A DNA stretch of 64,000 bases from NCBI RefSeq assembly GCF_002797535.1, contig NZ_PGFD01000001.1, forward strand, positions 682,001-746,000, in the 5' to 3' direction. Under the pieces are notes generated by a model that saw only the letters and a program-made list of their open reading frames with translations, did not search any database and had not been told where the DNA came from. Origin of the DNA: Chryseobacterium geocarposphaerae. GTDB taxonomy: Bacteria > Bacteroidota > Bacteroidia > Flavobacteriales > Weeksellaceae. The position numbers and the translations under genes are program-made. Positions within the stretch are counted from its first letter, which is position 1. The number at the start of each line of letters is the position of its first letter. Positions 1 through 64,000 of the stretch are shown here, piece by piece.

Positions 1-18
1 AGAAAAACGACTGTGTTT

Positions 19-67
19 AAAAAACACCTTCCAAAATTTAAGGATAGGGTTTAAAGAAGGAAGGTGT
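19..67 (-). terminator. Possible minus-strand intrinsic terminator
   Basis: The 9-bp arms ACACCTTCC (24-32) and GGAAGGTGT (59-67) are perfectly complementary. Read on the minus strand the hairpin is followed by five T residues (positions 23-19). The 26-nt loop is long for an intrinsic terminator. It would end the minus-strand transcript that includes the small ORF at 195-455. Confidence 0.4.
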
Positions 68-194
68 AACTATAAGCATATCTTTCAAATCTGAACAAAA
101 TTTGTTCATTAATATTGTAATTAGGAATTGCTTAAGATATTAACCAATTAAATTCCTGAATAGACTTGAATATTATATTGGTTAATAATTAATT

Positions 195-455
195 TCAGAC
201 AGAATGTTTTTCCTGATCATCAGCTTGTAGATTTCTGATGAACTCAACCCTAAAATCGTTATTCTTATTATGATTAATATGAAAAGATTTATTAAAAACA
301 GTAAAAATATATTCCCTATTTAGTGTCGGTGCGGTTTCAGCAACAGGTATTCCAAAAGATTTGTGCCCTTGGACGTTTAAGGAATTAAAAGTTTTGGAAA
401 GTGGAAAATAGCTTAAATAAAGAAAAAATAGGAAAAAAATAGATTTATACATCAT
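195..455 (-). CDS. Small secreted protein, possibly a remnant of a T9SS cargo gene
   Basis: This 86-residue ORF is not recognised. It starts with a hydrophobic segment (about residues 4-19) that looks like a signal peptide. The last residues read ADDQEKHSV. The underlying DNA (about 193-235) closely resembles the 3' end of the T9SS gene at 28899-30407, where the protein reads VDDQEKTILSEKL. In a neighbouring frame the end of this ORF continues as ILSEINY. That pattern suggests the ORF ends in a decayed sorting tail with one or more single-base deletions, but it could also be an intact short secreted protein. The promoter was not identified. Confidence 0.4.
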   Translation of the reverse strand: MMYKSIFFLFFLYLSYFPLSKTFNSLNVQGHKSFGIPVAETAPTLNREYIFTVFNKSFHINHNKNNDFRVEFIRNLQADDQEKHSV

Positions 456-674
456 ATGTTCGTGGTTAGGTGTTAATTATTCAAATATAGATAAAAATTA
501 CTTTGAATATCATAAAAAATGAAAAATTTCACATTTTTTTGATTAATTAATAAGAATAGCAGTGAATGGTTTTCATATTGTAACCCATTAGTAAGTAGTA
601 AGTTATTGATTTTTTTTTCAATTCTTTATTTTGAGAATAGCATGTTATTTGTAGTCGTTGTAGAAACAAACAAC

Positions 675-1538
675 ATGGAAAAGGAAACCAAAAAAAAGAT
701 TAGACCCCTGCAGAAACAAAATCGGCCGGGGTCAGAAACAAACATGATCCCCGTTCCAGAGACAATGCCGTTAGAATACCCGAAAGAAGGAAAATTAAAA
801 GGCAAAGTGGCACTCATTACAGGAGGAGATAGTGGAATAGGGAAAGCTGTGGCTTTGTTATTTGCAAAAGAAGGGGCAGATATTATTATTGCCTATCTGA
901 GTGAAACAGAAGATGCAAAGCAGACTCAAAAGGAAGTTGAAGCTTTTTCCGGGAAATGTACTCTGATAAAAGGTGATCTGGGAAAAGAAAACCACTGTAA
1001 AAAAGTAATTGAGACGGTTATAAAAATCCATAAGAAGATAGATATCATTGTGAATAATGCAGGACTTCACTGGGAAGCAGAATCTATTGAGAAAATTACA
1101 ACAGAGCAACTGCTGACGACTTTTCAGAATAATTTTTTCTCCTATTTCTGGATTACAAAATATGCAATGCCGTATCTTAAGAAAGGCGCGAGTATTATCA
1201 ACACTTCTTCAGTGACTGCTTACAGAGGAAGCCCTAAACTAATTGATTATTCTGCAACGAAAGGAGCGATAATATCTTTTACCCGGAGCTTATCCGCCAA
1301 TCTTGTGGATAAAGGAATCAGAGTGAATGCTGTAGCACCGGGTCCGGTGTGGACTCCGTTAATTGCTTCCTCATTTGATCCCAAAAAAAATTCCGAATTC
1401 GGGAGCGATTCACCTATGAAACGTGCGGGAATGCCCAATGAAATTGCACCTTGTTTTCTATTCCTGGCTTGTGAGGATTCACGGTTTATCAGTGGTCAGG
1501 TTTTGCACCCCAATGGCGGGGAAATTGTAAATGGATAA
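675..1538 (+). CDS. SDR family oxidoreductase (general-stress type)
   Basis: A classical short-chain dehydrogenase/reductase of 287 residues with an N-terminal extension of about 45 residues, as in the YhdF/GSP39-like subgroup. Visible are the Rossmann motif TGGDSGIG, the NNAG motif, the catalytic YSATK (YxxxK) with an upstream Ser in NTSSV, and the PGPVWTPL segment after the active site. The family uses NAD(P)(H); the substrate cannot be read from sequence. I chose the ATG at 675 (MEKETKKK) over an upstream in-frame start at 606 because the extra residues are unlike the family. No Fnr-like palindrome is seen upstream; one lies just downstream and points away. Confidence 0.85.
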   Translation: MEKETKKKIRPLQKQNRPGSETNMIPVPETMPLEYPKEGKLKGKVALITGGDSGIGKAVALLFAKEGADIIIAYLSETEDAKQTQKEVEAFSGKCTLIKGDLGKENHCKKVIETVIKIHKKIDIIVNNAGLHWEAESIEKITTEQLLTTFQNNFFSYFWITKYAMPYLKKGASIINTSSVTAYRGSPKLIDYSATKGAIISFTRSLSANLVDKGIRVNAVAPGPVWTPLIASSFDPKKNSEFGSDSPMKRAGMPNEIAPCFLFLACEDSRFISGQVLHPNGGEIVNG

Positions 1539-1564
1539 ATTGTTTATAACAGTTCGGGAAAAAC

Positions 1565-1610
1565 TTATGATTGTAATCATAAATTTTGAAAATGTCTTTA
1601 TCTATTTTTG
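1565..1610 (+). promoter_or_regulatory. Fnr-like palindrome plus -7 element upstream of the first Crp/Fnr gene
   Basis: An 18-bp palindrome TTATGATTGTAATCATAA (1565-1582, 8-bp perfect arms) is followed by the Bacteroidetes-type -7 element TATTTTTG (1603-1610). Palindrome centre to first T of the -7 is 29.5 bp, which would place the centre near -41.5. Known class II Crp/Fnr activators bind there. The predicted start near 1615 gives a leader of about 105 nt to the regulator at 1720, suggesting auto- or cross-regulation. Confidence 0.6.
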
Positions 1611-1719
1611 AAACTCGATAAAACGTTATTGTTGAATTAATCAACGATTGCATGGCACATCAATGTAATTCTAATGTTTTTGTTTTATAATTAATAATAA
1701 AACTTTTTAGCCTTCAAAA

Positions 1720-2316
1720 ATGATATTTAATGAAGAAATTTTGCTTTCATTAGGAGCAGAAATGCAAACTTATAAAGCAAATGAGGTAATATTCACGGAA
1801 GGTGGACAGCCTAATTATTTTTTTCAAATAAAACACGGTAGTGTAAAACTGAATAATTACCATGAAGATGGAAGAGAATTTATTCACAGTGTACCTTTTA
1901 AAGGGCATTGCTTTGGAGAGACATTTTTATTTTCGGAGCTTCCATATCCTATCAATGCTATTGCCATTGAAGATTCAGGAATATTAAGGGTTCCTAAACT
2001 TAAATTTCTTGAATTTTTAAAGAAGTGTCCAAAATCCTTATGGACTTTATATATGCATACGGCCGAGAGAATGTACTACAGACATATTATGCTGAATAAT
2101 CTTTCGGTAAGTAATCCTTTATACAGAGTAAGACAGGTAATGGATTGTTTAAAGGCATATCATCAGTATGAAGAGCCTTTTTCCTTTCAGATTCCGTTTA
2201 CCAGACAACAACTGGCTTCACTTACAGGACTAAGGATTGAGACGGTTATAAGAGTGGTGAAAAAAATGGAAAAACAAAAAATGGTAAAAATAGAACTCGG
2301 TAAGATATTTTATTAG
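1720..2316 (+). CDS. Crp/Fnr family transcriptional regulator A
   Basis: A 198-residue regulator: cyclic-nucleotide-binding-like beta-barrel (about 1-115), dimerisation helix, then a C-terminal winged helix. The recognition region reads LTGLRIETVIRVVKKME; the E-T-x-x-R pattern matches the Fnr recognition helix (VETISR), which reads TGAT half-sites. There is no N-terminal Cys cluster for an Fe-S centre, so a direct oxygen-sensing Fnr is unlikely and the ligand is unknown. It is the first of three paralogues in tandem (see 2918 and 3561) that share the start pattern E(E/N)xLLxSxGA. An Fnr-like palindrome promoter precedes it. Confidence 0.85.
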   Translation: MIFNEEILLSLGAEMQTYKANEVIFTEGGQPNYFFQIKHGSVKLNNYHEDGREFIHSVPFKGHCFGETFLFSELPYPINAIAIEDSGILRVPKLKFLEFLKKCPKSLWTLYMHTAERMYYRHIMLNNLSVSNPLYRVRQVMDCLKAYHQYEEPFSFQIPFTRQQLASLTGLRIETVIRVVKKMEKQKMVKIELGKIFY

Positions 2317-2364
2317 CCTTTAAAGATAAGTTAAATATTATGTTTTGTATTTTTTAGTCGATTT

Positions 2365-2411
2365 TTATGATTAAGATCATAAGATAATTAAAGAAAATTG
2401 TATTAAATTTG
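2365..2411 (+). promoter_or_regulatory. Fnr-like palindrome plus -7 element firing into the 2412-2917 gap
   Basis: The palindrome TTATGATTAAGATCATAA (2365-2382, 7-bp arms) lies 30.5 bp (centre to first T) upstream of a perfect TAnnTTTG element, TAAATTTG (2404-2411). Start site predicted near 2416. The next convincing gene begins 500 nt later at 2918, so the product is either a very long leader or a separate RNA or micro-peptide. Confidence 0.6.
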
Positions 2412-2917
2412 AAAATCACACCGCAAAATTTAATATTATGAAATCATTATATTATTCTCAGGGATACGTTTAATTATTGCTGAATAATAAAAATACAATA
2501 TAGAGCGCATCTGTTCGAATGCAGTTATTTATACAGATGTCAGACTACAAGACACTTGATAATTTGGAATAGATTTACTTCTGTATCTGAAGTTTACCAA
2601 AAAGATTCAATGATTCATAAAAGTGATAATAAGTCAGATAATTTTTCTGAATATTTTAACTTTTATGTAATTCTTAGCCTTTATTTTTATAGCCTCTGAT
2701 AACTTTATTTAATGTTGAATTAGATTGAGTTATAAGTATTTGGTGATTTGGTTTTTTTGATAAGGGTTATTGATAATGAGTAATTGCAATTATGATTTAT
2801 GATTTTGATAATTAGGGTTTTAACTTTAATTAACAGCATGAAGGTTTAATATTTGTACTCATTACTCAAAAGTTCCCTGCATTATTTTAAAACATTAAAA
2901 TCATTAAAAAAATTGTT
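2412..2917 (+). other. 506-nt stretch without a convincing gene, downstream of an Fnr-like promoter
   Basis: No recognisable gene. Three tiny ORFs follow the promoter: 2438-2473 (11 codons), 2519-2572 (17 codons) and 2610-2699 (29 codons, sequence not recognised). Two hairpins are visible: CATCTGT (2508-2514) with ACAGATG (2533-2539), and ACTTC (2577-2581) with GAAGT (2589-2593). No T-tailed terminator is obvious, so transcription could read through to the regulator at 2918. A tRNA-like GTTCGAAT at about 2513 has no supporting arms. Confidence 0.4.
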
Positions 2918-3514
2918 ATGGTTATTGAAGAAAATCTGTTGTATTCAATGGGAGCAAGTACTAAAACATATGCGGTCGGAGAGACAATCTTTCTAGAAGG
3001 TGACTGGCCTGCGTTTTATTACCAGATTGTAAAAGGAGAAGTAAAACTTAATAATTACAATGAAGAAGGAAAAGAGACTATACAGATCATGATAGAAGAT
3101 GGTCAGAGTATAGGAGAATCTTTATTGTTTATGGAAAAGTCTTACCCAATGAATGCGGTGGCGATCACTGAATGTGAAGTCATTAAGCTCCCTCGAAAAG
3201 CATTCATCAGTTTATTGAAAGAAGATGCGGAAATTTCTTACGAAATGAACAAATGTCTTTCTCAAAGATTGTATTTTAAGCTGATCATGACTCAAAATCT
3301 TTCTTCACAAAATCCTATACTAAAGCTTATTGCGCTTATGGATTATCTGAAAAGTTTTGCAAAGGATCAGAAGCAGTATTCATTTAAGGTTCCATTGACC
3401 AGGCAACAAATGGCAGGACTTACCGGACTCTGTGTTGAAACCACAATACGGACCATAAAAGGGATGGAAAAAAGCCAAATCCTTAAAATAGAAGATCGTA
3501 AAATCATGTATTAA
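2918..3514 (+). CDS. Crp/Fnr family transcriptional regulator B
   Basis: Second of three tandem paralogues, 198 residues, with the same effector-domain and winged-helix layout. The recognition region reads LTGLCVETTIRTIKGME: it keeps the E-T-x-x-R pattern, but a Cys replaces the Arg found just before it in paralogues A and C, so specificity or redox response may differ. No Fe-S Cys cluster is present. It probably forms one transcript with regulator C, 46 nt downstream. Its own promoter is uncertain; a one-mismatch -7 (AATATTTG, 2848-2855) lies about 60 nt upstream of the ATG. Confidence 0.85.
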   Translation: MVIEENLLYSMGASTKTYAVGETIFLEGDWPAFYYQIVKGEVKLNNYNEEGKETIQIMIEDGQSIGESLLFMEKSYPMNAVAITECEVIKLPRKAFISLLKEDAEISYEMNKCLSQRLYFKLIMTQNLSSQNPILKLIALMDYLKSFAKDQKQYSFKVPLTRQQMAGLTGLCVETTIRTIKGMEKSQILKIEDRKIMY

Positions 3515-3560
3515 TCTAAATTAAAATTAATAACTGGAAGTAATGAAGATAAAAAGCTGT

Positions 3561-4157
3561 ATGAATATCGAAGAATCACTTTTGTATTCATTTGGTGCAG
3601 AGACAAAATTTTTTAAAAAAGGTGAAGTGGTCTTTAGGGAAGGAGATCAGGTTCTGTATTATTTCCAGGTCGTGGAAGGAAAAATAAAGCTGAACAATTA
3701 TAACGAAGAGGGTAAGGAATTTATTCATAATATTTTAGGAAAGAATCAAAGTTTTGGAGATTCTCTGATTTTTTTAGACAAACAATATCCGATGAATGCA
3801 ACCTGCTTATCTCCAACCGAGCTTATAAGACTTCCTAAAAATAACTTTTTGGAAATGCTGGAGAAAAATCCGGATATTTCAATTGAAATGAATCATTGCT
3901 TATCGCAACGGTTATATTATAAAATGGTAATGATCCAGAATATGGCGTCCTCGAACCCTGCAGTAAGATTGAAAGGATTATTGAATTATCTTAGAAGTTT
4001 TCATCATGATGATTGTGACCATTGCTTTTCTGTGGAGCTTACCAGACAGCAGATTGCCAATTTAGTGGGACTTCGTGTAGAAACGGTCATAAGAGCATTA
4101 AAGAAAATGGAGCAAGAAGGAGTCATTAAAATTCACAACAGGAAAATTTTATATTGA
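3561..4157 (+). CDS. Crp/Fnr family transcriptional regulator C with a His/Cys-rich hinge
   Basis: Third tandem paralogue, 198 residues from the ATG at 3561 (MNIEESLLYSFGAE), which aligns with the starts of A and B; an upstream in-frame ATG at 3543 would add six residues. The recognition region reads LVGLRVETVIRALKKME. Just before the winged helix it carries HHDDCDHC, where the paralogues have HQYEEPFS-like and KDQKQYS-like residues. That cluster could bind a metal or respond to redox; this is inference from residue pattern only. An Fnr-like promoter and a candidate small RNA follow directly. Confidence 0.85.
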   Translation: MNIEESLLYSFGAETKFFKKGEVVFREGDQVLYYFQVVEGKIKLNNYNEEGKEFIHNILGKNQSFGDSLIFLDKQYPMNATCLSPTELIRLPKNNFLEMLEKNPDISIEMNHCLSQRLYYKMVMIQNMASSNPAVRLKGLLNYLRSFHHDDCDHCFSVELTRQQIANLVGLRVETVIRALKKMEQEGVIKIHNRKILY

Positions 4158-4166
4158 TAAATCCGA

Positions 4167-4211
4167 TATGACTCAAGTCATAAATAAGTGAATTATTAAG
4201 CCGTATATTAG
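4167..4211 (+). promoter_or_regulatory. Fnr-like palindrome plus -7 element of a candidate small RNA
   Basis: The palindrome TATGACTCAAGTCATA (4167-4182, 7-bp arms, core TGAC/GTCA) is 29.5 bp (centre to first T) upstream of TATATTAG (4204-4211), which matches TAnnTTTG except one base. It starts 9 nt after the stop codon of regulator C and points toward a short terminated transcript. Confidence 0.5.
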
Positions 4212-4215
4212 ATTA

Positions 4216-4294
4216 CTATTTTAAAGCATTAATATAATACACACCACTTAAATATAGTAAAGTCATATAGGTTGTATTCTATATGACTTTTTTT
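4216..4294 (+). ncRNA. Candidate small RNA, about 79 nt
   Basis: Predicted from context: an Fnr-like class II promoter upstream (start near 4216) and a strong intrinsic terminator (4259-4294). No open reading frame of useful length lies between them. It would leave the downstream gene at 4358 outside this transcript. An alternative is a terminated leader for that gene with conditional read-through. No RNA family was recognised. Confidence 0.4.
4259..4294 (+). terminator. Intrinsic terminator of the candidate small RNA
   Basis: A 12-bp stem, AAAGTCATATAG (4259-4270) with CTATATGACTTT (4279-4290), has an 8-nt loop and runs into an uninterrupted T tract (4288-4294). Confidence 0.75.
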
Positions 4295-4357
4295 CTGACT
4301 ATAGATGATAAACGAATAGAAATAGAATCCAAATCAATTACTTAAAAAAAGAACGCG

Positions 4358-4906
4358 ATGGAATTTCATAAAAAACTTCTGGAATATATTGGTCAGTCAC
4401 TAATGACTGCAGATGAAACAATTTCGGTTGCCGAAAGTGTAACCTCGGGATGTTTACAGCTGGCTCTTTCTCAGATACCTAATGCATCATTAATTTATAA
4501 AGGAGGAATGACAGCCTATACTTTACCCATGAAGGTAAACTTACTGAACGTGGATCAGGAAGAAGCGGAGAAATGCGACTGTGTTTCGGAAAATATTGCA
4601 GAAACAATGGCCCTGAATGTTGCAAAACTCTACGAAACCGATTGGTCGATTGCCACAACAGGCTATTGTACGCCTATCAGAAATTCATCCTACAAAATAT
4701 TCGCTTTCTTTTCATTTTCTTACAAAGGAGAAATCATCCATACCGGAAAACTGGAACTGCACCCCAAAACCCAAGCCCTGAATGCCCAATTATATTACAC
4801 TGAATTTATTTTGGGGTGCTTTAAAACAGAAGTCAGTAAAGCTAGGGATGTACAATCAAGATTACAATTGAAAATAAATGGAAATGAAAGAATTAAAGTT
4901 AGCTAA
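4358..4906 (+). CDS. CinA-family protein (PncC-like NMN amidohydrolase domain)
   Basis: 182 residues covering the CinA C-terminal domain alone. The family signature AESVTSGCLQLAL (about residues 25-37) and the following YKGGMTAYT segment are present. Stand-alone members such as PncC deamidate nicotinamide mononucleotide in pyridine-nucleotide salvage, which would remake the NAD precursor released by NAD-dependent ligases. The last 20 or so residues extend beyond the usual domain end. It sits between an RNA terminator and ku; function in repair is not shown. Confidence 0.8.
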   Translation: MEFHKKLLEYIGQSLMTADETISVAESVTSGCLQLALSQIPNASLIYKGGMTAYTLPMKVNLLNVDQEEAEKCDCVSENIAETMALNVAKLYETDWSIATTGYCTPIRNSSYKIFAFFSFSYKGEIIHTGKLELHPKTQALNAQLYYTEFILGCFKTEVSKARDVQSRLQLKINGNERIKVS

Positions 4907-5001
4907 CAAATCGGTTCTTATTCTTTTAAAATAAAGCATTTATACTAATTTAATCAATTTGGAAAGGGTTTTGTACTCTACCATACAAAAAAATAGAAAA
5001 T

Positions 5002-5781
5002 ATGAGAGCGATCTGGAATGGAGCAATAGGTTTTGGATTGGTAAATATACCGATCAAGCTGTACTCGGCCAGTGAATCGAGTACGTTGGATCTGGATATG
5101 CTGGATAAAAAAGATCTCAGTAATATCAAATACAAAAGAGTCAATGAAAACACCAACAAAGAAGTCGCCTGGGAAAATATTGTAAAAGGCTACAAAATAG
5201 AAGATAAATATATCGTGTTGGAAGAGGAGGACTTTGAAGCAGTAAGTCCTGAAAAATCAAAAATTCTCAGCATTTTACAATTTGTAAAAGAAGAAGAAGT
5301 GGATCCTGCTCTTTTTGAAACTCCCTATTTCCTGGAGCCCCAAAAAAACGGCGAAGCGGCTTACAAACTTTTACTTAAAGCTTTAACAAAAACCAGAATG
5401 GCAGGAATAGGCTCCTTTATTTTGAGAGAAAGAGAAATTCTGTGTATGATTCGCCCTTATCAGGATGAGATTCTTATGGTGAACAGGATGAGGTTTCCTG
5501 AAGAAATGAGAAATTATGAAGATTTGAAAATCCCATCAGGAAAAGCACCGAAAACAGAAGAACTGAAAATGGCTGAAGCACTGATCAAATCGCTCGCTGA
5601 GCCTTTCGATCCTACAAGATATAGAGATACTTACAATGAAGACCTTTTGAAAATTATACGACAGAAAGCAAAAGGCAAACGGGTAAAAACTAAAGAAATA
5701 AAAGAACCGGCAGGAAAAGCTACGGACCTTATGGCCATGCTAAAAGCCAGTCTTGAGTCAGGAAAGAGAAAAGCAGGATAA
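5002..5781 (+). CDS. ku: Non-homologous end-joining protein Ku
   Basis: 259 residues with the bacterial Ku start MRAIWNGAIGFGLVNIPIKL and the later RTRMAGIG-like region (KTRMAGIGSFILRER). The Ku core forms the ring-shaped homodimer that binds double-strand DNA ends and recruits ligase D. The C-terminus is Lys-rich (about residues 215-259), as in many bacterial Ku proteins. It lies 31 nt upstream of the ligD region, the usual NHEJ pairing. Confidence 0.95.
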   Translation: MRAIWNGAIGFGLVNIPIKLYSASESSTLDLDMLDKKDLSNIKYKRVNENTNKEVAWENIVKGYKIEDKYIVLEEEDFEAVSPEKSKILSILQFVKEEEVDPALFETPYFLEPQKNGEAAYKLLLKALTKTRMAGIGSFILREREILCMIRPYQDEILMVNRMRFPEEMRNYEDLKIPSGKAPKTEELKMAEALIKSLAEPFDPTRYRDTYNEDLLKIIRQKAKGKRVKTKEIKEPAGKATDLMAMLKASLESGKRKAG

Positions 5782-5812
5782 ATTTTTTTGTTTAAACTTT
5801 AAATTTTTTAAC

Positions 5813-6424
5813 ATGCCATTAGAAGAATATCATAAAAAGAGAGATTTTAAGGCAACTTCCGAACCGGAAGGCAAAGAAAAGGAAAGTAAGGCCAAATTAA
5901 AATTTGTAATCCAGCGGCATGCGGCATCGCGTTTACATTATGATTTCAGATTGGAAATGGATGGAGTTCTTAAAAGCTGGGCCGTTCCGAAAGGTCCATC
6001 CCTTAATCCTGCTGATAAAAGATTAGCCATGATGGTGGAAGATCATCCGTATGAATACCGGACATTTGAAGGAAGCATTCCCAAAGGAAATTATGGAGCC
6101 GGAGAAGTTGAAATCTGGGACGAAGGAACCTATGAACCCATAGAAAAAATAAAAGGCAAGACTGATGATTTGGTTATGCGTGCAGAACTGCACAAGCAAT
6201 CTCTGAAATTTATCTTACATGGTAAAAAACTGAAAGGTGAATTTGCCTTGGTAAAAATCAAAAACAGTACAGAAGAAAACGCATGGTTGCTCATCAAGCA
6301 TAAAGACCGTTATGCTGTCGATGAAGACTATGACGCTGAAGAACATACTTCTAAGAATTCTAAAGTTACCGCTTATCTTCAGGAAAAGAGCAGTAAAAAA
6401 AAAATGATACCACCGAAAGCCTGA
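5813..6424 (+). CDS. ligD: DNA ligase D, 3'-phosphoesterase part (split from the rest by a frameshift)
   Basis: 203 residues from the ATG at 5813 (MPLEEYHKK). It holds the LigD phosphoesterase domain: RHAASRLHYDFRLE (His36, His42, Asp44), VEDHPYEY (His78) and SIPKGNYGAGEVEIWDEG. The domain trims 3' ends before ligation. The frame ends at TGA 6422-6424 just after an uninterrupted run of ten A residues (6395-6404). One additional A would join it without a stop to the ligase/polymerase frame, giving a single protein of about 849 residues, the usual PE-ligase-polymerase LigD. The gene is therefore either frameshifted, misread at the homopolymer, or expressed through slippage. Confidence 0.85.
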   Translation: MPLEEYHKKRDFKATSEPEGKEKESKAKLKFVIQRHAASRLHYDFRLEMDGVLKSWAVPKGPSLNPADKRLAMMVEDHPYEYRTFEGSIPKGNYGAGEVEIWDEGTYEPIEKIKGKTDDLVMRAELHKQSLKFILHGKKLKGEFALVKIKNSTEENAWLLIKHKDRYAVDEDYDAEEHTSKNSKVTAYLQEKSSKKKMIPPKA

Positions 6425-6468
6425 AGCACTATAAAAATTATACAAAAGCACTTTCTCTGGACAGGAAA

Positions 6469-8361
6469 TTGTCTGATTTTATCAGACCAATGCTCTGCAA
6501 AACAATCGAAAAACCTTTTGACGACAAAGACTGGGCTTTCGAAATAAAATGGGACGGCTACAGAGCGATTGGAGATATCAGGAATGATGAAATCCGGCTG
6601 TATTCAAGGAATGGAATGGATTTTTCGAAATCATTTAAAAAAATTGCTGATGCTCTTACAATTCAGAAGCATGATATGATCGTAGACGGTGAAATTGTTG
6701 CTTATGATGACAAAGGAAAACCTAACTTTCAGTGGTTGCAAAGAATCGCTGAGAAAAATACGGATTTGGTTCTTATTTACCAGATTTTTGATTTGTTATG
6801 GCTGAATGGCCATTCTACAGAAAATCTTTCTTATCTGCAACGAAAAGAACTGCTGAAGGAAGCATTGGTAGAAAATGAAATTATCAGATATCATGACCAT
6901 ATTCTTGAAAAGGGAAAAGACTTTTTTCAGGCCGCTGAAAATATGGGACTGGAAGGAATTATTGCTAAAAAAGCAGACAGTGAGTATAAAGAAAATACCA
7001 GAAGCTCAGAATGGCTGAAAATAAAAATTCATAAGAGCGATGAAGCCGTAATCTGCGGTTTTACAGAACCTAAAGGATCAAGAAAACAGTTTGGATCACT
7101 TATTCTGGGGAAATATCTGAATAATGAACTTGTTTTTTGCGGACATACCGGAACAGGTTTTACAGATAAAAGCCTTAAAGAGATCTACCAGAAAATGGAA
7201 CCCTTTATCACGAAAGAATCTGCATTTGAAGTCACTCCCAAAACCAATACAAAAGCAACATGGCTAAAGCCTGAATTGATTGCTGAAATAAAATTTACGG
7301 AGCTTACCAAAGATCATATTTACCGACATCCTGTCTTTTTAAGATTAAGAGAAGATATAGATCCTATTGATGTAAAATTTGATACTGACTTACCTGAAAA
7401 AAACCCGGAAATGAAACCCAAAACCTCCACAAAAAAACAACCTGCAGCGGACCGCGTAAAAAAAATAGGAAAACAACAGGTGACCCTTACCAATCAAAAT
7501 AAGCTCTATTTTCCTGAAGATGATATTACTAAAGGAGATGTGATTGATTATTATCAGAAAATCGCCAAATTTATTCTACCTCATCTGAAAAACCGTCCGC
7601 AGTCGCTTAACCGTTTTCCGAATGGAATTGAAGGGCTTAGTTTTTACCAGAAAGATGCGGATGAGCATACTCCGGATTGGGTAACATTACAGAAAATATT
7701 CTCCGAGAGTAATGACAAATACATCAATTATATTATTTGTAATGACAAGGAAACTTTAGCCTATCTGAATAATTTAGGCTGTATCGAACTCAATATCTGG
7801 ACAAGCCATATACCGAAAGTGGATTATCCGGACTATTTGGTCCTGGATCTTGATCCTTCCGAAAAAAATACATTTGAAGATGTCATTGAAACGGCATTAG
7901 CGGTAAAAGAAGTTTTGGATAAAGCAGGTATTGTTGGTTATCCGAAAACTTCCGGAAGTTCCGGCATACATATTTATATTCCTATGGGCGGAAAATATAC
8001 TTATGATCAGGTAAAGGATTTTGGTCATGTACTGATGCAGCTTGTTCAGCAGGAGCTCCCTGAACTTACAACACTGGAAAGAAGTCTTCAAAAAAGAGAT
8101 AAAAATAAGATTTACCTGGATTACCTGCAGAACAGAAGAGCGCAGACTTTAGCAAGCGTGTACAGCTTACGTCCTAAACCGGGAGCACCGGTCTCTGCGC
8201 CATTAGACTGGAAAGAAGTGAAAAAAGGACTTCTTCCTACAGACTTTACCATACACAATATGCCGGAACGATTGCAGGAAAAAGGGGATCTGTTCAAACC
8301 TGTGCTGGGAAAAGGGATTGATCTTTTAAAAACCATAAAGAAATTAGAAAACCTAGAATAA
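6469..8361 (+). CDS. ligD: DNA ligase D, ATP-dependent ligase and polymerase part
   Basis: 630 residues if started at the TTG at 6469; the frame is open back through 6400, so this start is probably an artefact of the split. The ligase domain comes first, with the adenylation motif EIKWDGYR (Lys27), then the OB fold. From about residue 340 comes the LigD primase-polymerase domain, with the metal-binding LDLDP motif and the SGSSGIHIYIP segment. Together with Ku it fills and seals double-strand breaks. It ends 14 nt before the convergent pdeM gene. Confidence 0.9.
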   Translation: MSDFIRPMLCKTIEKPFDDKDWAFEIKWDGYRAIGDIRNDEIRLYSRNGMDFSKSFKKIADALTIQKHDMIVDGEIVAYDDKGKPNFQWLQRIAEKNTDLVLIYQIFDLLWLNGHSTENLSYLQRKELLKEALVENEIIRYHDHILEKGKDFFQAAENMGLEGIIAKKADSEYKENTRSSEWLKIKIHKSDEAVICGFTEPKGSRKQFGSLILGKYLNNELVFCGHTGTGFTDKSLKEIYQKMEPFITKESAFEVTPKTNTKATWLKPELIAEIKFTELTKDHIYRHPVFLRLREDIDPIDVKFDTDLPEKNPEMKPKTSTKKQPAADRVKKIGKQQVTLTNQNKLYFPEDDITKGDVIDYYQKIAKFILPHLKNRPQSLNRFPNGIEGLSFYQKDADEHTPDWVTLQKIFSESNDKYINYIICNDKETLAYLNNLGCIELNIWTSHIPKVDYPDYLVLDLDPSEKNTFEDVIETALAVKEVLDKAGIVGYPKTSGSSGIHIYIPMGGKYTYDQVKDFGHVLMQLVQQELPELTTLERSLQKRDKNKIYLDYLQNRRAQTLASVYSLRPKPGAPVSAPLDWKEVKKGLLPTDFTIHNMPERLQEKGDLFKPVLGKGIDLLKTIKKLENLE

Positions 8362-8375
8362 AAATGAAACCAAAA

Positions 8376-9023
8376 TCATTGAATTAAATGAATAGAATCC
8401 TGGGTGAAAATATACTTTTGTGCTTCAGGAAAATAATTATTCGTATCTAGTCCGGTGAATGTGCTGAAAGCCGGTAAAATCAATTGATTTTCTGTCACAA
8501 CATAACAGGGGAATTTTAACTTTCTGGTTGATGACTGTAAAACAACTCCGGGATGAAGATGTCCGGAAATGACAAACTGACTTTCATTTTTTAAATCTTC
8601 ATGACTGAAGATCAATTCATTTTCCTGATAAACAGAATAGATGTCTGAAATTCCCAGTTCAAATAATTGTTTTTCTGAAATCCGGTCATGGTTTCCTTTT
8701 ACTAAAATGATTTTTAAAGCCGGAAACTGAAGTTTCCAGTTTTTGTAGATTTCAAATTCCGAATTTTTTCCGGCGTGAAGAAAATCACCTACTATAATTA
8801 TTTTTTCCGGATTGAAATGATCAATTAAATTTGATAGTCTTTTTAAATCTTCCAATATAATATCTGAAGGTAAAGGAATGCCATTTTTTCTGAAATGGGC
8901 TGTTTTTCCCAGATGCAGATCAGACAAAATCAACGCAGAAGCTTCTTTCCAAAACAAAGCCCGTTGATTGGTCAAAATAAGATTTTCTTCTTTAATAGAA
9001 ATAAACTTTTCTATAATCTTCAT
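8376..9023 (-). CDS. pdeM: Ligase-associated DNA damage response endonuclease/phosphoesterase PdeM
   Basis: 215 residues of the calcineurin-like metallophosphoesterase fold. The metal-binding motifs appear in order: SDLHLGK, GDFLHAG, KGNHDR and SGHLHPG. PdeM is the small partner in the conserved four-gene cluster with an Lhr-like helicase, an ATP-dependent ligase and a metallo-beta-lactamase nuclease. It is the last gene of that minus-strand operon, overlapping the helicase by 4 nt. Confidence 0.9.
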   Translation of the reverse strand: MKIIEKFISIKEENLILTNQRALFWKEASALILSDLHLGKTAHFRKNGIPLPSDIILEDLKRLSNLIDHFNPEKIIIVGDFLHAGKNSEFEIYKNWKLQFPALKIILVKGNHDRISEKQLFELGISDIYSVYQENELIFSHEDLKNESQFVISGHLHPGVVLQSSTRKLKFPCYVVTENQLILPAFSTFTGLDTNNYFPEAQKYIFTQDSIHLIQ

Positions 9024-11482
9024 TTTCTTCTGTTTTTCTTTTTCAAATTGGCTTCCTGCATCTTATGAATTCTTGAAGCTAAATCTTCACTGGATAAGGA
9101 TTGTCGCAGGCTATCCACTTTTATAGGAAAGCTCAGAGGCGTAAAGCGGTCGGAATGAATATAAATGATTTTACTCTGATGAATCCTCTCAAAAGCAGCG
9201 GTCAGTCTTACTTCTTCCAATTGCTGATTAAAGACTTCAGTATAAGCCTGGCGAAGCAATAAATTTTCGGGATCATAGTCTTCTAAAACAGAAAAGATTA
9301 TGCCTGAAGAAGATTGCAATGATTTGTTGTTTACCTGTCTTCCCGGCATTGTTTGAATGACCATTCCGGAAATTACGGCAATATCGCGAAATTTTCTTCT
9401 TGCCATCTCCGTTGAATTAACGCTGCTGATCACATCTTGCATCAGATTTTCCTTGGAGAGAATAAGATGAAGTTCATCTTTAGACAATTTAATTTCTTTA
9501 TCCGAAAATAGCTCAAAACCATAATCATTCATCGCCATTGAAAAACTGATAGGATATAATTTTGAAATTCTATATGCTATCAGAGCAGCCATTACTTCAT
9601 GTACCAAACGACCTTCAAAAGGGTAAAAGAATAAATGATTGCCTTGCCGGGTTTTGATCTGTTCCACCAAAAACTCGTCCTCCTTCGGAATATGTGAATT
9701 TTCATTTTGATTCACCAATAAAGGGTGTAGAAATTTCAACTCCTTTTCTTTAGAATGAGGAGTTAAAGATTCAGCTAACTTTTTTCTTAAAAAGAAACTA
9801 AGATTGGAAGAAAGCGGTAATCTTCCGCCTAACCAGCTTGGTGTAATGGCTTTACCACTGGATAGTCTTACATATACCGTCATTTCTTTCAGCATTACAT
9901 ACTCTAAAATCCGACCTGCCAGAACAAATTTATCGCCTTTATGAAGCTTTGAAATAAAATATTCTTCAATCATTCCAATATAACCACCCGACAAAAATTT
10001 TACCCTCAGCATCGAATCACTGACGATAACGCCAATATTCATGCGGTGAAGCATGGCAATTTTTCTTTTTTCAACAACCAGTTTTCCATCATCCTCCTCA
10101 ACAACTTTATGAAATTCTTCATAGTTTTTTCCCGTTTTTCCACCTTGTGTAATGAAATAGATACACCATTGCCATTCTTCTTGTGTAAGTTCGGAAAAAG
10201 CATAGGTGTTTTTAATGACAGGAAATAGTTCATCAGCATAAAATCCACCTCCTAAAGCCAGTGTAACAAGAAACTGTACCAAGACATCATAAGCTAGAAT
10301 GAAAGGTTCACGTTTTTCGATTATTTTATTTTTTACTGCTTCTTTCAATGCCGAAACTTCAATGAGTTCTAAGGAATGGGTAGGTACGAAATAAATGGTA
10401 GAGGTTTCAAACGGTGAATGTCCGCTTCGTCCTGCACGCTGCATAAAACGGGCAACTCCTTTGCTGGAACCAATTTGAATTACGGTATCTACAGGTTTAA
10501 AATCCACCCCCAGATCCAAAGATGAGGTAGAAACAACTGCTTTTAATGCACCTGAATTAAGGTTTTCTTCTACCCACTGTCGTAAAGGAGCCTCAATAGA
10601 ACTATGATGAAGTGCAATCTGCCCCGCAAAATCCGGGTATGCTTCTAACAATAACTGATACCACATCTCTGCCTGACTCCGTGTATTGGTAAAAACAAGT
10701 GTGGATTTTGATTTAAGAATAACAGGAACTACTTCCTGTACCAGTTTGCCTCCCAAATGTCCTGCCCATGGTAAAATCTCAACTTCAGGAGGATATACGG
10801 ATAAAATATCAATTTTCTTCTTTTCTTTAGCTAATACTTTTGTTCTCTTTTTAGAATCAGGAATCAGAACATCTAAAGCTTCTTCAAGATTTCCGATGGT
10901 TGCAGTAATGCCCCAAATTCTGATCCTGGGATTTCTATGTTTTAAAACAGCCAATGCCAGTTCTACCATCACGCCTCGTTTGGTGCTCAACAATTCATGC
11001 CATTCGTCAACCGCGATGCATTTTGCATTTTTAAAAAAGCGCTGATTGTCTTTTTGAGCCATCAGAAGATGCAGGCTTTCGGGAGTTACAAGCAAAATAT
11101 CGGGCATTTCCTTGCTTTGTCTTTGCTTTTGTTTGGCATCAGTATCACCGTTTCTTACTTCCACGATCCAGTCTAAGCCAATTTCATTAATAGCCTCTTG
11201 CATTGCTCTTGCCAGATCTTTTGCCAAGGAACGAAGGGGAGTAATCCAAAGGAGCTTTAATCCTGTCTTATAGTGTTCAGGATGATTAAAAAAATCGATA
11301 AGGACGGCAATAAAAACTGAGTACGTTTTTCCAAAACCTGTCGGAGCAACCACCATTCCTGAATAGCCGTTGGAAAAGCGTTGCCATGTCTCTTTCTGAA
11401 AAGAAAAAGGCGACATTCCTTTATCATTCAGCCATTTTTGAATGAGCCGGAAACCTTCGGATTGCTCAAATTTTAATGTCAC
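9020..11482 (-). CDS. Ligase-associated DNA damage response DEXH box helicase (Lhr-like)
   Basis: 820 residues with two RecA-like domains: Walker A APTGFGKT (about residue 45), a DEWH box (VDEWHELL), the SAT-like motif GITATIG and motif VI FMQRAGRSGHS, followed by an Lhr-type C-terminal region. Lhr family enzymes are 3'-5' ssDNA translocases that unwind DNA:RNA or DNA duplexes. It overlaps its ligase neighbour by 4 nt and pdeM by 4 nt, which indicates translational coupling. Confidence 0.92.
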   Translation of the reverse strand: MTLKFEQSEGFRLIQKWLNDKGMSPFSFQKETWQRFSNGYSGMVVAPTGFGKTYSVFIAVLIDFFNHPEHYKTGLKLLWITPLRSLAKDLARAMQEAINEIGLDWIVEVRNGDTDAKQKQRQSKEMPDILLVTPESLHLLMAQKDNQRFFKNAKCIAVDEWHELLSTKRGVMVELALAVLKHRNPRIRIWGITATIGNLEEALDVLIPDSKKRTKVLAKEKKKIDILSVYPPEVEILPWAGHLGGKLVQEVVPVILKSKSTLVFTNTRSQAEMWYQLLLEAYPDFAGQIALHHSSIEAPLRQWVEENLNSGALKAVVSTSSLDLGVDFKPVDTVIQIGSSKGVARFMQRAGRSGHSPFETSTIYFVPTHSLELIEVSALKEAVKNKIIEKREPFILAYDVLVQFLVTLALGGGFYADELFPVIKNTYAFSELTQEEWQWCIYFITQGGKTGKNYEEFHKVVEEDDGKLVVEKRKIAMLHRMNIGVIVSDSMLRVKFLSGGYIGMIEEYFISKLHKGDKFVLAGRILEYVMLKEMTVYVRLSSGKAITPSWLGGRLPLSSNLSFFLRKKLAESLTPHSKEKELKFLHPLLVNQNENSHIPKEDEFLVEQIKTRQGNHLFFYPFEGRLVHEVMAALIAYRISKLYPISFSMAMNDYGFELFSDKEIKLSKDELHLILSKENLMQDVISSVNSTEMARRKFRDIAVISGMVIQTMPGRQVNNKSLQSSSGIIFSVLEDYDPENLLLRQAYTEVFNQQLEEVRLTAAFERIHQSKIIYIHSDRFTPLSFPIKVDSLRQSLSSEDLASRIHKMQEANLKKKNRRK

Positions 11483-13059
11483 GGAATGAGTTTTTTGATG
11501 TCTTCAATATCATCTATTTCATCTGCCTTTTTATCTTTTCTCCATCGTAAAATCCTTGGAAATCGAAGGGCAACTCCGGATTTATGACGACTGCTGTAGC
11601 CTATACCTTCAAAAGCGAGTTCAAAAACTAATTCTGGTTTTACAGTTCGTACCGGACCAAATTTTTCCAGGACATTGTTAGAAATAAATTTGCTGACTTC
11701 CTGAATTTCTTTGTCCGTTAAGCCCGAGTAAGCTTTGGCAATGGTTACCAGCTTTCCTTCTTTTTTCACGGCAAAAGTATAATCTGTATAATAAGCGCTT
11801 CGTCTTCCGCTGCCTTTTTGAGCATAGATAAGAACCGCGTCAATGGTCAAAGGATCTATTTTCCATTTCCACCAGTCGCCTTTTTTTCTACCGGTATGAT
11901 AGGGCGAACTATGGTTTTTCAGCATTAAGCCTTCGCTATTGATTTCACGGGACTTTTCCCTGATTTCAGGAAGCTGATTCCAGTCTTCATAAGAGATGAT
12001 AGGGGAAAGAATAATTTTTTCGGAGGGATTGTTTTGTAAAAGTTCTTCTAATTTTTTTCTTCTCTCCGTAAGTGGTTTATGACGGTAATCTTCCCCGTCA
12101 AATTCCAAAAGATCATAAGCAAAAACAACTATGGGAATTTCTTCTAACATTTTTTTTGTTAAAGATTTTCTGTTTAATCTTTTTTGGAGTTCATTAAAAT
12201 TGAGAACGATATTGCCTTTGTATGCCAGAATTTCACCATCTAACACAAAATTTCCTTTCCAGGTGGAAAGTTCCTCCTCGATTTCGGGAAATTGTTGAGT
12301 GACCAGTTCTTCACCACGAGACCAGATAAAAATTTCATCTTTTCTTTTGATCAGTTGTCCACGGATGCCATCCCATTTGTATTCGATCTGCCAATCCTTG
12401 ACAGGTCCTAAGTCATCCAGACTTTTTTCCATAGAATAAGCAAGACAGAAAGGGTAGGGTTTAGACAAATTAGTATTCGTATATTCCCCTTTGATTAACG
12501 CATCAAAATCCATTTCCAAAGGATTCCAATCCCCCATAATGCTGTGTGCAACGGCAGTAGATTCTAAATGATAATGTTTCGCTATTGTATTAATTAAGGT
12601 TTTAGACGATACTCCAATCCGGAAACTCCCACCCAGTAATTTATTGAAAATAAAACGTTCTACTGCATCAAGACTTCTCCAAGAATCCAAAATAAATTGC
12701 TTTTTTTGCTCCTCAGAACAGTCTTTCAATGCTATGATTTTGCTCATCCATTCAGAAAGTGATCGTTCTTCAGTATATTGAGGTTCGGGAAGTAACAATG
12801 CAATGGTTTCGCCGAGATCTCCCACGGAAGAATAGCTTTCTACAAAAAGCCATTCAGGAATATTGGCAGCTTCCATCACCCATTGTTTCATAAAGGAAGA
12901 ATTAACGTTCCGTTTGGGCTTTTTACCTGTAAATAAGGCCAAAAACCACATTTTATCTTGTGAAGGAGCGTCTTTCAGAAACGTCAAAATAGCTTCCTGT
13001 TTCAAAGAAGTTTTGTTGGTGCTGTCAAGGGCGTTAATTAAGTTGGCAAAATCTTTCAT
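11479..13059 (-). CDS. ATP-dependent DNA ligase of the DNA damage response cluster
   Basis: 526 residues. An N-terminal helical DNA-binding region (about 1-200) precedes the nucleotidyltransferase domain with the adenylation motif EYKWDGIRGQ (Lys near 228) and motif III/IV segments (FVLDGEILAY; SEGLMLKNHSSPYHTGRK). An OB domain closes the protein. It seals nicks using ATP, separate from the NAD-dependent replicative ligase. It lies between the helicase and the nuclease with 4-nt overlaps on both sides, so the three are almost certainly cotranslated. Confidence 0.92.
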   Translation of the reverse strand: MKDFANLINALDSTNKTSLKQEAILTFLKDAPSQDKMWFLALFTGKKPKRNVNSSFMKQWVMEAANIPEWLFVESYSSVGDLGETIALLLPEPQYTEERSLSEWMSKIIALKDCSEEQKKQFILDSWRSLDAVERFIFNKLLGGSFRIGVSSKTLINTIAKHYHLESTAVAHSIMGDWNPLEMDFDALIKGEYTNTNLSKPYPFCLAYSMEKSLDDLGPVKDWQIEYKWDGIRGQLIKRKDEIFIWSRGEELVTQQFPEIEEELSTWKGNFVLDGEILAYKGNIVLNFNELQKRLNRKSLTKKMLEEIPIVVFAYDLLEFDGEDYRHKPLTERRKKLEELLQNNPSEKIILSPIISYEDWNQLPEIREKSREINSEGLMLKNHSSPYHTGRKKGDWWKWKIDPLTIDAVLIYAQKGSGRRSAYYTDYTFAVKKEGKLVTIAKAYSGLTDKEIQEVSKFISNNVLEKFGPVRTVKPELVFELAFEGIGYSSRHKSGVALRFPRILRWRKDKKADEIDDIEDIKKLIP

Positions 13060-14060
13060 TCCGGCTCAAATTCTGTGGTTTCTTCGTCGTTTCCGTATTC
13101 CGTTTTCACTTCATCAGCGAAAATTCCTATTTCATTTAAATATTTTGAGAAAACAGCAGTTTGTCCATGGGTAATATGCACTTTTTCCGCTTCTGTAGCT
13201 TTAATAGCAGAAATTAAACCCTGCCAGTCTGCATGATCGCTTATGGCAAAACCTGCATCTGCGCTTCTCCAGCGTCTTGCTCCGCGAATCTGCATCCATC
13301 CCGAACAAATAGCATACGCTAAATTCGGAATTTTCTTCATAGCAGGATTATCAATAAGAGCAGGCGGAAGAATCACTATTTTACCATCTAAATGCTTTTT
13401 ATCCTCACGCAGATCAATGGTATTGTAATCAGGCAATTGTACACCAACACTTTCGTAGGCTTCGTTGAGTTTGGCAATTGAGTAATGAACATTCAGCTCA
13501 TCCAAGCCTTCCAACGCCTTCATAATTCTTTGTGATTTTCCTAATGAATAGCCTATAAATACGGAAGTTTTGCCGTTGGTTTTATTTTGTTGAACCCAAT
13601 TTCTCATCTGCTGTTCCTGGGCTCCTACTGAAAGCCAATTATAAATGGGAAGTCCAAAAGTGCTTTCAGAGACAAATTCATTGCATCTTACGGACTCAAA
13701 AGGAGTGGAAATCCCATCATCCTGAATTTTATAATCTCCTGAAACTACACAAACATAGCCTTTATACTCCATACGAATTTGCGCGGAACCAATGATATGC
13801 CCTGCAGGGTGTAGGGAAACTTTTACTCCGTTAATATTCAATACTTCACCATATTCCACACTCTGACATTCAATTTCTTTTCCAATCCTGGAATGCAGAA
13901 TCGGTTTGGTGAAATGATGACACAGGTATTTTTTCATTCCGTTTCGCGCATGGTCTGCATGTCCATGAGTGAGCACTGCCAAGTCTACAGGCCGCCACGG
14001 ATCAATATAAAATTTCCCGGGAATGCAATAAATACCTTTTGACGTGAATTTTAGGAGCAT
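13056..14060 (-). CDS. Ligase-associated DNA damage response exonuclease (MBL fold)
   Basis: 334 residues of the metallo-beta-lactamase/beta-CASP type. The zinc-binding THGHADH motif lies near residue 30, followed by HPAGHIIGS and a later GFAISDHADW segment. Related to SNM1/Pso2-type nucleases; in the cluster it processes DNA ends before ligation. It is the first gene of the four-gene minus-strand operon and overlaps the ligase by 4 nt. Only 31 nt separate it from the upstream PNPOx-like gene, so the operon may start further up. Confidence 0.9.
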   Translation of the reverse strand: MLLKFTSKGIYCIPGKFYIDPWRPVDLAVLTHGHADHARNGMKKYLCHHFTKPILHSRIGKEIECQSVEYGEVLNINGVKVSLHPAGHIIGSAQIRMEYKGYVCVVSGDYKIQDDGISTPFESVRCNEFVSESTFGLPIYNWLSVGAQEQQMRNWVQQNKTNGKTSVFIGYSLGKSQRIMKALEGLDELNVHYSIAKLNEAYESVGVQLPDYNTIDLREDKKHLDGKIVILPPALIDNPAMKKIPNLAYAICSGWMQIRGARRWRSADAGFAISDHADWQGLISAIKATEAEKVHITHGQTAVFSKYLNEIGIFADEVKTEYGNDEETTEFEPE

Positions 14061-14091
14061 TGAATGTTTTTTTATGATTTATAAACAGAAA

Positions 14092-14607
14092 TCAGACCTC
14101 TAATTTTCCTTCTATACCACCATCTTCAATAGATTTTCCTGTAATAGCAGCAAAAATCATTTTAGACATTGCTATGAGCTTATTTTCCTTAGTTTGATAA
14201 TAATACCCGTCGTTTGGAGCAACTTTTATAACACTAATGGACGGATCATCTTTCCCATCGAACCATGCATTGGCAAAATTGGTCCAGTATTTTTCAATCA
14301 GTGCTTTATCTTGTGATATGGTAGCTTTTCCTTTAATGAACATATATTCATATTTTGAATTATTCATAAAGTAAAGTTCTACTTCTGAGTCTGAGGTAAT
14401 TTCATGGTTCTTGTCGCTGTTTATATCGCTCAGGAACCATAGATTTCCTTCAGCATCTACATCCTGTAAAGCCATGGGACGGCTTTTGGTGTCAGCATTT
14501 ACGCGGGTTGAGAAAAAACAAGTTCCCGCACCTTCTGTAATATTCTTAATTTTTTCAATTGCAGCAGAGCCGCTCAAATTTTCGTGAGGTGAAATGGCGT
14601 TTGACAT
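14092..14607 (-). CDS. Pyridoxamine 5'-phosphate oxidase-like (general stress) protein
   Basis: 171 residues with the split-barrel flavin-binding fold of the general-stress PNPOx-like group: the beta strands SRPMALQDVD and LWFLSDINSDKNHEI, then YMFIKGKATI. Members bind FMN or related cofactors; the physiological substrate is generally unknown. It lies between the DNA damage response operon and the ferritin-like genes on the same strand. Confidence 0.85.
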   Translation of the reverse strand: MSNAISPHENLSGSAAIEKIKNITEGAGTCFFSTRVNADTKSRPMALQDVDAEGNLWFLSDINSDKNHEITSDSEVELYFMNNSKYEYMFIKGKATISQDKALIEKYWTNFANAWFDGKDDPSISVIKVAPNDGYYYQTKENKLIAMSKMIFAAITGKSIEDGGIEGKLEV

Positions 14608-14774
14608 AATAATAAAATTTGTGATTAGTTCTTGTTGTCAATCAACTATTATGCCCTTTGATTTTTTAAAAGCCTTTCCAATTTTAAGTTTTTGATTAAT
14701 ATCTTCTAACCCTACTATATATAAAATCCTTTTCCGGTTTTCGGAAAAGGATCATTCACTAAAACTAAGAAAGT

Positions 14775-15587
14775 CTAAACAATAAACAAAGATGCTATCG
14801 CTTGTGCATCACTTCCTGTAAGGATTTCATCATAAGCTGCTGAACCCGCTGCAGCTCCAAACGCTGTAGAGGTATTGAAGCCTGCCTGATTGATATTGCC
14901 TTCTCCGGCATACACCGGATTGGTTGCGGAAGGCATATTTCCTCCATCTGCCAATTCTATCCAGCCCTTGTTGGCTCTCATTCTGCGAACCTGCGAAGCA
15001 TGTCTTGCTTCTACTGAATGTATTTGTAAGGCAGCCTGCAGAACAGCTTTATTAGACATTACGTTTCCTGCCTGTCCTTTATAAGCTCTTACTCCTGTAT
15101 CTTCAAAAGCCTGGGCAAGAATTAAAAATTGATTATAATCTGTAAAAGGAGTGAAATTCCCTCCTGCGGTAAAATCAAAAGTTGGCTTTGCTCCCGGAGT
15201 GACTCCCAACGACGTCAATGTATTTTTTAAAAAGGTAACATGAGCGGATTCATGTTTTGAAATCTGCATAAAAACAACCCTGTCTGCACTTGGAATTAAT
15301 GTTCCGGCAGCTAGTCCCATGGCGTAATATTCATTTTCCAGATATTCTAAAACAAGGGCCAGTTGTAATGCATCTGTTAAAACAGATTTAAAAAATGTAG
15401 TATTGACGGTTGTCGTTGTTTCAGCTTTTGCCGGAGTCGATACCAAAGTTCCTAATCCTAGAGGAATAGAAGCAACGGCTGCTTTCTTCCCGAATTCTGA
15501 AATGTTGGTTAATGTTTCTAATCTTGTAGCTTCCGTAGTGAAGAATTTATCATTTGAAAGTTTATCGAGTAATTTAAGAATATTCAT
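14775..15587 (-). CDS. Ferritin-like domain protein, C-terminal of a pair
   Basis: 270 residues of the ferritin-like four-helix family. Metal-ligand-type residues are visible in EYLENEYY, KHESAH and HSVEARHASQ. A hydrophobic, Ala-rich segment near residues 35-55 ending in AKA may be a membrane or export signal. The function of this family is unproven; iron or oxidative-stress handling is a guess from the fold. It starts 24 nt after the paralogous gene at 15612-16322, clearly one operon. Confidence 0.8.
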   Translation of the reverse strand: MNILKLLDKLSNDKFFTTEATRLETLTNISEFGKKAAVASIPLGLGTLVSTPAKAETTTTVNTTFFKSVLTDALQLALVLEYLENEYYAMGLAAGTLIPSADRVVFMQISKHESAHVTFLKNTLTSLGVTPGAKPTFDFTAGGNFTPFTDYNQFLILAQAFEDTGVRAYKGQAGNVMSNKAVLQAALQIHSVEARHASQVRRMRANKGWIELADGGNMPSATNPVYAGEGNINQAGFNTSTAFGAAAGSAAYDEILTGSDAQAIASLFIV

Positions 15588-15611
15588 AATAGTAGATTTT
15601 GAAGATGAAAA

Positions 15612-16322
15612 TTAATTGATTCCCTGTTCTTTCCAAGTGAAAGGCGTTTTGATAAATCCTCCCGCAGTCATTACAATATCTTTTGGCTCTTTGGCAAGAT
15701 CCAATCCGTTACCGTCTATTACATCATCTCCGGAGAATGCTGCCGTTCCCGGATTGATCAAATTTCTTATCGCTGAAGCATGTCTTGCCTCTACAGAAAC
15801 AATTTTTCCGGCAATTACCAGGTAATCAGTATTGCTAATGTATTTACCGGCTCCGTTATAAGCTGCCACTCCTGTATCTTCAAGTGCTTTTGCCGTTGCT
15901 AATACAGAATTTCTGTCATTGAAATTTACATTTGGATATTGGAATTCCAGTTTGGGAAGGACATTCATCGTTGCTCCGCTTATTGCGGCTTTGAAGAAAT
16001 CCCTGTGGATCACTTCGTGATGGTAAAGATCAGTGAATAGTTCTTTTTCAATGCTTGAAATTCCGGTATAAAAGTTATTAACAACCTTTGTATAAAAATC
16101 AGCCTCAAGCTGTTCCAATGCATATGCATAGTTCAGAACCCCGACATCGCCAGTACCCAGGTCAAATACTTTATCATTGGCCATATAATCAAACTCATTA
16201 TCATCACAGCCTATCAATGTAAGTCCTGCCATTGCCAAGCCGATGCCACTTAGCTTTAAAAAATTCCGTCTGCTTGTATCAAGAGTAGCTCCCTGATTAG
16301 AAACATGAATAGTGTTTTTCAT
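15612..16322 (-). CDS. Ferritin-like domain protein with Tat-type lipoprotein signal
   Basis: 236 residues. The N-terminus holds a twin-arginine motif (SRRNFLK, residues 17-23), a hydrophobic stretch and a lipobox LIGC (Cys39), so it is probably exported folded and lipid-anchored. The mature part is ferritin-like, with EQLEADFY, HHEVIHRDFF and SVEARHASAIR matching its neighbour's SVEARHASQ. A folded, metal-loaded protein would explain use of the Tat route (inference). First gene of the pair, in a stress-linked cluster with the fasciclin gene. Confidence 0.82.
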   Translation of the reverse strand: MKNTIHVSNQGATLDTSRRNFLKLSGIGLAMAGLTLIGCDDNEFDYMANDKVFDLGTGDVGVLNYAYALEQLEADFYTKVVNNFYTGISSIEKELFTDLYHHEVIHRDFFKAAISGATMNVLPKLEFQYPNVNFNDRNSVLATAKALEDTGVAAYNGAGKYISNTDYLVIAGKIVSVEARHASAIRNLINPGTAAFSGDDVIDGNGLDLAKEPKDIVMTAGGFIKTPFTWKEQGIN

Positions 16323-16423
16323 AATAATTATTTTTTTGTGTTAGATTATTTAATGAATTGAATCTCTTTTACCAAAAAGGAAAAACAGCATATAATAAAA
16401 TATGCTGTCTACACCACAAAACA

Positions 16424-16993
16424 CTACGGCATCAATACCGTATCAATGACATGAATCACTCCGTTGGATTGGTTAACGTCAGCGATTGTTACTTTTGCAT
16501 TATTTCCTTTTGAATCTCTTATGTACAAGTCTTTTCCTTTTGTCCAGAAAGTAAGATCCTCGCCTTCAACAGTTTTCATCATAGCTTTCCCGTTTCCTGC
16601 TTTTACTGCTGCCCAGATTTGCTTGGCATTGTATTTTCCTGCAAGAACGTGATAAGTTAAAATCTTGGTAAGCGTTGCTTTGTTTTCTGGTTTTACAAGA
16701 TTCTCTACTGTACCTTTCGGTAATTTTGCGAACGCTTCATCTGTTGGAGCTAATACGGTGAAAGGTCCTGCTCCCTGCAAAGTTTCTACCAAACCGGCTG
16801 CTTTTACTGCTGCAACCAAAGTTTTATGGTCTTTGGAATTTACAGCGTTTTCAATAATGTTTTTAGAAGGATACATTGGTGCACCACCTACTATTACTGT
16901 TTTTTCTTTTGACATCTGTGCAGCTGCATTTCCACTGAAAGCAAATGATAATACCATCATTCCTAAAACTGCGATTTTTGATTGTGTGTTCAT
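16424..16993 (-). CDS. Fasciclin domain secreted protein
   Basis: 189 residues from the ATG at 16993 ([11 protein letters not shown]), chosen because a signal peptide ending in AAAQ follows directly; an upstream in-frame ATG at 17041 adds 16 polar residues before it. One FAS1 domain is present with the typical H1 motif [18 protein letters not shown] and the H2-like [12 protein letters not shown]. These are adhesion or surface proteins. The gene is divergent from an ECF sigma/anti-sigma pair, echoing the mycobacterial SigK/RskA and MPT70/MPT83 arrangement. Confidence 0.9.
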
Positions 16994-17237
16994 TGTTTTG
17001 ATTTTAATTGTTATTGAATTTGATTGTCTTGTTAAAATCATCTACGACTTTGGTTTTTATTTAGATTTAAAAATTTTATTTTTTTTAGTAAATAGCTGTA
17101 ATTCAATTAATTAATTTTTGTTATATTCGGATTTTTTAGAGGTTGAATTAATATATTGATGAGAAAATCTTATAAATATTGAAGAATGTGCATCAAACTG
17201 TTTGATTAATTAATTTTTAAATGTGATTTGAAATAGA

Positions 17238-17267
17238 TTTGATATTTATTTTATTTTACTACATTTG
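17238..17267 (+). promoter_or_regulatory. Promoter of the sigma/anti-sigma operon
   Basis: TTTG (17238-17241) and a perfect TAnnTTTG element, TACATTTG (17260-17267), are separated by 18 nt, matching the Bacteroidetes housekeeping promoter. The predicted start near 17272 lies downstream of the TTG at 17239, so translation cannot begin there from this promoter. Confidence 0.6.
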
Positions 17268-17283
17268 GAAAAAATATCCCACT

Positions 17284-17832
17284 ATTAAAACAACCTACTC
17301 GGAAGAACAACTTATCGTTTTACTGAAAGAAAGAAACGAAACTGGTTTTCATCATTTGTATGACAACTATTCCGGTGCATTGTATGGAGTGATTTTACGG
17401 ATTGTTCAGTCTAAAGAATATACCGAAGAAGTTATTCAGGATGTTTTTGTTAAAATCTGGAATTCTATCCATCAGTATGATTCATCTAAAGGTAGGTTCT
17501 ATACATGGATGATCAATATTGCAAGAAATACAGCGATAGATTATTTAAAATCAAAAAGTTTTCAAAACGAGTTAAAAAACCAACCGCTTCCGGATTTCGT
17601 ATATAACTCCAAAGAACTTTCAATCACTAATGATTCATCGGATTACATTGGATTTAATAATGTGCTTGAAAGTCTGGAGGTAGACAAGCAGGAACTTATC
17701 GATCTCGCCTATTATCAGGGATATACTCAAAATGAGATATCCGATAAACTGAAAATACCGCTGGGAACGGTGAAAACCAAAATGCGGAATGCGCTGATAA
17801 AATTAAAAGACTTGTTAAAAGATTATCAATAA
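17284..17832 (+). CDS. ECF-type RNA polymerase sigma factor
   Basis: About 182 residues. Region 2 appears as HHLYDNYSGALYGVI...EEVIQDVFVKIWNS and region 4 as an HTH (TQNEISDKLKIPLGTVKTKM). The start is uncertain: no ATG fits. An ATT codon at 17284 (then KTTYSEEQL) is placed about 12 nt after the predicted transcript start; the longer frame from TTG 17239 would begin inside the promoter. One nucleotide separates it from the anti-sigma gene. The SigK-like pairing suggests it controls the divergent fasciclin and perhaps ferritin-like genes. Confidence 0.85.
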   Translation: MKTTYSEEQLIVLLKERNETGFHHLYDNYSGALYGVILRIVQSKEYTEEVIQDVFVKIWNSIHQYDSSKGRFYTWMINIARNTAIDYLKSKSFQNELKNQPLPDFVYNSKELSITNDSSDYIGFNNVLESLEVDKQELIDLAYYQGYTQNEISDKLKIPLGTVKTKMRNALIKLKDLLKDYQ

Positions 17833-17833
17833 A

Positions 17834-18643
17834 TTGAACACTAAAGAATACATATCATCCGGAATAATAGAATCTTATATTCTAGGTCTTGCTTCTCCTG
17901 AGGAAGCAGGTATTTTGGAGTGTGTGATGAAAAATAATGCAGAAGTAAAGGCGGCTGTTGAAGAAGCTCAAAAAACATTGGAAGATCTTGCTACTGCACA
18001 GTCTGTAACGCCTCCGGCAGATTTAAAAACAAAAATCTGGAATAGGATTCAGCAGGAACAGACTGTTGAGGAACTACATCCTGTGGTTTCAGCAGATATT
18101 CCTCCTGCAAAGTCTCAGGAAGAAATTAAAATTCAGGGAAATAGCAATTGGAAAGCTTTTGCAGTTGCTGCATCAGTATTGTTTTTAGTGAGTGTGGCCG
18201 GAAATCTTTTCTGGATGAATAGCCAGTCTGAAGCTAAAGAAAGGCTTGCAAAAATGGAAACTGAAAAGAAAAATCAGGATCTTGCGATGCAGAAAATGCA
18301 TGAAAAAATAGAAATGGTCTCCAATCCTGATATGAAAATGGTTATGCTGAAAGGGGTAGAAAAACATGCCGACTCCAAAGCGATGGTTTTTTGGAACACT
18401 AAAACAAAAGAAGTGTATCTGAATGCCGATAGTTTACCTAAAGCTCCTGAAGGAATGCAGTATCAATTATGGGCCATCACAGACGGGAAACCTGTGAATG
18501 CAGGAATGTACACGGAAGATAAAGACAGTAAAATAGCGATCGCTAATATTCCCAATGCTCAGGCTTTTGCCATTACTTTAGAAAAGCAGGGAGGAAGTCC
18601 GACTCCTACTATGGAAAATATGTATGTAATGGGTGGAGTGTAG
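17834..18643 (+). CDS. RskA-like membrane anti-sigma factor
   Basis: 269 residues from a TTG start (MNTKEYISSG). A cytoplasmic N-terminal anti-sigma helix region is followed by one transmembrane segment (about residues 112-132), a coiled-coil-like stretch, and a periplasmic RskA domain with the signature PEGMQYQLWAITDGKPVNAG. It would hold the sigma factor at the membrane until a signal releases it. It lies 1 nt after the sigma gene, so translation is coupled. An intrinsic terminator follows. Confidence 0.88.
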   Translation: MNTKEYISSGIIESYILGLASPEEAGILECVMKNNAEVKAAVEEAQKTLEDLATAQSVTPPADLKTKIWNRIQQEQTVEELHPVVSADIPPAKSQEEIKIQGNSNWKAFAVAASVLFLVSVAGNLFWMNSQSEAKERLAKMETEKKNQDLAMQKMHEKIEMVSNPDMKMVMLKGVEKHADSKAMVFWNTKTKEVYLNADSLPKAPEGMQYQLWAITDGKPVNAGMYTEDKDSKIAIANIPNAQAFAITLEKQGGSPTPTMENMYVMGGV

Positions 18644-18704
18644 ATCATAATTTCAATAAGTTAAGACAGAATTTTATTAAATACTTAAAACTAATTAGTT
18701 TTAT

Positions 18705-18743
18705 AAAAAACGTTCAGTTGTATATTACAACTGAACGTTTTTT
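18705..18743. terminator. Strong bidirectional intrinsic terminator
   Basis: A near-perfect stem joins CGTTCAGTTGT (18711-18721) and ACAACTGAACG (18727-18737), flanked by A6 on the left and T6 on the right, with a 5-nt loop. It ends the sigma/anti-sigma operon. Confidence 0.88.
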
Positions 18744-18821
18744 GTTACAAGCTTGTTCTAATGCCAATTTTAATTTATAGAAACTAATAAAAGGATATTT
18801 ATAACCTTTATTTATTATTAT

Positions 18822-18841
18822 TTAGTATATTTGTGTACTAA
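18822..18841 (+). promoter_or_regulatory. Promoter with overlapping inverted repeat upstream of the carotenoid operon
   Basis: A perfect -7 element TATATTTG (18826-18833) lies inside the inverted repeat TTAGTA (18822-18827) / TACTAA (18836-18841). The arrangement fits a repressor operator blocking RNA polymerase. The first gene encodes a MarR-type repressor, so autorepression is the simplest reading (inference). The start near 18838 leaves a leader of about 15 nt. Confidence 0.55.
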
Positions 18842-18852
18842 TTTATAAGTTT

Positions 18853-19521
18853 ATGCACTATTCAATTGTAAAAGATGTTCTCAACTTACTTGAAAAATTT
18901 GAGATCGAAAATGAAAGTCATGCTTATTCTTCGGATATAGAAGGTTTTAAAACATGGTTGTGTAAGAATGAGTCCTCAGAGAAGAAAGAGAATGAACCTT
19001 ACTGGGAAGGCAAAGAAAATGGAAGAAGTCCGGAAAGTGTGATAAGCACTTCGCTGGTACATCTTAACAGATATGCAAAATCATATTCGAAATCTGCGAT
19101 CTGGGATTCAGATTTTGCGACACAGGAAGATTTTATTTATCTGATTACGCTCAAAACATTTGGAGAAATGACCAAAATGGAACTCATTAAAAAAAATATT
19201 CACGAAAAACCGGCTGGAATGCTGATTATCAACAGGCTTATCAAGCAGGGGTGGATAGAACAAAAGGAGTCTGAGAAGGATAAAAGAACAAAAGTGATAA
19301 ACATTACGGACTCAGGAAGAGTTTCACTGGAAAATCAGATGAGCAGAATAAGAACGGCTACCAATATTGTGGCCGGAAATCTTAACCATTCGGAAAAAAT
19401 GGAGCTGATAAGAATTCTTGAAAAGCTGGAAAAATTTCATCATCCGATCTTCAGCCGTCATCTGGAATCCAGAAACCTTATCGATACCATTAGCTCAGAA
19501 TATTCATTCCTAAAAAACTAA
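18853..19521 (+). CDS. MarR family transcriptional regulator of the carotenoid operon
   Basis: 222 residues. The winged-helix core lies at about 95-190, with GEMTKMELIKKNIHEKPAG (helix-turn-helix) and KDKRTKVINITDSG (wing), typical of MarR. The N-terminal 90 residues are longer than most MarR proteins and contain an acidic linker. It is the first gene of the operon, 2 nt before crtI; an inverted repeat overlaps its promoter. Ligand unknown. Confidence 0.88.
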   Translation: MHYSIVKDVLNLLEKFEIENESHAYSSDIEGFKTWLCKNESSEKKENEPYWEGKENGRSPESVISTSLVHLNRYAKSYSKSAIWDSDFATQEDFIYLITLKTFGEMTKMELIKKNIHEKPAGMLIINRLIKQGWIEQKESEKDKRTKVINITDSGRVSLENQMSRIRTATNIVAGNLNHSEKMELIRILEKLEKFHHPIFSRHLESRNLIDTISSEYSFLKN

Positions 19522-19523
19522 TC

Positions 19524-20996
19524 ATGAATAAAAAAATAGCCATTATCGGTTCAGGATTTTCCGGTTTGTCTTCAGCTGCTTATCTGGCAAAAGAAGGGAA
19601 TGAAGTTCATGTGTTTGAAAAAAACAGCAATGTGGGTGGAAGAGCAAGACAATTCAGAACTGAAGAAGGCTATGCTTTTGACATGGGTCCGAGCTGGTAC
19701 TGGATGCCGGATATTATTGAATCGTTTTTTGAGGATTTTGGAAAAAAATCATCTGATTTTTATGAACTGGTCAGGTTGGATCCTCAGTTTGAAATGGTCT
19801 TTTCTGATGGAATCATGAGTATTCCGGACAGTTATGAGGAAATGGTTGTTTTATTCGAAAAAATGGAAAAGGGAGCAAGAAAGAGGCTCGAGAGTTTTAT
19901 GAAAGACGCTCAGGTTAAATATGAGGTCGGAATGAAAGATTTCGTTAATAAACCGTGTCATTCATGGCTAGAATTTGTTTCCCCAAAAATGGCAGCAAAT
20001 GCATTAAAACTGGACTTGCTAAGTAGTTTTAGCAAGTTTGTGAGGAAATATTTCAAACATCCTAAGCTCATCGCGTTGATGGAGTTTCCTGTCATCTTTT
20101 TGGGAGCGGCACCATCAAAAATTCCTGCGCTGTATAGTCTTATGAACTACGGAGGATATAAACTGGGGACCTGGTATCCAATGGGAGGTTTTTCAAAAGT
20201 GACCGAAGCCATGATGCAGATAGGAAAAGATCAGGGAGTACATTTTCATTTTAATTCGACGGTTGAAAAAATTAATGTTGAAAATGATAAAGCTCATGCA
20301 ATACAAGTGAATGGTGAAGAACAGTATTTTGATATTATTATAGCTTCATCAGATTATCATCATACGGAAAGTAAGCTTCTTCCTCCGAATAGCAGAAATT
20401 ATGCTTCTTCCTATTGGGAAAAGAAAACATTTGCTCCTTCTTGTCTCATTTATTATTTAGGAATTAAAGGGAAAATTCCTAATCTGAAGCATCATACGCT
20501 TTTCTTCGAAAATGAGCTTGAATTACATACTCATGAAATTTATGAAGATAAAAAATGGCCCACAAAACCATTATTCTATTCTTGTTGCCCGTCCAAGACC
20601 GATCAAACGGTTGCTCCTGAAAACTGTGAAAATGTATTTCTTTTAATGCCTGTAGCTCCCGGAATAGAAGATTCTGAAGAAATAAGAGAAAAATATTTCC
20701 ATGAAATGATCCGAAGGCTGGAAAACCATACCGGAAGTTCTGATATCCTGTCAAGAATAGAGTATAAAAGAAGTTATTGCATCAATGATTTTAAAGAAGA
20801 TTACAATGCCTACAAAGGAAATGCTTATGGTCTAGCCAATACGTTATCTCAAACGGCAGTTTTAAAACCTTCAATCAGAAATAAAAAAATTAAAAACCTG
20901 TTGTATACCGGCCAACTTACAGTTCCCGGACCCGGAGTTCCACCATCTATAATTTCCGGTAAAATAGCAGCAAATGAAGCCCGCAAAATAAATTAA
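19524..20996 (+). CDS. crtI: Phytoene desaturase family protein
   Basis: 490 residues. The N-terminal FAD-binding motif IGSGFSGLSSAAYLA is followed by VGGRAR, and the C-terminal FAD segment by LLYTGQLTVPGPGVPPSI. CrtI desaturates phytoene to lycopene. Gene order (MarR, crtI, crtB, SRPBCC, crtZ, crtY, photolyase) with 2-nt spacers supports carotenoid synthesis. Length is typical for CrtI. Confidence 0.93.
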   Translation: MNKKIAIIGSGFSGLSSAAYLAKEGNEVHVFEKNSNVGGRARQFRTEEGYAFDMGPSWYWMPDIIESFFEDFGKKSSDFYELVRLDPQFEMVFSDGIMSIPDSYEEMVVLFEKMEKGARKRLESFMKDAQVKYEVGMKDFVNKPCHSWLEFVSPKMAANALKLDLLSSFSKFVRKYFKHPKLIALMEFPVIFLGAAPSKIPALYSLMNYGGYKLGTWYPMGGFSKVTEAMMQIGKDQGVHFHFNSTVEKINVENDKAHAIQVNGEEQYFDIIIASSDYHHTESKLLPPNSRNYASSYWEKKTFAPSCLIYYLGIKGKIPNLKHHTLFFENELELHTHEIYEDKKWPTKPLFYSCCPSKTDQTVAPENCENVFLLMPVAPGIEDSEEIREKYFHEMIRRLENHTGSSDILSRIEYKRSYCINDFKEDYNAYKGNAYGLANTLSQTAVLKPSIRNKKIKNLLYTGQLTVPGPGVPPSIISGKIAANEARKIN

Positions 20997-20998
20997 CT

Positions 20999-21835
20999 AT
21001 GAAAAAATTGTTTGACGACCTTTCTTACAAAGTGAGCAGAGAAACAACCAGGCTGTACAGCACAAGCTTTTCTCTGGGAATAATGGCACTTTCGCCTAAA
21101 CTGAGAAATCCTATATATGCCATTTATGGATATGTACGCCTTGCCGACGAAATTGTAGACAGCTTTCATGCTTATGATAAGCAAAAGCTTTTGTCACGGT
21201 ATAAACAGGAGACTTTTCAGGCTCTGGAAGATGGAATCTCACTCAATCCCATCTTACAGTCATTTCAGGAAACGGTGCATAAATATAAAATTGATCACAG
21301 TCTCATTCACCAGTTTCTGAAAAGCATGGAAATGGATCTCCAGAAGATTGATTATAATTCTGATTTGTATAAGGAATATATTGTAGGATCTGCTGAAGTT
21401 GTAGGACTTATGTGTCTTCATATTTTTACAGAAGGAAACCCCAAAGAGTTTGAGCGGTTGAAATCCTATGCAATGATCTTGGGATCAGCATTTCAGAAAG
21501 TCAATTTTCTTAGGGATATGAAAGATGATTATCAGATCTTAGGACGATGCTATTTTCCGAATGTGGATATTTCTTATTTTGATAATACTGTAAAAGCTCA
21601 TATTGAAAAAGAAATAGAAGAAGAATTCCAAATAGCATTGCAGGGCATTAAAAAGCTTCCCAGCTCTTCAAGATTCGGTGTTTATCTGGCCTTTAGATAT
21701 TATACTTCATTGTTCAGAAAAATAAAAAGAACTTCTGCCAATGAAATGATCAACCGAAGAATAAGAATATCCAACGGGAAGAAGCTGTCTGTAATGATGA
21801 GCAGCTATTTCCAGTACAAAACTTCTTTTTTATAA
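20999..21835 (+). CDS. crtB: Phytoene synthase (squalene/phytoene synthase family)
   Basis: 278 residues. Two Asp-rich prenyl-binding motifs are visible: ADEIVDS (about 43-49) and LRDMKDDYQ (about 176-184). It condenses two geranylgeranyl diphosphates to phytoene. It is 2 nt after crtI, so the two enzymes are probably coupled. Confidence 0.92.
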   Translation: MKKLFDDLSYKVSRETTRLYSTSFSLGIMALSPKLRNPIYAIYGYVRLADEIVDSFHAYDKQKLLSRYKQETFQALEDGISLNPILQSFQETVHKYKIDHSLIHQFLKSMEMDLQKIDYNSDLYKEYIVGSAEVVGLMCLHIFTEGNPKEFERLKSYAMILGSAFQKVNFLRDMKDDYQILGRCYFPNVDISYFDNTVKAHIEKEIEEEFQIALQGIKKLPSSSRFGVYLAFRYYTSLFRKIKRTSANEMINRRIRISNGKKLSVMMSSYFQYKTSFL

Positions 21836-21855
21836 TATAATACCTTAGTAAAGCC

Positions 21856-22344
21856 ATGGTACATACAATTTATAAAAAACAGCAGCTGAATTGTGATATC
21901 GAAGAGGCCTGGAAATTTTTTTCTTCAGCAAACAATCTTGCGATCATCACACCACCTGAAATGAATTTTACGGTGCTTACCAAAATGGAAGATGATGAAA
22001 TTTTTGAAGGGATGATCATTGATTATTATGTTTCGCCTATAATGGGAATAGAAATGAAATGGAAAACGGAAATTACCCATGTTGATTTTCAAAAAAGCTT
22101 TACCGATTTCCAGAAAAAAGGGCCGTATAAACTTTGGAACCACCATCATGAGTTTATAGTTAATGATTACGGAGTATTTATGAAGGATGTTGTAAAGTAT
22201 GAGCTTCCTTTCGGCTTTTTAGGCGAAATTGCCCATAAATTATTTGTCAGAAAAAAGCTTGAGCATATTTTCAATTACCGATATAAGGTCTTAGAAGAAC
22301 TATTTAATACCAAAAAAAATTATGAATTTACTGATCGTTCTTAG
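21856..22344 (+). CDS. SRPBCC-fold protein in the carotenoid operon
   Basis: 162 residues with the START/polyketide-cyclase-like start (CDIEEAWKFFSSANNLAIITPPEMNF) and a closing helix (HKLFVRKKLEHIF). The fold binds hydrophobic ligands; a role in carotenoid handling is inferred from its place between crtB and crtZ. It overlaps crtZ by 23 nt. Confidence 0.8.
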   Translation: MVHTIYKKQQLNCDIEEAWKFFSSANNLAIITPPEMNFTVLTKMEDDEIFEGMIIDYYVSPIMGIEMKWKTEITHVDFQKSFTDFQKKGPYKLWNHHHEFIVNDYGVFMKDVVKYELPFGFLGEIAHKLFVRKKLEHIFNYRYKVLEELFNTKKNYEFTDRS

Positions 22345-22780
22345 TACATTTCTCATCATGGAAGGAATGACGTGGTGTATTCATAAATATATTATGCATG
22401 GTTTTTTATGGAGCTTGCATAAAGATCATCACGATCATAGCAACCATGGTCCTATGGAAAAAAATGATTACTTTTTTCTGATCTTTGCGCTGCCTACCAT
22501 AGCGCTGATGTATTACGGAACTTTACAGAACTTTAATTTTTGGTTCTATATAGCAGTAGGTATAGCATTGTACGGAATGGCTTATTTCTTTGTTCATGAT
22601 ATTTTTATCCATCAGAGGCTGAAGATTCTTCGAAATACCAAAAATCCTTATCTGCTTGCCATAAGAAGAGCCCATAAACAGCATCATAAACATACAAGAA
22701 AAGAAAAAGGGGAGTGCTTCGGCTTTCTGTGGGTTCCTATACAGTATTTTAAAATGTATTTTAATAAAAGTAAAGCCTGA
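22322..22780 (+). CDS. crtZ: Beta-carotene hydroxylase (sterol desaturase superfamily)
   Basis: 152 residues, membrane-embedded. The di-iron histidine clusters are HKYIMH, HKDHHDH, HDIFIHQR and HKQHHKH, as in CrtZ. It would hydroxylate beta-carotene to zeaxanthin, consistent with yellow flavobacteria. The start overlaps the end of the SRPBCC gene, a sign of coupling. Confidence 0.9.
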   Translation: MNLLIVLSTFLIMEGMTWCIHKYIMHGFLWSLHKDHHDHSNHGPMEKNDYFFLIFALPTIALMYYGTLQNFNFWFYIAVGIALYGMAYFFVHDIFIHQRLKILRNTKNPYLLAIRRAHKQHHKHTRKEKGECFGFLWVPIQYFKMYFNKSKA

Positions 22781-22782
22781 TA

Positions 22783-23475
22783 ATGCAGCAATATACCTAT
22801 CTTTTAATTGATTTTTGTACAGTAATTATCTGTTTTATTTTTTCATTTCATCCTAAAATAAAGTTCAACAGACACTTTACCGCCTTTTTGAAAGCTTCGT
22901 GTATAGTGGCTTCAGTATTCATTGTATGGGATATCTGGTTTACACAAAAAGGAGTTTGGTGGTTTAATGATACTTATCTTTTAGGAATCCGGATATATAA
23001 TCTTCCGGTTGAAGAGATTCTGTTCTTTTTCTGTATTCCCTTTTCATGTATTTTCACCTACTTCTGTATAGATAAATTTTTTACGCTAGATTGGAATCCT
23101 TTGCCTGAAAAAGCTTTTGTTTGTCTATCGATTATTTCTTCACTGTTCATAGCTTTCTATTCTCATGATAAGATTTATACTTTAGTAACTTTTGCTTCCA
23201 CGGCGGTTAGTATTTTTATCCTCTATTTTGTGTTAAAGTCGAGGTGGATTGGTAAAGCATCACTTATATATCTTTTTCTGATGCCTGGTTTTTTTGCAGT
23301 AAACGGAATACTTACGGGAACAGGTCTGGAATCTCCCGTTGTCAATTACAATCCACAGGATTTCCTGGGTATCAGAATGCTTACAATACCCATTGAAGAT
23401 ACAGTGTATGGATATGAAATGATTTTATGGAACATCTTTTTATTTCAAAAATTTAAAAATAATGAGCAAGATTAA
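22783..23475 (+). CDS. Lycopene cyclase domain membrane protein
   Basis: 230 residues with about seven hydrophobic segments and two copies of the CarR-type lycopene cyclase repeat, each around a PVEE/PIEDT motif (LPVEEILFFF; IPIEDTVYGY). Such heterodimeric-type cyclases fused in one chain convert lycopene to beta-carotene. Two nt separate it from crtZ and it overlaps the photolyase by 14 nt. Confidence 0.9.
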   Translation: MQQYTYLLIDFCTVIICFIFSFHPKIKFNRHFTAFLKASCIVASVFIVWDIWFTQKGVWWFNDTYLLGIRIYNLPVEEILFFFCIPFSCIFTYFCIDKFFTLDWNPLPEKAFVCLSIISSLFIAFYSHDKIYTLVTFASTAVSIFILYFVLKSRWIGKASLIYLFLMPGFFAVNGILTGTGLESPVVNYNPQDFLGIRMLTIPIEDTVYGYEMILWNIFLFQKFKNNEQD

Positions 23476-24742
23476 TGTTTTCTGGTTCAGGAGAGATCTT
23501 AGGCTCGAAGATAATGCGGGGCTGTATCATGCTTTACAATCAGGAAACAAAGTGTTGCCTGTATTTATATTTGATACGGAGATTTTAGATCTTCTTCAGG
23601 ATAAATCCGATAAAAGAGTAGATTATATCCAGCAGGCTTTGAATAGTTTAGATAAAGAACTGAAAATCTATAACAGTGGTCTTAAAACATATTACGGAAA
23701 ACCTATTGATATTTTTAAACAGCTTACAGAAGAGTTTGAAATTGACACCGTATTTTGTAACAGAGATTACGAACCACAAGCTATAAAAAGAGACAAGCAA
23801 ATAGCGGATTTTCTTCAAAAAAATGGAGTTGGATTTTTAGATTTTAAAGATCAGGTGATATTTGAAAAAAATGAAATCCTCAAAAGCGACCAGTCTCCAT
23901 ATACCATTTTCACTCCCTATTCAAAAAAGTGGAAGGAGAACTTACAATCTGTTGATGAATACAGATCTGACTTCAGCAATTTTATTCAGTTGAAAAACTC
24001 TTTAGAGATTCTCAGCCTGGAGGAGATTGGTTTTAAGAAAACAGAAGTAAACTTTACAAAACCTTCAATTGACAGAAAGATCATTGATTCTTATCAGCAA
24101 TACAGGGATTTTCCGGCTTTAGACCATACTACACATCTAGGGATTGCCCTTCGTTTTGGGACGGTTTCTATAAGGAAATGTGTGGAATTTGCTCTTGAGC
24201 ATAGTGATACTTGGCTTAATGAGTTGATATGGAGGGAGTTTTTTATGCAGATTCTATTTCATTTTCCTGATGTGGTGGCTCATTGTTTCAAGAAAAAATA
24301 CGAGAGCATCAATTGGCGAAATAATGAAGAAGAATTTAAAGCCTGGTGCGAAGGAAAAACCGGTTATCCTATTGTGGATGCAGGAATGCGTGAGCTTAAT
24401 GAAACGGGTTTTATGCATAACAGGGTCAGGATGATTGTGGCAAGCTTTCTTACCAAACATCTGCTCATTGACTGGCGATGGGGAGAAGCTTATTTTGCAC
24501 AAAAGCTGTTAGATTATGATCTTTCTGCCAATAATGGAAACTGGCAATGGGCGGCAGGATGCGGATGTGATGCTGTTCCCTATTTCAGAATTTTTAATCC
24601 CGAAGAGCAAACCAAAAAGTTTGATAAAAACCATGTCTATATTAAAAAATGGCTAACAAATTATGATCAGCCAGCTCCTTTAGTTGAGCATAAATTCGCC
24701 AGAGAACGTGCGTTGGAAACCTATAAGAAAGCCCTTACTTAA
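23462..24742 (+). CDS. phrB: Deoxyribodipyrimidine photolyase
   Basis: 426 residues. An N-terminal antenna domain (FWFRRDLRLEDN) is followed by the FAD-binding catalytic domain, with the characteristic GNWQWAAGCGCDAVPYFRIF and the NEL.WREFF-type region. It repairs UV-induced cyclobutane dimers using blue light. Its position at the end of the carotenoid operon links pigment and light repair. Class cannot be fixed from sequence alone. Confidence 0.92.
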   Translation: MSKINVFWFRRDLRLEDNAGLYHALQSGNKVLPVFIFDTEILDLLQDKSDKRVDYIQQALNSLDKELKIYNSGLKTYYGKPIDIFKQLTEEFEIDTVFCNRDYEPQAIKRDKQIADFLQKNGVGFLDFKDQVIFEKNEILKSDQSPYTIFTPYSKKWKENLQSVDEYRSDFSNFIQLKNSLEILSLEEIGFKKTEVNFTKPSIDRKIIDSYQQYRDFPALDHTTHLGIALRFGTVSIRKCVEFALEHSDTWLNELIWREFFMQILFHFPDVVAHCFKKKYESINWRNNEEEFKAWCEGKTGYPIVDAGMRELNETGFMHNRVRMIVASFLTKHLLIDWRWGEAYFAQKLLDYDLSANNGNWQWAAGCGCDAVPYFRIFNPEEQTKKFDKNHVYIKKWLTNYDQPAPLVEHKFARERALETYKKALT

Positions 24743-24846
24743 GCTTATTATAACAAAACCCCTCTATTGAGGGGCAAAAAATAATAATGCTGGAAATAAA
24801 GTGATGATATTGAGATTAAAGTTAAAACAAGATGTAAACTTCCTCC

Positions 24847-24891
24847 TATGATTCAAATCATAAGATGCAATAAAATGAATAAATATCTTTG
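24847..24891 (+). promoter_or_regulatory. Fnr-like palindrome plus -7 element, first copy
   Basis: TATGATTCAAATCATA (24847-24862, 7-bp arms, core TGAT/ATCA) is 29.5 bp (centre to first T) upstream of TATCTTTG (24884-24891), a perfect TAnnTTTG. The predicted transcript would start near 24896 and meet a terminator at 24934-24955. Confidence 0.65.
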
Positions 24892-24895
24892 CATA

Positions 24896-24955
24896 AGATA
24901 AATTTTTTGTTGGAGGAAACTCTGATTAGACAGGCACTCATTAGAGTGCTTTTTT
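24896..24955 (+). ncRNA. Candidate small RNA, about 60 nt
   Basis: It lies between an Fnr-like class II promoter and a terminator hairpin, GCACTC (24934-24939) / GAGTGC (24944-24949), followed by T6 (24950-24955). An upstream ACTCT (24919-24923) can pair with AGAGT (24943-24947), competing with the terminator, so an attenuator is also possible. No ORF of note is present. Confidence 0.45.
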
Positions 24956-25066
24956 CATATATCAGAATCAGCAGGTAAAATACCTCCTCAGAAGAGGAGG
25001 ATAGATAGATAATGCTGGAATAGATATGAATGATATTTATAAAGGTAAATAGATCATAAAGGCAGA

Positions 25067-25115
25067 GTTTATGATTCAAGTCATAAACAAAAAGATTATT
25101 AAAGAAATATCTTTG
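25067..25115 (+). promoter_or_regulatory. Fnr-like palindrome plus -7 element, second copy
   Basis: GTTTATGA...TCATAAAC (25067-25088, 8-bp arms) is 30.5 bp (centre to first T) upstream of TATCTTTG (25108-25115). The start predicted near 25120 leaves a leader of about 94 nt to the membrane protein at 25214. Confidence 0.65.
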
Positions 25116-25210
25116 AATAAAGAGTTACTGTTGATGGTGACTTAATAAGCTATTTTAAAATTATAGACAAGACCATGTCTTTATTCATTGTATAACTTTA
25201 AAAATTTTAG

Positions 25211-25384
<174 letters not shown>

Positions 25385-25562
25385 ATACTGAGATTATCCA
25401 TAAAGAAGAAGATAATGGGGTACTCAAGTTAAAATTAATTCAAAATTAAGCAGTTAGGAATGCTTCTGTTTCAAAAGTATTAAGCCTGGTGAACCCGACC
25501 TTCTGTTGAAATGATGTATTCTATTAAGTTGCAACACACACTTTAACCACTAAAATTATAAT

Positions 25563-26174
25563 ATGAAAAAATCAATGTTAGTCCTTTTATCAGCCGTTGC
25601 TATGATGGCTTGTAAGAAAAAAGAAACCACGACTGTTAATCAGTCTGCAGACAGTTCTACAGTATCTGCTCCGGCAGAATCGGGAATGACTGTTTCTGAT
25701 TCTGTTAAGATGTCTAATGAACATGATGTAAATAATCTGCTGAGTGATCAGGACAGGAAGTTTGCAGAAAACGCATCAAGAGGAGGAATGATGGAAGTAA
25801 TGATGGGAAAACTGGCTGCTACCAATGCAGGCAATGCTGCAGTAAAAGCATTAGGAGAAATGATGGTTAATGATCACACCAAAGCCAATGAAGAGCTCAA
25901 AAAATGGGCTTCGGGAGTAGGATATACATTGCCTACAGATTTGGATGATAAAAAACAGAAGAAGTATGATGAGCTGAAAACTAAAAAAGGAATGGAATTC
26001 GATAAAATGTACACCGATTTAATGGTAGATGATCATGAGGAAGATATAAAAGACTTTAAAAAACAAGCTTCTGACGGTTCAGAATCTGCCTTGAAATCGT
26101 TCGCAAGCAATACACTTCCTACTTTAGAACATCATTTAATGGAAGCCAAAAAGGCAAAAGAAGCAGTAAAATAA
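25563..26174 (+). CDS. DUF4142 domain lipoprotein
   Basis: 203 residues. The lipobox MMAC (Cys17) follows a signal peptide, then a Ser/Thr-rich linker and the DUF4142 ferritin-like helical bundle (about 60-200), with the motifs MVNDHTKANEEL and DLMVDDHEEDIKDF. Function unknown; related proteins appear in stress responses. Its terminator lies at 26196-26262. Confidence 0.88.
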   Translation: MKKSMLVLLSAVAMMACKKKETTTVNQSADSSTVSAPAESGMTVSDSVKMSNEHDVNNLLSDQDRKFAENASRGGMMEVMMGKLAATNAGNAAVKALGEMMVNDHTKANEELKKWASGVGYTLPTDLDDKKQKKYDELKTKKGMEFDKMYTDLMVDDHEEDIKDFKKQASDGSESALKSFASNTLPTLEHHLMEAKKAKEAVK

Positions 26175-26195
26175 TATTTGTCTTAACCTATAAAT

Positions 26196-26262
26196 AAAGT
26201 TATTCCGAAAAGAACCGACGGTGTAAAATCCTGAAACTTCTTTGGAATAACTTTTCTTTTTT
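26196..26262 (+). terminator. Intrinsic terminator after the DUF4142 gene
   Basis: AAAGTTATTCC (26196-26206) pairs with GGAATAACTTT (26244-26254), and inner AAAGAA pairs with TTCTTT. A T-rich tail (TTCTTTTTT) follows. The loop is about 23 nt after inner pairing. Confidence 0.7.
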
Positions 26263-26288
26263 ATATGATTAAATTTTTCCTTGAATAA

Positions 26289-26329
26289 TTTTTGCCACGA
26301 TTGAACATTTGTTTTAAGGCAAAAATGTT
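26289..26329 (+). repeat. Two interleaved inverted repeats upstream of the 26402 gene
   Basis: TTTTTGCC (26289-26296) pairs with GGCAAAAA (26318-26325); AACATTT (26304-26310) pairs with AAATGTT (26323-26329). The right arms share three bases, so the two pairings compete. It lies about 75 nt before the start codon; an operator or leader switch is possible. Confidence 0.35.
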
Positions 26330-26401
26330 TGTTATATTAAGTTTTCTTTAAAAATTGAATCAGTCATTCTTCATTCTAACGTATTTTCATAATTATGTAC
26401 A

Positions 26402-28843
26402 ATGAAAAAGATGAAGAATATATTCTTAATACTTTCTGCGATAATCTTATCTCAGGGAGTACTGGGACAGAATAAAATACTTGCGGAATTAGAAAATCAT
26501 AAAGTAGGTTTACCTAATGGCTGGACATTAACCCCTGTGGGAAATCAGGTGGTTTTGGGTGATCTTCCTCTCAATCTGGTCATCAGTCATAACAAAAAAT
26601 GGGCTGCCGTAACCAATAATGGACAAAGTACACAGACCATTGATCTGATGGATATTGAACATCAAAAAAAGACAGATAGCTCAGTTATTGCAAAATCCTG
26701 GTACGGATTGGCTTTTTCTTCAGATGATACTGTTTTATATGCTTCGGGAGGACATGATAATATGATTAAGACCTATTCTGTTAAAAAAGGAAAATTGGCA
26801 TTGCTGGATTCTATTGTTCTGGGAAAGCCATGGCCTGAAAAAATTGGTATTGCAGGGCTGGATGTTGATGATAAAGTTCAGAAACAGCTGTATGTGGTAA
26901 CCAGAGAAGATAAAAAATTGTATGTAATTGATCTTAACAACAAATCAATACAGTCTAAGGTTGATCTGGGAGCAGAAGGTTATACCTGTAAACTGTCACC
27001 AGATCTTAAACAATTATACATCAGTGTTTGGGGAGCTGAAAAACTGTTGGTTTGGGATGTTGTTTCTAAAAAAATAACAAAAGAGATTGCTGTGGGAAAT
27101 CATCCCAATGAAATTACTTTCAGTAAAAATGGAAAATGGCTGTATGTTGCCAATGCCAATGATAACTCAGTTTCAGTAATCAATACCAAAGAGGGTAAAG
27201 TTGTAGAAACTCTGAATGCGGCGCTATACCCTAATGCACCAAGCGGTTCCACAAGTAATGGAGTTGCCCTTTCTGAAAATGGAAAAACCTTATATATTGC
27301 CAATGCAGATAACAATTGTCTTGCTGTTTTTGATGTAACGAATCCCGGGAAATCAGTTTCCAAAGGATTTATACCTGTAGGATGGTATCCTACGAATGTC
27401 AAGGTGGTAGGCAATGAGATTTTGGTAACCAATGGAAAAGGTCTTTCTTCCAAAGCCAATCCCCGAGGACCGAATCCTACAGATAAAAAAGAGAAGGTTG
27501 ATCGCCATTCTGGAGATGCTAATAAACTTAAGGAAATACAATATATTGCCGGTCTGTTCAAAGGAACGTTAAGCTTTATTGAGAATCCGGAACCTGAAAG
27601 ACTGGCTATTTATTCACATGCTGTCTATCAGAATACACCTTACTCGAAAGATAAGGAACTGAATGCGGAAGGCGAAGCCGGAAATCCCATTCCCATGAAG
27701 ATAGGTGAAAAATCGCCCATTAAATATGTTTTTTATGTCATTAAAGAAAACCGGACCTATGACCAGATTTTAGGAGATCTTCCGCAGGGAAACGGTGATC
27801 CCAATTTATGTTTGTTTGGGGAGAAAATAACTCCGAATCAGCATAAAATTGCGAATGAATTTGTATTGTTAGATAATTTCTATGTGGATGCGGAAGTAAG
27901 TGCAGACGGACACAATTGGAGTATGGGGGCTTATGCAACAGATTATCTGGAAAAAACATGGCCTTCGAGCTATGGAGGAAGAGGAGGAAGCTACGGAGGT
28001 GAAGGAGAAAGGGAAATAGCCAATAATAAAGGCGGATTTATTTGGGATAATGCGAAAAGGCATAATGTAACTTACCGAACATACGGGGAATTTGCAGATA
28101 AAGGAAAACCAAATGTAAAATCATTGGAAGGACACGTAGCGACAGGCTATACAAGCTATGACTTAAGTGTATCGGATACCACTCGTGTCAGACAATGGAA
28201 AGAAGATTTCGATGCGCTTATTCGAAGCGGTAAAATGCCTCAGTTAACCACTATTCGTATCAGTAATGATCATACGGAGGGAATGAGAGCAGGTAAAAAA
28301 ACACCTTATGCTCACGTTGCGGATAACGATCTGGCAGTAGGTCAGTTTGTTGATCATATAAGTAAAAGCCCTATCTGGAAAGAAACTGCTATTTTTATTC
28401 TTGAAGATGATGCTCAAAACGGTCCCGACCATGTGGATGCCCACAGAAGTCCGGCTTATCTGATAAGTCCTTATGTAAAAAGAAAATCTGTTGATCATAC
28501 TATGTATTCCACAGCGGGAATGCTCCGTACGATTGAATTAATCCTCGGAATGAAACCTATGACCCAATATGATGCAGCAGCAGTTCCTATGTGGCGATCA
28601 TTTACTAATCAGCCGGATTTTGCTTCATTCGATCATGTTCAGGCTAATATAAATCTTAATGAACGAAATCCTGAAAAAGGCAAATTAGCAGAGCTGAGCG
28701 CGAAGTTTGACTGGTCTAAGGAAGATGCCGTTCCTGATTTGGTATTCAATGAAATCCTTTGGCAGGGAATCAAAGGAGAAAGCGCGCCTGCTCCGATACG
28801 TGCCGCGTTTCTGAAAACTAATGAGGACGAAGATGATGATTAA
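26402..28843 (+). CDS. Bifunctional YncE-like beta-propeller / alkaline phosphatase-family protein
   Basis: 813 residues with a signal peptide (to about residue 22, LGQ). Residues about 30-370 form a seven-bladed YVTN/YncE-type beta-propeller (repeats such as LYVANANDNSVSVINTKEG). From about 440 comes a phosphoesterase/alkaline phosphatase-like domain, with YVIKENRTYDQILGD, SADGHNWSM and EDDAQNGPDHVDAHRSP holding likely metal ligands. The substrate is unknown. Located in the periplasm or on the surface. Confidence 0.87.
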   Translation: MKKMKNIFLILSAIILSQGVLGQNKILAELENHKVGLPNGWTLTPVGNQVVLGDLPLNLVISHNKKWAAVTNNGQSTQTIDLMDIEHQKKTDSSVIAKSWYGLAFSSDDTVLYASGGHDNMIKTYSVKKGKLALLDSIVLGKPWPEKIGIAGLDVDDKVQKQLYVVTREDKKLYVIDLNNKSIQSKVDLGAEGYTCKLSPDLKQLYISVWGAEKLLVWDVVSKKITKEIAVGNHPNEITFSKNGKWLYVANANDNSVSVINTKEGKVVETLNAALYPNAPSGSTSNGVALSENGKTLYIANADNNCLAVFDVTNPGKSVSKGFIPVGWYPTNVKVVGNEILVTNGKGLSSKANPRGPNPTDKKEKVDRHSGDANKLKEIQYIAGLFKGTLSFIENPEPERLAIYSHAVYQNTPYSKDKELNAEGEAGNPIPMKIGEKSPIKYVFYVIKENRTYDQILGDLPQGNGDPNLCLFGEKITPNQHKIANEFVLLDNFYVDAEVSADGHNWSMGAYATDYLEKTWPSSYGGRGGSYGGEGEREIANNKGGFIWDNAKRHNVTYRTYGEFADKGKPNVKSLEGHVATGYTSYDLSVSDTTRVRQWKEDFDALIRSGKMPQLTTIRISNDHTEGMRAGKKTPYAHVADNDLAVGQFVDHISKSPIWKETAIFILEDDAQNGPDHVDAHRSPAYLISPYVKRKSVDHTMYSTAGMLRTIELILGMKPMTQYDAAAVPMWRSFTNQPDFASFDHVQANINLNERNPEKGKLAELSAKFDWSKEDAVPDLVFNEILWQGIKGESAPAPIRAAFLKTNEDEDDD

Positions 28844-28898
28844 TAGGTTGTATTTCTTAATAAAATAGGGGAATTTGATTCCAATCCCTAATTAAACA

Positions 28899-30407
28899 TT
28901 ATTTTTTTATAATCAGTTTTTCAGATAGAATGGTTTTTTCCTGATCATCAACCTGAACGATATATGCCCCACTTGAGAACGCAGAAGTATTGATTGAAAC
29001 CTTAGTTTCAGAATATTTTTTATTAAATATCTTTCTTCCCGACATATCGTGAATGCTAATTGTAGCTCCGGCCGGAAGATGGTCTATAGTAACAAAATCT
29101 TTTGCTGGGTTAGGGTAAATTGAAATATTACTTTTAATTGTATTTCCATGGGTACCAAGCTGATTTCCTGCAAGTTTTATCACTAAGAAATCAGAGGTGA
29201 CATTAGCTGTTTGTGTAAACCCTCCTATAATATATCCTCCGTCAGAGGTTCTTTGAATGGAGGACGCTCCTTGATTATATGTTCCACCATAAGAATTCTG
29301 CCATTCTACATTGCCTAAAGCATTAAGTTTGATCACTCCAAAATCAGACTGAGGAAAACCAGTGATCGGATCGTAAGAGTAGAAGAAGCCTGCAACAATA
29401 CATCCGCCATCAGGAGTGCTGTCAAGTCCTACAGGTCTATCATCCATACTTCCTCCGAAAAAGTTCTGCCATAGTGTAGTTCCTGTGGAATTAAGTTTTA
29501 CGATCCAAAAATCATAATCCGGACTTCCACCATCGCCTTGTAATATAGAATACCCGGAAACGATATATCCGCCATCTGTCGTTTGTTTCACCGATTGTGC
29601 TACATCATTCGTACTGCTTCCCAACGATTGTTGCCATTGAAGAATACCTGTTGCGGTTATTTTGATAACCCAATAGTCATTGGCACCATGATTTCCGATT
29701 ACATAGCCATACGGTGAAGATGAATATCCTGCGACGATATATCCGCCATCTGTTGTTTGTTCTATAGAGTGCGCTTCTTCCCAGCCGGACGGATCGCCAT
29801 AGGTTTGTTCCCATTCTATATTTCCTAAAGCATCTAATTTTATAATCCAGAAGTCCTTATTGCCTCCTACCAAAGTTGGAGGGGCCATACTTTTGTATCC
29901 TGCGACAATATATCCGCCATCAGTTGTTTGTCTTATACTGTAAGCAGAATCATCATTAGGTCCTCCATATGTTTTTTGCCATTGTATATTTCCTGAAGCA
30001 TCCAGTTTTATCACCCAAGAGTCTTTGTAACCATAGTTTACGGAAACATCTCCATCGTGAGAAGCAGTAATTCCTGCAAGAATATATCCACCGTCTGAAG
30101 TTTGTTGTATGGAAGTTCCAATATCCAGGTAAGAACCTCCAAAACATTTTTGCCACATAATATCTCCAGTAGCATTTGTTTTTACTACCCAAATATCTCC
30201 GGAGCCATGATTTCCGGTAACATCTCCATTATTAGACGAAGATGAGCCAATATGAATATATCCTCCGTCTGAAGTTTGATGAAGGTTATTATGCAAGTCA
30301 GACTGGAGACCTCCATAGGTCTTCTGCCACTCAATGGCGGGAGCCTGTGAGTATAGATTGTTGCTGAGATAAATACAGAAAAAAGAAAGAATAAATATAT
30401 ATTTCAT
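28899..30407 (-). CDS. T9SS-exported repeat protein (beta-propeller-like)
   Basis: 502 residues from the ATG at 30407 (MKYIFILSFF), chosen because a signal peptide starts there; an in-frame ATG at 30437 adds 10 residues. About seven or eight repeats of roughly 45-55 residues carry the core QTSDGGYIxxG...DxWVxKLDASGNIxWQKTYGG. The last 75 residues are a type A sorting domain (IYPNPAKDFVTIDHLPAG; ILSEKLIIKK). The cargo passes the outer membrane by the type IX system; ligand unknown. Confidence 0.88.
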   Translation of the reverse strand: MKYIFILSFFCIYLSNNLYSQAPAIEWQKTYGGLQSDLHNNLHQTSDGGYIHIGSSSSNNGDVTGNHGSGDIWVVKTNATGDIMWQKCFGGSYLDIGTSIQQTSDGGYILAGITASHDGDVSVNYGYKDSWVIKLDASGNIQWQKTYGGPNDDSAYSIRQTTDGGYIVAGYKSMAPPTLVGGNKDFWIIKLDALGNIEWEQTYGDPSGWEEAHSIEQTTDGGYIVAGYSSSPYGYVIGNHGANDYWVIKITATGILQWQQSLGSSTNDVAQSVKQTTDGGYIVSGYSILQGDGGSPDYDFWIVKLNSTGTTLWQNFFGGSMDDRPVGLDSTPDGGCIVAGFFYSYDPITGFPQSDFGVIKLNALGNVEWQNSYGGTYNQGASSIQRTSDGGYIIGGFTQTANVTSDFLVIKLAGNQLGTHGNTIKSNISIYPNPAKDFVTIDHLPAGATISIHDMSGRKIFNKKYSETKVSINTSAFSSGAYIVQVDDQEKTILSEKLIIKK

Positions 30408-30529
30408 ATAATTGTGGTCAATTTGATGATTATTCAAATATAATTAAAATTAATTTGAATGCTTAAAAAGCCGATGCATGTAACATACCACTTATAAAAC
30501 TATTTTTATTTTATAATTACATGGGAATA

Positions 30530-31039
30530 TTACTTTATTCTCCAATTATTCAACACTAAAGTTATGATTACATCATTCCACATTTCAAAATTCATGAGTT
30601 TGGGCTTGATCGGAATGATGCTTGTTTTCATCCAATTATCATGGCCAACAATAAACATCATAGCATCATAATTCAGTTCTTTATCAAACGGATTTTTAAC
30701 TTCTAATACCATTTGCTCATGTTTTCTTCCCTCTACAGTTTGAGAGAATTTGATTTCAATGGTCTTTGCAGGATTTAAGTTTTCCTTTACAACTTTCATT
30801 GATGTAATTTTGTTTCCACTTATTTCAGTTTCGACATATAAATTTTCGCCAGGAAATATTTGCAGAACCCCTTCTTTCACAAAGTATTTTGATTTCGGAA
30901 CTTCCTGTTGATAAAATTGGATCGAATCGACGGGGATTTTTAAGGTAAATTCTTCTCGATATTCTTTTTCATTTTGTCCAAAACAGAAATTTGAAAATAG
31001 ACTGATTATGAGCAGAGAAAGTATTTTAATTTTAAGCAT
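30530..31039 (-). CDS. Hypothetical secreted protein
   Basis: Not recognised. 169 residues from the ATG at 31039 (MLKIKILSLL), placed where a clear signal peptide ending CFGQ begins; the longer frame from 31066 adds nine residues. The mature part is mostly beta-rich and charged, without conserved motifs I can name. It lies 60 nt downstream of the small secreted gene at 31100-31471 on the same strand. Confidence 0.65.
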   Translation of the reverse strand: MLKIKILSLLIISLFSNFCFGQNEKEYREEFTLKIPVDSIQFYQQEVPKSKYFVKEGVLQIFPGENLYVETEISGNKITSMKVVKENLNPAKTIEIKFSQTVEGRKHEQMVLEVKNPFDKELNYDAMMFIVGHDNWMKTSIIPIKPKLMNFEMWNDVIITLVLNNWRIK

Positions 31040-31099
31040 TTTAGAGGTATAAGAGATTGTTTTCAAGATGATATCTGATATGTTTTTTTATAGGTAATA

Positions 31100-31471
31100 T
31101 TAATGGAAGTTACTTTCTAAACATTTAAAATTCTGTTTAATTGTTGATACGTCTTCAATTAATTTTTCTTTACGCTGTTCAAAAGTTGTGAATTTTTTTC
31201 CATAAGCTATCAGTATTTGAATTTCATATTTACTTTTTTCAGAAATATTTTCAAGAATTTTGTCAAGATTTCTATAACGAGAATCAAGTGAAACAAATTC
31301 TGAGACATTTTTTTCTACAAAATTTAGTTTGTTGCACAAGCTTTCGTATTCAAGATATTTATTTAATTTATTTTCTTCATTAGTTTCATCTAAAGAAAAA
31401 TTTATTGAGACTCTTTGTGCACTTATAGAAGAACAAAATAAAAAAAAGAAAATCAGGGATAAATTTTTCAT
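31100..31471 (-). CDS. Hypothetical secreted protein, helical
   Basis: Not recognised. 123 residues with a signal peptide (to about residue 18, SAQR). The mature part is Asn/Glu/Lys-rich and probably helical or coiled. Probably cotranscribed with the gene at 30530-31039. Confidence 0.6.
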   Translation of the reverse strand: MKNLSLIFFFLFCSSISAQRVSINFSLDETNEENKLNKYLEYESLCNKLNFVEKNVSEFVSLDSRYRNLDKILENISEKSKYEIQILIAYGKKFTTFEQRKEKLIEDVSTIKQNFKCLESNFH

Positions 31472-31754
31472 AATATAAGTTTCATATGGCTATAATAAAT
31501 AAAATAGGTGCTAAATTTCATCTTCATAGTTACTTTAAATAAAGAATAAAAGTATTTTGGATTAATGTAAGAATACTTTTTGCATAATGGTTTTTAATTA
31601 ACATGACGCTCAAATATACAAAGTTTTATCAGTCCATTTTTTCTTACAAAAAACTATTTTACTGTAGTTTTTGAAATGTATACCAATTTCTTATTATTCA
31701 AGATTCCGAATGATAAAAACAGCTGTTAAGGATAATTTTTATACATTTGTTGTA

Positions 31755-32081
31755 ATGTATTTATTCAGATTGCTTTTAACATTCTATTTCGTGGCGTTGT
31801 CTATCATGCCATGCAATGATGTTGCTGCTAAGCAATTGAATGCTACTCCGAATTTTGCATACGTAAATAATCCACAGGAACATTCCCATTCAAGCAATGA
31901 TACCTGTTCTCCGTTATGCTTTTGCAATTGTTGCCAGATGACGGTGACTTCTTTTAAAATTGAACCTGTCATTATCTTTCCGGAGCAGGTTCGTAGCTAT
32001 TTTTCAAAGAAAATCTTTTTTCAGAAAAATGATTTTGCCTATTTGGTGTATGACCAGATCTGGCAACCTCCTAAGATTTAA
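31755..32081 (+). CDS. Small Cys/His-rich DUF6660-like protein before the metal efflux genes
   Basis: 108 residues from the ATG at 31755 (MYLFRLLLTFYFVALS); an upstream in-frame start at 31671 would place residues before the likely signal peptide. After it comes a metal-ligand-rich patch: HSHSSNDTC, then CFCNCC. Such proteins commonly sit just upstream of CusA/CzcA genes in Bacteroidetes. A perfect -7 element (TACATTTG, 31742-31749) lies so close that the transcript could be nearly leaderless. Metal sensing or binding is inference. Confidence 0.7.
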   Translation: MYLFRLLLTFYFVALSIMPCNDVAAKQLNATPNFAYVNNPQEHSHSSNDTCSPLCFCNCCQMTVTSFKIEPVIIFPEQVRSYFSKKIFFQKNDFAYLVYDQIWQPPKI

Positions 32082-32227
32082 TTTTTATTGATTTTTGGTG
32101 GAAGACTCTTGTCTTTCATCAATTCGTTATGAAATCTTTGCAATTCCGTTGCATGGAGTTTCTTTTCATTTTTGTCCTTCTGCTTAACCATTTTAAGCAG
32201 ACCGACATTCAATAAAAATTAAATTCA

Positions 32228-35200
32228 ATGTTAGATAAAATCATAAGATTTAGCATCAAGAATAAGATTGTCATTGGAATAATGACTGTGGTGCTTGTCA
32301 TCTGGGGCGTTTGGAGTGCCTCAAAATTACCGATTGATGCCGTACCTGACATCACTAACAATCAGGTACAGATTATTACTGTATGTCCCACATTGGCAGG
32401 GCAGGAAGTGGAACAGTTAGTAACCTTTCCCATTGAGCAGAGTATTGCCAACATTCCGGATATAGAAGAAACGAGAAGTATTTCAAGATTCGGATTATCC
32501 GTAATTACAGTTGTGTTCAAAGAGAACGCAGACATTTATTTTGCCCGTCAGTTAATCAGCGAACAGCTGAAGCAAGCCGTTGAAGAGATTCCCAAAGGCA
32601 TCGGAACTCCCGAATTAGCGCCTGTAAGTACAGGTTTGGGAGAAGTCTATCAATATATTCTTCATCCGAAAAAAGGAAGTGAAAAAAAATACACGAGTAA
32701 AGAGCTGCGAACTATGCAGGACTGGATCGTTCGCAGACAATTGAACGGAACTCCGGGAGTGGCCGAAATCAACAGCTTTGGTGGAGAGCTTAAGCAATAT
32801 GAAGTAGCCATCAATCCGGATCGTTTGAAAGCAATGGGAATCAGTATCACCGATATTTTTACGGCTTTAGAAAAGAACAATCAGAATACGGGAGGAGCGT
32901 ATATTGATAAAAAACCGAATGCTTATTTCATCAGAGGAATCGGTATGGTAACGTCAATAGAAGACATCAAGAATATTGCTGTAAAAAATGAAACGGGAAG
33001 TGTCCCTATTTTTATAAAAGATGTTGCGAATGTTGGTCTTGGTCATGCTATCCGCTATGGGGCTCTTACTTATAATGGCGAAGTTGATGCAGTAGGAGGT
33101 GTTGTGATGATGCTGAAAGGAGCCAACAGCAATGAAGTCGTGCAAAGAATTAAAGATAAGATTCCGACGATTCAGAAATCACTTCCTGATGATGTTATTA
33201 TTGAACCGTTTCTTGACCGTACAGATTTGGTAGACAGAGCCATTAATACAGTAGAGAAAAATTTAATTGAAGGTGCCTTAATCGTCATATTCGTTCTGGT
33301 TCTTTTTCTAGGCAATTTCAGAGCAGGATTAATTGTGGCTTCGGCGATTCCGCTTTCTCTTTTATTTGCTTTAGGAATGATGAATGTTTACGGAGTCAGT
33401 GCCAATCTGATGAGTTTAGGAGCAATTGATTTCGGTTTGATTGTAGACGGAGCGGTCATTATTGTAGAAGCAACCCTTCATCACTTAGGACTCAGAAAAA
33501 CAACAGGAATATTGACCCAATCCGAAATGGATGAGGAAGTATTCTTATCGGCTTCAAAAATCAGGAGTAGTGCAGCTTTTGGAGAAATTATCATTTTAAT
33601 TGTTTACATCCCTATTTTAACGTTGGCAGGTGTAGAAGGAAAAATGTTTATCCCAATGGCGAAAACAGTAGGTTTTGCAATTTTGGGAGCGTTGATTCTG
33701 TCGCTAACCTATATTCCGATGATGAGTGCTTTATTTTTATCTAAAAAAATAGCCCATAAAGAGACTTTTTCAGATAAAATGATGAACAGGCTGCAAAGAA
33801 TTTATCAACCGTTATTGGAAAAAGCTTTAAAGATAAAATATGCTTTAGTGGGAGGTACAATGGCTTTATTTGTGGTTTCTGTCTTCATATTTAACAGAAT
33901 GGGAGGTGAGTTTATCCCCCAGTTGCAGGAAGGAGATTATGCTTTTCACTGTATTCTCCCGCAGGGAAGCTCATTGAGCCAGAGTATTGAAACATCCATG
34001 CAGGCTTCAAGAATTATCAAGCAATTTGACGAAGTAAAAATGGTGATCGGAAAAACAGGTTCAGCAGAAGTCCCTACAGATCCGATGCCGCCGGAAGCTT
34101 CAGATCTGATCATTGTTTTAAAACCGAAAGAGGAGTGGAAAAGAAAAAAGTCTTATGACGGACTGGCTGATGAAATTTCCGAAAAACTGGAAACTATTCC
34201 GGGAGTATTTTTTGAGAAAAACCAGCCGATCCAAATGCGTTTTAATGAATTAATGACAGGAATCAGGCAAGATGTGGCGGTAAAGATATTCGGCGAGAAT
34301 CTGGACTCATTGGCAATGTATGCGGATAAAACGGCAAAAATAATCTCGTCGGTTGAAGGAGCGACTTCGCCACAGATTGAACGGGTAAGTGGCCTTCCAC
34401 AAATCAATGTGGAATATGACAGAACCAGAATGGCAAACTACGGACTGAATATTGAAGAGGTAAACAATGCTTTAAGTACCGCTTTTGCAGGGCAGGCTGC
34501 GGGGCAGGTTTTTGAAAACGAAAGAAGATTTGATTTGGTAGTGCGTTTAGACAGCCTCCATAGAACGAATATTGACGATGTAAATAACCTGATGATTTCA
34601 ACCAGTTCCGGGGCACAGATTCCGCTTTCTCAGGTAGCGAATGTCGGTTATAAACTAGGACCTGCACAAATCAGTCGTGAAGAGGGAAAACGTAGAATAG
34701 TGATAGGGTTTAATGTAAAAGGCCGCGATGTGGAAAGTGTTGTAAAAGACATTCAGGCAAAGCTGGACAAAGTAAAACTACCATCAGGCTATTATTTCAC
34801 GTATGGAGGTCAGTTTGAAAATTTACAGGCTGCAAGTCAGCGATTGATGGTTGCAGTACCTGTTTCATTATTTTTAATTTTTATGTTGCTGTATTTCACA
34901 TTCCATTCCTTTAAACAGGCAGCATTGATCTTTACAGCGATTCCAATGAGTGCAATAGGAGGTATTTTTGCTTTAGTACTCAGAGATATGCCTTTCAGTA
35001 TCAGTGCCGGAATAGGATTTATCGCACTATTTGGTGTTGCTGTTCTCAACGGAATTGTGCTGATCGGAACTTTCAATCAACTGGAAAAAGATGGCGAAAC
35101 GAATATTATAAAACGGGTAATTGAAGGGACAAAAACCAGATTGCGACCTATATTGATGACGGCAACGGTAGCGTCTTTAGGATTTTTACCGATGGCTATT

Positions 35201-36589
35201 TCCACGGGAGCAGGTGCCGAAGTTCAGAAACCTTTGGCAACAGTGGTGATAGGTGGTCTGATTACCGCAACTTTTCTTACGTTATTCGTATTGCCGATGC
35301 TGTATATTATTTTTAATACAAAAATTGATTTAAAAAAGATAAAACCTAAATCATTAAGCGCAGTTATTGGATTAGGGTTTTTGTTCTTTGGACAGACTGT
35401 CAAAGCACAGCAGGGAAGTCCTTTATCTCCGGAACAGGCTATTCAAATGGCGCTGAGCAATAATGATCTTATCAGATCAAAAGATTTGGATATTAAAGCC
35501 AGCGAAGCCTTAAAACCTACCGCTAAAGAGCTTCCGAAACTGAGTGTGGATGCACAGTTAGGCCAGTATAACAGTAAAAAGTTTGACCAGTCTTTTTCGA
35601 TCTCGCAAAATATTCCGTTTCCGACTTTGTTTAAAGCCAGAAAAGAACTGGTTGCTGAAGAAATTAAAGGAAAACAGATTAATAAGGAAATTTCTGCCAA
35701 TGAACTGGCAAAGCAGGTCAGAACCTATTATTACCAGATTGAATATTTACAGTATAATCAGCTGCAGCTTAAACATCTGGATAGTCTGTATCAGGATTTT
35801 ATAAGAATTGCTACGGTAAGGTTTAAAGCAGGAGATATTAAAAAAATCGAGATCAACACGGCTGAAACCCAAAAAGGAGAAATTAATCTGCTGCTGAAGC
35901 AGAATGAAGTATATCTTACCAATGCGTATAAAAACTTAAAAACACTGCTCAATACATCTGAAGAAATTACAGTTCCTTCCAATAAAAACTATTATCCTTT
36001 AAATGCAGAGAATGTTCTTGATAGTCTTTCGATTGCAAAGCATCCTACCGTAAAAGCATTCTATCAGGAAATGGAGATTGCGGAAAAAAATAAAAATGTT
36101 GAAAAATCTCAGGGACTTCCGGAATTTACCATCGGATATACCAATCAGTCTTTAATCGGTTTTCAGACTATTAACGGAATGGAGCAGTATTTCAATGGTG
36201 GAAACCGCTTTCATTCGGGAACAATAGGAGTTTCCATTCCTTTGACTTTCGGGGCGACAAAAGCGAGAATGCAATCCTGGGAGTTTCAGAAGCAAATGGC
36301 GGAAACCAACGCAAAATTCCAGGAAAAACAACTGGAGAACCAGTTGGAAAATGCTTTCAATCAATACCTGCAAAATATAAAGCGATATGAGTATTATATA
36401 AACCAAGCCATTCCTAATGCGGAAAAGATTATAAAAGCCGGACAATTAGGGTATAAAACAGGTGAAATATCATATGTGGAATATCTTTTTGCTTTGCAGG
36501 CCGCTACGAATATTCAGCTTAAATACCTCGAATCTATCCAGCAGGTGAATGAATCTGTAATTACTATCAATTCAATATTAAATAAATAA
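32228..36589 (+). CDS. CusA/CzcA heavy-metal RND pump fused to a TolC-like domain
   Basis: 1453 residues. About 1-1035 is an RND inner-membrane proton antiporter of the heavy-metal type (start IIRFSIKNKIVIGIM, DAVPDITNNQVQI, periplasmic loops and 12 membrane segments). Residues about 1040-1061 look like an internal signal peptide ending KAQQ. The remainder (about 390 residues) is a TolC/OEP-family outer-membrane efflux domain. The fusion is frequent in this group. The adaptor gene follows by 1 nt. Likely exports divalent or monovalent metal ions; which one cannot be told. Confidence 0.9.
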   Translation: MLDKIIRFSIKNKIVIGIMTVVLVIWGVWSASKLPIDAVPDITNNQVQIITVCPTLAGQEVEQLVTFPIEQSIANIPDIEETRSISRFGLSVITVVFKENADIYFARQLISEQLKQAVEEIPKGIGTPELAPVSTGLGEVYQYILHPKKGSEKKYTSKELRTMQDWIVRRQLNGTPGVAEINSFGGELKQYEVAINPDRLKAMGISITDIFTALEKNNQNTGGAYIDKKPNAYFIRGIGMVTSIEDIKNIAVKNETGSVPIFIKDVANVGLGHAIRYGALTYNGEVDAVGGVVMMLKGANSNEVVQRIKDKIPTIQKSLPDDVIIEPFLDRTDLVDRAINTVEKNLIEGALIVIFVLVLFLGNFRAGLIVASAIPLSLLFALGMMNVYGVSANLMSLGAIDFGLIVDGAVIIVEATLHHLGLRKTTGILTQSEMDEEVFLSASKIRSSAAFGEIIILIVYIPILTLAGVEGKMFIPMAKTVGFAILGALILSLTYIPMMSALFLSKKIAHKETFSDKMMNRLQRIYQPLLEKALKIKYALVGGTMALFVVSVFIFNRMGGEFIPQLQEGDYAFHCILPQGSSLSQSIETSMQASRIIKQFDEVKMVIGKTGSAEVPTDPMPPEASDLIIVLKPKEEWKRKKSYDGLADEISEKLETIPGVFFEKNQPIQMRFNELMTGIRQDVAVKIFGENLDSLAMYADKTAKIISSVEGATSPQIERVSGLPQINVEYDRTRMANYGLNIEEVNNALSTAFAGQAAGQVFENERRFDLVVRLDSLHRTNIDDVNNLMISTSSGAQIPLSQVANVGYKLGPAQISREEGKRRIVIGFNVKGRDVESVVKDIQAKLDKVKLPSGYYFTYGGQFENLQAASQRLMVAVPVSLFLIFMLLYFTFHSFKQAALIFTAIPMSAIGGIFALVLRDMPFSISAGIGFIALFGVAVLNGIVLIGTFNQLEKDGETNIIKRVIEGTKTRLRPILMTATVASLGFLPMAISTGAGAEVQKPLATVVIGGLITATFLTLFVLPMLYIIFNTKIDLKKIKPKSLSAVIGLGFLFFGQTVKAQQGSPLSPEQAIQMALSNNDLIRSKDLDIKASEALKPTAKELPKLSVDAQLGQYNSKKFDQSFSISQNIPFPTLFKARKELVAEEIKGKQINKEISANELAKQVRTYYYQIEYLQYNQLQLKHLDSLYQDFIRIATVRFKAGDIKKIEINTAETQKGEINLLLKQNEVYLTNAYKNLKTLLNTSEEITVPSNKNYYPLNAENVLDSLSIAKHPTVKAFYQEMEIAEKNKNVEKSQGLPEFTIGYTNQSLIGFQTINGMEQYFNGGNRFHSGTIGVSIPLTFGATKARMQSWEFQKQMAETNAKFQEKQLENQLENAFNQYLQNIKRYEYYINQAIPNAEKIIKAGQLGYKTGEISYVEYLFALQAATNIQLKYLESIQQVNESVITINSILNK

Positions 36590-36590
36590 A

Positions 36591-37835
36591 ATGAACATCA
36601 AATATCATATCATCAGTCTTGTATTTATCTCGCTTTTTGTGATAAGCTGTGGGAAAAAAGAAGCTGCTGAAAAAGCTGTGGAACCCAAAACAGAACAGAA
36701 AGAGGAAAATCATGAAGAAATTTCCCAAACCATTGCAGAACTTACGGAAGAACAAATGAAATCCGTCGGAGTGACGTTGGCGACGATTGAAATGAAAGAG
36801 CTTACTTCAACCATTAAAGCAAACGGATTATTAAGGGTTCCTAACAACAGAAAGGCTACGGTAACTTCGTTATATGGCGGAGTCATTAAAACGATTAATG
36901 TGCAGATCGGTGATTTTGTAAGAAAAGGTCAGGTATTGGCTACGATAAGCAATCCGGAATATATTCAGTTACAGGAACAGTATTTGACCATAAGCAGCCG
37001 AATTACCTATGCACAGCAGGAATACAGCAGGCAAAAAGAACTTTTTGATAATGATGCAGGAGCGAAAAAGAATCTCCAAAGTGCAGATGCAGAATTAAAA
37101 AGCTTAAGAACTCAGAGATCATCATTACAGAGACAGCTTCAGATGATGGGAATCAATCCGGGAAAAGTAACCAATGGTAATATGCGTTCGGGATTGGTTA
37201 TTACTTCTCCAATCAGCGGAACGGTAAGTAACATCAATGCACAGATCGGAAGCTATGTAGATGTTTCTTCTCCCGTGTTAGATATTATTGATAACAATTC
37301 CATTCATCTTGATCTTCAGGTGTTTGAAAAAGATTTACCCAAAATGAAGATCGGGCAGATCGTCCATTTTAAGCTGACCAATAACCCTGAAACTGAATAC
37401 GATGCAAAAATATACAGCATCGGTTCTTCCTTTGAAAATGAAAGCAAAACAATCTCTGTTCATGCCAATGTTACTGGAAATAAAGAAGGTTTGATCGACG
37501 GGATGAATATCACCGGAATTGTAAGCTTGGATAAATCGGTTACTCCTGCTATTCCGAATGAAGCAATTGTAGAAGCAGACGGAAAATATTATGTCTTTGT
37601 ACAGACCGATAAAAAGACAGAAGAGCATGAAGAAGAAAAAAATCACGGGAAAGAAACGAAAGAACATTCAAAAACCATGAATTTTGAAAAAATTGAAGTG
37701 GTAAAAGGTTCAACAGATATGGCCTACACCGCGATTACTCCGGTAAATAATATTGCTCCCGATACAAAGATTGTGGTAAAAGGAGCTTTCTTTGTTAATG
37801 CAAAATTGTCCAACTCAGAAGAACACGAACATTAA
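36591..37835 (+). CDS. RND efflux periplasmic adaptor subunit (metal type)
   Basis: 414 residues. A lipobox (VISC, Cys20) anchors it to the inner membrane. The membrane-fusion protein layout follows: acidic linker, barrel-sandwich (GGVIKTINVQIGDFVRKG), alpha-hairpin and beta-barrel domains. His/Glu-rich stretches (HEEEKNHGKETKEH; the end EEHEH) suggest metal contact. It bridges the CusA-like pump and the TolC-like part. It starts 1 nt after the pump gene. Confidence 0.9.
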   Translation: MNIKYHIISLVFISLFVISCGKKEAAEKAVEPKTEQKEENHEEISQTIAELTEEQMKSVGVTLATIEMKELTSTIKANGLLRVPNNRKATVTSLYGGVIKTINVQIGDFVRKGQVLATISNPEYIQLQEQYLTISSRITYAQQEYSRQKELFDNDAGAKKNLQSADAELKSLRTQRSSLQRQLQMMGINPGKVTNGNMRSGLVITSPISGTVSNINAQIGSYVDVSSPVLDIIDNNSIHLDLQVFEKDLPKMKIGQIVHFKLTNNPETEYDAKIYSIGSSFENESKTISVHANVTGNKEGLIDGMNITGIVSLDKSVTPAIPNEAIVEADGKYYVFVQTDKKTEEHEEEKNHGKETKEHSKTMNFEKIEVVKGSTDMAYTAITPVNNIAPDTKIVVKGAFFVNAKLSNSEEHEH

Positions 37836-37842
37836 ATTTCCC

Positions 37843-37876
37843 AAGTGAAATTCTTCGAAAAGAATTTCACTTTTTT
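37843..37876 (+). terminator. Intrinsic terminator of the metal efflux operon
   Basis: A 13-bp stem joins AAGTGAAATTCTT (37843-37855) and AAGAATTTCACTT (37860-37872), with a CGAA tetraloop and six T residues at 37871-37876. Confidence 0.88.
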
Positions 37877-37889
37877 ACTATTTATTTAA

Positions 37890-38001
37890 ACCATTAAGAG
37901 CTATTGAGTTGTTAAGTTAATTAAGATAAAATCAAGGATTTTAGCAGGGGTAAAGCGAAGCTCAACTTAATATTCTGAAAAACTTAAAATATCTTAATGG
38001 T
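37890..38001. repeat. Imperfect palindromic element, about 112 bp
   Basis: The ends ACCATTAAGA (37890-37899) and TCTTAATGGT (37992-38001) are exact inverted repeats. Between them are further AAGTT/AACTT segments. It looks like a REP- or MITE-like intergenic element. No second copy occurs in this window, so its repeat nature in the genome is inferred. Confidence 0.45.
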
Positions 38002-38116
38002 GAAGTTCATCCGTAATGAAAAATAAGAAGTAAATTTTTGAAAAGTATAACAAGTTTTCTATTAATTTTCAGAAATTTGGCGCCTCGTCCTACATTTTTA
38101 AAATCAGTTATCAGTA

Positions 38117-40395
38117 ATGGAATTATCAGGAGAACACACACTATTCAATACCCATATCAGCACGCTTTCGGTGTATGACCTCTTGAAGCATACCCAAAAC
38201 GGAAGTTTTATGGAAAAGAGAGATTTCCAAAATATTCTTCCCATAGCTCTTGAACTAAATGTAGGAGTTTTTACCAAAAGAAATTCAACGGTTGATTCTC
38301 CCATCGTTTCAGTAAGCCAGATCGGAAATGATATTATTTCATCCTGTTCCTGTGATCAGGATGATCAAAAACTTTGTGAGCATCAGGCAGAAGTCATTCA
38401 TTGTATCCTCGAACATGAAGATTTCCGTATTTTCTATGATAACAACTTACGCCGTAAGATACTGGTGCGGTCAGCTAAAGGTTACGGTTTGGAAAACGAA
38501 CCTAATCTCGATGCCTATTTTCAATTGAACCATACGGATGGAAAGCTGAGGATTGAAACTAAAATGAAAGAACTGCTTAAAATGGATGAGCAGGTTTTTA
38601 AGAAAGATCTTATTCCGCAACAGCAATCCCTCATCAAAAAATTAGCGGCCCAGGAGACCGATAAAAAGCAGATTCTCGTTATTGGTAGACACCGTTACTA
38701 CAATCAGTTGAGCTTTTTGCTTATGGAAGCGGATATAACGCAGACGGGGAAAATTAAAAATCCGGTAAGCAGTACAGATCCGATGAATCTTATATGGAAA
38801 TCTGAAAGTCCTTTGGCAGTTAAATTTTATACTGCCCTTGTTGTTTTTCAGAATAAATATAACGAAGACAATACAGATACAGAACTGGATGCTTTACAGC
38901 AGATTATTAAGAATCCATTAGAATTAGATACCTTTTTTCATGACAGGGAAATTTCTGAAACCATTTCTGCAAAATCTCTGATTCCTGTTGATATAAAAGT
39001 TTTAAAAGCCGAGATACAGTTAACTGTTTTTAAAAAAGAACCGTTTTTTGAAATTACAGGAGAGCTTGTTTTCAATGATACCTCACTTCCTTTCAGCAAT
39101 GTAGTGATTCGCCATGAACACTTTGTGTATCATCAGCAGACTTTCCATTATGTAGATCATCCCGATCTGCTTCGGGTGCTTAAGTTTTTCAAGACCAACA
39201 ATGAAATCTTATTGATTCATTCTTCCAAATATGAAGAGTTTTTTCAGAATGTTTTGGCTCCTTTGGAAAATCTGGTTCATATTAATTACAGTTATATCCG
39301 TAAAGCTACTTCGGGGGAGCTTATTGAGAAAAATTTTGAGGTAGAACGTATTGTTTACCTGAATCAGGAAGGAAACTTCATATCCATTATTCCCGTAATG
39401 AAATATGGAGAGGTAGAAGTTCCTGTTTATTCCAGAAAGCAGATATTTGATACTGATCAGAACGGAAACGAATTTAAAATAGAACGCGATTACAATACAG
39501 AAATTGCTCTCACTTCGGTGATCATGAATCAGCATTTAGATTTTAGCGAACAATTAGAAGGACACGAATATTTCTATCTGCATAAAGATAAGTTTTTAGA
39601 CGAAAACTGGTTTTTAAATGCCTTTGAAATATGGCGGAATGAAGGGATTACTATTCTAGGATTTAATGAAATTAAAAATAATAAACTCAATCCTCACAAA
39701 GCCAAAATAACCATAGAAGTCAATAGTGGAATTGACTGGTTTAATGCTAAATTAAAAGTTCACTTCGGAAAAAAGAAAGCCACTCTGAAACAAGTACACC
39801 GGGCTCTAAGAAACAAAAGTAAATTTGTCCAGCTGGATGATGGTTCTCACGGAATTTTACCGGATGAATGGATTGAAAAAATTACCCGATATTTTCAGGC
39901 AGGAGATATTGATGAGGATTTGCTTAAAATTCCAAAGATCAATTTTACAGAAATATCAGATTTGTTTGAAAAAGAAGTGTTGAGTGAAGAAGTACAGAAT
40001 GAAATTACGACTTACCACCAGCAATTTTCAAAGATAAACAGGAGTGAAATCCCGGTTCCTGCAGAATTGAATGCTAAACTCAGAGATTATCAGCGCGAAG
40101 GGCTAAATTGGCTGAATTTTTTAGATAATTTCAATTTCGGAGGACCGAGGCAGATTATGTCTATCTTATTGATCCTTGGTGGAATCCTGCCATCGAAAAT
40201 CAGGCGATCGACCGAAGCCACAGAATCGGACAGACTAAACATGTAGTGGCAGTTCGATTGATTTGTACGGATACCGTAGAAGAAAAAATCATGAACATGC
40301 AAAAGAAAAAACATAAGCTGGCTCAGGATTTAATTAAAACGGATGCTTCTTTCTTTAATAGTCTGTCTAAAAATGAGCTTCTGGAAATTCTATAA
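38117..40395 (+). pseudogene. SNF2/SWI2-family helicase, core deleted
   Basis: The first 670 or so residues match the N-terminal part of SWI/SNF helicases: a SWIM zinc finger (CSC...CEH, about residues 75-90) and the start of the helicase domain (REGLNWLNFLDNFNFGG). The expected Walker A motif should follow directly but does not. After about 40146 a different frame encodes the C-terminal end with DPWWNPAIENQAIDRSHRIG (motif VI) and runs to TAA 40393-40395. Motifs I to V are missing. The reading frame also changes at the junction, so the N-terminal frame ends at 40246. Deletion or assembly error; it should not be an active helicase. Confidence 0.85.
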
Positions 40396-40402
40396 TAGGT
40401 AA

Positions 40403-41623
40403 TTATTTTTTCTGCATTTTACTAATTTCTTTCAGATAGTTCTGATAATCGGAATAAGGTTCATAAGTCCTGCTATTGGGCTTAATATAAAGAATACCTT
40501 TTCTATTGTCCAGTATCACATTGAAATGATTTAAAACCTGATTGCCAAATAAGCTGGTTTTTCCTTTAGGCTTATTGGGATCAGCAGCGTTGGTAACAAT
40601 GTCTTTAAAATAAACTCCGGAGATCGTTGCATCAAGACGTACTATTTTTTTATCATTAATGGTTGTTAGTGGGACCAGTTGTTCCCAATAATCCTTTTTT
40701 GAGGTGAAATCTTCCCCAAGGAGCATAGTTCCGTCTCTTCCGGTATCAAAAAGGAACCAGAAGTCATAATTTTTATTGTTGTGACTAAATTTTACATTAA
40801 ACTTTGGTCTGTCCTGCTCATAAAAAACAGGCTGTTTTTTGAACCCTTTAGTGGAAAGAAGTTGAGAATGAATGATAAATTGTTTTTTATCGTAATCTAT
40901 TTCAATAATTTTATCCTTGAAAAAACTGTTTCCAATGATAATATCTTCATAATCCTGCATATTCCTGACCTCGGTTAAAGAAATTCCCGTCCAGTGTAAA
41001 ACTGCTAATTTCAACTCATTATCAAGGCTTGTCCTTGCTTGGTTAATTCCGTTTGTATTGTTTATAAGAGTCTGAGAAGTAAAAGAGAGTCCTAAACGTT
41101 CTACAGATTTTGTATTTATAACACTGGTTCCTGCTCCCAAATCGAATTGGACCGTAACTGATTTTCCATTAATAAGTCCATCAAAATAAATCCTTGAACC
41201 TATCAGTTTAAACGGGATAATTTGAGGAAAAGAATTCTTAGAAATTAAATGAGCAGGATTGGGCGGTTGTGTAGATGAAATCCTCACATGGCAACTGTCT
41301 TTTTTGTTAAGAACAACTATAAAATCATAGTTTTTTCCAGGCTGCGTACGAAAGGTTAAGCTTCCTTTATCTGTTTTGAAATGAACAACACTTTTCTTTA
41401 GCGGAATGTTAATAAAATAAGTATCCGGTTTTAATGCTGGATCCAGTTTCCAGTTGACTTCGACATATTTTCCGTCTTTAATATGTGCTTGTTCGTTAGA
41501 AGCTTCAATTACCGGAAGCTGTGATTGAGATTTTACAATTGAAGAAAATCCTGAAACGATAAGAATAATAAGGGCTGTAATGGTATGTTTAAATAAAACT
41601 AAAAAAGAATACAATGACTTCAT
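40403..41623 (-). CDS. Retropepsin-like aspartyl protease domain protein
   Basis: 406 residues from the ATG at 41623 (MKSLYSFLVLF), where a signal peptide starts; an in-frame ATG at 41707 adds 28 residues. Two aspartyl-protease-like halves are visible: QFDLGAGTSVI and LFDTGRDGTML. The second motif is DTG; the first is DLG, so only one canonical site is kept. Secreted. The substrate is unknown. Confidence 0.75.
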   Translation of the reverse strand: MKSLYSFLVLFKHTITALIILIVSGFSSIVKSQSQLPVIEASNEQAHIKDGKYVEVNWKLDPALKPDTYFINIPLKKSVVHFKTDKGSLTFRTQPGKNYDFIVVLNKKDSCHVRISSTQPPNPAHLISKNSFPQIIPFKLIGSRIYFDGLINGKSVTVQFDLGAGTSVINTKSVERLGLSFTSQTLINNTNGINQARTSLDNELKLAVLHWTGISLTEVRNMQDYEDIIIGNSFFKDKIIEIDYDKKQFIIHSQLLSTKGFKKQPVFYEQDRPKFNVKFSHNNKNYDFWFLFDTGRDGTMLLGEDFTSKKDYWEQLVPLTTINDKKIVRLDATISGVYFKDIVTNAADPNKPKGKTSLFGNQVLNHFNVILDNRKGILYIKPNSRTYEPYSDYQNYLKEISKMQKK

Positions 41624-41721
41624 AATTGTTGGAGCTAAATTTATGCAGCAAAGGAAATAGTAATCACCCAAAATAGAGGAAAATATACTCCGCCAAAGTG
41701 CCGCCAATCAGCCGTCACATA

Positions 41722-42264
41722 TTATAAAATGCTGATATTGGGATAAATCCGTGGATTTTTGTCTTTACTGAGAGCTACAGCATTTCTGAGAATTATAATG
41801 ATGTTGACCAATATCCAGACGATAGGAATCAGAAGTTTAAACTGAGTTTGGATTCCCAACCAATCAGTTAAGATAAGGATGACAATGAATAATAAAACTG
41901 CAATTATTGTCCATAAAATCTGAATGGAAATAATTTTTCGGGTAAGTGCATTATTTTGTTTTTTGAAGAATAAAATAAAGACCGGGATTAAAATATTTAA
42001 TGGAGGAATAAATGTAAAAAGCAGTGATGAGAGATTGATTATTTTTGTCCATTGATGTTGATTGTTATCATCTTCAGTAATTTTGTTCCCGAGTAATTCA
42101 GCTTCATTAATTTCTAAAGCATTACACAAGGCTTTAAGGGTATAACCTTTGGGAACAGTTCCGGCTTCTATTCTCTGGATAGTTCTTACAGAAACTCCTG
42201 TTTTCTCCGAAAGCTCTTGTTGTGTAAGATTCAATTGTTCTCTTATTGCCAGTAATTTGTTCAT
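41722..42264 (-). CDS. XRE-type helix-turn-helix protein with membrane domain
   Basis: 180 residues. The N-terminal XRE HTH (LTQQELSEKTGVSVRTIQRIEAG) is followed by three or four hydrophobic segments (about 80-170, DUF4870-like). Membrane-tethered DNA-binding proteins of this build are common in Bacteroidetes. Divergent from the response regulator at 42388; targets unknown. Confidence 0.82.
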   Translation of the reverse strand: MNKLLAIREQLNLTQQELSEKTGVSVRTIQRIEAGTVPKGYTLKALCNALEINEAELLGNKITEDDNNQHQWTKIINLSSLLFTFIPPLNILIPVFILFFKKQNNALTRKIISIQILWTIIAVLLFIVILILTDWLGIQTQFKLLIPIVWILVNIIIILRNAVALSKDKNPRIYPNISIL

Positions 42265-42361
42265 GCCGTTTTTTGTAAAATTATAGATTTTATTCTTACA
42301 AATGAATTTTTATGAGAAGGATAAATTGTAGAAAATATAATTTTTCTGTCCGTATAATTTT

Positions 42362-42369
42362 TACCTTTG
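42362..42369 (+). promoter_or_regulatory. -7 element of the response regulator gene
   Basis: TACCTTTG matches TAnnTTTG exactly. It excludes an in-frame TTG at 42367 as the start and supports the TTG at 42388. Confidence 0.5.
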
Positions 42370-42387
42370 TCTCTTAATTTTATTGTT

Positions 42388-43737
42388 TTGAGCAAGATAT
42401 TAATCATCGATGATGAAGAAAAAATCAGGGCCCTTCTTTCAAGAATTATTGAACTGGAAGGTTTTGAAATATTTCAGGCTTCTGATCTGAAGAATGGAAA
42501 AAAAAGACTGGAAAATTCAGATATTGATGTCGTTATCAGTGATGTAAAACTTCCAGACGGTAGCGGAGTCGATTTTTCCAAAAATATCAAAGAAAGCTAT
42601 CCCTGGATTGAGGTCATTCTTCTTACTGCATTCGGAAATATTCCTGATGGCGTTCAGGCCATAAAGAACGGAGCATTTGATTATATTACCAAAGGTGATG
42701 ATAACAATAAGATCATTCCGCTTGTTTACAAGGCGATGGATAAAGTAGGCTTAAACAGGAGGCTCATGCAGCTTGAAAAACAGTTGGGAGACAAGCAGTC
42801 TTTTGATAATATCATCGGAAAATCAAAAAGTATAGAAGCAGCCGTTAATTCTGCAAAAAAAGTTGCTGTAACGGATGCAACTGTTCTTTTAACAGGAGAA
42901 ACAGGGACCGGAAAAGAAGTCTTTGCACAGGCAATTCACAATGCAAGTCATAGAAATAAACAGAATTTTGTAGCGGTTAACTGCTCTGCCTTTAGTAAGG
43001 AATTGCTGGAAAACGAATTGTTCGGGCATAAAGCAGGAGCCTTTACCGGAGCTGTAAAAGATGCTAAAGGAATCTTTGAAGAAGCTAATAACGGGACTGT
43101 TTTTCTTGATGAAATAGGAGAGATGCCATTAGATTTGCAGGCAAAATTACTTCGCGTGTTGGAATCCGGAGAATTTCTGAAAGTAGGAGATAGCAAGCCT
43201 ACCAAAGTGAATGTAAGGATCATTGCTGCCACCAACAGAGATTTACAGAAAGAAATCGATAACGGAAGTTTTAGAGAAGATTTGTATTACCGAATTAATA
43301 TTTTCAATATCGTCCTTCCCTCTTTAAGAGAAAGAATTTCTGATATCGAAGACTTAGCCGGCTTTTTCTTAAAAAAATATACGCAGAAAGTTGGGAAAAA
43401 GATTAGTTCTATTTCCGATGATTATCTGAGTATACTGAAAAAGCATTTTTGGAAAGGAAACATTCGTGAACTCCGCAATATTATAGAAAGAAGTGTTATT
43501 CTGGAGGACAGTAATGAGTTATCCATTAGCAGCCTGCCCTTCGATATGCAGCAGGTTTCAACTGCTCAATCTGCCACCGATAAAACTCTTTCTGCTTTTT
43601 CAATGGCAAGTGCAGAGAAACTTCATATTCAGAAAATCCTCAATTATACCCAGGGAAACAAAGCCGAGGCAGCCCGTTTACTGGAGATCGGTATTGCCAC
43701 TCTTTATCGGAAAATTGATGAATATAAAATTTCATAA
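42388..43737 (+). CDS. Sigma-54-dependent (NtrC-type) response regulator
   Basis: 449 residues from a TTG at 42388 (MSKILIIDDEEK). Receiver domain with phospho-acceptor Asp52 (DVVISDVKLPDG). AAA+ domain with Walker A GETGTGKE (170-177) and the sigma-54 contact loop GAFTGA (217-222). A FIS-type HTH ends it (NKAEAARLLEIGIATLYRKI). It sits just upstream of the kdp cluster, which lacks a KdpE, so it is the probable partner of the histidine kinase at 52226. I found no -24/-12 promoter upstream of kdp. Confidence 0.93.
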   Translation: MSKILIIDDEEKIRALLSRIIELEGFEIFQASDLKNGKKRLENSDIDVVISDVKLPDGSGVDFSKNIKESYPWIEVILLTAFGNIPDGVQAIKNGAFDYITKGDDNNKIIPLVYKAMDKVGLNRRLMQLEKQLGDKQSFDNIIGKSKSIEAAVNSAKKVAVTDATVLLTGETGTGKEVFAQAIHNASHRNKQNFVAVNCSAFSKELLENELFGHKAGAFTGAVKDAKGIFEEANNGTVFLDEIGEMPLDLQAKLLRVLESGEFLKVGDSKPTKVNVRIIAATNRDLQKEIDNGSFREDLYYRINIFNIVLPSLRERISDIEDLAGFFLKKYTQKVGKKISSISDDYLSILKKHFWKGNIRELRNIIERSVILEDSNELSISSLPFDMQQVSTAQSATDKTLSAFSMASAEKLHIQKILNYTQGNKAEAARLLEIGIATLYRKIDEYKIS

Positions 43738-43759
43738 ACGATTATCATATTGATAACGA

Positions 43760-43784
43760 GCCTATCATTTTGATAGGCTTTTTT
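43760..43784 (+). terminator. Intrinsic terminator after the response regulator
   Basis: GCCTATCA (43760-43767) / TGATAGGC (43771-43778), with a TTT loop and T6 tail. It separates the regulator gene from the kdp-linked genes. Confidence 0.9.
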
Positions 43785-43894
43785 GTTTCTATTAATCATT
43801 GTTTTAAATATAACTGTTTGAAATATAGATTGTTGTTTTGTTCTGTTTCAAAAGGGAATATAAATTGGCATTGATGATTCAAATCATTCTAAAC

Positions 43895-44254
43895 ATGAAT
43901 CATACAGAAGCAATGCAGGAAATCCTTAAAGTAGTTCCTGAATCAGAAGAAGAATTTAAAGACACGTTCAGAACCAGAAATTCTTTTATGGTCATTAATG
44001 TTTTCACAAAACAAATCAGAAAACTCATCCGTAAAAAAGATCAGAAAGTTTTGGTTACCTGTCTTAACAAAATGGACGAGATGTATAAAAAAGGTGACCA
44101 AGCGTTGAAAAGTGCCATAGAATCTGTGTTTATCTACTCTTTAGACAGTCTCACATTTACCTGTGATAAGGCCTACAAAAATTTAATCTTTGAAAAGATC
44201 CCTTTGCCTTTAAAAAACGCGTATCTGCATCAGGTTTATAAATCAGGAATTTAA
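43895..44254 (+). CDS. Hypothetical protein upstream of kdp
   Basis: Not recognised by family name. 119 residues from the ATG at 43895 (MNHTEAMQEI); an in-frame start at 43838 adds 19 residues but is less likely. The protein is soluble, helical and charged. It is 12 nt before the first of three tiny membrane ORFs leading to kdpA, so it may be part of the operon. Confidence 0.7.
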   Translation: MNHTEAMQEILKVVPESEEEFKDTFRTRNSFMVINVFTKQIRKLIRKKDQKVLVTCLNKMDEMYKKGDQALKSAIESVFIYSLDSLTFTCDKAYKNLIFEKIPLPLKNAYLHQVYKSGI

Positions 44255-44266
44255 ACTCGTAAAAAG

Positions 44267-44395
44267 ATGAAAGTAAGAAAACAGGGAAGCTGGAAAGAAT
44301 GGAAATCTTCCAGCGACAGACACAATCTTGAAATTTTAGTCATCAATGTAGTGGTCATTTTGGGAGTATTTGTAGTGGCCGCCATTATTCAGTGA
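44267..44395 (+). CDS. 42-residue single-pass membrane protein in the kdp operon
   Basis: Starts MKVRKQGSWKEWKSSS and ends in one hydrophobic helix (about residues 22-41). Not recognised. It stands 12 nt after the preceding gene and 18 nt before the next tiny ORF, on the way to kdpF. Regular spacing supports translation, but short length limits confidence. Confidence 0.55.
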   Translation: MKVRKQGSWKEWKSSSDRHNLEILVINVVVILGVFVVAAIIQ

Positions 44396-44413
44396 ATATT
44401 AAAAATTATAAAA

Positions 44414-44494
44414 ATGAGCACTATTTTAATAATAACAGGAGCAGTTCTTTTTGCTCTGTTTTTTCTAACGGTAAAATACTTTGAGAAAATATGA
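44414..44494 (+). CDS. 26-residue membrane micro-ORF, possible second KdpF-like peptide
   Basis: MSTILIITGAVLFALFFLTV and then KYFEKI: one transmembrane helix with a basic/acidic tail. Its length and layout resemble the KdpF peptide it overlaps by 4 nt (ATGA), so it may be a KdpF duplicate. Unproven. Confidence 0.5.
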   Translation: MSTILIITGAVLFALFFLTVKYFEKI

Positions 44495-44568
44495 TCACCC
44501 TATTCATTATAGCCATTAGCGTATTCATTTATATGTGCTATGTGCTGGTAAAACCGGAGAAATTTTAA
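44491..44568 (+). CDS. kdpF: KdpF subunit of the potassium-transporting ATPase
   Basis: 25 residues, one helix, ending VLVKPEKF, like the KdpF tail (LLRPERF-type). KdpF stabilises the KdpABC complex. The start overlaps the previous stop by 4 nt; kdpA follows 57 nt later. Confidence 0.72.
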   Translation: MITLFIIAISVFIYMCYVLVKPEKF

Positions 44569-44625
44569 CCATAATGGAAATTGAAAAATAATTCATCATC
44601 AATTTTCAGATTTTAATTAAAAACA

Positions 44626-46326
44626 ATGAACTCAGAAATTTTAGGAATATTATTGATGTTCTTTTTAGCAGTAGGTCTTGCCATACCTTTAGGAAGATAC
44701 ATCGGAAAAATATACAGTAATGAAAAAACTTGGCTGGATAAGATCTTTAATCCCATAGATAAAATATTTTATAAGACAGCCGGTGTGAATGCAGACATGG
44801 AAATGACCTGGAAGCAACATCTTTTTGCTTTATTAACAATCAATCTGGTCTGGTTTTTAGTCGCCATGTTTGTATTGACCAATATGGGGTGGCTTCCGTT
44901 GAATCCGGATCATAATCCATCCATGAGTGGAGACTTGGCATTCAATACGGCGGTAAGTTTTGTAACAAATACCAATCTTCAGCATTACTCAGGGGAAACA
45001 GGTATGTCTTATTTAGGGCAGCTTATCCTTATGTTATGGCAATTTATCAGTGCAGGGTGCGGAATGGCAGTTGCAGCAGTGGTTTTCATGGCAATGAAGG
45101 AAAGAACAACAGAAAAACTGGGCAATTTTTACTTCTTTTTCGTAAGAAGCTGTACAAGAATTTTATTACCGATTGCTGTTGTCGTTGCAACTTTGTTAGC
45201 GTTTAACGGAACTCCTATGACATTTGAAGGGAAAGATACTCTTACTAATCTGCAGGGAGATAAAATAGATGTGAGCCGAGGCCCGGTCGCAGCATTTACA
45301 GCAATAAAACATTTGGGAACAAACGGAGGCGGTTTTTTTGGACCTAACTCGGCGCATCCTTTCGAAAACCCGAATTATTTTACCAACATAGTAGAAATAG
45401 TAACTCAAATGCTGATTCCTTTGGCGATGGTTTTTGCTATGGGGTATGTTTTGAGAAGAAAAAAACTCGCTTGGACTGTTTTTGGAGTAATGACCATAGG
45501 ATTTTTACTCCTTACGATTCCTACAGTCATTTCAGAAGTAAATGGAAACCCAGCGATTGCTCATATGGGAATTTCTCAGAACATGGGAAATATGGAAGGC
45601 AAGGAAGTACGTTTCGGATCTGCAGCATCTGCCTATTGGAGTATTGCCACAACGGTGATTTCTACAGGAAGTGTCAACTCTATGCATGATAGTTTTATGC
45701 CTTTAAGCGGAATGAATCAATTGTTGGGAATGATGGTAAACTGTTTCTACGGAGGTGTGGGAGTTGGTTTTTTAAACTTCTATATTTTCATCATCCTTGC
45801 CGTTTTTATCAGCGGATTGATGGTAGGAAGAACTCCTGAATTTTTAGGAAAGAAAATTGAAGCCAGAGAAATGAAAATAGCCATGATTATCGCGCTTCTT
45901 CATCCCTTTTTGATTCTTTCAGGTACAGCGATGGCGAGTTATCTGTATTCTCAGAATCCTGAAACATTCGCAAGCTGGCTGAATAATCCTGGTTATCACG
46001 GCTTCAGCGAAATGCTGTACGAATTTACCTCATCGAGTGCAAACAATGGAAGTGGCTTTGAAGGATTGGGAGACAACACTCCTTTCTGGAATATCGCCTG
46101 TGGAATTGTCATGTTGATGGCAAGATACTTACCCATTATCGGTCCGGTTGCCATTGCAGGAAGTCTTGCCGCTAAAAAATACATTCCTGAAAGTGCAGGA
46201 ACACTAAAAACCGATACTTCAACATTCGGATTGATGGTATTTGCTGTAATTGCTATTGTAGCAGCATTGTCATTTTTCCCGGCATTGGCGCTGGGACCTA
46301 TCGCAGAATATTTTTCTATGTATTAA
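44626..46326 (+). CDS. kdpA: Potassium-transporting ATPase subunit KdpA
   Basis: 566 residues, polytopic. The pore and selectivity-filter regions are present (TNTNLQHYSGETG; GTNGGGFFGPNSAHPFENPN; NNGSGFEGLGDN). KdpA holds the K+ selectivity filter and channel-like path. Ten nt before kdpB. Confidence 0.96.
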   Translation: MNSEILGILLMFFLAVGLAIPLGRYIGKIYSNEKTWLDKIFNPIDKIFYKTAGVNADMEMTWKQHLFALLTINLVWFLVAMFVLTNMGWLPLNPDHNPSMSGDLAFNTAVSFVTNTNLQHYSGETGMSYLGQLILMLWQFISAGCGMAVAAVVFMAMKERTTEKLGNFYFFFVRSCTRILLPIAVVVATLLAFNGTPMTFEGKDTLTNLQGDKIDVSRGPVAAFTAIKHLGTNGGGFFGPNSAHPFENPNYFTNIVEIVTQMLIPLAMVFAMGYVLRRKKLAWTVFGVMTIGFLLLTIPTVISEVNGNPAIAHMGISQNMGNMEGKEVRFGSAASAYWSIATTVISTGSVNSMHDSFMPLSGMNQLLGMMVNCFYGGVGVGFLNFYIFIILAVFISGLMVGRTPEFLGKKIEAREMKIAMIIALLHPFLILSGTAMASYLYSQNPETFASWLNNPGYHGFSEMLYEFTSSSANNGSGFEGLGDNTPFWNIACGIVMLMARYLPIIGPVAIAGSLAAKKYIPESAGTLKTDTSTFGLMVFAVIAIVAALSFFPALALGPIAEYFSMY

Positions 46327-46336
46327 TTATTAAAAA

Positions 46337-48361
46337 ATGAAAGGAAATAATAACAACTTGTTTCAGGCTGAATTAGTGAATGAAGCATTGAAACAATCAT
46401 TTATAAAATTGCATCCGGCAAAAATGTTCCATAATCCGGTTATGTTTATGGTGTATATCGGAACACTGGTAATGGCCGGAGTTTGTGTATGGATTGCAGC
46501 AGGTGAAACTTCCCAGGGAAGCCTTATCTATAATATCATTGTGACAGCAATACTGTTAATCACCCTTCTTTTTGCCAATTTTGCCGAAGCTATCGCCGAA
46601 GCAAGGGGAAAAGCTCAGGCAGATTCTTTAAGAAAAACAAGAGAAGAAACTCCTGCAAAAATGCTTTCGTCAAACGAAGAAATTACAATAGTACCTTCCA
46701 ACCAATTAAGAAAAGGGGATGTATTTATTTGTGAAACCGGAGATATCATTCCTTCTGACGGAGAAATTATTGAAGGGCTGGCTACGATCGATGAAAGCGC
46801 GATCACTGGAGAGAGTGCTCCCGTAATTCGTGAAGCAGGAGGGGATAAAAGTAGTGTAACCGGAGGTACAAAAGTACTTTCGGATAAAATTAAAGTAAAA
46901 GTTACTACAGAGCCCGGAGAAAGTTTCTTAGATAAAATGATTGCTTTGGTTGAAGGTGCATCAAGACAGAAAACCCCGAATGAAATTGCTTTAACGATTC
47001 TTTTGGCAGGATTTACATTAGTATTTATCATTGTTACCGTTACGTTGAAGCCATTTGGTGATTATGCGAATACACCTATTACTATTGCAGCATTTATCTC
47101 CTTATTTGTTTGTCTGATTCCTACTACGATTGGAGGTTTACTATCGGCAATCGGTATTGCGGGAATGGACAGAGCGCTAAGAGCAAATGTAATTACCAAA
47201 AGTGGAAAAGCAGTGGAAACAGCAGGAGATATTGATGTTTTATTACTGGATAAAACCGGAACCATTACCATTGGAAACAGAAAAGCAACCCATTTTTATC
47301 CTGCTAACGGAATTGAGGAAAAGGCTTTAATAAAAGCAGCCGTTCTAAGCTCTATGGCAGATGAAACTCCGGAAGGAAAATCAATTGTAGAATTAGCAGG
47401 AATAAACCCATCAATTTATGATATGAAAGACCCTCAGTTCATTGGTTTTACGGCAGAAACAAGAAGCTCAGGGATTGATTATGAAAACACACGAATCAGA
47501 AAAGGGGCAACTGACGCAATTAAAAATATTGTTACCAATTCAGGCAATATATTCCCAGCGGAAGTTGAAGAAAAAGTCAGAGCTATTTCTCAAAACGGAG
47601 GAACACCACTCGTGGTTTCAGAAAATGAAAAAGCTCTGGGAGTGATCGAATTGCAAGATATTATCAAACCGGGGATTAAAGAACGTTTTGACCGTTTAAG
47701 AAAAATGGGGATCAAAACCGTGATGGTAACCGGAGATAATCCTTTGACTGCTAAATTCATTGCTGAAAAAGCGGGAGTTGATGATTTCATTGCAGAAGCG
47801 AAACCTGAAGATAAAATGAATTACATCAAAAAAGAACAGTCCGAAGGAAGGCTGGTTGCCATGATGGGAGACGGAACCAACGATGCTCCTGCTCTTGCTC
47901 AGGCAGATGTTGGCGTTGCAATGAACAGTGGAACACAGGCTGCAAAAGAAGCCGGAAATATGGTGGATTTAGATAATGATCCGACGAAGCTTATCGAAGT
48001 GGTAGAGATTGGGAAGCAATTACTAATGACCCGTGGAACATTAACCACCTTTAGTATTGCGAATGATGTAGCAAAATATTTTGCAATTGTTCCGGCATTA
48101 TTTATTGCATCCATCCCTGCATTACAAGGGTTGAATATCATGAATCTACATTCTCCGGAATCAGCGATTCTTTCAGCAGTCATTTTCAATGCAATTGTAA
48201 TTCCGATGTTGATTCCCCTGGCTTTAAAAGGAGTTGCCTACAAACCAATCGGGGCAAGTGCACTCTTAAGAAGAAACCTTTTGATCTACGGTTTAGGTGG
48301 AGTTATCATTCCATTCATCGGGATTAAGATTATTGATTTATTGGTATCGATTTTTATTTAA
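46337..48361 (+). CDS. kdpB: Potassium-transporting P-type ATPase subunit KdpB
   Basis: 674 residues. P-type ATPase motifs are present: actuator loop ITGES, phosphorylation DKTGTIT, nucleotide-binding [15 protein letters not shown] and hinge [10 protein letters not shown]. It hydrolyses ATP to drive K+ through KdpA. Two interleaved inverted repeats lie between it and kdpC. Confidence 0.96.
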
Positions 48362-48417
48362 GTAAAAAGTAAAAAGCAGATTGTTAAACTTCTGACTTTT
48401 TACTTCTAACGTTTAAC
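48360..48417 (+). repeat. Interleaved inverted repeats between kdpB and kdpC
   Basis: AAGTAAAAAGT (48360-48370) / ACTTTTTACTT (48395-48405) and GTTAAAC (48383-48389) / GTTTAAC (48411-48417). The second left arm lies in the loop of the first hairpin, so the two form alternatives or a pseudoknot-like fold. The spacing could tune expression of kdpC relative to kdpB. Confidence 0.5.
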
Positions 48418-48426
48418 ATCTTCATT

Positions 48427-48987
48427 ATGAAACAAAATATATTACCAGCCATCAGGTTAACACTTTTATGCGCTGTGTTTTTTTCAGGAATCTATACACT
48501 TTTCATTTTTGGAATCGCTCAGGCCGCACCTAATAACGGAAAAGGAGAAGTTATAGAATATAATGGCAAAAAGTATTATGCCAACATAGGTCAGAAATTT
48601 GATAGAGATGAATACTTCTGGTCACGCCCTTCAGCAGTAGATTATAACGCAGCAGGAGCGGGAGGAAGTAATAAGGGTCCGTCTAATCCTGATTATCTTA
48701 AAACGGTTCAGGAAAGAATTGATAATTTTATGAAGCATAATCCTGAGATTAAAAAATCAGAAATTCCCTCAGATCTTGTGACAGCAAGTGGAGGGGGATT
48801 AGATCCAAATATTTCTGTACAGGCCGCAAAAGTTCAGGTAAAAAGAATTTCTAAAATCAGAAAGATCAATGAAAATAAAATTCAGGAATTAATAGCATCC
48901 AATACAGAAAAACCGCTTCTCGGATTATTCGGGACTGAAAAAATCAATGTCTTAAAACTCAATATCGCATTAGACGGTTTGAAATAA
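48427..48987 (+). CDS. kdpC: Potassium-transporting ATPase subunit KdpC
   Basis: 186 residues. One N-terminal membrane helix and a periplasmic domain with the KdpC motifs FWSRPSA and DYNAAGAGGSNKGPSNPDY, and a PSDLVTASGGGLDPNIS segment. It completes KdpFABC. Confidence 0.95.
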   Translation: MKQNILPAIRLTLLCAVFFSGIYTLFIFGIAQAAPNNGKGEVIEYNGKKYYANIGQKFDRDEYFWSRPSAVDYNAAGAGGSNKGPSNPDYLKTVQERIDNFMKHNPEIKKSEIPSDLVTASGGGLDPNISVQAAKVQVKRISKIRKINENKIQELIASNTEKPLLGLFGTEKINVLKLNIALDGLK

Positions 48988-49035
48988 ATTAAAAATGAAA
49001 TCGAACAAACTTCGATATTTCAAATAGAAAAAATT

Positions 49036-50121
49036 ATGGGTAAAAAAGTATCAATATTAACATTTTTAATGTTAGGAGCAGCTTCTGCATTGCATGCTCA
49101 GGAAGAAACAAAAAATCCTTTAAAAATAAGCGGTTATGCTGAAGTATATTATCAATACGATTTTAATAATCCAAAAAACAATACAAGACCAGGCTTTGTC
49201 TATAGCCACAGCAGAAACAATGAAGTTAATTTGAATTTAGGTTTTGTAAAAGCAAACTATGAAACTGAAAAATTAAGAGCAAATGTTGCTTTAGGCGTAG
49301 GAACGTATATGAATTCCAATTATGCGGCAGAATCAGGTGTTTTAAAAAACATCTATGAAGCGAATGTTGGAGTGAAAATTTCAAAAAACAAAAATCTTTG
49401 GATTGATGCAGGAATCCTTCCTTCTCATATTGGCTTTGAAAGTGCAGTAAGCAAAGACTGTTTTACTTTAACAAGAAGTATGTTGGCGGATAATTCTCCG
49501 TATTTCGAAAGCGGTGCCAAGATTTCTTATACCAGCGACAACGGAAAATGGTTTGTAAGCGGATTGGTACTGAACGGCTGGCAAAGAATTCAGCGTGTGG
49601 ACGGAAACTCAACGGTAGCTTTCGGTCATCAGTTAACCTATAAGCCGAATGAAAAAATTACGCTGAACAGCAGCTCTTTCATTGGAAATGACAAGCCGGA
49701 CAGCATAAGACAGATGAGGTATTTTCATAATTTGTACGGAAGTTTTCAGTTGAGTAAAAAATTTGCTTTAATTACCGGGTTTGACATCGGAGCCGAACAG
49801 AAGTCCAAAAGCAGCGATCAGTACAACATATGGTATTCACCGGTCATTATCGCGAAGTATTCTCCAACCGAAAAGCTAAGTTTTGCGGCAAGAGGAGAAT
49901 ATTACAGTGATGAAAAAGGAGTAATTATCGCTACCGGAACAGAAAATGGTTTCAAAACCTTCGGATATTCCCTGAATGCTTATTATTGGATCCTCCCTAA
50001 TCTGGTTTGGAGAACGGAAATCAAAAACTTAAGCAGCAAAGACGATATTTTTATGAACAGGGATAATAATCTTAAGAATAATGATCTTATGGCAGTAACA
50101 TCACTGGCGGTGAGTTTTTAA
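49036..50121 (+). CDS. Outer-membrane beta-barrel porin of the kdp cluster
   Basis: 361 residues with a signal peptide (to about 21, LHAQ) and alternating beta strands (for example KISGYAEVYYQYDFN; end MAVTSLAVSF, with a terminal Phe). Porins of this type accompany kdp operons in Bacteroidetes, perhaps giving K+ passage across the outer membrane (inference). A weak terminator follows. Confidence 0.85.
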   Translation: MGKKVSILTFLMLGAASALHAQEETKNPLKISGYAEVYYQYDFNNPKNNTRPGFVYSHSRNNEVNLNLGFVKANYETEKLRANVALGVGTYMNSNYAAESGVLKNIYEANVGVKISKNKNLWIDAGILPSHIGFESAVSKDCFTLTRSMLADNSPYFESGAKISYTSDNGKWFVSGLVLNGWQRIQRVDGNSTVAFGHQLTYKPNEKITLNSSSFIGNDKPDSIRQMRYFHNLYGSFQLSKKFALITGFDIGAEQKSKSSDQYNIWYSPVIIAKYSPTEKLSFAARGEYYSDEKGVIIATGTENGFKTFGYSLNAYYWILPNLVWRTEIKNLSSKDDIFMNRDNNLKNNDLMAVTSLAVSF

Positions 50122-50137
50122 TTGTTCAAATCACTAA

Positions 50138-50169
50138 AAAATCCCTGCCGGGAAATCGGTCGGGATTTT
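50138..50169 (+). terminator. Possible terminator after the porin gene
   Basis: AAAATCCC (50138-50145) / GGGATTTT (50162-50169), with an inner CCG/CGG pairing, and four T residues ending the stem. The tail is short, so partial read-through to the DUF389 gene is likely. Confidence 0.5.
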
Positions 50170-50225
50170 GTGATACGATGTACAATATGTGTGTAAATTT
50201 TCTAACTTTCCTTAAAAATATTTGA

Positions 50226-50903
50226 ATGAAAAGATTCGACATTTTCAAGAGATACTTAGGGCAGCAGATTTACACGGCAAAAGAAGAGCACGAATGGGAA
50301 ACGTATGGAGAAATAAAAGAAGGAGTAATCTTTAAAGGATTCAATCTCTGGATTTTGGGGTTTGCAATGATCATAGCATGTATTGGTCTTACCACAAATT
50401 CAATAAGTGCGGTAATCGGAGCTATGTTGATTTCTCCTTTAATGGGGCCGGTGATCGGATTTGCTTTCGGACTGGCAATTAATGACAGGAATCTGAGAAT
50501 TGAGGGAGCCAGAAACGGGATTAAAATAACAGCAGTAAGCTTAGCTTCGGCAACTTTATTCTTCCTGATTAATCCTTTTGATCATTCTACGGAACTGTTG
50601 GAAGCTTTTCAAAAAGCTTCAATTTTCGATATTTTCCTGGCGTTTTTTGGTGGGTTGGCAGGTTTTATCGGGATTGTAAAAAAAGAAGGTGTAAAAATCA
50701 TTGCAGGGGTTGCTATTGCTACAGCTTGTATGCCTCCACTTTGTACAGCGGCATATGGAATTGCGCATCTTGATTTTGCCTATTTTATTGGTGGATTTTA
50801 CTTTTATTTTATTAACTGTCTGTTTATAGGCTGGGCAACTTTTTTGCTGTCAAGGTATTTTAAATTTGAATCTATTACTAAGACAAAGAGAAACCGTCTC
50901 TGA
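50226..50903 (+). CDS. DUF389 membrane protein, C-terminally frameshifted
   Basis: 225 residues with several membrane helices and the DUF389 core (SAVIGAMLISPLMGPVIGFA; IATACMPPLCTAAYGIA). The frame ends at TGA 50901-50903. Directly after, in the -1 frame, a further hydrophobic segment reads LKNVLLWDLLLIVMLVPGIW and continues to TAA at 51077-51079. Before the break the sequence has only one frame that fits the family, so a single-base deletion within about 50874-50900 is the simplest reading. Function of DUF389 is unknown. Confidence 0.75.
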   Translation: MKRFDIFKRYLGQQIYTAKEEHEWETYGEIKEGVIFKGFNLWILGFAMIIACIGLTTNSISAVIGAMLISPLMGPVIGFAFGLAINDRNLRIEGARNGIKITAVSLASATLFFLINPFDHSTELLEAFQKASIFDIFLAFFGGLAGFIGIVKKEGVKIIAGVAIATACMPPLCTAAYGIAHLDFAYFIGGFYFYFINCLFIGWATFLLSRYFKFESITKTKRNRL

Positions 50904-51079
50904 AGAATGTGCTTTTATGGGATTTGCTTCTGATTGTCATGCTGGTTCCCGGAATATGGATTGGATATCAAAAATGGAAAATAGAAGAAGATTCACCACC
51001 ACAGATGACGGATTCAGAAAAAATACAGGCATTGGAAAAACGGATAGAAAGTTTGGAAAGGAATGTCAAAAAAAATTAA
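50904..51079 (+). pseudogene. Orphaned C-terminal tail of the DUF389 gene
   Basis: No start codon of its own is apparent. In the -1 frame relative to the gene above it encodes one more transmembrane helix followed by a charged coiled-coil-like tail (EKIQALEKRIESLERN), ending 25 nt before kdpD. It is treated as a displaced piece of DUF389, not a separate gene. Confidence 0.6.
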
Positions 51080-51104
51080 GCTAAAAACAATAAAAAAATA
51101 CAAT

Positions 51105-52229
51105 ATGTCGGAAGACGGAAATTCTGCGGAAGACTTCCTTACTCTTATAAAAAATTCTAGAAGAGGAAAGTTTAAAGTATATATAGGAATGAGTGCCGGT
51201 GTGGGTAAAACGTACCGCATGCTGCAGGAAGCCCATGCTCTTTTAGAAAACGGAATTGATGTGAAAATAGGCTATATTGAAACACATAATCGTAAAGAAA
51301 CCCATGCTTTATTGGATGGATTACCGATTATTCCTCGAAGAAAGCTTTTCTACAAAGGAAAAGAACTGGAGGAGCTGGATGTTCAGGCTGTGCTGAATCT
51401 CCGCCCTGAAGTGGTGATTGTTGACGAATTGGCACATACCAATATAGAAGGCAGTAAAAATGAAAAACGTTGGCAGGACGTTATGGAAATTCTGGATTCC
51501 GGGATCAATGTGATTTCAGCGGTTAATATTCAGCATATCGAAAGTTTAAATGAAGAAGTAAAAGACATTACTGATATAGAAGTAAAAGAAAGAATCCCGG
51601 ATTCTATTCTTTCTATGGCAGATGAGGTTGTAAATATCGATTTAACAGCCGAAGAACTGATCAATAGATTAAAAGCCGGAAAAATTTATGATCAGACGAA
51701 AATCAATGCAGCACTGAATAACTTTTTTAAAGCTGAAAGTATTTTACAGCTTCGCGAGTTGGCTTTAAAAGAAGTGGCATCACAAGTTACACGAAAAGTA
51801 GAATCGGAAGTTACCATTCATAAAGCCATAAAAAAAGAAAGGTTTTTGGCGTGCATCAGTTCCAATGAAAAAACGGCTAAAAATGTAATACGAAAAACGG
51901 CAAGATTAGCCAATTATTACAATAGTCAGTGGTATCTGCTGTATGTTCAGATTCCCCGAGAAAGTTCAGATAAAATTGCTCTGGATAAGCAGCGTCATCT
52001 GATTAATAATTTTAAATTAGCTACAGAATTAGGAGCTGAGATTATAAAAGTGGAAAATACCAATGTTGCCCATGCTATTATGGAACAATGTGAAGAACGG
52101 AAAATTACAACAGTCTGTATTGGAAAACCTCATTTGAACTTATGGAAAATCATTCTGGCAACAGATACCTTCAATTCATTGTTGAATAAGCTGTCGCAGG
52201 AGAATATAGATTTGGTTATATTATCATGA
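51105..52229 (+). CDS. KdpD sensor domain protein lacking the kinase
   Basis: 374 residues from the ATG at 51105 (MSEDGNSAED); an in-frame ATG at 51063 overlaps the DUF389 tail. It contains the KdpD N-terminal domain (Walker A GMSAGVGKT, about 28-36; Walker B VIVDELAHTN) and a universal-stress-protein domain (about 245-374). The transmembrane and histidine-kinase domains of E. coli KdpD are absent; the following gene supplies them, overlapping by 4 nt. Confidence 0.9.
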   Translation: MSEDGNSAEDFLTLIKNSRRGKFKVYIGMSAGVGKTYRMLQEAHALLENGIDVKIGYIETHNRKETHALLDGLPIIPRRKLFYKGKELEELDVQAVLNLRPEVVIVDELAHTNIEGSKNEKRWQDVMEILDSGINVISAVNIQHIESLNEEVKDITDIEVKERIPDSILSMADEVVNIDLTAEELINRLKAGKIYDQTKINAALNNFFKAESILQLRELALKEVASQVTRKVESEVTIHKAIKKERFLACISSNEKTAKNVIRKTARLANYYNSQWYLLYVQIPRESSDKIALDKQRHLINNFKLATELGAEIIKVENTNVAHAIMEQCEERKITTVCIGKPHLNLWKIILATDTFNSLLNKLSQENIDLVILS

Positions 52230-53950
52230 AAATCAAAACAAAACTTAATATAGGGGTAGGCCTTTTGTTTATGATGATTATCGTACTGTCGGTTTTAAGC
52301 GGATGGTATATCAATCAGTTAAAACGGGATACCAATAACATTTTGGTAGCCAATTACAATACCCTGGAATATTCCAGAAATATGTTGTTGGCATTAGAAG
52401 AAATCAATTCAGACCCATTGGCTTTCGGAGTATTTGAAAAGTATCTGGCCAAACAGAAGAAAAACGTTACGGAGCCTGGAGAAAGAGAAGCAACAGAAGA
52501 AGTGGTCACTCATTTTTCAGCTCTGAAAAAAGATACTCAAAATGCTTCATTAAAATCCTCTATAAGAAAAGATATTGCCGAGCTCATGCAGCTTAATATG
52601 GCTGCTATTCAGCACAAAAGCGGCATTGCCGATGAAACCGCTAAAAATGCGATTGCAGTTATTTCCATTGTAGGAATGCTGTGTTTTTTGATGGCATTTA
52701 TTTTAATGGTAAACCTTCCTTCCAATATCGCTGACCCGATTAGAATTTTAACACAGAGTATTAAGCAGATTGCCAATCAGAACTATAAAGAAAGAGTGCA
52801 CTTTAAAAGCAACAGTGAGTTTGGCGAATTGGCAAGATCTTTTAATACCATGGCTGAGAAACTTCATGAATACTCAGAAAGTAAGCTGGAGAAAATTTTA
52901 AAAGGAAAAAAACGGATCGAAACCCTTATTGATAACATGCAGGATCCGGTGATTGGAATTGACGAAAATAAAAGAGTACTCTTTGTAAATGATGAAGCTT
53001 TAAACATTACAGGTCTTAAAAAAGAAAATTTTGTCGGAAAGCTCATCCAGGATGTTGCGGTTACCAATGACCTGGTGAGAAGTATCATCAAAGATATCAT
53101 CCATCCGGATGGAAAAACAGAAACTGAAGCTATGAAAATCTATGCAGATGGAAAAGAGAGTTACTTTGAAAAAAATATTATTGATATTAATATTGTACCT
53201 ACAGGAGAAGAAGACAGCCAGTTTATAGGGCAGGTAATTATGCTGCATAATATTACGCCGTTTAAAGAACTGGATCTTGCTAAGACCAATTTCATCGGAA
53301 CAGTTTCTCATGAATTTAAAACGCCGATCTCATCAATAAAAATGGGATTGCAACTCCTCGAAAATGATAAAATAGGTGCGCTGAATGAAGATCAGAAAAA
53401 CCTGGTCAATGGAATTAAAGATGATGCGAACAGGCTATTGAAGATTACCGGGGAATTATTGGATATTACCCAATTGGAAAGTGGCTCGATCAAACTCAAC
53501 ATAAAACCTTCCGAAGTATCCAAAATCGTTGAATATGCAATAGATGCCAATAAAGCTGCTGCGGAGCAGAAACAGATCAAAATTCTTGTGAACATCTCTC
53601 CTGAAGTTACAACTGTTTTGGCAGATAGTGAAAAAACGGCCTGGGTTCTTAATAACTTACTTTCCAATGCTATACGTTATTCTTATGACAACTCTGATAT
53701 TGCCATAGAGGTAAAAAAGATAGAAGATAAAATTATTTTTTCCGTTACGGATACGGGCCAGGGAATTGAACCTCAGTATATTTCAAAAGTATTTGACCGT
53801 TATTTCAGGATTCCGGGTGTAAAAAAGGAAGGAACAGGTCTGGGATTGAGTATAAGCAAAGAATTTATCGAATCTCAGGGTGGAGAAATTTTTGTAAAAA
53901 GTGAGTATGGAGCAGGAAGTACGTTTGCTTTTATTTTAAAAGACCATTAA
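52226..53950 (+). CDS. Membrane histidine kinase of the kdp cluster
   Basis: 574 residues. An N-terminal membrane helix, periplasmic part, second helix (about 145-165), HAMP (about 165-215), PAS (about 230-340), HisKA with H-box SHEFKTPI (His362), and HATPase with NLLSNAIRYS and GTGLGLSI. It is the likely signalling output of the split KdpD. Its probable partner is the NtrC-type regulator at 42388. It overlaps kdpD by 4 nt. Confidence 0.93.
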   Translation: MKIKTKLNIGVGLLFMMIIVLSVLSGWYINQLKRDTNNILVANYNTLEYSRNMLLALEEINSDPLAFGVFEKYLAKQKKNVTEPGEREATEEVVTHFSALKKDTQNASLKSSIRKDIAELMQLNMAAIQHKSGIADETAKNAIAVISIVGMLCFLMAFILMVNLPSNIADPIRILTQSIKQIANQNYKERVHFKSNSEFGELARSFNTMAEKLHEYSESKLEKILKGKKRIETLIDNMQDPVIGIDENKRVLFVNDEALNITGLKKENFVGKLIQDVAVTNDLVRSIIKDIIHPDGKTETEAMKIYADGKESYFEKNIIDINIVPTGEEDSQFIGQVIMLHNITPFKELDLAKTNFIGTVSHEFKTPISSIKMGLQLLENDKIGALNEDQKNLVNGIKDDANRLLKITGELLDITQLESGSIKLNIKPSEVSKIVEYAIDANKAAAEQKQIKILVNISPEVTTVLADSEKTAWVLNNLLSNAIRYSYDNSDIAIEVKKIEDKIIFSVTDTGQGIEPQYISKVFDRYFRIPGVKKEGTGLGLSISKEFIESQGGEIFVKSEYGAGSTFAFILKDH

Positions 53951-53951
53951 A

Positions 53952-53974
53952 AAAGCTTACTATAAGTAAGCTTT
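53952..53974. terminator. Bidirectional terminator between the histidine kinase and ClC genes
   Basis: AAAGCTTACT (53952-53961) pairs with AGTAAGCTTT (53965-53974) across a 3-nt loop. It separates convergent transcripts from both sides. Confidence 0.75.
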
Positions 53975-53983
53975 ATATATAAT

Positions 53984-55852
53984 TTAATCTGAATATTCTT
54001 TCAATAATTGCCTGTAGCTCATTAAAATTTTAGACTTGGATATAAATCCGACGAATCTATTGGTATCATCTACTACGGGTAAATTCCAAACTCCCGTATC
54101 ATCAAAGACCTGGAGAATTTCCAAAGGACGGTCTTCCTGATGAATGAGTGCAGGAGGAGCTTTCATTATTTCGGTTATTGTTACAGGGATTTTTTCAGCA
54201 TTGAATAAATAAGGTCTGATATCGTCCAATGTAAGAATTCCACGTAGTGTTTTTTGCTCATCAACGATGGCAAAAATATTTTTATCACCGTTTTTCACCA
54301 ATTCAAAGAGATCATCAATAGGAGCATTTTCCAGAACCGACTGAGAATATCGATCAATAAACTCTTCTGTTTTTAAAGAAAATAAAATATTTTTATCATG
54401 CTTGTTGGTGAAGATTTTTCCCTGATCAGCCATTGATTTTAATTCTGGAGAAATAGGGGAGAACCATTTAGCAATAAGATAAGACAAAATGGAAACAATC
54501 ATCAGCGGAATGAACAGATCATACCCGAAGCTGGATTCTGCTATCAAAAAGATTGCCGTTAACGGTGCATACATGACTCCGCTCATGGCTCCTGCCATTC
54601 CTACTAAAACGAGATTGGTGATCGGAACCTCTGTAAAGCCTATTTGCTGACAGATGATCGCAAATAAATAACCGACAGTTCCGCCTGCAAAAAGGGAAGG
54701 TGCAAAATTTCCTCCGTTTCCTCCGCTGAAAATGGTAAAAGAGGTGGCAAATGCTTTTAATAAAAGAACCAATACCAGAAAGATGATGATGGTAAGATCC
54801 TTAATCTCAAAATACCGGAAAAGACTGTTTTCAATAATTTTATGAGTATCTCCATTGGTAAAAGCCTTTACTGTTTCATAACCTTCTCCAAACAAAGGCG
54901 GAAAAAGTACACATAACAAGGAAAGAACAGCACCCCCAAACATGGCTTTTCTGAGACGGGACATCTGTAATTCTTTTATAAAATGCTCAACCTTCTGCGA
55001 AATAATAACAAAATATCTTGCATATAACCCAGTGACTACGCCTAAAACAAGATAATAAGGTACGTTGCGATAGTTGAAAGCCTCTCTTGCATAAAACCTG
55101 AAAAGGACGTCTTCCTGAAGTAAAACTCTTGATAACAAACTCCCGCAAACGGCAGCAACCACCAATGGAATAAAATCGGTAAACACAACTCCTGTCAGTA
55201 ATATTTCAAAGGCAAACATAATTCCAGCAATCGGAGCATTGAATGCAGAAGCAATCCCCGCAGTTGCTCCTGCTGCTAATAAAAGGGTACGTTCTTTATA
55301 AGTAAGCCGGTAGGTTTGTGCGTAATTGGAGCCTATTGCAGCTCCTGTTACAGCAATAGGACTTTCCAGACCGGCAGAGCCTCCAAGTCCTACCGTTATT
55401 GCACTCTGAACAATTTGAGAATACATCTTAACCGATGAAACAATACTGGAGTTCTGTGCAATTTCGTATAATATGGCTCCGATCCCTTTTCTGTCCTGTC
55501 CCTTAAATAAAGTAAGGACAATACTTGTTGTCAGAACAATTCCTAGAAACGGAAAAACAATGTAAAATAAAATCTGATATTCAAAATGAACTTTAGTGGT
55601 AATAAAATGATGAATACTGTGAACTAAAGTTTTTAGTAAGACCCCTGCTAAACCGGCTGTGCTTCCTACAAGAATTCCTGACAAAACAAGAAATTGATTT
55701 CTGCTGAGCCTGTTATTTAGCCAATGAAGAATGAGTTCGTAGCTGCGTGCTTTTTCAAGTCCAAACTTTTGAAAGTCTCTTTTAAACTTTAAAAAGCTCA
55801 GTAATTTTTTTTTATTATGAATTTTCACCTGCTTAAATTTGGGGATATGCAA
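53984..55852 (-). CDS. ClC-family chloride channel/antiporter with CBS domains
   Basis: 622 residues. The ClC motifs GSAGLESP (with the gating Glu), GGNGGNFAPSLFAGG and a late Tyr-containing segment are present, followed by two CBS domains (about 490-620). Chloride or fluoride movement is typical of the family; direction is not readable. Minus strand, convergent with kdp. Confidence 0.9.
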   Translation of the reverse strand: MHIPKFKQVKIHNKKKLLSFLKFKRDFQKFGLEKARSYELILHWLNNRLSRNQFLVLSGILVGSTAGLAGVLLKTLVHSIHHFITTKVHFEYQILFYIVFPFLGIVLTTSIVLTLFKGQDRKGIGAILYEIAQNSSIVSSVKMYSQIVQSAITVGLGGSAGLESPIAVTGAAIGSNYAQTYRLTYKERTLLLAAGATAGIASAFNAPIAGIMFAFEILLTGVVFTDFIPLVVAAVCGSLLSRVLLQEDVLFRFYAREAFNYRNVPYYLVLGVVTGLYARYFVIISQKVEHFIKELQMSRLRKAMFGGAVLSLLCVLFPPLFGEGYETVKAFTNGDTHKIIENSLFRYFEIKDLTIIIFLVLVLLLKAFATSFTIFSGGNGGNFAPSLFAGGTVGYLFAIICQQIGFTEVPITNLVLVGMAGAMSGVMYAPLTAIFLIAESSFGYDLFIPLMIVSILSYLIAKWFSPISPELKSMADQGKIFTNKHDKNILFSLKTEEFIDRYSQSVLENAPIDDLFELVKNGDKNIFAIVDEQKTLRGILTLDDIRPYLFNAEKIPVTITEIMKAPPALIHQEDRPLEILQVFDDTGVWNLPVVDDTNRFVGFISKSKILMSYRQLLKEYSD

Positions 55853-55969
55853 TCAATAGAAATGTAAATGTAAGAAATTATATTTTTAATGATTGAACAC
55901 TAAGATTTCAAATCTAAAATCTCCAAAATCAATAGATTTCGGAGTATAAGATAAATTATTGCTGGAAAG

Positions 55970-56329
55970 TTAGTTAAGCGTATAGTTAGAAATAACCAAC
56001 CTCAAAATAAAGTGAACATAATTTTCTTCCGCTTCTTTTCTGTTAATCAGCTTATTTTTATATTCATAGGATGAGAGAACCTGTATTGCCTTTTGATACA
56101 TTTCAAAATCTTCTCCTTTTATTTTGATTCTGCCGTTACCTTCCTTAGTTTGAATGAGATTATTGTCTAAAGTTCTGACTTTGAATAAGACATGATTGAG
56201 TTTTGAACGGGAACGCATTGAACCTGTATGTCTTTCAACAATATTCACTTTGAACGAATCAAATACGATGTTGTTAAAAACGACGTTTGAACCGGGGTCC
56301 TGCGTATTGAGTTCAAGTGTATAATTCAT
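55970..56329 (-). CDS. Hypothetical protein
   Basis: Not recognised. 119 residues from the ATG at 56329 (MNYTLELNTQ); an in-frame ATG at 56374 adds 15 residues. No signal peptide or membrane helix is apparent; it looks like a small soluble beta-containing protein. Confidence 0.6.
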   Translation of the reverse strand: MNYTLELNTQDPGSNVVFNNIVFDSFKVNIVERHTGSMRSRSKLNHVLFKVRTLDNNLIQTKEGNGRIKIKGEDFEMYQKAIQVLSSYEYKNKLINRKEAEENYVHFILRLVISNYTLN

Positions 56330-56478
56330 AAATTTTACTTTTTGCAAATTTACGTAGAAGCAAAAGATTTTCAAAATAAAATGAGAAAATCTCTTTCGTA
56401 ATTTTTTAATTTAAATTTTAATTCCAGTGAAATTTTTTAATAAATGGAATATTGATCCCCTGTGAATGAAAAGTTTTT

Positions 56479-56844
<366 letters not shown>

Positions 56845-57039
56845 TTAAGTCCCCAAAGTTAGAAAATCTTATCTTGAAGTTTGAAAAAGCCCCTCATTTA
56901 TTAATGCTTATTGAAGCGCAAATTGATTTTTTGTGAGAAAATTGGGAATTCAGTTCATAATATTAACCTTATTTAACGTTTAATGCATGTAACAAATATT
57001 CCCTTGTTGGTGTCTTATAATTGGAAAACATAACTATTA

Positions 57040-59238
57040 ATGAAAAATATTATAGCGCCAATCGCTTTATTAATGGGCACTTTAGTTTTTGCCCAAGCTG
57101 AAAAAGACACTGTAGAATCAAAAGTAAAAGAGAAAGAAATAGAAACAGTCACTTTTGTGGCAAAAAAACCTACCGTTGAGTCTAAGGTTGACCGTACTGT
57201 TTTTAATGTTGCTAATAGCTCTATTCTTGCAGGGAACACAACCTGGGATGTACTGCGCATGACTCCTTTGGTAAGTATTGATAATAATGACGCAATAAAG
57301 GCGGAAGGAGAAACTGTCACTGTTTATATCAATGACAGGAAAACAGTCTTTACCGGTAAAGAACTGAAAGAATATTTAAAAACAATTCCGGCCGATAATC
57401 TGATGAAAATTGAAGTGATCACCAGTCCGTCTTCACGCTATGAAGCGACAGGATCAGTAATTAATATCGTTTTAAAGAAAAGAGATGATGAGGGGCTGAA
57501 AGGAAGCGTTACTTTAAATAACAGGCAGAACACTAAAAATTCTCAGTATGCCAATCTCAATCTGAATTATCACAAGAAAAACTTTACCCAGACACTTATC
57601 GGAAGTTATGGTGATAATACGAATGTGCAGAGCAATTCAAGTCTATACACCTTGTATAAAGAAAATTCAACCACTCAGATCAACTCAAAAACTATTGGAA
57701 GATACAGAAGTCCGTCTGTTTCTTCAACTTCGGAATTTGAATTAAATAACAAAAATACAATAGGAGTTATTCTGGAATATTACCAAAGTAACTCAAGCTC
57801 TACTTCTGAAGCAGACGGCTTGAAAAATATCAACGGAATATTTGATAACTCTTATAGTCAAAATCAAAACTCAAATGGACTTAACCGCAATCTGGGAACA
57901 AATGTTTTCTATAAATGGTATGATAAAGAAAAGAATAAGATTTTAGATGTAAACCTGGGTACGAATTATTATGGACAGTCGGATGACAGCTATTATATAA
58001 AAGATATGCTTTCTCTTAAAAATGACAATTTAGTAAGGGATATAAAAGACATAGGCGTACTTACCGATACAGAAAACAGAAATTATTATATTAAAGTTGA
58101 TTATACTCAGCCATTTGGAAAATCAGGAGGGAATTTCGAGATTGGTGGTAAAATGGACTTCAATAATAATGTCATTCCGAATAGCCTTTATGGAAATAAT
58201 CTGGAAGGTCTCAGTAAAAGCGATACTTTCCATTACGAAGATAATATAGGCTCGGTCTATGCAAACTACAGTAAAACGTTCTTTAAAAAATTAGAAACCA
58301 GAATCGGACTTCGTTATGAATATATTGATTATCAGATTCGTCAGGATATTGCCGGAACTTCAAGAAAAGATTCTTATGGTAAATTGTTGCCGAATATTTT
58401 GCTGAAGTATTCCTTTTCGGATAAATATGACCTGAGTCTGACGTATAATAAAAATATATGGCGACCTTGGTATGCAGAATTCAATCCGTTCCTGATCCCT
58501 AATAATGATGGGTTTTACAGCCGCGGAAATATGGATCTGGAACCGAATCCAAGTGACAGAGTGTATATGAAACTTGGAATTTTAAAGAAATACTTCATCT
58601 CGGCAAGATATATGTTTACCGATCAGGATTATTGGACGGATTATGTAGAAGGAACACTTACAGATGCTCAAAACAACGCCAAGAAAATTACCATTACCCA
58701 ACCGTCTAATTTTGCAGGAAAGGTGCATAAATATTATCTATACGCAAATACAAACCAGACTTTCTTTAAAAATAAGTTTACAGTGAATCTTGGTTTGGGT
58801 TGGTATTATATTGATAACAGCGATTTTAATCAGAAAAACAAATTGGAAGGAGCAAACAGCTATATCAGTTATTTGAGTGCTTCCACCAATCTTTCATATA
58901 CCAATCTATTTAATAAAAATATTAACCTGAGCGCATGGGTTGAAGTTTCCAACCAAAATAACGGGAACTCCACCACCAACAAGGCAAACGTTTTTCATAA
59001 TATTTCTGTGACGAAAATATTCCCGAAAACACAAATGGAAGTCAGCCTGCAGCTGATGAATATCTTTCAGAGACCTAATTATGATGCTACAACGTATACG
59101 CAGGGAGGGACGTTCAGAAATGCTTCGAGATGGGATTGGTATGGTGCCTCCATTTCATTCGTAAAACGATTTGGAAACCAAAAGGTAAAAGAAAATACCA
59201 AAACCGATGTTGAAAAAAACGGAGGCGGAGGGAAATAG
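57040..59238 (+). CDS. Outer-membrane beta-barrel (TonB-dependent-receptor-like) protein
   Basis: 732 residues. A signal peptide (to about residue 19, VFAQ), then a plug-like region (KPTVESKVDRTVFNV; VYINDRKTVFTGKELKEYL; EVITSPSSRYEATGSVINI) and a large barrel. It has no N-terminal carboxypeptidase-like domain. The protein belongs to the outer-membrane beta-barrel (OMP_b-brl_3) group; substrate unknown. Confidence 0.85.
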   Translation: MKNIIAPIALLMGTLVFAQAEKDTVESKVKEKEIETVTFVAKKPTVESKVDRTVFNVANSSILAGNTTWDVLRMTPLVSIDNNDAIKAEGETVTVYINDRKTVFTGKELKEYLKTIPADNLMKIEVITSPSSRYEATGSVINIVLKKRDDEGLKGSVTLNNRQNTKNSQYANLNLNYHKKNFTQTLIGSYGDNTNVQSNSSLYTLYKENSTTQINSKTIGRYRSPSVSSTSEFELNNKNTIGVILEYYQSNSSSTSEADGLKNINGIFDNSYSQNQNSNGLNRNLGTNVFYKWYDKEKNKILDVNLGTNYYGQSDDSYYIKDMLSLKNDNLVRDIKDIGVLTDTENRNYYIKVDYTQPFGKSGGNFEIGGKMDFNNNVIPNSLYGNNLEGLSKSDTFHYEDNIGSVYANYSKTFFKKLETRIGLRYEYIDYQIRQDIAGTSRKDSYGKLLPNILLKYSFSDKYDLSLTYNKNIWRPWYAEFNPFLIPNNDGFYSRGNMDLEPNPSDRVYMKLGILKKYFISARYMFTDQDYWTDYVEGTLTDAQNNAKKITITQPSNFAGKVHKYYLYANTNQTFFKNKFTVNLGLGWYYIDNSDFNQKNKLEGANSYISYLSASTNLSYTNLFNKNINLSAWVEVSNQNNGNSTTNKANVFHNISVTKIFPKTQMEVSLQLMNIFQRPNYDATTYTQGGTFRNASRWDWYGASISFVKRFGNQKVKENTKTDVEKNGGGGK

Positions 59239-59259
59239 TTTCGTGTTTTCTAAATGAAG

Positions 59260-59291
59260 CGGATCATGATATATTCATGATCCGTTTTTTT
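59260..59291 (+). terminator. Intrinsic terminator after the beta-barrel gene
   Basis: CGGATCATGA (59260-59269) / TCATGATCCG (59275-59284), 5-nt loop, and T7 tail. Confidence 0.88.
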
Positions 59292-59339
59292 ATTTAAACT
59301 AAAATTAAAGTATAAATAGAAGTACTTTTCTGGCATTTA

Positions 59340-60329
59340 TTATTTTGAAGACCTGGATGTAAAGAGCATATAGGCTAAACCTAATCCCATTCCGGCAAAA
59401 ATAGACATAGTTGTTTTTCTTGAAAGTACGGGAAACATTGTTTCGCCATAAATCCGGTGAGGTTCTGATGATGGAGAGAGAACATTTCCGGATTCATCGG
59501 GAGCTTTTTTCACTTTCATTAATACTCTCATCGCTGCAGAAGCAGTGTTAATGATAGGTTTAGGAAATAATCCATATATATTTTTGAGAACCATAGATGT
59601 TAAATCCGGGAAAAGATCTTTTTGGGGATGTTTGGCAAGTTGAACAATACTTGCGGCCGTATCTCTCGGGTCTGCTGCAAATGGAGGTATCTTAAAATCT
59701 AATCCTGAATACTTCGCAGAATGCATATTTCCCGTTGATCTCTGAATTTGCGGATATAGATTACAAATATGGATATGAGGAAAATCAGATAGTTCTCCGT
59801 GCAGACATTCCATCATTCCGCGGATTCCGAATTTGGCAGAAGAATAAGCCGCACTGTAAGGAGCGGGCATAAAGCCGCCGATAGAAATATTATTGATTAG
59901 TATCCCTTCCTGTTGTTTTTTGAAAATAGGTAAAACACTATAGGCGCCATGCATATACCCAAACAGATTGGTTTTTATCACCTGTTCATTAAGTTCTATA
60001 GGGATTTCTTCAAATTTTCCGCTTGCCATTACCCCTGCATTATTGACCCAGATATCTATTCTTCCGTTAAACTGCAAAGCTTTATTCGTGAGATTTCGGA
60101 CATCTTCAGCGATGGAAACATCTGTCGGTACTGCCATTGCTGCCACATCAAGATCCCGGCATAGACTTACAGTTTCATCAAGACCTTCTTTTCCTCTTGC
60201 GGCAACTACGATATTGCAGCCTTCTAAGGCAAAAGCTTCCGCAATAGCTCTTCCTATTCCGCTGCTTCCTCCGGTAATGACGACGGTTTTTCCTTTTAAA
60301 CTTTTTTGTAATAGATCTGCTGATTTCAT
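59340..60329 (-). CDS. SDR family oxidoreductase with C-terminal membrane segment
   Basis: 329 residues. Rossmann motif TGGSSGIG, NNAG and the YSSAKF (YxxxK) active site. An atypical extra C-terminus, with a hydrophobic helix (SIFAGMGLGLAYMLF) near the end, suggests membrane attachment. Substrate unknown. It could be linked to lipid or stress metabolism; no neighbour gives a clear hint. Confidence 0.85.
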   Translation of the reverse strand: MKSADLLQKSLKGKTVVITGGSSGIGRAIAEAFALEGCNIVVAARGKEGLDETVSLCRDLDVAAMAVPTDVSIAEDVRNLTNKALQFNGRIDIWVNNAGVMASGKFEEIPIELNEQVIKTNLFGYMHGAYSVLPIFKKQQEGILINNISIGGFMPAPYSAAYSSAKFGIRGMMECLHGELSDFPHIHICNLYPQIQRSTGNMHSAKYSGLDFKIPPFAADPRDTAASIVQLAKHPQKDLFPDLTSMVLKNIYGLFPKPIINTASAAMRVLMKVKKAPDESGNVLSPSSEPHRIYGETMFPVLSRKTTMSIFAGMGLGLAYMLFTSRSSK

Positions 60330-60548
60330 TTTGTGATTGTTTTGGTTGGTGTAAGAAATTAACCTATTATTATGCCATTTCAGTGTTTATAAGGAGTGAT
60401 CCAGAAATCTGCAGATAAAATTTTATTATTTTTTCTTAAATAATCTTAATTATTTCTAAAAAAACGGATGATTAAATTTTTTGGCACAAAATTTTAATAA
60501 CGAAATGTAACTCATGTTTAATTTGAGTTTTCATGGTTATTAGTTTTT

Positions 60549-60574
60549 ATCCTCAGAATTTCTGAGGATTTTTT
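60549..60574 (+). terminator. Orphan plus-strand terminator-like hairpin
   Basis: ATCCTCAG (60549-60556) / CTGAGGAT (60562-60569) with a 5-nt loop, then a T tract (60569-60574). No plus-strand gene precedes it within 200 nt, while both flanking genes run on the minus strand. Either a small plus-strand RNA ends here, or the hairpin serves another role. Confidence 0.45.
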
Positions 60575-60615
60575 ATTTATAACGGAAAAATAGAAAAAAG
60601 CAAAATAGTACTGTC

Positions 60616-61113
60616 TTATTTCTTTTTTATCCCGATCATTCGTAAAGCTGTTCGGGTTAAATATATTTCATCAAATGAAGTAAGTGATTCCACATCTTTA
60701 AAGGCTGAAAAACTAAGATCATTTTTATTAAAAGACAATTCAATGGAATTATTATAGGCTGCAACTATTCTTACCCGGGAATAGCCGTTGTAATCTACTT
60801 TAAAATCTTTAAACAAGCATTGCTGTTCGGCAGCCTGGTAAATTCTGTATTCTTCAAATGCGGTAATGTCATTGGTCTCACCTTTACTGTTATGTTCAAG
60901 AGCTTTCCACGAAGTGTAGTTTTTAGGTTCTTTTAAAACATTTCCTTGTTGATCTACCGGAACAAACATCCCTAGATGCAAAGTTTTTTTTAAGAAATTA
61001 GCATAGTTCTTCATCAGTTTTAATGTTTGAAGATCTGCATATCCTTCATGGGAATAATATTCTAAGACGAACATAGTCATCGGAATCAGCTTATGAGACG
61101 CATCAGGCTGCAT
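60616..61113 (-). CDS. Hypothetical protein
   Basis: Not recognised. 165 residues; the N-terminus (MQPDASHKLIPMTMF) has no signal peptide. It contains several Tyr-rich stretches and a basic C-terminus (IGIKKK). The start is uncertain; an internal in-frame ATG sits 11 residues in. Confidence 0.55.
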   Translation of the reverse strand: MQPDASHKLIPMTMFVLEYYSHEGYADLQTLKLMKNYANFLKKTLHLGMFVPVDQQGNVLKEPKNYTSWKALEHNSKGETNDITAFEEYRIYQAAEQQCLFKDFKVDYNGYSRVRIVAAYNNSIELSFNKNDLSFSAFKDVESLTSFDEIYLTRTALRMIGIKKK

Positions 61114-61303
61114 AATTGTAAAGACATTTAAAAAAACTAAAATTAATATTTTTATTCATTTTATCAAATCTGATTGGCAAATAATACCGACTTTGTTTTA
61201 ACTTATTGATTGATAATTGTTTATTTTTATTTTTTAAACCGCTAATGATCTGCATTATTTCAAAATAAAATTAATCCCTATTTTTGCTGAAATTCATCGG
61301 AAA

Positions 61304-62470
61304 ATGAAGAATATACTAAGCTGGGTTTTAGTTTTATTTCTTACCGTTTCACTTTTAAACAATTGTCTGAGCCATAAAGTTCAGAAAGAAATCAGCCAAA
61401 AAAAATCTTTCATTGCAAAGCTTAGGGAATTGTACGCTTCTGGTGATACTTCAAAGTGGCCTGTTCCTATGCTGGATGAAGAGGCTAAACCTTATTTTTC
61501 AGAAATAGGACATCTTCCTGAAATACAGTTCCCGGCAGATAATATATACTCTCCGGAAAAAACAGTATTGGGAAAGACTCTCTTCTATGATCCGCGGCTT
61601 TCGGGTTCTAATCAGATTGCCTGTGCTTCCTGCCATGATCCTGAATTGGGATGGTGTGACAACAGGATGGTTTCTTTTGGACACGACAGACAACTGGGAA
61701 CACGAAATGCGATGAGCATCTTAAACTCGGCGTATGCAACATCTTTATTTTGGGATGGACGCGCAAATTCTTTGGAAGAGCAGTCCCAGATGCCTATTCA
61801 GGACCAAAAAGAGATGAGTGAGCATATTGATATGGCGGTTGGAAAAATTGCTAAAATTAAAGGATATGAAATCCTGTTCGAAAGAGCTTTTGGAGACAAA
61901 ACCATAACAAAAGAGAGAGTTACCAAAGCGATTGCTACGTTCGAAAGAAGTGTAAAAAGCCCTCCAAGTAAATTTGACCGTTTTATTGATGGCGAAGCTA
62001 ATCTTTTTACAGATGATGAAGTAATGGGGTTGCACCTGTTTCGTACCAAGGCACAATGTATCAATTGTCATAATTCCGGATATTTTTCCAATAATCGTTT
62101 CGAAAATATAGGAACGTCTTTGCTAAGCTCAGAACAAGAAGATTTAGGAAGATATTTGGTAACTAAAAAACCTGAAGATGTAGGTAAATTTCGGGTGCCA
62201 AGTTTACGGGAAATAGTGAGAACCGGACCATGGATGCATAACGGAACTTTTACATCGTTAACAGATATTATTCAAATCTATAATAAAGGAAACCCGGAAC
62301 TTTATAAACATCGGACTACTATATATAATGGAGCGGAATTGATTTCTCATAAATCTGATATGCTAAGGCTGCTTGATTTAACAGATGAGGAAATTATGCA
62401 GTTAGAAGTATTTTTAAGAACGTTATCAACAAAAAACCAGAGAATTTCACCCCCGATTCTTCCTCAATAA
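61304..62470 (+). CDS. Di-haem cytochrome c peroxidase (MauG family)
   Basis: 388 residues with an N-terminal export signal (a possible lipobox, LLNNC, Cys21) and two haem c motifs: CASCH (about residue 104) and CINCH (about residue 251). The motif RNAMSILNSAY is typical of the family. It reduces H2O2 or oxidises partner proteins in the periplasm. A terminator follows. Confidence 0.92.
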   Translation: MKNILSWVLVLFLTVSLLNNCLSHKVQKEISQKKSFIAKLRELYASGDTSKWPVPMLDEEAKPYFSEIGHLPEIQFPADNIYSPEKTVLGKTLFYDPRLSGSNQIACASCHDPELGWCDNRMVSFGHDRQLGTRNAMSILNSAYATSLFWDGRANSLEEQSQMPIQDQKEMSEHIDMAVGKIAKIKGYEILFERAFGDKTITKERVTKAIATFERSVKSPPSKFDRFIDGEANLFTDDEVMGLHLFRTKAQCINCHNSGYFSNNRFENIGTSLLSSEQEDLGRYLVTKKPEDVGKFRVPSLREIVRTGPWMHNGTFTSLTDIIQIYNKGNPELYKHRTTIYNGAELISHKSDMLRLLDLTDEEIMQLEVFLRTLSTKNQRISPPILPQ

Positions 62471-62477
62471 AAAAATA

Positions 62478-62507
62478 AAACCCACAATAATAAAATTGTG
62501 GGTTTTT
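62478..62507 (+). terminator. Intrinsic terminator after the peroxidase gene
   Basis: AAACCCACAAT (62478-62488) / ATTGTGGGTTT (62495-62505), followed by two more T residues; the T tract totals five. Confidence 0.7.
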
Positions 62508-62718
62508 CGTAAATAAAATATATAATTAAGATTTGGGTGCTTACAATTTATAAATTCAAATTTTGTCTTTATGTTTTATAAACTTAACTGTACAACACGG
62601 TGCAAATATTATGCCTGAAATCCCACAAATTTGTGATTTTTCATAAAATTAATTGGCGATTGGTTCTAACATGTTCATTTTCTGCTGGAAAAATGTGATG
62701 CTTCAATAATTAATAAGG

Positions 62719-63909
62719 CTATTTAGAAAATACAGGAAGTTTCCCGACTAATAGAAATGCAATGAAAAGGATAGAGGCGAGTAGGCTTACAAAGAGGCTC
62801 CATGAGGTTGCATGCAGCAAATATCCGGTACCGCTTCCCAGAATGCTTGAACCGGAATAATAAAATAACCAATACATAGAAGTGGCAGAAGATTTTCCAT
62901 ATTTTGCACGAATAGCAACCAATTGACTTGCCATGGTATGTGCAGAGAAAAAAGAAAGAGTAAATAATGCTAAACCAAATATTACCAGATAAATATTTTT
63001 TGAATAGAAAAGCAATAAAGAAGCAAACATAATTAAAATAAAGTATTTCAGAATATTTCTTTTCTCATAATGTTTTGATAAATAACTGGTAAGCATGGTT
63101 CCGAAAACTCCGAAAATATACATCAGGAAAATTAAGGCTATGAAATAGTGGCTCAACGAAAATGGTGGAGCTTCTAGCCGGAAGCTTAAATAATTATACA
63201 TACTTACAAAAGTTCCCATAATGAGCGCGGCAATACAGAATAAAGATAAGAGAAACGGATCTGAAAGAAACTTTCTCATTTGCTTTATCTTTAAAGAATA
63301 ATCTGTTCTTTGAGGATGAAAAAAACGGGAATTTGGAAAAATTTTCCAGAAGGTTAAACCTAATATGAGACTTACTATTCCAATAATCATAACAGCCGTT
63401 TTCCAACCGTATTCTCCAGCAAGAATTGTGGTAAATATTCTTCCGCTCATTCCTCCAATTGTATTTCCGCTCAGATACATACTGATAGCAAGTGCTACCG
63501 AAGATATTTCCACCTCTTCGGTGAGATAGGCAAGAGCGACTGCCGAAACCCCTGAAACTAAAAAGCCTTTTAAAAAACCAATTACAATTAAAATTTCAAG
63601 ATTGGGGATCCAGGTAGAAATAAAAGTTAGAAGAGCAGAAGAAAGTAGAGAAAACACCATAAGTCGTTTTCTGGAATAAGCATCAGCTTTAAAAGCAAAG
63701 AAAAAAAGTCCTGTTGCCATTCCGATGGTGGAAGAAGATACTAAAAGAGAGCTGTTTCCCGCTCCCGCATTAAAATATTCACTTACTAAAGGAAGAAGAG
63801 GCTGAAAAAGATAAAGCTGGGCAAATACGGAAAGTCCGGATAAGAATATCCCTATTTTAATATATTTGAATCTGTAGGTGTTCTTGTTCGCCTTTTCTGA
63901 GTTGCTCAT
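62719..63909 (-). CDS. MFS transporter
   Basis: 396 residues with 12 hydrophobic segments in two six-helix halves. A short N-terminus (MSNSEKANKN) precedes helix 1, and the loop after helix 2 carries KADAYSRKRLM, a variant of the MFS GxxxDRxGRR motif. It resembles YnfM/arabinose-efflux-type permeases; the substrate is unknown. Confidence 0.88.
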   Translation of the reverse strand: MSNSEKANKNTYRFKYIKIGIFLSGLSVFAQLYLFQPLLPLVSEYFNAGAGNSSLLVSSSTIGMATGLFFFAFKADAYSRKRLMVFSLLSSALLTFISTWIPNLEILIVIGFLKGFLVSGVSAVALAYLTEEVEISSVALAISMYLSGNTIGGMSGRIFTTILAGEYGWKTAVMIIGIVSLILGLTFWKIFPNSRFFHPQRTDYSLKIKQMRKFLSDPFLLSLFCIAALIMGTFVSMYNYLSFRLEAPPFSLSHYFIALIFLMYIFGVFGTMLTSYLSKHYEKRNILKYFILIMFASLLLFYSKNIYLVIFGLALFTLSFFSAHTMASQLVAIRAKYGKSSATSMYWLFYYSGSSILGSGTGYLLHATSWSLFVSLLASILFIAFLLVGKLPVFSK

Positions 63910-64000
63910 GATATCTTCTGGGTTCGGAATAATAGATTTGAAAAGAGCAAATTTCTTACTATTTTTTTAATGCTGAAAGTAGTAGAGTTTAATGAAATCT

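Follow-up and report, generated by a model that had tools for sequence, protein, structure and literature searches.

A predicted genus-wide Crp/Fnr regulon with class II promoter spacing in Chryseobacterium, with short terminated RNAs among its candidate outputs

The window, a 64,000-nucleotide stretch of the Chryseobacterium geocarposphaerae genome, holds three genes for Crp/Fnr-family regulators, five palindromic sites each followed by a TAnnTTTG-type box, and a set of genes, gene remnants and predicted RNA features behind these sites (Table 1).

Table 1. Features of the window, in order of position
Feature	Coordinates	Strand	Remarks
Site 1 palindrome TATGATTGTAATCATA	1566..1581	+	Base-by-base reading; TATGAY-N4-RTCATA
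Site 1 -7 box TATTTTTG	1603..1610	+	With the palindrome, predicted crp1 promoter
crp1	1720..2316	+	Crp/Fnr-family regulator, 198 aa, VETVIR-type subfamily
Site 2 palindrome TATGATTAAGATCATA	2366..2381	+	-7 box TAAATTTG at 2404-2411
Lipoprotein gene remnant	2438..2473	+	11 codons of a small lipoprotein gene, behind site 2
crp2	2918..3514	+	VETVIR-type subfamily, like crp1
crp3	3543..4157	+	VETVIR-type subfamily, like crp1
Site 3 palindrome TATGACTCAAGTCATA	4167..4182	+	-7-like box TATATTAG at 4204-4211, one mismatch
Hairpin and T run	4259..4294	+	Terminator-like; between site 3 and cinA
cinA-type gene	4358..4906	+	PncC domain; 147 nt past the site 3 box
Site 4 palindrome TATGATTCAAATCATA	24847..24862	+	-7 box TATCTTTG at 24884-24891
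Predicted 60-nt RNA	24896..24955	+	Behind site 4; start deduced from box position
Site 5 palindrome TATGATTCAAGTCATA	25070..25085	+	-7 box TATCTTTG at 25108-25115
DUF5670/lmo0937-family gene	25214..25384	+	Membrane protein, 56 aa

An earlier note on this DNA had described five palindromes with TAnnTTTG boxes at 29.5-30.5 bp, and our reading of each base confirmed this, one box being mismatched: the distance from palindrome centre to the first T of the box is 29.5, 30.5, 29.5, 29.5 and 30.5 bp for sites 1 to 5. With up to one mismatch, TATGAYN4RTCATA matches the 64-kb window 6 times, 5 of them exactly, and 100 dinucleotide-shuffled windows gave a mean of 0.72 and a maximum of 3. The genome scan with a control that the note had proposed was carried out in this genome with the pattern TGAYN4RTCA-N{8,38}-TAnnTTTG, which allows 31 gap values, and with a reversed control. 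Exact sites passed clearly, with 31 matches against 1 in the genome itself and, for the exact pattern of TATGAY-N4-RTCATA and box, 513 against 11 in 148 Chryseobacterium genomes. They also favor particular spacings: in the genome itself, just two gap values out of 31 account for 12 of the 31 matches, and among the 150 genus matches listed (of 513 in total), 123 lie at gaps 21 and 22. The exact longer palindrome occurs 4 + 4 times in this genome at the two canonical gaps, in only two clusters, one being the window and the other C1:1.595-1.611 Mb. The outcome for weak sites was less clear. With up to three mismatches, the counts at the two canonical gaps were 57 against 34 and 57 against 33 in the reversed control; because this excess is modest, weak sites cannot be trusted, and a regulon list drawn from the three-mismatch scan was dropped. 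Weak matches to the palindrome are indeed frequent in this genome, as would be expected if the window sites reflected chance or a shared AT-rich sequence, but for exact sites the shuffled and reversed controls and the spacing peak refute that explanation, to which we give practically no credence. The exact-site scans thus support the regulon that the note had suggested for Flavobacteriia.

The spacing also bears on how such promoters may work. In Flavobacterium psychrophilum, the sigma-A box spans -12 to -5, according to PMC9723704. Since the box would start at -12 and the spacing is 29.5 or 30.5 bp, the activator would be centered at -41.5 or -42.5; with a box position published for another genus, the sites therefore fit the class II geometry that the note had proposed, in which the activator overlaps the -35 region. 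At the would-be -33 position, the site promoters have an A instead of TTG. Crp/Fnr proteins can also repress, and the sites might be operators at which a dimer centered at -41.5 blocks RNA polymerase; the presence of sites before regulator genes is compatible with such negative feedback. We regard repression as very unlikely, for a repressor could work without a constant class II distance, and the two-value distance to the -7 box and the absent -33 box fit activation.

The most likely reader of the palindrome is the subfamily encoded in the window itself, which we name from the co-occurrence of gene and motif. Crp1-3 match PF00027 (cNMP-binding) and PF13545 (Crp-type winged helix) above cut-off and so belong to the Crp/Fnr superfamily, and every matching NCBIfam model stays under its cut-off. 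This genome carries seven paralogues of the VETVIR-type subfamily, three of them in the window. The best single-sequence PDB match for Crp3 is DNR (3dkw), and a PDB search with a profile of all seven paralogues gave CRP chains as the best full-length matches. The recognition helix of the subfamily reads E-T-[VT]-[IV]-R, in agreement with the Fnr-like E-T-x-x-R of the earlier note; the letters in E. coli FNR are E-T-I-S-R. FNR has a helix of the form E-x-x-S-R that reads TTGAT, and the half-site here is ATGAY; none of the seven paralogue sequences contains an N-terminal cysteine cluster for a 4Fe-4S center, Crp3 having a single cysteine at residue 6. CRP features are absent too: Arg82-Ser83 of CRP, the anchor of the cAMP phosphate, aligns with Y-P in the profile of the seven paralogues, and ATGAY stands in place of the CRP half-site TGTGA. 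Given the lack of the cysteine cluster and of the CRP Arg-Ser pair, together with the ATGAY half-site, an oxygen signal should not be taken from FNR likeness.

Across the genus, the subfamily is present in 141 of 148 genomes (E<=1e-25), and its copy number correlates with the number of sites per genome (Spearman 0.62, uncorrected for phylogeny); among genomes with one to three copies, 12 of 51 have no site. The seven genomes without the subfamily gave four pattern matches, at gaps 20, 28, 18 and 11 and thus none canonical, and in the 22 further genomes searched alongside them 50 of 55 matches lie at canonical gaps; the identities of their FNR-like protein suggest that these seven represent few groups. 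This FNR-like protein, encoded here at C2:825021-825842 with the helix TESAIR, could itself read the palindrome, the VETVIR-type paralogues merely sharing its targets. Its helix is likewise E-x-x-x-R, and one site in this genome precedes a lipoprotein gene that has cbb3 oxidase genes behind it. It is kept, however, at 88-99% identity in all seven subfamily-less genomes, which have no canonical exact site (in four of the seven, the match starts at residue 19-20 in a 241-aa frame, covering the protein from an inner start codon), and we find this assignment improbable. With the VETVIR-type subfamily as the likely reader, the auto-regulation predicted in the earlier note is supported at sequence level: site 1 lies before crp1, and 23 of 223 pattern-derived sites precede a gene of the subfamily.

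Comparison with relatives suggests what the window sites may serve. Site 1 is exact at the equivalent place in the relatives G028 and G085, consistent with its being the crp1 promoter. The lipoprotein gene behind site 2 is longer behind the same site in G028 and C. taiwanense and is also short in C. artocarpi. The equivalent of site 3 in G085/C. artocarpi has the box TACATTTG, followed by KGG, DUF892 and KatE genes. Sites 2 and 3 may thus be relics of genes lost or moved. The hairpin downstream of site 3 could terminate either a short RNA or the crp3 transcript. Because the site 3 box is mismatched and this hairpin may serve crp3, we did not adopt site 3 as an sRNA promoter. The DUF5670 gene is the predicted target of site 5.

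Behind site 4 lies a predicted RNA that the earlier note had overlooked, together with the recurrence of such RNAs in the regulon. It has a U-rich 5' part, a hairpin (UUGGAG-GAAA-CUCUGA) and a terminator (GCACUC..GAGUGC-U6). Comparable RNAs of 55-70 nt that end at an intrinsic terminator are predicted at roughly a fifth of the examined sites. A terminator 45-80 nt downstream was found at 50 of 283 unique sites against 9 of 282 in an antisense control, and terminated short transcripts are predicted for 27 of 201 sites against 15 of 1500 other TAnnTTTG boxes. When one such RNA was searched for by RNA sequence only, it was found in 23 of 148 genomes, each time with a site upstream (22 exact, 1 with one mismatch). 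These transcripts might be premature ends, leaders or by-products of promoters that serve farther genes: 35 of the 50 sites with a terminator have an ORF within 1 kb, some of these being short and doubtful, and the DUF5670 gene starts 322 nt on from site 4, though it would be served by its own site 5. For the other 15, the sequence examined shows no ORF on the same strand over the next 1 kb, and conservation argues against a by-product as well. In three RNA families, identity is 0.85-0.95 in the RNA against 0.52-0.71 in the promoter spacer, and in the flank it drops to 0.35-0.36 in families A and B (0.85 in family C). We therefore consider by-products unlikely, if less so than the alternatives above, and favor RNAs that are outputs in their own right. 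The 50 predicted RNAs, counted in a non-random sample of sites with orthologous RNAs counted once per genome, fall into 28 body families with little common sequence. Within the window, Rfam gave no gathering-level match, and nine loci with such RNAs or KGG leaders yielded only three tRNAs. The k-mer TTTGCA recurs in 6 of the 28 families (expected 0.32; highest count in 300 shuffles 2), and TTTCATC is found in 5 (expected 0.57; shuffle maximum 5); before correction for multiple tests, there is a faint hint that TTTCATC could pair with GAUGAAA start regions.

From the sites, their spacing, the co-occurrence of the subfamily and the conservation of the RNAs, all read from sequence, we infer a scheme of binding, activation, signal and RNA action. 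A dimer of a VETVIR-type Crp/Fnr protein would bind TATGAY-N4-RTCATA centered at -41.5 or -42.5 and would activate sigma-A promoters in which a TAnnTTTG -7 box is present and the usual -33 box is missing. Its outputs would include regulators, small lipoproteins and genes of stress or low-oxygen type (KGG, DUF892, KatE, cbb3 oxidase, DUF5670, CinA), and also 55-70-nt RNAs with an intrinsic terminator, of which that of site 4 would be an example. By analogy with FnrS, these RNAs would probably pair with mRNAs. Among the 223 pattern-derived sites, 32 are near neither an ORF nor a terminator. Taken as a whole, a genus-wide regulon with a VETVIR-type reader, class II activation and RNA outputs seems to us quite probable.

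This scheme recalls several known systems. With E. coli FNR, it would share the Crp/Fnr fold, the E-T-x-x-R helix, the TGAY-N4-RTCA core, the -41.5 center and probably targets of low-oxygen type, cbb3 oxidase for example; it differs in the absent N-terminal cysteine cluster, the ATGAY half-site, the Bacteroidota -7 box and the seven paralogues of this one genome. The boxes of DNR (TTGATnnnnATCAA), HcpR (TTGACnnnnGTCAA) and HcpR2 (GTAACnnnnGTTAC), as given in PMC1274295, have the same palindrome plan with different bases. FnrS, a member of the FNR regulon that represses more than 30 mRNAs according to PMC8139620, is likewise a short RNA from an FNR-type regulon promoter, whereas the RNAs here are about 60 nt long, form many dissimilar families in one genus and have no Rfam gathering-level match in the loci searched. 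The conserved sRNAs of F. psychrophilum (Rfp18 and others), with a median length of 176 bp for independent RNAs, are alike in being conserved sRNAs of Flavobacteriia; the words Crp, Fnr and palindrom are absent from the main text of that paper (PMC9723704).

The content of the regulon overlaps with the RpoS and SigB general stress regulons, to which the KGG, DUF892, KatE, DUF5670/lmo0937 and DUF2383 families are linked. There is a difference in means: here, Crp/Fnr activator sites lie before a sigma-A type box, in place of an alternative sigma factor, and RpoS- and SigB-type sigma factors are, to our knowledge, absent from Bacteroidota. Tentatively, and with slightly more doubt than conviction, we suggest that the stress/low-oxygen response of Chryseobacterium is run by a Crp/Fnr subfamily that has expanded and follows a rigid class II promoter grammar, in place of an RpoS/SigB-type sigma factor, with fast-evolving RNAs of about 60 nt as a main arm, a Bacteroidota counterpart of FnrS with many origins in one regulon. 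In mostly non-subscription literature on Crp/Fnr in Flavobacteria, Chryseobacterium and Elizabethkingia, on stress, on HcpR and on Chryseobacterium sRNAs, we found no description of the motif or the RNAs, and the same kind of literature joining FnrS, sRNA, Bacteroidetes and anaerobic yielded only stool RNA profiles. We know of few regulons defined in Bacteroidota; the sites provide an exact, searchable promoter rule for a regulon of this phylum, and dozens of short RNAs are predicted with near-exact ends. Both the control of stress genes and the existence of Crp/Fnr-driven sRNAs in Bacteroidota thereby become directly testable. As a minor observation, a one-mismatch site at 911366 precedes a 603-aa ORF that, judged by eye, resembles a TonB-dependent receptor; this site was set aside.

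The five palindromes TATGAY-N4-RTCATA of the window (sites 1-5), each ahead of a -7 box TAnnTTTG, belong to a real and well-supported regulon of a known kind, which by sequence would be Crp/Fnr class II activation; it stands apart in its half-site, in the multiple copies of a subfamily that lacks Fe-S cysteines, and in the unusual proportion of predicted short RNAs among its outputs. Base-by-base reading bore out all the positions that the earlier note had given for palindromes and boxes, together with its centre-to-box distance of 29.5 or 30.5 bp (a palindrome-to-box gap of 21 or 22, here called canonical); four boxes are exact TAnnTTTG, and that of site 3, TATATTAG, has one mismatch. The 64-kb window has five exact copies of TATGAYN4RTCATA, and allowing one mismatch raises the number to 6, whereas 100 shuffles averaged 0.72 and never exceeded 3. 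Because the sigma-A box TAnnTTTG spans -12 to -5 in Flavobacterium psychrophilum, according to PMC9723704, the palindrome centre would lie at -41.5 or -42.5, in agreement with the class II position that the note had suggested. Among 201 exact sites, a fraction of 0.78-0.80 have A directly 3' of the palindrome, near -33, and no TTG was seen at that place. The genome scan that the note had proposed also held against a control: TGAYN4RTCA with TAnnTTTG has 31 matches in the C. geocarposphaerae genome versus 1 reversed. With 31 gaps allowed, 12 of these 31 have one of the window's two gaps, at which the longer palindrome has 4 + 4 exact matches, in two clusters, the window and a second one (Table). 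With up to three mismatches allowed, matches outnumber those of the reversed control by a modest margin, 57 to 34 and 57 to 33, and our analysis therefore rests on exact sites.

The exact pattern is present in 132 of 148 genus genomes with 513 matches in total, against 11 summed over the same 148 genomes for the reversed control. Among the 150 matches listed of these 513, 123 have a gap of 21 or 22 and 27 have some other gap; the reversed control at these two gaps gave 0 in 35 genus genomes chosen for having matches. A match was found in 41 of 247 genomes sampled across the phylum. The promoter rule extends to the order and fades beyond: it reaches past the genus, since 39/48 among the matches listed are canonical in one further family within the order, where sites recur with similar spacers and boxes, and the fraction among the matches listed is 4/8 for the remaining families in the class and 2/13 elsewhere in the phylum. 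Separately, a palindrome at gap 31, ten bases further upstream, makes up 8 among the 150 matches listed, with near-identical sequence in several genomes; it is possibly a second promoter geometry or the site of another regulator.

The Crp-type helix domain is found at 12 loci of the C. geocarposphaerae genome, 11 of them above the family cut-off. Seven form one subfamily, the presumed reader of the sites (39-57% identity to the fourth paralogue, Crp4; the other five 14-20%), with the helix [VIL]-E-T-[VT]-[IV]-R and KIxY at the C-terminal. A profile of the seven (E<=1e-25) finds it in 141/148 genus genomes, and its copy number correlates with pattern matches (Spearman 0.62 over 148 genomes, uncorrected for relatedness), the mean rising from 0.6 matches with no copy to 6.0 with nine or more. 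The seven genomes without the subfamily have four pattern matches, at gaps 20, 28, 18 and 11, and therefore none that is canonical; the same search covered 22 more genomes, in which 50/55 among the matches listed are canonical. The genome's other FNR-like protein is a rival reader; it is retained at 88-99% identity in all seven subfamily-lacking genomes, and so is insufficient for canonical sites. As for the presumed reader subfamily, no N-terminal cysteine cluster was seen in any of the seven paralogues read, and Tyr-Pro aligns with Arg-Ser of CRP, which we take to be residues of the cAMP pocket. Three genomes show strong lineage-specific expansion of the subfamily (profile matches: G102 17, G091 14, G141 13).

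Coordinates of features discussed
Feature	Location	Strand	Remark
Ku and LigD 3'-phosphoesterase domain gene	window 5002-6424		past crp trio and cinA
Window RNA (predicted)	window 24896-24955		two hairpins, -17.0 kcal/mol, z -3.5
Second cluster of exact sites	own genome, 1.595-1.611 Mb
DUF892/KatE homologues used as queries	own genome, 1.606-1.611 Mb		behind separate sites
Other FNR-like protein	C2:825021-825842
SDR-like ORF (by eye), third own-genome cluster	L232:7810-8916		behind one-mismatch site
Sixth subfamily crp gene	L232:10869-11465		then LigD-like ORF (by eye)
KGG mRNA leader, example	L092:6635-6784	-	~150 nt
Gap-31 palindrome	G002:C1:313146
Gap-31 palindrome	G070:C46:196816
Gap-31 palindrome	G144:C1:2713132

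Our census of outputs covers 223 unique exact pattern-derived sites, excluding crp3-anchored loci; being a portion of the listed matches, it is a non-random sample. A terminator lies at 45-80 nt in 47, an ORF within 450 nt in 144 others, and neither in 32. Small lipoproteins form the largest ORF group (42, by eye, most ~22 nt past the box), and sites also precede Crp subfamily genes (23 of 223), KGG proteins (13), a 101-aa protein without Pfam match (7), catalase (3, by eye) and DUF2383 (3), with single cases of a cbb3 oxidase (by eye), an SdhB-type iron-sulphur protein and a PHA synthase subunit. A hairpin, AUUGCyGUC-UAAUACUAGUC-ACGGnnnGCAAU, is conserved in the KGG mRNA leader, which was found in 23 loci; for a choice of 12 out of 22 distinct rows, 96.9% of the cells of its 8 pairs are paired and 2 of the 8 pairs have two-sided changes. 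For this leader, neither L092 nor L138 gave an Rfam match.

Of 283 unique exact sites, 50 are followed by an intrinsic terminator 45-80 nt past the box, versus 9/282 antisense. An earlier count had 27/201, versus 4/201 antisense and 15/1500 (from 1531) for the other TAnnTTTG boxes of these loci. In three families of predicted short RNAs, identity is 0.85, 0.95 and 0.93 in the RNA, 0.52, 0.71 and 0.69 in the promoter spacer and 0.35, 0.36 and 0.85 in the 60 nt past the terminator; the third family's case is weaker because its flank is also conserved. Searched by RNA sequence only, family B is present in 23/148 genomes and absent from that of C. geocarposphaerae, and all 23 have palindrome and box at the right gap upstream (22 exact, 1 with one mismatch), compared with 8 exact cases, and no case at one or two mismatches, among 2000 random windows of its loci. 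The family's core TTCATATTTCT shows no variation across the 14 rows aligned out of the 23. The window RNA, predicted behind site 4, has five strong matches in four of 98 genomes (two in one); eight further genomes gave weak, partial matches. Both hairpins are kept in the five copies and two-sided changes were seen at 0 of 17 predicted pairs, so their support is conservation without covariation. DUF5670, the gene that follows, lies behind a site of its own, site 5. No Rfam family matched the predicted short RNAs in the window and nine loci with such RNAs or KGG leaders.

Among named records, the nearest loci belong to Chryseobacterium artocarpi, C. taiwanense and C. tagetis, in a comparison that may omit the C. 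geocarposphaerae genome itself or a very close one. The C. artocarpi locus runs SDR, site, crp1, site, crp2, crp3, site, KGG, DUF892, KatE, CinA, SDR, Ku, LigD; DUF892 and KatE are missing from the crp3-cinA interval of the window. An 11-codon ORF behind site 2 corresponds to the beginning of a gene for a small lipoprotein in another genome (G028), and the C. artocarpi counterpart of this gene also looks broken. It is possible that sites 2 and 3 are leftovers; cinA may still be served by site 3. The order crp trio, cinA, Ku, LigD-domain gene is common to five relatives' loci (L136, L138, L143, L144 and L145), L138 and L143 being apparently one genome. The second cluster of exact sites holds genes for a zinc alcohol dehydrogenase, the fourth crp, KGG, DUF892, catalase and CinA, as well as one small lipoprotein gene (by eye) that precedes the cbb3-type oxidase genes COX1 and FixO, and an additional small lipoprotein (by eye). 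The layout of the third cluster echoes the SDR-crp-Ku-LigD arrangement of the window.
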